Virus record (IMG/VR): IMGVR_UViG_3300046048_000003
Span: 1-23,541 of that record
DNA length: 23,541 bases
Source of the DNA: a virus
Direction: 5' to 3' (one strand)
Under the pieces are notes generated by a model, which did not search any database, was not told the origin of the DNA, and saw only the letters and a list, made by a program, of their open reading frames with translations. The translations under genes and the position numbers were made by a program. Shown piece after piece: positions 1-23,541 of this stretch (positions within the stretch are counted from its first letter, which is position 1; the number at the start of each line of letters is the position of its first letter).

Positions 1-36
1 GCTGATGATGTTGGTTATTTTCCATTCAATTCGTGA
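1..36 (+). CDS. Possible C-terminal end of an upstream gene (partial)
   Basis: The first frame is open from the window edge and reads ADDVGYFPFNS before a TGA at 34-36. The residue mix looks like a genuine protein tail, and all other genes here lie on this strand, so an upstream gene probably ends here. Only eleven residues are visible, so no function can be given. It could also be a chance open stretch. Confidence 0.3.
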   Translation, partial: ADDVGYFPFNS

Positions 37-280
37 CTTGTCATCCCCTTGCAAGCTCTGCTTGTCGAACTTTATCTTTGGCAATGAGATAGGGTTGGGT
101 GCGCTATGCAAGGAAAGTGATCAGCTTTCACAAAGCAATCCGCCAGACGAGATAAAGTTTGAGGGATTGACCTGTTACGAATTGGAGGGTCACCTGCAAG
201 GTATCATTACAATTAGTGTGTGTGTGCTTATAGCGGAGGCGATAAGACTTGGATGAACCCAACGTGACGGCCCAGAGTAG

Positions 281-307
281 GTCGAGCTTTCTGCAAGGAA
301 AGCCGAC
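281..307 (+). other. Stem-loop in the region upstream of the terminase genes
   Basis: GTCGAGCTTTC (281-291) pairs with GAAAGCCGAC (298-307) around a six-base loop, TGCAAG. This gives ten base pairs with one unpaired A. No run of T follows, so it is not a typical intrinsic terminator. It could be an RNA processing site, a terminator for an upstream transcript, or a DNA structure used in packaging. The pairing is seen directly; the role is unknown. Confidence 0.45.
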
Positions 308-411
308 AATCTCTGGAGGTGTCACGGGGCCAAGGTGTGCAGCCGCAGCGGTGATACATACTCCATCATTCTCTTTCTTTTGCGCGTTGCCTAACTGCCC
401 TTACCTTACGC

Positions 412-448
412 TTTGTGCGTTGACACAGGGCGTTATGGACGTGCTAAT
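412..448 (+). promoter_or_regulatory. Shared promoter-like element, copy A, ahead of small terminase
   Basis: TTTGTGCGTTGA at 412-423 is one of four near-identical copies in the window. In this copy the end of the element merges into TTGACA (420-425), a perfect bacterial -35 hexamer. After 17 bases comes GCTAAT (443-448), which matches a -10 hexamer at four of six positions. The ATG of the small terminase gene follows 41 bases later. A host sigma-70-type promoter fits here, but the conserved part extends upstream of the -35, so a phage-specific factor or polymerase is also possible. Confidence 0.55.
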
Positions 449-451
449 CAT

Positions 452-474
452 GGGGGGAGAGAGGGAGAGGGGGG
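452..474 (+). other. Purine-only, G-rich tract before small terminase
   Basis: Twenty-three bases contain only G and A, with runs of six, three and six G separated by AGAGA and AGA. Four GGG tracts can be drawn, so a G-quadruplex on the plus strand is formally possible. The AGGAG ribosome site at 480-484 and the small terminase start follow closely. A second G-rich tract lies just after the same gene (892-904). Confidence 0.5.
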
Positions 475-489
475 CAGTTAGGAGACAAC

Positions 490-867
490 ATGAATGATGT
501 AGCAATAAAGAAACTAACGGATAAGCAACAGTCGTTAGTAGATATAATGGTAGCCGAGGGACTGAAACCTGCACAAGCAGCAGAGAAGGCTGGGTACGCT
601 GCTGGCAAAGCAGGATACGTCAGTGCTTACAGAGCATTGAAGGTGCCACATGTGCAGGCTTACATGATGCAGAGGATGCATGATGAATTTGGGTTAAGTG
701 CTATAGCAGCCCTGAACACCACTCGCAGACTGTCACAAGGTGCCAAGAGTGAGTACGTACAGCTCCAAGCAAGCCAAGATTTACTGGACAGGGCGGGATA
801 CAAGCCGATAGATCGCAGTCAAGTACAACTGGCTGGTGATATAAAGGTTACCATTGATCTAGGATAA
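490..867 (+). CDS. terS: Terminase small subunit (probable)
   Basis: A 125-residue protein that probably recognises phage DNA and loads it onto the large terminase for packaging. The opening LTDKQQSLVDIMVAEGLKPAQAAEKAGY (residues 9-36) has the pattern of terminase small subunits: LT.KQ..FV, a gap, then a helix-turn-helix in which AA..AGY is typical. VPHVQAYMMQRM (about residues 53-64) matches the following 'P.V..YI' helix. The C-terminal part (ASQDLLDRAGYKPIDR) is also common in this family in podoviruses. The start is supported by AGGAG at 480-484. Unlike many phages, it is separated from the large subunit by about 1.5 kb of small genes. Assignment is by sequence pattern, not by a search. 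Confidence 0.8.
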   Translation: MNDVAIKKLTDKQQSLVDIMVAEGLKPAQAAEKAGYAAGKAGYVSAYRALKVPHVQAYMMQRMHDEFGLSAIAALNTTRRLSQGAKSEYVQLQASQDLLDRAGYKPIDRSQVQLAGDIKVTIDLG

Positions 868-889
868 ATTCATTCCCAGTCAGGTCATA

Positions 890-943
890 TAGGGGAGGGG
901 GGGGTCAAAAACTGTGTTGGTTAGTTACTGTAATAGTCCCCTA
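890..943 (+). other. G-run with flanking inverted repeat after small terminase
   Basis: TAGGGGA at 890-896 is the exact inverse complement of TCCCCTA at 937-943. The first arm runs into eight consecutive G (897-904). The intervening 40 bases are loop or second structure, and ACAAACATTTTTCTCT follows the second arm. This could be a weak terminator with an oversized loop or part of a packaging site. The repeat is visible; its function is not. Confidence 0.35.
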
Positions 944-991
944 CAAACATTTTTCTCTAAAAAGGTCCGAAGAAAAAGTGAGGTGCTGAAG

Positions 992-1120
992 ATGAGCAGA
1001 TATGATACGAAGCCTGAGAAGCAGACACGAAGTGATACGTCTGTAGCCAAGAAGCAATTGAGGAGTGTCGGGTATGGCAAAGAGTCCAGCGTGGCAGAGG
1101 AAAGCAGGGAAGAACCCTAG
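992..1120 (+). CDS. Small basic protein, unknown function
   Basis: An open frame of 42 residues starting MSRYDTKPEKQTRSDTSVAK. The ATG at 992 is preceded by GAGG at 980-983, a fair ribosome site. The frame overlaps the next gene (ATG 1074) by 47 bases in a different frame, which is more than the overlaps elsewhere in this string. The N-terminal half is Lys/Arg/Thr-rich, like its neighbours. I do not recognise a family. It may be a real small gene coupled to the next, or just an upstream frame that carries ribosomes to it. Confidence 0.45.
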   Translation: MSRYDTKPEKQTRSDTSVAKKQLRSVGYGKESSVAEESREEP

Positions 1121-1373
1121 TGGTGGTTTGAATGCTAAGGGCCGTGCTTCTTACAAGGGCGGTACGTTAAAGGCTCCTGTTAAGAGCGGAGACAATCCTC
1201 GTCGTGCTTCCTTCTTGGCTCGTATGGCTGGTGTTAAGGGTCCGATGAAGGATGAGAAGGGTCGCCCTACCCGAAAGGCTTTGGCATTGAAGGCATGGGG
1301 TGCTTCTTCCCCAGCAGATGCTAGAGCTAAGGCCCGCGCTATTAGTAAACGAAACGCATCGAAGAAGGATTGA
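1074..1373 (+). CDS. Small basic phage protein, NPSGGLNAKGR type
   Basis: A 99-residue, very Lys/Arg-rich protein. The ATG at 1074 is chosen because GAGGAG (1060-1065) lies eight bases before it and because MAKSPAWQRKAGKNPSGGLN is the usual opening of this family. Recognisable blocks are NPSGGLNAKGRASY (about residues 15-28), PRRASFLARMAGVKGPMKDE (about 43-62) and GRPTRKALALKAWG (about 65-78). I recall this as a domain of unknown function (DUF6321-like) common in podoviruses that infect aquatic bacteria, usually near terminase. No catalytic motif is visible. The high charge suggests nucleic acid or capsid-interior binding, which is inference. Confidence 0.75.
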   Translation: MAKSPAWQRKAGKNPSGGLNAKGRASYKGGTLKAPVKSGDNPRRASFLARMAGVKGPMKDEKGRPTRKALALKAWGASSPADARAKARAISKRNASKKD

Positions 1374-1377
1374 TGAT

Positions 1378-1572
1378 ATGTGTGGTGGTGGCAAAAGCGC
1401 TGACGCTTACTACGAAGAAATAAAGCCTGACCCAGTAGACCTTCCGTCTCTCAGTGTTGGTGACAAGGCTACTCGGAACACTCGCTATGGAAATGTAAAG
1501 ACTATGCGGACTGGTAAGCAGCGCCGCAGTTTGTTCTCTGCGTTTGGCTTAAACAATGGAGATAATATGTAA
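1378..1572 (+). CDS. Small MCGGG-start protein, unknown function
   Basis: A 64-residue protein. The ATG at 1378 is chosen over an earlier frame because AAGGA (1365-1369) sits eight bases before it. It begins MCGGGKSADAYYEE and ends with KQRRSLFSAFGLNNG near its C-terminus. The same plan (MCG at the start, RRSL plus aromatic plus Ser near the end) is seen in the protein at 3948-4175, so the two may be distant paralogues. Its stop overlaps the next ATG by one base (TAATG). Function unknown; I would guess a minor virion or head-completion role from its company. Confidence 0.65.
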   Translation: MCGGGKSADAYYEEIKPDPVDLPSLSVGDKATRNTRYGNVKTMRTGKQRRSLFSAFGLNNGDNM

Positions 1573-1787
1573 TGGCTTGGAAGTGTAAGCATACTGAAAC
1601 GATTTGGGACGGCGGGACGCATGAGCTTGTGGGCCGCACGTTTACGGGCAAGACCCGCACCGCTGAATCAGTTCCACTGGTTTGGGTAGAGGACGCACCT
1701 AAAGAAAAGATCGCGTCCCCTTCTAAGCCCAAGCAACCTCGAAAGAAGCAAGCGCCAAAGGCTAAGGGCGCAAGTGCGTGGGATTAA
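1572..1787 (+). CDS. Small protein with basic C-terminal tail, unknown function
   Basis: A 71-residue protein that starts at the ATG overlapping the previous stop. The N-terminal half has a folded look (WKCKHTETIWDGGTHELVGR, then LVWVEDAP). The C-terminal third is a Lys/Pro-rich tail (KPKQPRKKQAPKAKG). Cys5 and His7 are present but do not make a recognisable metal site. GGAG at 1557-1560 could serve as ribosome site. I do not recognise a family. Confidence 0.6.
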   Translation: MAWKCKHTETIWDGGTHELVGRTFTGKTRTAESVPLVWVEDAPKEKIASPSKPKQPRKKQAPKAKGASAWD

Positions 1788-1790
1788 GAT

Positions 1791-2030
1791 ATGGCAAAGT
1801 CACTAATAGATATGACCGATTCTGAGCTAAACACAGAGTATGATCTTTTGTTTGAGCGGCTAAAGAACATGCCTAACGATCTTAGGCTGTTCCCAAGGAT
1901 TAGAGATCGAGCGCGCAGCTTGCTTAACTTACGTCCTGAAGGTCGAGTCACTAGCCGTAAGCGACTTACTCTTGAGCGCAGGTTGGATCAAATGGAAAAC
2001 GAAATGCTAACTGAAGCAAGGCAGGATTAA
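1791..2030 (+). CDS. Small helical charged protein, unknown function
   Basis: A 79-residue protein, mostly charged and predicted helical by eye: MTDSELNTEYDLLFERLKNM, a short turn, then IRDRARSLLNLRPEGR and a final helix LERRLDQMENEMLTEAR. The pattern suggests a helical bundle or coiled coil. It follows the previous stop by three bases and its own TAA overlaps the next ATG by one base, so translation is probably coupled. No family recognised. Confidence 0.6.
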   Translation: MAKSLIDMTDSELNTEYDLLFERLKNMPNDLRLFPRIRDRARSLLNLRPEGRVTSRKRLTLERRLDQMENEMLTEARQD

Positions 2031-2224
2031 TGAGTTTTATTAATACGCTTTCTCAAGTTGAGCGGGATACTCTTCGGCGGGTTGTGCGTCTCGTACACAT
2101 GAAGCACTTTCCTAAGCACGTTGCTACTGACTATGAAGCAGACAAGATCATTGAGAACATTGGTCCTGAGGCTGCTGGCAACATGATTAAATCGGGAATG
2201 GATCGGGGGATACACAATGCGTAA
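2030..2224 (+). CDS. Small protein, unknown function
   Basis: A 64-residue protein, MSFINTLSQVERDTLRRVVR and onward, with a second half containing YEADKIIENIGPEAAGNMIK. It is joined by a TAATG overlap to the gene before and overlaps the gene after by eight bases. The pattern D..I...GPEA...MI resembles small helper proteins that sit before the large terminase in other podoviruses, but I cannot name a family. Confidence 0.6.
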   Translation: MSFINTLSQVERDTLRRVVRLVHMKHFPKHVATDYEADKIIENIGPEAAGNMIKSGMDRGIHNA

Positions 2225-2366
2225 AGGTCTTTATGCGAACATCAATGCTCGTAAGAAGAAAGGGACCAGTCGTTCAAAGTCCAAGTCTACGATCAGTGAC
2301 AAGGCTTATTCGAACATGAAGGCTGGCTTTCCTAAGAAGAAAACGCTGCTGAAACGCGATGGTTGA
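2217..2366 (+). CDS. Very small basic protein, GLYANI type
   Basis: A 49-residue protein, MRKGLYANINARKKKGTSRS and onward, with almost one residue in three Lys or Arg. The ATG at 2217 overlaps the previous gene by eight bases, and the TGA at 2364-2366 overlaps the large terminase start by eight bases. The opening GLYANI followed by a basic stretch is a pattern I know from short proteins next to terminase genes in many aquatic phages. There they continue with a GSGEKMR-like block; here that part is replaced by SRSKSKSTISDKAYSNM. Function unknown. It is easily missed because of its size. Confidence 0.65.
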   Translation: MRKGLYANINARKKKGTSRSKSKSTISDKAYSNMKAGFPKKKTLLKRDG

Positions 2367-3885
2367 CTTCAAGTACATACCTGACGGTAAGGTACTAAAG
2401 GATTTCATGAAGGACGAAACATTCTTTCGTGGCATCCGTGGCCCTGTAGGTAGCGGCAAGTCTGTTGCCTCTTGCGTTGAAGTGTTCCGCAGGGCGCTTG
2501 AGCAAGAGAAGGGACCGCAAGGTATTCGCAAGAGCCGCTGGGCTATCATTCGAAATACCAACCCGCAGCTTCGAACAACTACAATCAAGACTTGGCTTGA
2601 CTGGTTTCCAGAAGCTGACTGGGGAAAGTTTACTTGGTCAGTGCCTTACACCCATCACATCAAGAAGGGTGACATCGACCTCGAGGTTATCTTCTTAGCT
2701 CTTGATAGACCCGAAGACGTTAAGAAGTTGCTGTCATTGGAACTGACGGGCATCTGGATTAACGAAGCGCGTGAGATTCCAAAGAGTATTATTGATGCGT
2801 GTACCATGCGCGTAGGTCGATACCCTTCTATGCGTGACGGTGGTCCGTCATGGACGGGAGTTATTGCTGACACTAACGCACCCGAAGAAGATCACTGGTG
2901 GCCTATTATGTCGGGTGAGGTGCCAATTCCTGACCATATCCCGCGTGAGCAAGCCAAGATGCTGGTGAAACCTACGAACTGGAAGTTCTTTACGCAGCCG
3001 TCTGGCATGAGTGAGACAAGGGATGAGGACGGCGAGATCGACGGGTACACACCCAATCTTAACGCCGAGAACCAAAAGAACATGATGAAGTCTTACTACC
3101 CAAACCTTATCCAAGGTAAGACGAAATCATGGATTGATGTCTATGTGATGAACCGATTTGGTCACATCCAAGACGGAAAGCCTGTATATCCTATGTTTGC
3201 ACCAGAAGTTCACATTGCAAAAGAGGAACTGCCCATCGCCGCTGACATGCCAGTGTACGTTGGCGTTGACTTTGGCCTTACCCCAGCCGCCGCAATCGGG
3301 CAGAAGGTTCGAGGCCGATGGTTGATCCAATCTGAGATCGTAGCCGTAGACATGGGTGTGGTTAGATTTGCAGAAGTTCTGAGGACTGAGCTATCAACAC
3401 GCTTCTTTGCATGCCCAGAGGTTCACATATACGGCGACCCCGCTGGTGATTTTCGTGCGCAGACCGATGAAACCACGCCTTTTCAAATACTTAGAGGTGC
3501 TGGCCTCAAGGCTTACCCTACCCACTCCAACTCTGTTGACCTACGATTAGAATCTGTTTCCTCTCAGCTTATGAAGATGAGCGAAGGCAAGCCTGCGTTC
3601 CTGCTTGATCGTAGGTGCAGCATGTTAATCAAGGGCTTCGAGGGCGGATACGGTTACAAGCGAATGGAGGTCAGCGGAGAGCGGTACGCTGATAAGCCTG
3701 ACAAGAACATGTTCTCTCACATCCACGATGCCTTGCAGTATTTAATGCTTGGTGCTGGCGAGGGCAGAGCATTGCTAAACAATCAAAAGCCAATGCGTCC
3801 TACCATTGCCAAGCGTGACTTCGATGTCTTCAGCAAAAAGCCAGCAAGGGGCCAGCGCAGACAGGGCTTGTGGTCAAGGATGTAA
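2359..3885 (+). CDS. terL: Terminase large subunit
   Basis: A 508-residue packaging motor that combines an ATPase with a nuclease. The Walker A loop is GPVGSGKS (residues 28-35). The Walker B region is LTGIWINEAREI (about 129-140), with Glu136 as the likely catalytic acid. Asn135 replaces the more usual Asp, a variant I have seen in related podovirus terminases. The RNase H-like nuclease shows VGVDFG (Asp304), YGDPAG (Asp360) and HIHDALQYLM (Asp457), the expected three acidic positions. The length is normal for the family. The start overlaps the preceding small gene by eight bases. A shared promoter-like element begins at the stop codon, so the downstream head genes may be transcribed separately. 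Confidence 0.93.
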   Translation: MVDFKYIPDGKVLKDFMKDETFFRGIRGPVGSGKSVASCVEVFRRALEQEKGPQGIRKSRWAIIRNTNPQLRTTTIKTWLDWFPEADWGKFTWSVPYTHHIKKGDIDLEVIFLALDRPEDVKKLLSLELTGIWINEAREIPKSIIDACTMRVGRYPSMRDGGPSWTGVIADTNAPEEDHWWPIMSGEVPIPDHIPREQAKMLVKPTNWKFFTQPSGMSETRDEDGEIDGYTPNLNAENQKNMMKSYYPNLIQGKTKSWIDVYVMNRFGHIQDGKPVYPMFAPEVHIAKEELPIAADMPVYVGVDFGLTPAAAIGQKVRGRWLIQSEIVAVDMGVVRFAEVLRTELSTRFFACPEVHIYGDPAGDFRAQTDETTPFQILRGAGLKAYPTHSNSVDLRLESVSSQLMKMSEGKPAFLLDRRCSMLIKGFEGGYGYKRMEVSGERYADKPDKNMFSHIHDALQYLMLGAGEGRALLNNQKPMRPTIAKRDFDVFSKKPARGQRRQGLWSRM

Positions 3886-3923
3886 TTGTGCGTTGATATT
3901 ATCTTTATCGTGTGTTTTGCAAT
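3885..3923 (+). promoter_or_regulatory. Shared promoter-like element, copy B, ahead of head genes
   Basis: ATTGTGCGTTGAT at 3885-3897 starts at the last base of the large terminase stop codon and lies in a 62-base gap. TTGATA (3893-3898) is a near-consensus -35. TGCAAT (3918-3923) could be a weak -10, at 19 bases, which is long. A TATAGAAT sequence at 3929-3936 is too far for that -35. The gap also shares GTGTG...GCAATT with copy D. It probably promotes the block from 3948 onward. Confidence 0.55.
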
Positions 3924-3947
3924 TGCAGTATAGAATAGGAGATTACC

Positions 3948-4175
3948 ATGTGTGGACCTAGCAGCGCTGAGAAAAAAGCAGCGGCAGAGCAACGTGCGGA
4001 AGCTGAGCTTGCTAAGCAAGAGCAGATTAAAGATCGCGCTGAAAGCAAGCGAGAAGATATTACCGATGCTCTAAGTGCGCGCTCGGAACGTAAAGGTACG
4101 CGGGGCGGTGGCTCAGGGCGACGTTCTCTGTATAGCGGAAGCACTGGCGCAGGATTTTTGAGTAGGTTTCGATAG
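3948..4175 (+). CDS. Small MCG-start coiled-coil protein
   Basis: A 75-residue protein beginning MCGPSSAEKKAAAEQRAEAE, followed by a long Ala/Glu/Lys/Arg helix that could form a coiled coil (about residues 7-50). Then comes a Gly/Arg-rich segment and the C-terminus GRRSLYSGSTGAGFLSRFR. AGGAG at 3937-3941 supports the start. Its stop directly abuts the portal ATG with no gap. Small proteins that start MCG or MCF and end in an RRSL block often lie next to portal genes in podoviruses, but their role is unknown to me. It shares this architecture with the protein at 1378-1572. Confidence 0.7.
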   Translation: MCGPSSAEKKAAAEQRAEAELAKQEQIKDRAESKREDITDALSARSERKGTRGGGSGRRSLYSGSTGAGFLSRFR

Positions 4176-5726
4176 ATGGAAGATGCCGCAAAGAAGTACA
4201 TCGCGAAGTACGAGAAGGCTAAAGCTTTTCGTGAAAACTGGGTGTCACTGTTTGAAGAGTGTTATGAGTATGCACTGCCACAGCGCGAGTCTTTCTACGC
4301 AGAGACTGCTGGTCAACGTCGAGATGACAAAATCTTTGACGAGACTGCTGTTGTCGGCGTCCAAGAGTTTGCGAGTCGTCTTCAGTACGGCATGGTTCCT
4401 AACTTTGCTCGATGGGCTGACTTTACTTCTGGTAGCGAAGTACCGCCAGAAGACCGTGATCGCATTGATAATGAACTAGACGCAGTAACCGAGTACGTCT
4501 TTGAGATCATTCAGAACTCTAACTTTGGGCAAGAGGTTCATGAATCGTTTATGGACTTGGCTGTTGGCACTGGGGTTATGTCAATTGAAGAGGGTGATGC
4601 TCTTAACCCTGTTGTTTTCTCTGCTATTCCTTTGCCGCAAGTTGTTCTGGATACTGGTCCTGATGATCGCATCGACCATGTGTTCCGTGAGCGCAAGAAG
4701 GTTCCGTTCGAGCATCTTAGCATCTTGTATCCCAAGTCTACCTTTGACCCCAAGGTTACAGCACTGATGTCTACCGACGACACCACTGATGTGCTTGAGA
4801 TTGTGTGCCGTGATTACAGCAAGCGCAATGAAGAAGCGTACCTTCACTATGCAATCTGCCAGCGTACAAAGACTGTGCTTCATTACAAACAGATGAGTGG
4901 GGTGGGTTCTAACCCATACGTTTGTTTCCGCTGGGCCAAGTGTGCTGGTGAAGTCTACGGGCGAGGCCCACTGGTCAATGCCCTGTCGTCTATCAAGACA
5001 ACCAACCTGACCATCGAGCTTATTCTTGAGAACGCGCAGATGGCTATCTCTGGTATCTATCAGATGGAAGATGATGGCGTTGTTAACCCTGATACAATCC
5101 AGCTTGTTCCGGGGTCTATCATTCCCAAAGCTATGGGTTCGTCGGGCTTGCAGCCAATCAATGCCGCTGGTCGCTTCGATGTAGCCCAGCTTGTGCTGGG
5201 CGATATGCGTTTGAATATCAAGAAGGCTCTATACAACGACATGCTGGGCAATCCAGATAGGACACCAGCTAGTGCAACAGAAGTTGCAGAGCGTATGGCT
5301 GACTTGTCCCGTCGAATGGGCGCCGCCTTTGGTCGCCTTCAGTCCGAGTTGGTTCAGCCAGTTCTTCAGCGCGTCGTTTATATCTTGCGCAAGCAGGGTC
5401 GCATTGAATTGCCAACAATTAACGGGCGAGAGATAAAGATTCGACCTACGTCTCCACTTGCCCAAGCCCAAGCAAACCAAGACATTTCAAGCGTTGCTCG
5501 TTTCCTTGAGATGGTTGGCGGTGTCTTTGGACCTGAGATGTTGCAGATGCTAATTGATGGCGAAGAGGTCGCAGTTCACCTTGCTAAAAAGTTTGGTGTG
5601 CCAGACCGCTTGATTCGTGATGAAGAACAGCGTAAGCAAATAGCTGCAATGGCGCAGCAAATGGCCCAGCAGCAAATGCAACAAGCGCAACAACAACAAG
5701 GACCGCCAGTTGAACAACAAGGTTAA
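4176..5726 (+). CDS. Portal protein (head-tail connector)
   Basis: A 516-residue protein that forms the ring at the capsid vertex through which DNA enters and leaves. The N-terminus (KYEKAKAFRENWVSLFEECYEYALP, residues 10-34) and the block DETAVVGVQEFASRLQYGMVPNFARW (about 52-77) are characteristic of T7-type head-tail connectors. So is YGRGPLVNALSSIKTTN (about 262-278). Further on, SATEVAERMADLSRRMGAAFGRL and ELVQPVLQRVVYILRKQG form the usual long helices. The last 35 residues are strongly Gln-rich (QQMAQQQMQQAQQQQG), a low-complexity tail. The gene starts immediately after the preceding stop and its 3' end overlaps the next gene by 17 bases. Length is close to T7 gp8. Confidence 0.93.
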   Translation: MEDAAKKYIAKYEKAKAFRENWVSLFEECYEYALPQRESFYAETAGQRRDDKIFDETAVVGVQEFASRLQYGMVPNFARWADFTSGSEVPPEDRDRIDNELDAVTEYVFEIIQNSNFGQEVHESFMDLAVGTGVMSIEEGDALNPVVFSAIPLPQVVLDTGPDDRIDHVFRERKKVPFEHLSILYPKSTFDPKVTALMSTDDTTDVLEIVCRDYSKRNEEAYLHYAICQRTKTVLHYKQMSGVGSNPYVCFRWAKCAGEVYGRGPLVNALSSIKTTNLTIELILENAQMAISGIYQMEDDGVVNPDTIQLVPGSIIPKAMGSSGLQPINAAGRFDVAQLVLGDMRLNIKKALYNDMLGNPDRTPASATEVAERMADLSRRMGAAFGRLQSELVQPVLQRVVYILRKQGRIELPTINGREIKIRPTSPLAQAQANQDISSVARFLEMVGGVFGPEMLQMLIDGEEVAVHLAKKFGVPDRLIRDEEQRKQIAAMAQQMAQQQMQQAQQQQGPPVEQQG

Positions 5727-5967
5727 TATCGGAATTGATGGTATCCAGCGAAATAGAGAGCGGGATACAGAGATTAGTCAGAATATTGCCACTGTTTTCT
5801 CTGACCCTACGGGAAGTGCAGTCCTAAAGTATTTGCGGTCTATTACCATAGAAATGGTTCATGGTCCTAATGTTGCGTCAGAAGAGCTGCGCCATCATGA
5901 GGGTCAGCGTTATATCGTTGGCCTAATTGAACAGCGCATTGCACACGCACATAGGAGCAAGAAATGA
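5710..5967 (+). CDS. Bbp19-like small phage protein
   Basis: An 85-residue protein. No ATG occurs near the beginning; the likely start is TTG at 5710, inside the end of the portal gene, with AAGGA at 5697-5701 eight bases before it. The pattern NIATVFSDPTGSAVLKYL, then ELRHHEGQRYIVGLIEQRI, matches the small Bbp19-type proteins that lie between portal and scaffold in many podoviruses (F..pdG..vL..L and eGrR.lv..I). Function is not established; its position suggests a head assembly role. The last four bases overlap the next start (ATGA). Confidence 0.7.
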   Translation: MNNKVNIGIDGIQRNRERDTEISQNIATVFSDPTGSAVLKYLRSITIEMVHGPNVASEELRHHEGQRYIVGLIEQRIAHAHRSKK

Positions 5968-6704
5968 ACGATTCACTTATTGAGACAAGTCAGTCTGACC
6001 TCCCACAGACTGATACTACGGAAGCCACTACGGTTGATCCCACTCCCTCCCAAGATGGTCGACCTGAGTGGCTTCCAGAGAAATACAGTTCGGCAGAAGA
6101 GTTGGCAAAAGCTTACAAAAATCTTGAGTCTAAGATCGGGCAGAAGGAAGAAGACCTTCGAAAGCAGATCACTGATGAGATTAGTGAGCAAGCATACGCT
6201 GATCGTCCCGCAACCTCTGGTGACTACAAGCTTCCTGAGTCTATTGACGAGGCAGAGGCTGTAGATAACGAGCTTATGAAGTGGTGGTCCGAGCATTCAT
6301 TCGAGAATGGATACGGTCAGGAAGACTTCGAGAAGGGCATCGAGATGTATATGAGTGCCGTTCAAGGTCAGCAACCAGACCTAACTGCTGAAGCAGCACG
6401 TCTTGGCGACAACGCTTCATTGCGTGTTGATGCTGCAAGTGCATTCGCCTCTAAGTTCTTTCCAGCAGAAGTAACTCCTGCAATTGAGCGAATGTGTGAA
6501 ACTGCTGAAGGCATCATGGCAATCGAGATTATCATGGAGAATATGAAAGACGGATCATTCTCTGGGGATGCTTCAATCTCAGGTCAAATTAATGAAGCGT
6601 CATTGCAAGAAATGATGCGCGATCCTCGGTATCACCACGTACAGCAACGCGACCCCAACTTTGTAAAGCAAGTAGAAGATGGGTTCAAAAAGCTTTATGG
6701 CTAA
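5964..6704 (+). CDS. Capsid assembly scaffolding protein
   Basis: A 246-residue acidic protein that should shape the procapsid and then leave, as T7 gp9 does. The N-terminal 30 residues are Asp/Thr/Ser-rich and look disordered. RPEWLPEKYSSAEELAKAYKNLESKIG (about residues 33-59) is the conserved opening of this family, followed by a coiled-coil stretch (QKEEDLRKQITDEISEQ). The C-terminus, LQEMMRDPRYHHVQQRDPNFVKQVEDGFKKLYG, matches the usual 'mmnDPRY...rDp.fv..V..gf..LY' end that contacts the coat protein. The gene lies between the portal and capsid genes, as expected, and overlaps its neighbours by a few bases on both sides. Confidence 0.85.
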   Translation: MNDSLIETSQSDLPQTDTTEATTVDPTPSQDGRPEWLPEKYSSAEELAKAYKNLESKIGQKEEDLRKQITDEISEQAYADRPATSGDYKLPESIDEAEAVDNELMKWWSEHSFENGYGQEDFEKGIEMYMSAVQGQQPDLTAEAARLGDNASLRVDAASAFASKFFPAEVTPAIERMCETAEGIMAIEIIMENMKDGSFSGDASISGQINEASLQEMMRDPRYHHVQQRDPNFVKQVEDGFKKLYG

Positions 6705-7194
6705 GCCGATCATTAAGTTTAACAACTTAGAACTTCACAAGTATAAGGGGAAGCACGTCTTTCCCTTATACCAGAACATGAGCGATCAAAACATTAGAGA
6801 GTTTGAAGTCCTATACGAAGAGGACATTCTAGAAACTTTGCTAGATTGTTTGGACGATGACCTCTGCCATGTCATTGAGTCTGATGGAAAGCCCATTGCT
6901 ATATGCGGTGTTTGCAATCAGGTACTCTGGACTATGTTTACTAAGGACATTCGAAAGCACTGGCGTTCTTTTGTTAAAGCATCGCCCAAGCTGATTGATT
7001 TCTACCACCACTTTTACGATCAATTGTATTGCAGTGTGTGGGATGAAAACGTCTTTATTCAGAATTGGTTAGTTCATCTTGGCTTTGAGCCTTATGAAAT
7101 TGAAGAAGGCAAACATCGCATAGTTAATTTTGTGCGTTGTATTCCACCTTGTGATAGTATTGATTCCAAAGAATCACGGCCCGTGATGCACTAA
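6697..7194 (+). CDS. GNAT-like protein of the T7 gp13 type
   Basis: A 165-residue protein starting at ATG 6697, eight bases inside the scaffold gene. The central part, DDDLCHVIESDGKPIAICGVC followed by VLWTMFTKDIRKHWRSFVKASPKLIDFY and WLVHLGFEPYE, follows the order seen in T7 gp13-like proteins. These have an acetyltransferase-like fold (DUF2833 family): a 'dG.pvai.Gv' strand, an 'lW.l.t..i..h...F.r.s' block and a final 'WL..lGF'. I see no clear acetyl-CoA pyrophosphate loop (Q/RxxGxG/A), so enzymatic activity is doubtful. In T7 this gene lies after the tail tube genes; here it lies between scaffold and capsid. Cysteine content is high (six or more). Element copy C lies inside its 3' end. Confidence 0.65.
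   Translation: MAKPIIKFNNLELHKYKGKHVFPLYQNMSDQNIREFEVLYEEDILETLLDCLDDDLCHVIESDGKPIAICGVCNQVLWTMFTKDIRKHWRSFVKASPKLIDFYHHFYDQLYCSVWDENVFIQNWLVHLGFEPYEIEEGKHRIVNFVRCIPPCDSIDSKESRPVMH
7129..7165 (+). promoter_or_regulatory. Shared promoter-like element, copy C, ahead of capsid gene
   Basis: TTTGTGCGTTGT at 7129-7140 lies within the last codons of the gp13-like gene, about 135 bases before the capsid start. Compared with the other copies, the final A is T. A -35-like TTGTAT (7137-7142) is present, but the best -10 candidates are poorly spaced (TAGTAT at 12, TTGATT at 17 bases). It may drive abundant capsid transcription. The coding constraint makes its conservation here more notable. Confidence 0.5.
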
Positions 7195-7219
7195 GAGGCC
7201 CGAAAGGATACCCTTGTCT

Positions 7220-7256
7220 GAAGTGAAGTAACGGACACCCGTCTACTTGAAACTTC
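7220..7256 (+). promoter_or_regulatory. Large stem-loop in the capsid gene leader
   Basis: GAAGT (7220-7224) pairs with ACTTC (7252-7256), AAGTA (7226-7230) with TACTT (7244-7248), and ACGG (7231-7234) with CCGT (7239-7242). The loop is ACAC, with small internal interruptions. The fourteen paired positions form one long hairpin that ends five bases before the AGGAAA ribosome site (7261-7266) of the major capsid gene. It could be a processing or stability element like the RNase III sites before T7 genes, or it could expose the ribosome site. Structure is inferred from complementarity. Confidence 0.6.
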
Positions 7257-7272
7257 ATATAGGAAAAATCCA

Positions 7273-8082
7273 ATGGCTAACACAATCGACCAAGCTTTTA
7301 TTAAACAGTTCGAAACTGAAGTTCACCTCGCGTATCAGCGCATGGGTTCTAAGTTGCGCAACACAGTCCGCTCTTCTAATGTTTCGGGTTCAGTCGCTCG
7401 TTTCCAGAAGATTGGCAAAGGTGCTGCTGTAACTAAGGTCCGTCAAGCTGACGTTGCTCCAATGGACTTGGCACACACCAACGTAGAGGCCACAATGGTT
7501 GACTACTTTGCTGCTGAGTACATCGACAAGCTCGACGAGTTGAAGATCAACATCAATGAGCGTCAGGCCGTAGCTACATCTGCTGCTGCTGCTCTGGGTC
7601 GCCAAACTGATGCGCTTATCATCGCCGCAATGGACGCTGGTGCAAACGCAACTCAGATTGGTGCGGTTGGTTCCGCAGTAAGTAAAGCTGACCTGCTGAC
7701 ACTTTTTGAAACTCTGGGAACTGCTGACGTTCCAGAAGACGGCCAGCGTTATATCGCTATGTCTCCTGCTGGTTTTGCTGACTTGTTTAACATCAACGAG
7801 TTTGCTTCTTCTGACTACGTTGGTCCTCAGAACCTGCCGTTTGCTGGCGGTATGACAATGAAAGAATTCTTGGGCTTCAAGATTTTCTCAACGTCTGCTG
7901 TAGCTGGCGGTAAGAACTTCGCTTACCATCAAACCGCTATGGGTATTGGCATCAACGCCGATGTCCAGACTGAGGTGAACTATGTTCCTCAGAAGGTTGC
8001 GCACTTGACCACATCTATGATGTCGATGGGCGCAATTGCGATTGACTCTGACGGTATCTACGAAGTCCTTGACAACAACTAA
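7273..8082 (+). CDS. Major capsid protein
   Basis: A 269-residue protein, MANTIDQAFIKQFETEVHLA and onward, that forms the icosahedral shell. The opening 'QAFI.QFE.EVH.AYQR.GSKLRNTVR' and the block RFQKIGKGAAVTKVRQADVAPMDLAHTNVEATMVDYFAAEYIDKLDELKIN match major capsid proteins of T7-like and related marine podoviruses, with the HK97-type fold expected. Positions downstream (ALIIAAMDAGAN, PEDGQRYIAMSPAGFADLF, LPFAGGMTMKEFLGFKIF) fit the same family. It is shorter than T7 gp10. The ribosome site AGGAAA (7261-7266) is strong, a hairpin precedes it and a terminator follows the stop at once. This is the arrangement expected for the most highly expressed late gene. Confidence 0.92.
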   Translation: MANTIDQAFIKQFETEVHLAYQRMGSKLRNTVRSSNVSGSVARFQKIGKGAAVTKVRQADVAPMDLAHTNVEATMVDYFAAEYIDKLDELKININERQAVATSAAAALGRQTDALIIAAMDAGANATQIGAVGSAVSKADLLTLFETLGTADVPEDGQRYIAMSPAGFADLFNINEFASSDYVGPQNLPFAGGMTMKEFLGFKIFSTSAVAGGKNFAYHQTAMGIGINADVQTEVNYVPQKVAHLTTSMMSMGAIAIDSDGIYEVLDNN

Positions 8083-8089
8083 AGGGGGT

Positions 8090-8107
8090 GGGGGGCTTCG
8101 GCCCCCC
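8090..8107 (+). terminator. Intrinsic-type terminator after capsid gene, UUCG loop
   Basis: GGGGGGC (8090-8096), loop TTCG (8097-8100) and GCCCCCC (8101-8107) form a perfect seven-pair stem closed by the very stable C(UUCG)G tetraloop. It begins eight bases after the capsid stop. Only a short AAACTTT follows, so termination may be partial. This is the same place as the T7 late terminator after gene 10, where read-through gives less mRNA for the tail genes. Confidence 0.85.
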
Positions 8108-8115
8108 AAACTTTC

Positions 8116-8700
8116 ATGCCAACAGTAGCAAACACAGATATTAAAGTATGTTCTCGCGCATCTATCCTTATGGGTGGACTGCCTATTTCTTCTTTTGCAG
8201 AAGGTACTGCTGAAGCTGATGTTTGCGAGGCTATGTATGAAGATGTCGCTCGATCCTCACTGACTAATACTCGGTGGGGTTTCGCAACCGATCAGGCTGT
8301 GATGAGTCGATTAGCTTCTGCGCCAGCAGGTCGATGGAGCGCTGCCTATCAGCTACCATCAAACACTTTAACCGTTAGCGCGGTTACTATTAACGGATCA
8401 CCAATTGAGTTTGATACTTATGGTGACAAGATTTACTGTGACGCCTCTGCCAATGAAGAGTTAATTGTTGATTACATCTTTAGGGCTGCTGAATCTACTT
8501 GGCCTTCGTACTTTACGGTCGCTGTAGAATACAGCATGGCTTCTATACTTGCTGTATCGGTTGCGCGCGATGCGTCTCTGTCACAGCTTCTAGAACAAAA
8601 GGCTGTGTTTATGATGACCCAAGCTCGGACCCGTGACTCCCAGCGTCAGACAACACAACGATTGAATACATCTAGGTTTATCGCTCAAAGGCGTAGCTAA
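8116..8700 (+). CDS. Tail tubular protein A (gatekeeper)
   Basis: A 194-residue protein of the T7 gp11 type, which binds under the portal as the gatekeeper ring. Family features are the opening TDIKVCSRASILMGGLPISSF (about residues 7-27), the 'CEAMYEDVARSSLTNTRWGFAT' block (about 36-57) and the 'RWSAAYQLPSNTL' block. GSPIEFDTYGDKIYCD and YIFRAAESTWPSYFTVAVEYSMAS also fit. The start at 8116 has no clear Shine-Dalgarno sequence: the bases before it are the 3' arm of the capsid terminator and AAACTTTC. Initiation may therefore be weak. Its stop TAA overlaps the next ATG by one base. Confidence 0.88.
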   Translation: MPTVANTDIKVCSRASILMGGLPISSFAEGTAEADVCEAMYEDVARSSLTNTRWGFATDQAVMSRLASAPAGRWSAAYQLPSNTLTVSAVTINGSPIEFDTYGDKIYCDASANEELIVDYIFRAAESTWPSYFTVAVEYSMASILAVSVARDASLSQLLEQKAVFMMTQARTRDSQRQTTQRLNTSRFIAQRRS

Positions 8701-10898
8701 TGCAGAAGATTAGAGTACCGCAAAACAGCTTTCAGTTTGGAGAGGTAAGTCCCTCACTAGAAATGAGAACTGATACTTCTATTTATTCTGCATCTGCTGC
8801 ATCTCTTGAGAACATGATTGTCATGTCCGAAGGCAGCGTGAAGAAAAGATATGGCGCAAAGTTTGTTTCTTCCCTCGGTGCAGTAGGCAGCAACACTGCG
8901 CTGTTTAACTTCGAGTTTTCAGACGATGAGCAGTACGTTGTTTCAGTTTCTAACGCAGCTATCCGTGTTTTCTATTTAGATCAGGTCAACGATACAATCG
9001 TTGATACGGGTACAATCACAGCAGACACAGATAGTAACGCCCTGCCATTCAACAATTTATATACAAACGAATATACTTTTGCGCAGTATGGGGATGTAAT
9101 GTTCATCTGCCATCCTTTGTTTATGCCAAGGATGTTGATTCGCACTGGCCTTACTTCGTTTGAAGTAACTACATATTCGTTTGATAAGTCGCTGGATAAT
9201 CACAGGACGTTTCAGCCTTATTATGATTTCCAACCACATGCTATGACGCTTGATCCGTCTGGTACTACTGGGTCGGTTACGCTTACCACAAGTGGCGACT
9301 ACTTTACTTCTGATCATGTAGGTACTGTCATTAAGTATGGCGACTCTGAGATCGAGGTCACGGCTTATACATCTGCAACGCAGGTTACTGGAACGGTTGT
9401 TGACGAACTACAGGTAAGACTTGCAATTATTAACCCACTTCGCACGGCAGAAGGTACTGCCACGGTAGAAGTAACTCAACTTTCCCATGGTTTTGGTGGC
9501 GGCGAAAGCATAGTTATTAGTGGCGCTGCTGCCACGGGAGGCATCAACACAGGCAACCTTAACGGAACACGGACTGTTGCTGGCATCATTGATGAGAACA
9601 CTTGGTATTATACTGCTGGCGGTAATGCTTCTTCATCTGAAGACGGCGGTGGGATAATAACTCTTACCACCCATGCGCCAACAGTTAATTGGTCTGAGCA
9701 ATCCTTTTCTGCTGTTCGAGGCTATCCCGCTGCGGTTGCGTTCCATGAGAACCGACTTTGCTTTGCGGGAACGCTTGCTCAACCTGACTCTATCTGGATG
9801 AGTAAGATTGGAAGCTTCTTTAACTTTGATGTTGGAAACGCAGAAGATAGTGATTCAATCGGCTTGGTTGCAGCGACTGGTCATGTGAATGAAATTCGAT
9901 ACATGATCTCGAATCGCGATCTTCAAATCTTTGGTGCATCTGGTGAGCTGTATATTCCAACCTATCTGAACCAAGCGATCACGCCTACCAATGCACAGAT
10001 TAGATTGCAGACGCCATTTGGTTCTGATTTTGTGCAGCCTGTATCAATTGATGGCGCAACTATCTTTGTGCAGAACGGTGGTCATTCTGTTCGTGAGTAT
10101 CTTTATACCGATACTGAGGATGCTTACTCTGCCACTGCTATCTCTACGATTGCATCACATCTGGTGAAGACACCCAACGAACCTAAGTTTATGACAGTTT
10201 CTCATGGCGCATTTGGCAGCGGCGAGTCTTACGCTTTCCTCTCGACGGCCAGCGGAAAGATTTCATTATTCAATTCTAACCGTGCTGAAAAGAAGGCAGC
10301 TTGGACTCAGCTAACAACTCCTATGGGAGAGTTTGCTACTGTCTGCGCTGTTCACGATAGAATTTTTGTAAACATTGTGGACGGGTCTAATGCTTACCTT
10401 TGTGAATTTGCTGCCGAGATTGGCTTGGATTCATACGTTACAGGCGTGGTTGCAAACAACTACTTAGATGTAAGCGCACGTTACGCCATTGGCGATACAG
10501 TTAATGTGCTGAGCAATGACGGCCTGACATATTACGGAAACTTCTCTGTGGTCAGCGGAACTGGTGGCGCAGCTAGCGTGTTACTTACTGGTTTTGTCGG
10601 CACGTTCCATGCTGGAAAGCCCTTCACTGCGCAGATAAAAAGCAATCCAGTAGACGCAGTGATTGGTAACGGCCCAGCTACAGGTGAAATCCGAGGCGTT
10701 AGCACTGTGGTTGTAGGTCTCGTTGATACTTACTCTGCTCAAGTGGGCACTAGAAACATTACGCTTCCCGTTACTGGCTTTACTGGGAAGAAGGAATACA
10801 GGTTGCTGGGTTACAGTCGTGATCCAGTCGTTACTATTTCTCAATCGAACCCTCTTCCAATGCAGGTTAACGGGTTCATATCAGAGGTGATTGTTTAA
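8700..10898 (+). CDS. Tail tubular protein B (nozzle) with inserted domain
   Basis: A 732-residue protein of the T7 gp12 type, which builds the tail nozzle. The opening IRVPQNSFQFGEVSPSLEMR with SLENMIVMSEGSVKKRYGAKF (about residues 4-55) is diagnostic. So are WSEQSFSAVRGYPAAVAFHENRLCFAG (331-357) and PDSIWMSKIGSFFNFDVG. Residues about 243-326 do not belong to that core. They hold a beta-rich unit with LSHGFGGGESIVISGAA, TGGINTGNLNGTRTV and NTWYYTAGG, a pattern seen as an add-on domain in other phage structural proteins. The gene is joined to its neighbours by TAATG overlaps at both ends, so tail tube and first ejection proteins are probably made in fixed ratio. Confidence 0.9.
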   Translation: MQKIRVPQNSFQFGEVSPSLEMRTDTSIYSASAASLENMIVMSEGSVKKRYGAKFVSSLGAVGSNTALFNFEFSDDEQYVVSVSNAAIRVFYLDQVNDTIVDTGTITADTDSNALPFNNLYTNEYTFAQYGDVMFICHPLFMPRMLIRTGLTSFEVTTYSFDKSLDNHRTFQPYYDFQPHAMTLDPSGTTGSVTLTTSGDYFTSDHVGTVIKYGDSEIEVTAYTSATQVTGTVVDELQVRLAIINPLRTAEGTATVEVTQLSHGFGGGESIVISGAAATGGINTGNLNGTRTVAGIIDENTWYYTAGGNASSSEDGGGIITLTTHAPTVNWSEQSFSAVRGYPAAVAFHENRLCFAGTLAQPDSIWMSKIGSFFNFDVGNAEDSDSIGLVAATGHVNEIRYMISNRDLQIFGASGELYIPTYLNQAITPTNAQIRLQTPFGSDFVQPVSIDGATIFVQNGGHSVREYLYTDTEDAYSATAISTIASHLVKTPNEPKFMTVSHGAFGSGESYAFLSTASGKISLFNSNRAEKKAAWTQLTTPMGEFATVCAVHDRIFVNIVDGSNAYLCEFAAEIGLDSYVTGVVANNYLDVSARYAIGDTVNVLSNDGLTYYGNFSVVSGTGGAASVLLTGFVGTFHAGKPFTAQIKSNPVDAVIGNGPATGEIRGVSTVVVGLVDTYSAQVGTRNITLPVTGFTGKKEYRLLGYSRDPVVTISQSNPLPMQVNGFISEVIV

Positions 10899-11488
10899 TG
10901 CTTCCATTTCTAATGTTAGCAAGCCAAGGCGTTAGTGCTGCTGGTTCTCTCATGGGCGGCATGGCGCAGAAAAGCGCTGCCGAACTAAACGCTTTTAACA
11001 TAAAGACAGAGAAGGAACTTGGGAAAGCTCAAGCCCTTCAGCGACACAATGATCGACTTGAGGTTTATCGCTCGAACCTTTCCTCGAACATTGCATCCTT
11101 TGCTGCTCAAGGCAGGGACGTAGCGGCTGATCGTTCAGTCGGTGCTTTCCTTGATCGTCAGCAAGAGATTGCAACAGATGATACTGCTACCTCTGACTTC
11201 ATGGCAATGATGGAGGGGTACAAGTTAGACAGCCAAGCCGCTGCTGTTCGGGCTGAAGGTAGAGCAGCGCTGACCGCTGGTATAATCAATGGGTTTACAA
11301 CGCTCGCTGGTGGATTGAACCAGTACATGCAAGTAAAGATGCCATCACCCTCACCAACCAGAATTACAGTAGGGGGGTCAAAACTTGCACCGCGTACTTC
11401 ATCAGGTGCCCCACCAGTAAGAGGCGGCACTCAACCTAGAGCTTCTTTGTTAAACTCTGCCTACGACTTTTTAAGCCCAAGGGGATAA
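10898..11488 (+). CDS. Internal virion protein B (T7 gp14-like)
   Basis: A 196-residue protein. The N-terminus MLPFLMLASQGVSAAGSLMG is hydrophobic and Gly/Ala-rich, as in gp14-type ejection proteins that insert in the outer membrane. It is followed by a long helical stretch (FNIKTEKELGKAQALQRHNDRLEVYRSNLSSNIASFAAQGRD, about residues 33-74) and 'SVGAFLDRQQE'. The last 45 residues are Pro/Ser/Gly/Arg-rich and probably flexible. The gene starts at the TAATG overlap with the nozzle gene and stands first of three ejection genes, in the T7 order. Function assigned from order and general pattern. Confidence 0.75.
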   Translation: MLPFLMLASQGVSAAGSLMGGMAQKSAAELNAFNIKTEKELGKAQALQRHNDRLEVYRSNLSSNIASFAAQGRDVAADRSVGAFLDRQQEIATDDTATSDFMAMMEGYKLDSQAAAVRAEGRAALTAGIINGFTTLAGGLNQYMQVKMPSPSPTRITVGGSKLAPRTSSGAPPVRGGTQPRASLLNSAYDFLSPRG

Positions 11489-11491
11489 GCC

Positions 11492-14400
11492 ATGCCTGTT
11501 ATTAGAGAGAAAAAGAATTTCAGCATTGGTCCTGTTGGTGTTACCCGCGCCTCAGAGGCTGGACGAATAACTGGTCAAGCGATTACTCAGTCCGCTAACC
11601 AGATGAGTGAAATATTCTTTGAGAGAGCAGCGAAGCAAGCTGAAGAGTTTGGCCTTAAAGAAGGCGCCTCTGTTGATCGAGAGCAAGTCATTGCAATCAA
11701 CCCCCAGACTGGTGAGCCAGAGGCTTACGAGCCGCCTCAGGGCTTGGGTAGTATTGGTGCGGATGCGTACCAGCGTGTAGTGATGACTCGCTTTCAGCGA
11801 AGCATTGAGGACGAGATTAGAAACAAAGCTTCAGAGCTTTCTCTTCGGTTTGAAGAAAACCCTAACGGCGTTGCTTTGTACACAGAAGCAATGTCTGATT
11901 ACATTTCTTCTATGACGGATGTCGCTCAAGATGAGTTCAGAGGATACATTGGTGACGTTGGCACTACCTACTTAAACGCAACCCGCACAAGCATGGCTGC
12001 TGCACAGGTTCGCCGTGAGCGCGCTGCCGCACGACGCGCTCAGACGGCTGCTATTAATGAGGGCCTTGAAAACTTGCATAACGCTTTTGCGCAAAATGGA
12101 ACGGCTGCGTTATCAAGTAATGAAGGTGAGCCAACTCTAGGGGATGTAATTAATGAAGGCGTTGCTGTCGCTATCAATGATGGCGCCGAGGCTCAACTTT
12201 TTAATCCTGAAGAAGCGGCAGGTTATACTGCTGATCAAAGTGTCGCTGCGATTACTGGCCTTGTTGCTTTCCATGCAAGGCAGGAAGGCGCTGATCCTGA
12301 GCAACTCGCCCTTATGAGAGCGGCAATTGGAATGGGAAGTCCTGCTGCTATTCCAGCAGAGTTCACTGGAGTTGCTGATCTTTATCGTAACATAGCCACT
12401 AATCGCGAAGCATTAGGCAAGATAGATACTTTTTCTAACAGAATTTTAACGGATTCGATTGGCTACAACACAATCTTGCAGTCGCAAGAAAGCGAAAGAA
12501 TTGCAACAGAAACAGCGCTTCTTATTGGCGATATGGGTCAAACACTTCCAGCTGAAGTTCAAGCTGCCGACGATTTTGCCTTTGAAACGGATAGCTCTTC
12601 CGCTGTGGCTAACCGAGCATTAATAAACTTTCGCGTGCAAAACGGAGTAATTCAAGGGCACACTGAGAACGGAGATGAACAACTTCGACAATTTGCGGTA
12701 GCAAGGCAAACTGCTCTTATTCAAGGGACTGCTAGAGGCTTATATGCTAGGGCCTTGGATGGTTTAACTACTGAGGAAACGCTTGAACTTCAAGAAGCAA
12801 TTGACTCACGCCGCTTTGCTAATGCTCCAACGCTTGCTTCGCGTTCAGTAATTAGGGCGCTAGACAATATACAGGCGGAGACAGGCATACCTGTTCTTGC
12901 AAATTTTGAAGCTGAAATTGATTCTCACAGAAGCGATTCTGCAAAAGCTGTTGAAATGCGTTTAGAAAGGGATGCTATCTCCAACGCTGGAGAGATTGAT
13001 TTTAATGCAATCAGATTTTCTGAAGACCCAGAGGCTGCATTTGAAGAAGTAGTAAGTAAAATTAATGGGATTGAAAACCTACCTATCGACAGGGCCAATG
13101 CCTTGCGGAGTGGCGCTTCCTATAACACGGCTAGAGGTCTTGTTAATAGTTTTTTCTCAGACCCTTCTCTTACAGAGAGTCAACTTGACCAAGCATCGTC
13201 TGTGATTCGCGGAGGCGTAGTACCAGAAGGTGTTTTCTCAGATCAACAAATTAGTTTGCTCCAAACAATTAATGAGTACAGCGAGGCTTCTGGCGACCCT
13301 ACTGGGATTAATTCAGATTTCGGGGCTTTTGTTGAAGACAGAAAAGGTTTGATTGCATCACGCGCTGCGGAAAATGAAATATTCCAATTAGAAAGTCAGA
13401 TTGTCAACGGTGGTGGCAATGGAAATCTTGCTGAACATCGTCAGATCGCAGATCAATTGGTATTAGAAGGTACTGGTATTCCGTCTATTCCACCTAGAGC
13501 TTATAGCAGTCCCCAGTTTTTGAATAGTGAAGAAGGTCAGTTGATTCTAAATCGCGCGGCTCAAATGAATGTTCTTCCTGAGTCTCTTTATACAGCCTTT
13601 ACCCAGTTTGGAAACGGTCAGTTCAATGGGGAAGATATAGGCGCATTTATGGATGTTATCAGAAACTTTAGCACTGTTAATAATCGTGGTCAGGTATTAG
13701 CCAGTCCAGCATTTAGAGCTTTGCCTTCAGATGTTCAGGTTGTTTTGACTTATTTCTCTGATGTTGCTCAGACTTTAGGTACTGAAAATCAAAACGATCT
13801 TATGCAAGCATATGTTCAGTATCGGGACTTTGAAGATAACGAGCGTACTAGAAATGCCTTAACTACAAAATTAGGCATGCCGTTAGAAGATTATGTTTAT
13901 ACTATTGGTGAAGGCCGATGGATTTCAAGTGGAGTGGGCGAAGCTCCTCTTTCCGTGGTTAACAATTTAACAGCAGAAGCTTTGCGCCTAAATGCCATTG
14001 GTTTAAATGAAGAAAAAATTAATGCCGCATTGGTGCAACAGCTAGATAGAACTTATGCTGATAGCGGTGGCGTTGTTATTAACGAGATGGGCGGCACTAG
14101 AAGTTTGCATGCTCTTGAAGTTACAGAAAATATCGAAGGATATGAAACTCTTTTCAAAGAACTTGCTATCGCTGAAGTGGCGCGAAGCAATCCATCTCTT
14201 ACAAACATAAAGCTTGGCAACACATTCGGAGATATGACAAATCCTTCCGCTCCGGGCGTTTTTGATACGAATGACATTTACTTAATGGCCCTGCCTCAAT
14301 CTGCTGGTAGCGATGTTAGTTACACGGTCCATTTAAGAACTGAAGGTGGGTTTAACGAAGAGCTTACTAGGACTTATAGTGAGTCTGATCCGAGGGAGCC

Positions 14401-14773
14401 TGACGCAATAACATACAGAGTTCCAATAGTTGTTTCAAACAGAGACCCTCTTTTTCTTCAGCAACGGCAAAGGGCTATTATGTCCGAAGAGAGAGAGAAT
14501 ATAGCCGCTGGTGTGGAAGCAAGGGCAAGATTCGAAGGTCGTCGCGGGCCAATTGGAGGTTTTACACCTGCACTTGAAAGAGCTTTTGGAATAGAAACTG
14601 ATCAGCAGATAATTGACAGAATCCAAACCGAAGGTATCCCAAGTTTCGGGAATCCAGCCGAAGCTGAAATAGAACAAACAGAAGTAGCACCGCCCAGTCG
14701 AAGAGCAGTAGCAACAGTAGGCGATACTGCCTTTGAGCGGGCACTTATGAAATTGGGCCGAATCCTCGACTAA
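11492..14773 (+). CDS. Internal virion protein C (T7 gp15-like)
   Basis: A 1093-residue protein, close to the size class of gp15-type ejection proteins but longer than T7 gp15. It begins MPVIREKKNFSIGPVGVTRA and has the 'IFFERAAKQAEEFGLKEGASV' block (about residues 41-61) and 'QRVVMTRFQRSIEDEIRNKASELSLRFEENPNG' (about 93-125). I recognise these as the conserved N-terminal part of this family in marine podoviruses. The rest is long, acidic, helical repeats without enzyme motifs that I can see; no transglycosylase signature was found. AAGGGG stands before the ATG. It is likely a structural part of the ejectosome channel. Confidence 0.75.
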   Translation: MPVIREKKNFSIGPVGVTRASEAGRITGQAITQSANQMSEIFFERAAKQAEEFGLKEGASVDREQVIAINPQTGEPEAYEPPQGLGSIGADAYQRVVMTRFQRSIEDEIRNKASELSLRFEENPNGVALYTEAMSDYISSMTDVAQDEFRGYIGDVGTTYLNATRTSMAAAQVRRERAAARRAQTAAINEGLENLHNAFAQNGTAALSSNEGEPTLGDVINEGVAVAINDGAEAQLFNPEEAAGYTADQSVAAITGLVAFHARQEGADPEQLALMRAAIGMGSPAAIPAEFTGVADLYRNIATNREALGKIDTFSNRILTDSIGYNTILQSQESERIATETALLIGDMGQTLPAEVQAADDFAFETDSSSAVANRALINFRVQNGVIQGHTENGDEQLRQFAVARQTALIQGTARGLYARALDGLTTEETLELQEAIDSRRFANAPTLASRSVIRALDNIQAETGIPVLANFEAEIDSHRSDSAKAVEMRLERDAISNAGEIDFNAIRFSEDPEAAFEEVVSKINGIENLPIDRANALRSGASYNTARGLVNSFFSDPSLTESQLDQASSVIRGGVVPEGVFSDQQISLLQTINEYSEASGDPTGINSDFGAFVEDRKGLIASRAAENEIFQLESQIVNGGGNGNLAEHRQIADQLVLEGTGIPSIPPRAYSSPQFLNSEEGQLILNRAAQMNVLPESLYTAFTQFGNGQFNGEDIGAFMDVIRNFSTVNNRGQVLASPAFRALPSDVQVVLTYFSDVAQTLGTENQNDLMQAYVQYRDFEDNERTRNALTTKLGMPLEDYVYTIGEGRWISSGVGEAPLSVVNNLTAEALRLNAIGLNEEKINAALVQQLDRTYADSGGVVINEMGGTRSLHALEVTENIEGYETLFKELAIAEVARSNPSLTNIKLGNTFGDMTNPSAPGVFDTNDIYLMALPQSAGSDVSYTVHLRTEGGFNEELTRTYSESDPREPDAITYRVPIVVSNRDPLFLQQRQRAIMSEERENIAAGVEARARFEGRRGPIGGFTPALERAFGIETDQQIIDRIQTEGIPSFGNPAEAEIEQTEVAPPSRRAVATVGDTAFERALMKLGRILD

Positions 14774-14804
14774 TTAATTAAGCCTTAACGGAAGCAAGTA
14801 AGTT

Positions 14805-17800
14805 ATGGAAGATTTTCTAAATAGGTATTCCTCTGGAACATTTGAGCGAACCATTGTTTCGCCCCAAAGTTCTACGTTTGGTGAAGCTGTTGGGGCAACC
14901 CTTGGGCTTCGTTTGGCTCCTATATATGAAAACATAGGAATAAGCACTCGATTTAACCTTACTCCTGTTGATCCTAGTTTTGATTGGCGAGAAAATTTAG
15001 GAGATTACGCGGAATATGCTCCTGCTCTCTCCGCAGCGCGAAACCCTGCGCACATGGCTGCTCTTAAAGCTATGATTGATCGCAGTCATGAGCGTCGGTT
15101 TGTTTTAGCAAATGCTTCCTTTGGGACTAATATGGCGGCTGGTCTTTTTGATCCGATCAATGCGGTTACGCTGCCTTTAGGTGGCCCTGCTACTGGCTTT
15201 TTGCGAACTGCTGGTAAATCTGCTCTTGCTGTTGGCGCTACCGAAGCTGGTTTTTCTGCCCTAAGTCTAGCTCTTGACCCTGTAATGACCATTGAAGAAG
15301 CAACTCTTAATACAACTACTAATGCTTTATTTGGTGGTGCATTTGGCGGCTCAATTTACGCTGCCAGCGCTCCGTTTGTTAGACAAAGAGCTATTACGCT
15401 TGAGCGCACTCAAGAAGTTAACCGTGAAATGCTTGATATGTCCCGTCGCCTTCAAGATTTGGAGGGCTTAACTCCTGAGCAAATTCAAAATCGACCACCG
15501 CGCTCAGAACGTGTGCTTGGTGATGTTGAAGAACCTGAGCTTAGATCAAGAATAAATCAAATAGATGCTCAAGCTAATGCACAAAAAGAATCTGGTAATG
15601 AGCAAGCTGCAATAGACCTTCGCAACGAATCTATTCCTATAAGGAATGAGCTTGGCTTTCGCCAGATGGATGATTTAGGCGAGGATGTAACAACGCCTGA
15701 AGGTGGTTTTAATTATAAAGCCTCTTGGTTTACCGACAGCGTATTCTTTAACATGATCCCAACACCTATGAAGCGTGTTTTTCAAGGCGATTATTCTGAC
15801 GACGTTAAAGAAGTATTTGCCATAGCCTTTAATGATAACGGCATGACACATGCTATGAACTCTGCTGGCACTCCAACGCCACAAAGTGTTTATGTTCGAT
15901 CCGCTGTGCATCAAGGGCGATGGGTAAAGGCCAACGATGAGTTAATTCGCGCTTGGGCCTCAGAAACAAACGCTTCACCTGCATCTCGGCTAGACATTAA
16001 TCTTAGCAACGCCGCAAGAACGGCTACAAGGTCAGATGATACTTTTCGAAAATGGTTAACTAGGGTTAGTGAGAAGCGCATTCAAGGCGACGAAGCTAAT
16101 ATGACTGAGGGTGAATTAAAGGCTGTAAGTACTATTAATAAATACTTCGGGGACTCTGAGGTTCGGCTAGAAGATGTTGGCCTTCTGTCTTCTCGCAAAG
16201 GTCTTGAGCGACAAATTGAAATGCTCGACAAAGAAATTGTTGACCTTAACTCTAGCTTGTCTGGTGTTAGGGCAACCTCTGCTGAAGCAGATTTGGTTCA
16301 AGGTCGAGTTCGTGCCCTTGAAAAACGGCGCAGTGCGTTAAGCACAATGGGCGATCAGTTTGATGATGACATTGCGCGTGACTCATTCTTTCCTAGATTT
16401 TTCAATGCAAAAGCAATTAGACAGCGCCGCGCAGAGTTTTCTACAATTTTACATGATTGGTACAGACAAAACCCGTACAAGTATGAGGTAAACAGTAAGG
16501 GCGAAAACATTAAAATAGAGTTAAGCACTAGGCCTGAGAAAATAGAAGAACGAGTAAACCAAACAATTGACAACATTCTTGGTGAGTCAGACCCGCTTAA
16601 CCTAGATAACATTTCGTTTGGTGCGGGTCGCTCTAAGCACTTCCGTAGTCGTGAGTTAAACATTCCTAACCGTTTGGTTATGGATTTTATGATGACCGAT
16701 CCTCTTGCTGTTATGAAAACTTACGCTGCTAGGGTTGAACCTCGATATGAGTTTGCAAAGCAGTTTGGCACAGACGTTGAAGGTGTTCGCTTTCGGGTTC
16801 GTCGGTCTTTGATTCGTGATGGTAAGAATCAAAAAGAAATTAATAAAGTCATGAAAGACTTTAATCATATGTATGACCGTACCATTGGTACTGTGCTTGA
16901 AAATCCAGACAGCCTAAGTCAAAAAGTTGCAACGGTTCTGCGTGAAGCCGCATCATTTTCATACATGGGTTCTTCTGGCATTGCAGCTATTCCTGACTTT
17001 GGTCGCATTGTTATGGAATATGAAATGGACAATGTTTGGAAGGGGGTTCAAGCTCTTGTAGACAAAGAACGCCTTAACATGACCGTTGATGAAGTTCGAC
17101 TTGCTGGTGAAGCTATCGACATTCTAAAGGGCAGCGCCCACATGCGTTTAATGGAGGATATGTCTAACAACATTGACGCCAGTGACGCGCTAAGCCAGAC
17201 GCGGAATGCTTTCTATATTCTTAACGGACTTGCCCCTTTGACTACGCTTGCCAAGCAACTTGCTGGTGTAGTTGATGCTCACCAAATTATCGACTACTCA
17301 ATTAAATTGGGTAAGGGGCAGCTAGACGATCAAAGCACTGAATGGCTTGCGCGCTATGGCATCGGCAAAGAAACTGCTGCATTGATTGCTAGAGCGCCGT
17401 ATGAAAAAACTGAGAACGGTTTTTACATGGCTAACACTGAGGCTTGGACTTCAGATGAGTTTCTTAATTCTATTGTAGATAAAACATTTAAGTATCGTCA
17501 TCCAACTACTCGGTACTCTGAAATGACTGACCGTCAGTTGACAACTTACTTTAGCAAGCAATTCCCAGAAGCAAGAATTTTTACCGATCCTAATATCGTA
17601 AAGCCTTATTTTTCTAAGCTGCAAGAGAATCATGGTTATCAAAGCTTGTTGGGCTTTATGACTGATATGCGCGACATACCTGATGGTGGTTTTTCTGTGC
17701 ATATTGATAAAGATATGGTTCGTGCCCGATATGAAAGGATTAAACAAAACGGAGAAAACGCAGATCAAGTTCGGTCTGATGCTGAACAAGCATTTGCTGA

Positions 17801-18770
17801 CGGCAAAATACAAGAAGAGTATTTGTATCATGTTAAAAACGAACTTGATGCTATTGATATGTTTGAAACAGCAGATGATTACCTTGAGTACGTTATGCTG
17901 CACGAACTAATGCACAGTGTTGTTAATCGAGTTGTTGGCGAAAGCACTGCATCTGTTGAAAACAGAATTGATCGTGCTGCTATTTCTTACATGACGAACC
18001 AACGGTCTTATGGCAAAATGCTTGCGCGAGAACAGGCAGTAAAATCTTTGCGCGCAGAGCAAGAAGAGACTGTGATGCAGTTCCGCGCCGCCCTTAACAG
18101 TGGCGTTTTGAATACAATTATGTCTGGCACACCAGCCGATAAGCCAATTATTACTGATGGCGTGGTCTACATTCCAATGAGTGTTGCGTCTAAGTTTGGC
18201 ATGAAAGAACACCCAAAATATACAGGATATGCTCGGATTGAAAATGGTTTAATGGGGCTACCGTTCCAATTCTATAGCTTTGCTCTTGCTAACGTAAACA
18301 AAACTGTAGGCGCTTTGGCACAAGGCCAAATCAAGAACCGTACATTGGGCGCAGCGACGATGATGGGCTTGGCCTATATGTCTATGCAGATTCGCACCCC
18401 TGATTACATTTGGGATGAAATGAACGCGCGTGATAAATTTGCTAGAACCTTTGACATGAGTGGTATTATGGCCCTGTATTCTGACTTGTTCTACACGTCG
18501 ATGCACACATCTCTAGCTTTAGGTGGTCCTAACATTACCAATGGTTTTCTTTCTCCAAAGTTTAACCAAAAAGGTAGTGTTGTAGATGGGCTTACTGGCT
18601 TGTCAGGCGCTGGCCCGTCTTGGGGAGTTGAAATGGCAAAGGGCGTAGTGGAATTTTCCAACGGTGAGTATGGTCAGGGTGGTAGAACCATTGTGCGCAA
18701 CTTGCCGTTCTCAAACATGTGGTTTTGGAAAGATCAGGTCAATCAAATGACCTACTCTTGGACGCAATAA
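14805..18770 (+). CDS. Internal virion protein D (T7 gp16-like) with HExxH zincin motif
   Basis: A 1321-residue ejection protein, the same length class as T7 gp16. The N-terminal 200 residues are rich in Gly/Ala and hydrophobic patches (LANASFGTNMAAGLFDPINAVTLPLGG). I see no soluble lytic transglycosylase signature, which T7 gp16 has at its N-terminus. Instead HELMH (residues 1033-1037) forms an HExxH zinc-protease motif. It is followed by VVGES (Glu1046) and ENRIDRAA (Glu1052), either of which could give the third metal ligand, as in small gluzincins. After that the usual family sequence resumes: NTIMSGTPADKPIITDGVVYIP, GLPFQFYSFALANVNKTVGA and a C-terminal block with FDMSGIMALYSDLFYTSMH. 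The zincin part looks like an insertion into the canonical chain. It may trim the envelope or another virion protein during entry, which is inference. Confidence 0.82.
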   Translation: MEDFLNRYSSGTFERTIVSPQSSTFGEAVGATLGLRLAPIYENIGISTRFNLTPVDPSFDWRENLGDYAEYAPALSAARNPAHMAALKAMIDRSHERRFVLANASFGTNMAAGLFDPINAVTLPLGGPATGFLRTAGKSALAVGATEAGFSALSLALDPVMTIEEATLNTTTNALFGGAFGGSIYAASAPFVRQRAITLERTQEVNREMLDMSRRLQDLEGLTPEQIQNRPPRSERVLGDVEEPELRSRINQIDAQANAQKESGNEQAAIDLRNESIPIRNELGFRQMDDLGEDVTTPEGGFNYKASWFTDSVFFNMIPTPMKRVFQGDYSDDVKEVFAIAFNDNGMTHAMNSAGTPTPQSVYVRSAVHQGRWVKANDELIRAWASETNASPASRLDINLSNAARTATRSDDTFRKWLTRVSEKRIQGDEANMTEGELKAVSTINKYFGDSEVRLEDVGLLSSRKGLERQIEMLDKEIVDLNSSLSGVRATSAEADLVQGRVRALEKRRSALSTMGDQFDDDIARDSFFPRFFNAKAIRQRRAEFSTILHDWYRQNPYKYEVNSKGENIKIELSTRPEKIEERVNQTIDNILGESDPLNLDNISFGAGRSKHFRSRELNIPNRLVMDFMMTDPLAVMKTYAARVEPRYEFAKQFGTDVEGVRFRVRRSLIRDGKNQKEINKVMKDFNHMYDRTIGTVLENPDSLSQKVATVLREAASFSYMGSSGIAAIPDFGRIVMEYEMDNVWKGVQALVDKERLNMTVDEVRLAGEAIDILKGSAHMRLMEDMSNNIDASDALSQTRNAFYILNGLAPLTTLAKQLAGVVDAHQIIDYSIKLGKGQLDDQSTEWLARYGIGKETAALIARAPYEKTENGFYMANTEAWTSDEFLNSIVDKTFKYRHPTTRYSEMTDRQLTTYFSKQFPEARIFTDPNIVKPYFSKLQENHGYQSLLGFMTDMRDIPDGGFSVHIDKDMVRARYERIKQNGENADQVRSDAEQAFADGKIQEEYLYHVKNELDAIDMFETADDYLEYVMLHELMHSVVNRVVGESTASVENRIDRAAISYMTNQRSYGKMLAREQAVKSLRAEQEETVMQFRAALNSGVLNTIMSGTPADKPIITDGVVYIPMSVASKFGMKEHPKYTGYARIENGLMGLPFQFYSFALANVNKTVGALAQGQIKNRTLGAATMMGLAYMSMQIRTPDYIWDEMNARDKFARTFDMSGIMALYSDLFYTSMHTSLALGGPNITNGFLSPKFNQKGSVVDGLTGLSGAGPSWGVEMAKGVVEFSNGEYGQGGRTIVRNLPFSNMWFWKDQVNQMTYSWTQ

Positions 18771-18784
18771 TATGTCCTAGATTG

Positions 18785-18819
18785 TTTGTGCGTTGATCCT
18801 TTCCTCTGTGGTGTGCAAT
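18785..18819 (+). promoter_or_regulatory. Shared promoter-like element, copy D, ahead of tail fibre
   Basis: TTTGTGCGTTGAT at 18785-18797 lies in the 70-base gap between ejection protein D and the tail fibre gene. TTGATC (18793-18798) could be a weak -35 and TGCAAT (18814-18819) a weak -10, at a short spacing of 15. The gap shares GTGTG and GCAATT with copy B. AAAGGAG (18828-18834) is the fibre ribosome site. It probably gives the fibre and lysis genes their own transcript. Confidence 0.55.
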
Positions 18820-18840
18820 TTCACAACAAAGGAGTAACTG

Positions 18841-21015
18841 ATGACCATCGACATTTCGGACAACGATCCTCGGATTGAATACGCTGTTGCTCAAGGGGTA
18901 ACCCAAACAGCTTTCACTGTTCCCTTTGAGTTCTTTGAGGATAGTGACGTCCGTATCTATGTAGATGGCGTCCTTAAATCTTTAGGCAGTGACTACACTC
19001 TGTCTGGCGGCGATGGCTCTACGGGAACTGCTACGTTTGTTACGGCTACTCCACCCGCTGTTCAGCAAGTGACTGGCGCAACGGGTGGCAGCACTGTTTC
19101 TGTGGTTCGTCATGTCTCTCTTGAGCGCACTACTGACTTCCCTGCTGGTCAGGAGATTAACCGCGCCGTTTTGAACGAGCAGTTAGACACAATTACTGCG
19201 CAGATCGCTGACCTAGATAACAAGGTGGATCGGACAATCCACTTAAACGATTACGAGGTCGCTCCTTCTACGCTTCTTACCGAGGATCGAAAGGGCAAGA
19301 CGCTAGCGTTTAATCTCACAACGGGCGCTGTTGAAGCTGGTCCTCTTTCAAGCGACGTTGCAGTTATTGCTGATAACATCACTGCAATCCTTGCGGTTAA
19401 TGGTGAGGCTGCTGCGGCTGCTGCATCTGCTACTGCTGCTGCATCATCTGCCACGACTGCTGCTACGTCTGCTACGGCTGCTGCTACGTCTGCTAATAAT
19501 GCTGAAGCAGCTAAGGATGCAGCCATTGTTGCAAAAAATGCAGCGGAAGCAGTAGATGTAATTACTGATGCAACAGCAACAGCTAGTACTTTATCTGCTG
19601 GGGCTTCTGCTACAGCATCTGTAACAGCTACTAACGGCACAGGCGCTTTTTCGTTTGGTATCCCTGCTGGGGCACAGGGTATACAGGGCGTTGCTGGTAC
19701 AGACGGAACTGGCTGGACGGGTGGAAGCTATAACGCATCTAACGGAGTAGTCACTTTTGTTTCAAGCGATGGGCTTGGTTTTGTCACAGGAGACTTGAGG
19801 GGTGCATCAAGTGCAGGTGACCTCCTTGCAGTAAACAACTTATCTGACGTTGCCAGCGCAAGTACAGCAAGAACTAACTTAGGGCTTGGCACTTCGGCTA
19901 CTACAGCCTCTACTTCCTACGCTACCGCTGCTCAAGGTACATTGGCTGGCACCGCAGTGCAGCCTAACGACAGCCCTACGTTTGGTGCTGTAACTGCTAC
20001 ATCTTACGCTGGCGACGGCTCTGCTCTGACGGGTCTACCCGCTGGCTACACTAACTCAGACGTGGACACGCACCTCAACACTAGCACAGCAGCTAACGGA
20101 GAGGTTCTGTCATGGACAGGGACCGACTACGATTGGATTGCTGCAGGTGGCGGCGGAACAGCCCTTGATCTTTATGCTGAAAACTCAAGCAGCCCTACTG
20201 CTCCGTCTGCTACTGGTACGAATGCGGTGGCTATCGGAAATGCGGCTAAGGCAACGAATACAAATGCAATAGCACTTGGCGTTTCTAATGCGTCAGGAGT
20301 AAACAGCTTCGCAACAGCGGTGGCCAACACAAGCACTGCTTACGGGGCTAAAAGTGATAACGCTGTGGCTATTGGGGTAAATGCGAGGGCAATCAGTTCT
20401 GGAGCGATTGCAATCGGCTCTTATTTTACTTACGCATCGGGCATCCAATCCATTGCACTGGGCAGAGGCAGCGCAGCCTATGGCGGTCAGTCTGTTGCAC
20501 TAGGTGGTGGCACGGCTACGGCGAGTTATAGTCACGCCTATGGGAAAAGCGCTCAAACGACTTCAGTCGAAGGTCACTGGGCATATTCAGCTGCACAGTT
20601 TTCTTCTAAAGGCTCTTCACAGAGCGGTCTGTTTGTTTTGCTTTGTGACACTACAGACGCAACTGCTGAAGTTCTTAGAACAAACACCCTCCCATATGCT
20701 CTCACTACAAACCAAATCATCTTACCCAACAACTCAGCCTACGCTTTTCACGGCACCATCGTAGCCCGTCAGCAAGCCTCTCAAGGCACTGCATGTGCAG
20801 CATGGAAGATCGAGGGCTTGATCCGCAGGGAAGGTTCTGCGGGCACCACAGTCTTAGTCAACTCGGCAACCACAGTTCTCGACAACACACCAGCTTGGGG
20901 CATGGCCCTGACTGCTGACACAACCAACGGTGGCCTAGCCATCACGGTCACAGGCGCAGCAAGCACTAATGTTCGTTTCGTCGCAACCATCAACACGTCC
21001 GAAGTGACGTACTAA
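18841..21015 (+). CDS. Tail fibre protein with collagen-like and YadA-like repeats
   Basis: A 724-residue receptor-binding fibre. Residues 1-160 match the T7 gp17 N-terminal domain that joins the fibre to the tail: IEYAVAQGVTQTAFTVPFEFF, VYVDG-like IYVDGVLKSL, HVSLERTTDFPAGQEINRAVLN and LDTITAQIADLDNKVDRTI. An Ala/Thr/Ser-rich coiled-coil stalk follows (about 186-262), then a short collagen-like piece GIPAGAQGIQGVAGTDG (about 273-289) and 'LLAVNNLSDVASASTARTNLGLG' (about 328-350), a common fibre linker. Residues 461-570 carry repeated (A/G)xAIG or xxALG units with a period of about 14, as in YadA-type trimeric adhesin heads. Residues 574-724 form a beta-rich C-terminal domain that is probably the tip or trimerisation unit. 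The N-terminus is virion-specific while the rest is of the exchangeable type. Confidence 0.9.
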   Translation: MTIDISDNDPRIEYAVAQGVTQTAFTVPFEFFEDSDVRIYVDGVLKSLGSDYTLSGGDGSTGTATFVTATPPAVQQVTGATGGSTVSVVRHVSLERTTDFPAGQEINRAVLNEQLDTITAQIADLDNKVDRTIHLNDYEVAPSTLLTEDRKGKTLAFNLTTGAVEAGPLSSDVAVIADNITAILAVNGEAAAAAASATAAASSATTAATSATAAATSANNAEAAKDAAIVAKNAAEAVDVITDATATASTLSAGASATASVTATNGTGAFSFGIPAGAQGIQGVAGTDGTGWTGGSYNASNGVVTFVSSDGLGFVTGDLRGASSAGDLLAVNNLSDVASASTARTNLGLGTSATTASTSYATAAQGTLAGTAVQPNDSPTFGAVTATSYAGDGSALTGLPAGYTNSDVDTHLNTSTAANGEVLSWTGTDYDWIAAGGGGTALDLYAENSSSPTAPSATGTNAVAIGNAAKATNTNAIALGVSNASGVNSFATAVANTSTAYGAKSDNAVAIGVNARAISSGAIAIGSYFTYASGIQSIALGRGSAAYGGQSVALGGGTATASYSHAYGKSAQTTSVEGHWAYSAAQFSSKGSSQSGLFVLLCDTTDATAEVLRTNTLPYALTTNQIILPNNSAYAFHGTIVARQQASQGTACAAWKIEGLIRREGSAGTTVLVNSATTVLDNTPAWGMALTADTTNGGLAITVTGAASTNVRFVATINTSEVTY
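19457..19495 (+). repeat. Tandem 21-base repeat in fibre stalk
   Basis: The 18-mer CTGCTGCTACGTCTGCTA occurs at 19457-19474 and again at 19478-19495, a period of 21 bases. This equals seven residues, one heptad of the stalk coiled coil (AATSATA then AATSANN). The surrounding bases repeat less perfectly. Such repeats can lengthen or shorten the stalk by whole heptads. Confidence 0.7.
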
Positions 21016-21026
21016 AGGAGGCCCAA

Positions 21027-21326
21027 ATGGCTATTCAACTTGACCTTACTACAAGCCAGTATGGTACACCTTTTGCTGGCGCTTACTTCCGCATTGTCAC
21101 TGCTGCTGTTTCTCGTCAACGTGATGGCGGCCCTAAGTTCACTGTCATGATCGACGTGTCTGGCTATGCTACTTCAACACCGAATGATGATACTCGTGAG
21201 GTAGACTTCCGCCGTTACCATGCTGACTTGGCTGAGGTTGAAGCTGCAACAGGCAGTAACTTCCTCGATAAGTGTTACGCTTGGGTTATGGCTCAAGACG
21301 ACATGCACGGTTCGGAGGCTGTCTAA
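21027..21326 (+). CDS. Conserved small phage protein after the tail fibre
   Basis: A 99-residue protein: MAIQLDLTTSQYGTPFAGAY, then FRIVTAAVSRQRDGGPKF, REVDFRRYHADLAEVEAATG and a C-terminal CYAWVMAQDDMHG. I recognise this sequence type from genes next to tail fibres in marine phages, without a known function. It is compact and probably beta-alpha, not a membrane protein. The ribosome site AAAGGAGG (21014-21021) is the best in this region, suggesting high expression. It abuts the next gene with no gap. A virion or fibre accessory role is inferred from position only. Confidence 0.65.
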   Translation: MAIQLDLTTSQYGTPFAGAYFRIVTAAVSRQRDGGPKFTVMIDVSGYATSTPNDDTREVDFRRYHADLAEVEAATGSNFLDKCYAWVMAQDDMHGSEAV

Positions 21327-21578
21327 ATGAGCATTACCATCAATCATCAGACCAACGACTTGTCTGCTACCAGTGGCTCCTTGACGATTGATGGGGCTGC
21401 TGTCGGCGGCGGGGCAACAGGTGGCGGCAACGATGAAATCTTCTGGGAGAACGGCCAGAACGTGACCACGAACTACACAATTACAAACGGCAAGAACGCA
21501 ATGTCCGCTGGACCCATTACGATTGATAGTGGTGTCACCGTGACGGTTGGTGCTGGTGAAACATGGACGGTGGTTTAA
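21327..21578 (+). CDS. Small beta-rich fibre-associated protein
   Basis: An 83-residue protein. After MSITINHQTNDLSATSGSLT comes a Gly-rich hinge (GGGATGGGNDEIF) and then ENGQNVTTNYTITNGKNAMSAGPITIDSGVTVTVGAGETWTVV. The last block (NYTIT.GKNAMSAGPITI..GVTVTV..G..W.VV) is a short beta motif that often forms the C-terminal end of phage tail fibres. Here it is a separate gene, perhaps a detached fibre tip. GGAGG at 21314-21318 serves as ribosome site, and the next ATG comes one base after the stop. Confidence 0.65.
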   Translation: MSITINHQTNDLSATSGSLTIDGAAVGGGATGGGNDEIFWENGQNVTTNYTITNGKNAMSAGPITIDSGVTVTVGAGETWTVV

Positions 21579-21579
21579 A

Positions 21580-21936
21580 ATGAGTACGATTAAAGTAAAC
21601 ACACTTGAAGAAGCCACATCGGGTGGTGCTACGTTCTTCACAGCTAAGGCTTGGGTAAACTTCGACGCTCAGACCACAATGACTGTTCGTGCGAGTGGCA
21701 ACACCTCAAGCATGACAGACCTTGGCACAGGCTACTATCAAATGAACTTTACGGCAGCTATGACGGATGCCTCTTACGCAATATCAGGGATGTCAAAGGA
21801 TGGTGACGGCTTGGCTGCGAACCTAGAGGCTTACTTCCACATCAACAACGTAGCAACTGGTAGCTGCAAAGTTTACAACACTGCAGCAGGTACTGCTGAC
21901 GATACAGACATTGGCTGTCTTCTGGTAACACAATGA
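21580..21936 (+). CDS. Fibre-tip-like protein, copy 1
   Basis: A 118-residue protein beginning MSTIKVNTLEEATSGGATFF, followed by AKAWVNFDAQTTMTVRASGNTSSMTDLGTGYYQMNFTAAMTDASYAIS. This 'AWVNF(D/N)....I..S.NVSS.TD.G.G.Y...FT.AM....Y' pattern is a beta-sandwich module found at the distal end of many phage tail fibres. ATG 21580 is used because the family always starts MSTIKV and the previous gene ends at 21578. It is clearly related to the protein at 22322-22678, and each is followed directly by a chaperone-like gene. The stop overlaps the next start (ATGA). Confidence 0.7.
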   Translation: MSTIKVNTLEEATSGGATFFTAKAWVNFDAQTTMTVRASGNTSSMTDLGTGYYQMNFTAAMTDASYAISGMSKDGDGLAANLEAYFHINNVATGSCKVYNTAAGTADDTDIGCLLVTQ

Positions 21937-22325
21937 GCCAGTACAGAGTAATCTTCGAAGACCCAGAGCAGCCAGATGCACCAGCTATGGTGCTTGTCCC
22001 TAGTGACAACTGGCTTGAAGAAGCCAAGGCTGGGCTGCTGCCGCCTATCTCCGTTTACTGGGCGTTGCAGGACGATGAGCAACAGGCCATCTCAGAGGGT
22101 CGTCACGACACCTTTAAGCATGACCCTGCAAAGCATGAAGCACAGTGGACTGCACCTCGCATTGGCCCTCTCACAGAGGAAGAGGCCATCGAGTATCTGG
22201 TCATGAAGGACATCCCTCGTCACATCTGGTCTCAGGAATACAACAGACCGATGTTTAAGATTGTCAAAACAGAAGACGTCCCCTCTGACAGGTCGTTTCG
22301 CAATGCATGGAGACTCGCAGCATGA
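21933..22325 (+). CDS. Fibre-associated protein ending in FRNAW motif (chaperone-like, N-terminal type)
   Basis: A 130-residue protein. Its last part reads MKDIPRHIWSQEYNRPMFKIV, then VPSDRSFRNAWRLAA and stop. The 'DiP..iw......P.f.iV....iP.DR.FRNAW' pattern belongs to phage proteins that, in other genomes as I recall them, continue into a tail fibre assembly chaperone domain. Here the chain stops four residues after the motif. The same motif returns near the N-terminus of the gene at 22688, which has the missing domain. The gene overlaps both neighbours by four bases (ATGA). Residues 1-80 are acidic with no recognised domain. Confidence 0.6.
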   Translation: MSQYRVIFEDPEQPDAPAMVLVPSDNWLEEAKAGLLPPISVYWALQDDEQQAISEGRHDTFKHDPAKHEAQWTAPRIGPLTEEEAIEYLVMKDIPRHIWSQEYNRPMFKIVKTEDVPSDRSFRNAWRLAA

Positions 22326-22678
22326 GTACATTAAAGGTTGATACGTTACAAACTACAGGCGGTGCTGGTCTTTATCCCGCACAGGCTTGGGTAAACTACG
22401 ATCAGATTGCTGTTAACATTACCAACTCAGCAAATGTTTCTAGTGTTACTGATGATTCTGTGGGGGTGTACACAGTGAGTTTTACCAATGCTTTTTCTGC
22501 TACTACTTATTGTGCAGGGATGCTTGGCTGGAGGCGGGTAAGCGAGGGCCAACCTAGATACATCTTTAATGATGGGGACCAGCCCCCGACAACAACCAGT
22601 TCTACAATGTATTCGGCTAACGGAAGCACTGGTGCATCTTCTGACATCGACGTCAATAGAATATCTTGGACCTTGTAA
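22322..22678 (+). CDS. Fibre-tip-like protein, copy 2
   Basis: A 118-residue protein starting MSTLKVDTLQTTGGAGLYPA at ATG 22322, in the ATGA overlap with the previous stop. AQAWVNYDQIAVNITNSANVSSVTDDSVGVYTVSFTNAFSATTYCAGML aligns with the protein at 21580-21936 along most of its length, including the same size. The two have diverged a lot, most of all in the C-terminal halves. They are probably alternative or joint fibre-tip proteins. It lies between the two FRNAW-motif genes. Confidence 0.7.
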   Translation: MSTLKVDTLQTTGGAGLYPAQAWVNYDQIAVNITNSANVSSVTDDSVGVYTVSFTNAFSATTYCAGMLGWRRVSEGQPRYIFNDGDQPPTTTSSTMYSANGSTGASSDIDVNRISWTL

Positions 22679-22687
22679 GGAAACACT

Positions 22688-23044
22688 ATGACACAGACTT
22701 TCATCAAGATCGGCGCAACAAGCTACGACGCCGCAGACTACACACTCCCAGCAGAACGTACCTTTCGGGGCGCTTGGGAAGCTAATGTAGACACAGGGAT
22801 TATCTCTGTAGACATGGCAGCAGCACGAGACATCTGGCGTGACAAGATTCGTCAAGCTCGTACTGAGCCACTGGAAGCCCTCGACACAGCTTTCATGAAG
22901 GCGCTGGAGACAGGTGCTGATACAACCCAGATCACTGCTGACAAGCAAGCACTGCGGGATGCCCCTACGGATGCTGGCATTGATGCAGCTACAACCCCAG
23001 AGGAACTGGCAGCGGTACAACCTGCTGGCCTAACGGTGATCTAA
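22688..23044 (+). CDS. Tail fibre assembly chaperone-like protein
   Basis: A 118-residue protein with AAGGA before its ATG. It begins MTQTFIKIGATSYDAADYTL and then has PAERTFRGAWEANVDTGIISVDM (about residues 21-43), AARDIWRDKIRQARTEPLEALDTAFMKALE (44-73) and KQALRDAPTD (about 84-93). The 'R..K...R.E.L...D' helix and the 'RQ.LRDaP' end are those of phage tail assembly chaperones (Phage_tail_APC type). Its role should be to fold or trimerise the fibre or the fibre-tip protein before it. The N-terminal motif is shared with the gene at 21933. Confidence 0.65.
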   Translation: MTQTFIKIGATSYDAADYTLPAERTFRGAWEANVDTGIISVDMAAARDIWRDKIRQARTEPLEALDTAFMKALETGADTTQITADKQALRDAPTDAGIDAATTPEELAAVQPAGLTVI

Positions 23045-23055
23045 GGAATTTGAGC

Positions 23056-23280
23056 ATGGAAACACTTGACCTCTTCTTAAAGTACATCGTCGTGCCAGTG
23101 GTCGCGTTTGTTTACATGCTGCACAGCAAATTACAGGCGCACCACACCGACATCGAGGTCTTGAAGGCCACGGCTGCTGCCAACAAAGAAGCGCATGACC
23201 GAGAGTTCAAGCAACTGCAAGAGAGTTTCAAAGCTGTGTTCACAAAGCTAGATGGCATCGAAGAGGCGTTGAGAAAATGA
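23056..23280 (+). CDS. Small membrane protein with coiled coil, holin-like
   Basis: A 74-residue protein. ATG 23056 is preferred to the in-frame TTG at 23050 because AGGA (23044-23047) is eight bases from the ATG and only two from the TTG. METLDLFLKYIVVPVVAFVYML has one membrane segment (about residues 6-22), followed by a charged helical stretch to the end (LQAHHTDIEVLKATAAANKEAHDREFKQLQESFKAV) that looks like a coiled coil. It lies directly before the endolysin gene, with an ATGA overlap, so a holin or other lysis helper role is likely. A spanin subunit cannot be excluded, because one membrane anchor with a coiled coil also fits Rz-like proteins. Confidence 0.6.
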   Translation: METLDLFLKYIVVPVVAFVYMLHSKLQAHHTDIEVLKATAAANKEAHDREFKQLQESFKAVFTKLDGIEEALRK

Positions 23281-23541
23281 GAAACATCGACACCATCATT
23301 ATTCATTGCACTGCAACCCGACCCAACTGGTGGGAAGGTAAGACGTCGCAGCAAAAGGTAGATGAGGTACGTCGCTGGCACGTAGAGGATCGAGGCTGGT
23401 CAGACATTGGTTACCACTATCTTATTGATCGCGATGGAACGCTAGTCGAGGGCCGCCCACTGGAGCGCACAGGCGCACACGCTAAGGGCCACAACACAGG
23501 TTCCGTTGGTATCTCTCTGTTTGGTGGGCATGGCGGCAACG
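23277..23541 (+). CDS. N-acetylmuramoyl-L-alanine amidase, T7 lysozyme type (partial, 3' end cut)
   Basis: The first 88 residues of a zinc amidase endolysin that cuts between muramic acid and the peptide in peptidoglycan. IIIHCTAT (His10) matches the IFVHCSATK of T7 lysozyme, where the His binds zinc. RRWHVEDRGWSDIGYHYLIDRDGTLVEGR contains the conserved Tyr46 and His47, and GAHAKGHNTGSVGISLFGG matches the GSHAKGYN(H/S)NSIGV block. The second zinc His, the zinc Cys and the catalytic Lys lie beyond the window end. The N-terminus is seven residues shorter before the first zinc His than in T7, and T7 uses that extension to bind its RNA polymerase. It follows the membrane protein with an ATGA overlap. 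Confidence 0.92.
   Translation, partial: MRNIDTIIIHCTATRPNWWEGKTSQQKVDEVRRWHVEDRGWSDIGYHYLIDRDGTLVEGRPLERTGAHAKGHNTGSVGISLFGGHGGN

Follow-up and report, generated by a model that had tools for sequence, protein, structure and literature searches.

In a lineage of marine podoviruses that appears to encode no RNA polymerase of its own, late genes are, on balance, probably served by four copies of one short element, one of them set within the codons of a virion gene, together with a dedicated XRE-family activator, and one subclade seems to have dismantled the protein and its sites together. This reading, which has been built from sequence comparison, starts from a 23.5-kb fragment (23,541 nucleotides; the window hereafter), a whole IMG/VR viral contig encoding both the small and the large terminase, the portal and the capsid, tail tubes and internal virion proteins, together with a fibre that has YadA-type repeats and the beginning of an amidase. 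The original prediction had described an eleven-base element repeated at four module boundaries of this DNA. The repeat is real, with TTGTGCGTTG occurring exactly at 413..422, 3886..3895, 7130..7139 and 18786..18795, always on the plus strand and never on the minus strand, but the conserved unit is the ten bases TTGTGC[G/A]TTG (TTGTGCRTTG), the eleventh position in the sequence logo of sites being free (C 50%, A 36%, T 12%). The gene context stands as it had been described. Copy 1 precedes the small terminase subunit gene (terS, 490..867; PF03592, E 1e-6; phrog_2538), which is the first gene of the late module. Copy 2 lies directly after the stop of terL (2359-3885) and before the portal block (4176-5726), while copy 3 sits in the last codons of a gp13-like ORF (6679-7194), ahead of the major capsid protein gene (7273..8082; PF19821, E 2.6e-61). 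Copy 4 falls between the last internal virion protein ORF (14805-18770) and the tail fibre gene (18841-21015). A near copy with one mismatch, TTGCGCGTTG (380..389, plus strand), is present in this window only, 33 bp or about three helical turns upstream of copy 1.

Four copies in the window are suggestive, as had been argued from chance expectation, but they are not decisive when the window is taken alone. Under Markov models of order 1 to order 3, between 0.045 and 0.18 distinct ten-mers with at least four copies are expected in the window, and a ten-mer with four copies arises in 4-15% of the corresponding random sequences; an order-5 model raises the expectation to 1.6 distinct ten-mers. 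Two further ten-mers, both coding, also occur four times each. Given these rates and these other words, the window alone is therefore no proof of function. A generic sigma70 scan of the window revealed no excess of promoters over shuffled sequences (24 vs 24.5).

Conservation was followed in 80 window-like loci found via the portal protein, with 80 Hodr-like and 80 MEP301-like loci serving as outgroups. In the window-like loci TTGTGC[GA]TTG is present 165 times in the forward orientation, which is the direction of the late genes, and never in reverse, with forward to reverse counts of 3:6 in the Hodr-like and 1:0 in the MEP301-like loci. Fourteen near-complete relatives (contigs of 28-35 kb) carry 55 forward copies, compared with 1.75 expected, and one reverse copy; nearly all of the 55 lie at the same four late-operon boundaries (terS, portal block, capsid and fibre), and a single one is a stray inside a gene (G028:23320). 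Scanning relatives, a check proposed with the original prediction, has thus revealed conserved sites and not a scatter of copies within genes. The copy 1 site recurs in 17 non-identical relatives, 39 nt before a polypurine tract. Of 47 relatives, 41 have the copy 2 site with no more than one mismatch, and some of those without it are contigs that start too late; the copy 3 site is exact in 55 of 56. In each of the 15 contigs examined for copy 4, the word is present with at most one base different, and the fibre start follows 53-57 nt later. In a second group of relatives (G002, G006, G007, G028, G030, G033 and G034) the first copy is shifted to just after terS, and G008 and G035 are without it. 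Where second-group leaders were inspected, terS has a TTGACA promoter with an upstream palindrome of the type TGACGT(T/A)ACGTCA, seen for instance in L056, L166, G029 and G032, where this promoter replaces the motif; the palindrome looks like an operator for a different regulator.

The element is unchanged across phage genomes of 38-53% G+C, a spread which suggests that the hosts are varied. Four relatives (L435-L438) were recovered in MAG bins labelled Opitutae, Euryarchaeota, Rhodobiaceae and Pseudomonadota, and host assignment from genome bins was set aside, as it would concern only these four contigs, in unrelated MAGs, which are probably stray viral contigs. The record L084 (OQ414635) is titled Pelagibacter phage EXVC031P Hodr and has EXVC032PBaldr locus tags, a possible mix-up at deposition.

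The copy within the gp13-like gene encodes F-V-R-C near the end of the protein. Among 50 different sequences, its first three codons exhibit no synonymous change (TTT in 50/50, GTG in 49/49, CGT in 50/50), compared with 0.6-2.4 bits of synonymous variation at most other conserved residues of the same stretch. The codons CGG, CCC and CAC near the gp13-like stop are also nearly frozen, and these lie in or beside an inverted repeat, ATCACGGCCCGTGAT (7173..7187, plus strand), which coincides with the last gp13-like codons and the predicted 5' end of the capsid transcript. One stem pair of this repeat alternates between C-G and T-A among relatives, and it is perhaps a 5' stabilising hairpin.

Each of the four sites is followed by a predicted second box, consisting of a TG, one base and a hexamer. 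In the window, this box is TGCTAATCA (442..450, plus strand) for the terS promoter, TGTGTTTTGCA (3911..3921, plus strand), a TRTG extended -10 with a weak hexamer, for the portal promoter, and TGCAATTTC (18814..18822, plus strand) for the fibre promoter. At the expected place for the capsid promoter (7158..7166, plus strand) the window has TA instead of TG, whereas all 13 other large contigs have TG there, at offset 19. The distance is characteristic of each class: offset 20 in five of six terS-class sites and 19 in the sixth, offset 18 in 21 of 22 non-redundant portal sites (P 3e-24), 17-20 in 14 of 15 fibre-class sites and 17-20 in the class located after terS. Over all classes (59 sites), TG is found at 16-20 in 95% of cases, compared with 34%, 5% and 22% in control windows, and the stray copy within a gene has no TG box. 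The hexamers after TGn are weak. With the TG placed at -15/-14, the ten-base word spans about -44 to -33. It had been suggested that the word could be an extended -35, a proposal that holds in part: the word does lie over and just upstream of the -35 position, and in the terS class its 3' bases merge into TTGACA, but the other sites read TTGAT, TTGCA or TTGTA, and the invariance of the ten bases goes far beyond that of a usual sigma70 -35. Downstream of the terS promoter lies a conserved polypurine tract, GGGGGGAGAGAGGGAGAGGGGGG (452..474, plus strand), with the predicted transcript start near its first G run. Both groups of relatives share the tract almost unchanged, including cases in which the surrounding promoter differs, and it may belong to the transcript leader or to a packaging (cos/pac) site. 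Taken as a whole, these comparisons allow TTGTGCRTTG to be regarded, with high confidence, as a late-promoter element.

As to the enzyme acting at these promoters, no match to the single-subunit RNA polymerase family PF00940 was detected in the near-complete relatives, under conditions in which the T7 positive control was recovered with E 1e-109, and a beta-subunit-type RNA polymerase was not found in the relatives either. A search for a phage sigma factor returned no PF04545 above the cut-off in eight records, with one contig harbouring a sub-threshold HTH. For the related phage MEP301, neither an RNA nor a DNA polymerase has been reported (PMC8024684). The suggestion of a phage polymerase promoter has accordingly found no support, and since no phage polymerase or clear sigma factor has come to light, it is likely that the host RNA polymerase makes the late transcripts.

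Two small, adjacent HTH genes of the leftward early operon, HTH-1 and HTH-2, have been considered as sources of a protein reading the element. The window is without the early module, so that HTH-2 is known from relatives, including the sister contig G031. HTH-1 (about 94 aa, with a PTSTYYR helix) is encoded in every one of the 14 contigs that bear the motif, and none of 18 outgroup contigs has it. HTH-2, an early XRE protein of ~84 aa encoded beyond the window, is likewise present in all 14 large motif-bearing contigs, at 134-165 bits, while outgroups have no counterpart or a very distant one (33-53 bits); distant matches were all that 50,697 phage records yielded. The XRE assignment is uniform, with PF01381 and the phrog_4836 label 'CII-like regulator' in 35 of 35 sequences each, and an AlphaFold2 model (mean pLDDT 82) has HipB, C.AhdI, C.EcoT38I, ClgR and P22 c2 as its nearest structures. 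The HTH segment IGCTxSLxHKWE is nearly invariant over the 35 sequences, as would be expected of a protein that reads an invariant site. HTH genes in the distal part of the early operon (DnaA_C-like and others) were rejected as too variable between genomes for one invariant site. In G001 the early operon (about 5379-6017, minus strand of the reoriented contig) encodes a protein with both a DnaA C-terminal HTH (PF08299) and a sigma70-region-4-like HTH, and there seem to be DnaA-like fragments at the same place in G005 and G008.

A natural loss of the motif separates the two candidates. Sixteen contigs carry a decayed capsid site, TTGTTCGTTG (or TTATTCGTTG), and retain a single exact motif among them, located within the portal coding sequence of G032; in this clade, which is without HTH-2, the portal site is gone outright. 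A screen for leftward ORFs present in 14 of 14 motif-bearing contigs and in none of the four motif-lost contigs that cover the locus yielded HTH-2, plus an antisense shadow of the fibre gene, whose N-terminal domain was not found (replaced) in the motif-lost clade. The interval that runs from HTH-1 up to the following conserved gene measures 535 bp where the motif is present and 403 bp in each of the four motif-lost contigs, a common 132-bp shortening in which HTH-2 is gone and the flanking genes are kept. HTH-1 as the reader was rejected, given that it persists in all four with its PTSTYYR helix unchanged; its C-terminus is changed in this clade, an alteration for which deletion of the HTH-2 gene, which overlaps it, can account. 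A tree of the portal protein alone, with MEP301 included, had its root blurred by a long branch and was repeated with four proteins and Hodr-like outgroups. In this tree the motif-lost contigs group as a single clade with support 100, nested in the motif-bearing lineage and amid the second group, its exact position there being weakly supported. No replacement motif was recognised among the repeated 9-mers of the clade. The loss of the element together with HTH-2 represents a single event, and it constitutes strong circumstantial evidence of a correlative kind, short of proof. Another factor may have been lost or changed alongside HTH-2, such as the HTH-1 C-terminus or the fibre N-terminal domain. 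HTH-2 is, with moderate confidence, the best candidate reader of the element.

Taken together, these data are best accommodated by a model that is considered likely in its entirety. In this lineage of marine podoviruses, encoding no RNA polymerase, TTGTGCRTTG would act as the upstream recognition element of four late promoters, those of the small terminase (in one group, of the genes just after it), the portal block, the capsid and the tail fibre. Each promoter would consist of the element at about -44 to -33, a gap of 16-19 nt and an extended -10 formed by TGn and a weak hexamer, with transcription starting about 12 nt downstream of the first base of the hexamer. Expression of the early operon would supply HTH-2, whose XRE fold resembles those of lambda repressor and CII; HTH-2 would then bind the element and recruit the host RNA polymerase with its housekeeping sigma factor, thus turning on the late genes. 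Among the earlier readings, a site for a phage activator appears to fit best, taking into account the TG fixed at a class-specific distance of ~17-20 nt and the early XRE protein that co-occurs with the motif and is lost with it. Among the points that speak against this model, the element lacks the palindromic form of many XRE sites, and at the capsid promoter of the window TA stands where TG would be expected.

An unlikely alternative, albeit one of appreciable weight, retains the element and ascribes its binding to HTH-1 or to a host factor, such as an alternative host sigma or a host regulator. The distribution of HTH-1 over motif-bearing and outgroup contigs agrees with this proposal, but the retention of HTH-1 in every covered motif-lost contig does not. 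A host factor is at odds with an element that stays invariant over so wide a range of G+C content, and with its absence as a repeated element from related pelagiphages and OM43 phages. It is distinctly unlikely that HTH-2 acts on the same element as an early repressor, later removed or diluted, in the manner of the Cro/CI-type XRE proteins. XRE proteins are often repressors, the fold neighbours of HTH-2 include the repressors P22 c2, HipB and DdrO, and a protein bound at this site, which overlaps the -35 region, could obstruct polymerase. Activation by HTH-2 is nonetheless favoured on two grounds: most core promoters are poor, with a weak -10 and, except in the terS class, no good -35, which suits a need for help, and the portal site has vanished in the clade without HTH-2, where loss of a repressor would be expected to leave the core promoter in place. 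That the element works at the RNA level, for instance as a signal for antitermination or processing, is very improbable: such a role would suit its constant coding direction and the position of most sites in intergenic gaps of the late operon, but copy 1 stands where the late module begins, immediately ahead of the predicted transcript start, the TG box is conserved at a fixed spacing, and no Rfam match was found. That a phage single-subunit RNA polymerase uses the element as its promoter is extremely improbable, for although a short identical word is repeated at late boundaries on a single strand, no PF00940 match was obtained in the large relatives, and a pair of boxes spread over about 37 bp at variable spacing does not resemble a T7-type promoter. 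A chance or protein-coding repeat, which could appeal to a four-copy ten-mer being only mildly unusual under rich background models and to the coding copy, has already been refuted by the complete strand bias, the frozen synonymous sites and the fixed positions across relatives.

Activation of late or middle promoters by a phage protein aiding the host polymerase is a kind of system that is already known. As is proposed for the promoters described here, the lambda CII promoters (PRE, PI and PaQ) combine a small phage XRE-type protein with a site in the -35 region of weak host-sigma promoters, and CII resembles HTH-2 as an XRE-like HTH protein of about 80-100 aa, as the PHROG label of the latter also conveys. 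CII binds TTGC-N6-TTGC direct repeats and controls lysogeny genes, whereas the present site is TTGTGCRTTG (TTG-N4-TTG) and precedes late structural genes; the element logo has no second TTGC ten bases away. The T4 middle promoters consist of a MotA box and an extended -10, and would share with the promoters considered here a phage box in place of the -35; in both an extended -10 with TG follows. They differ in box sequence and timing, and in that MotA, which works with AsiA, is not of the XRE fold of the present candidate. The restriction-modification controllers C.AhdI, C.Esp1396I, C.BclI and C.EcoT38I are small XRE promoter proteins and count among the structures nearest to the HTH-2 model; the operators bound by C proteins are palindromic, and the genes that these proteins regulate are restriction genes. 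Methylophilales phage MEP301 and Pelagibacter phage EXVC031P Hodr are related podoviruses with similar structural genes, yet they and their close relatives do not have the motif as a repeated late element, and HTH-2 is absent from them or represented by a distant XRE domain only. In the literature searched on the motif, MEP301, Hodr and similar systems, no published description of the element was found, and the lineage, element, factor and layout are not described there.

The proposed system is amenable to testing in vitro without phage culture, and the element could be used in metagenomic contigs as a marker of the lineage and of late operon starts. Late-gene switching in small marine phages without their own RNA polymerase has been largely undescribed, and for this lineage a cis-element, a promoter layout and one small candidate factor have been defined from sequence, with a natural loss serving as the control.
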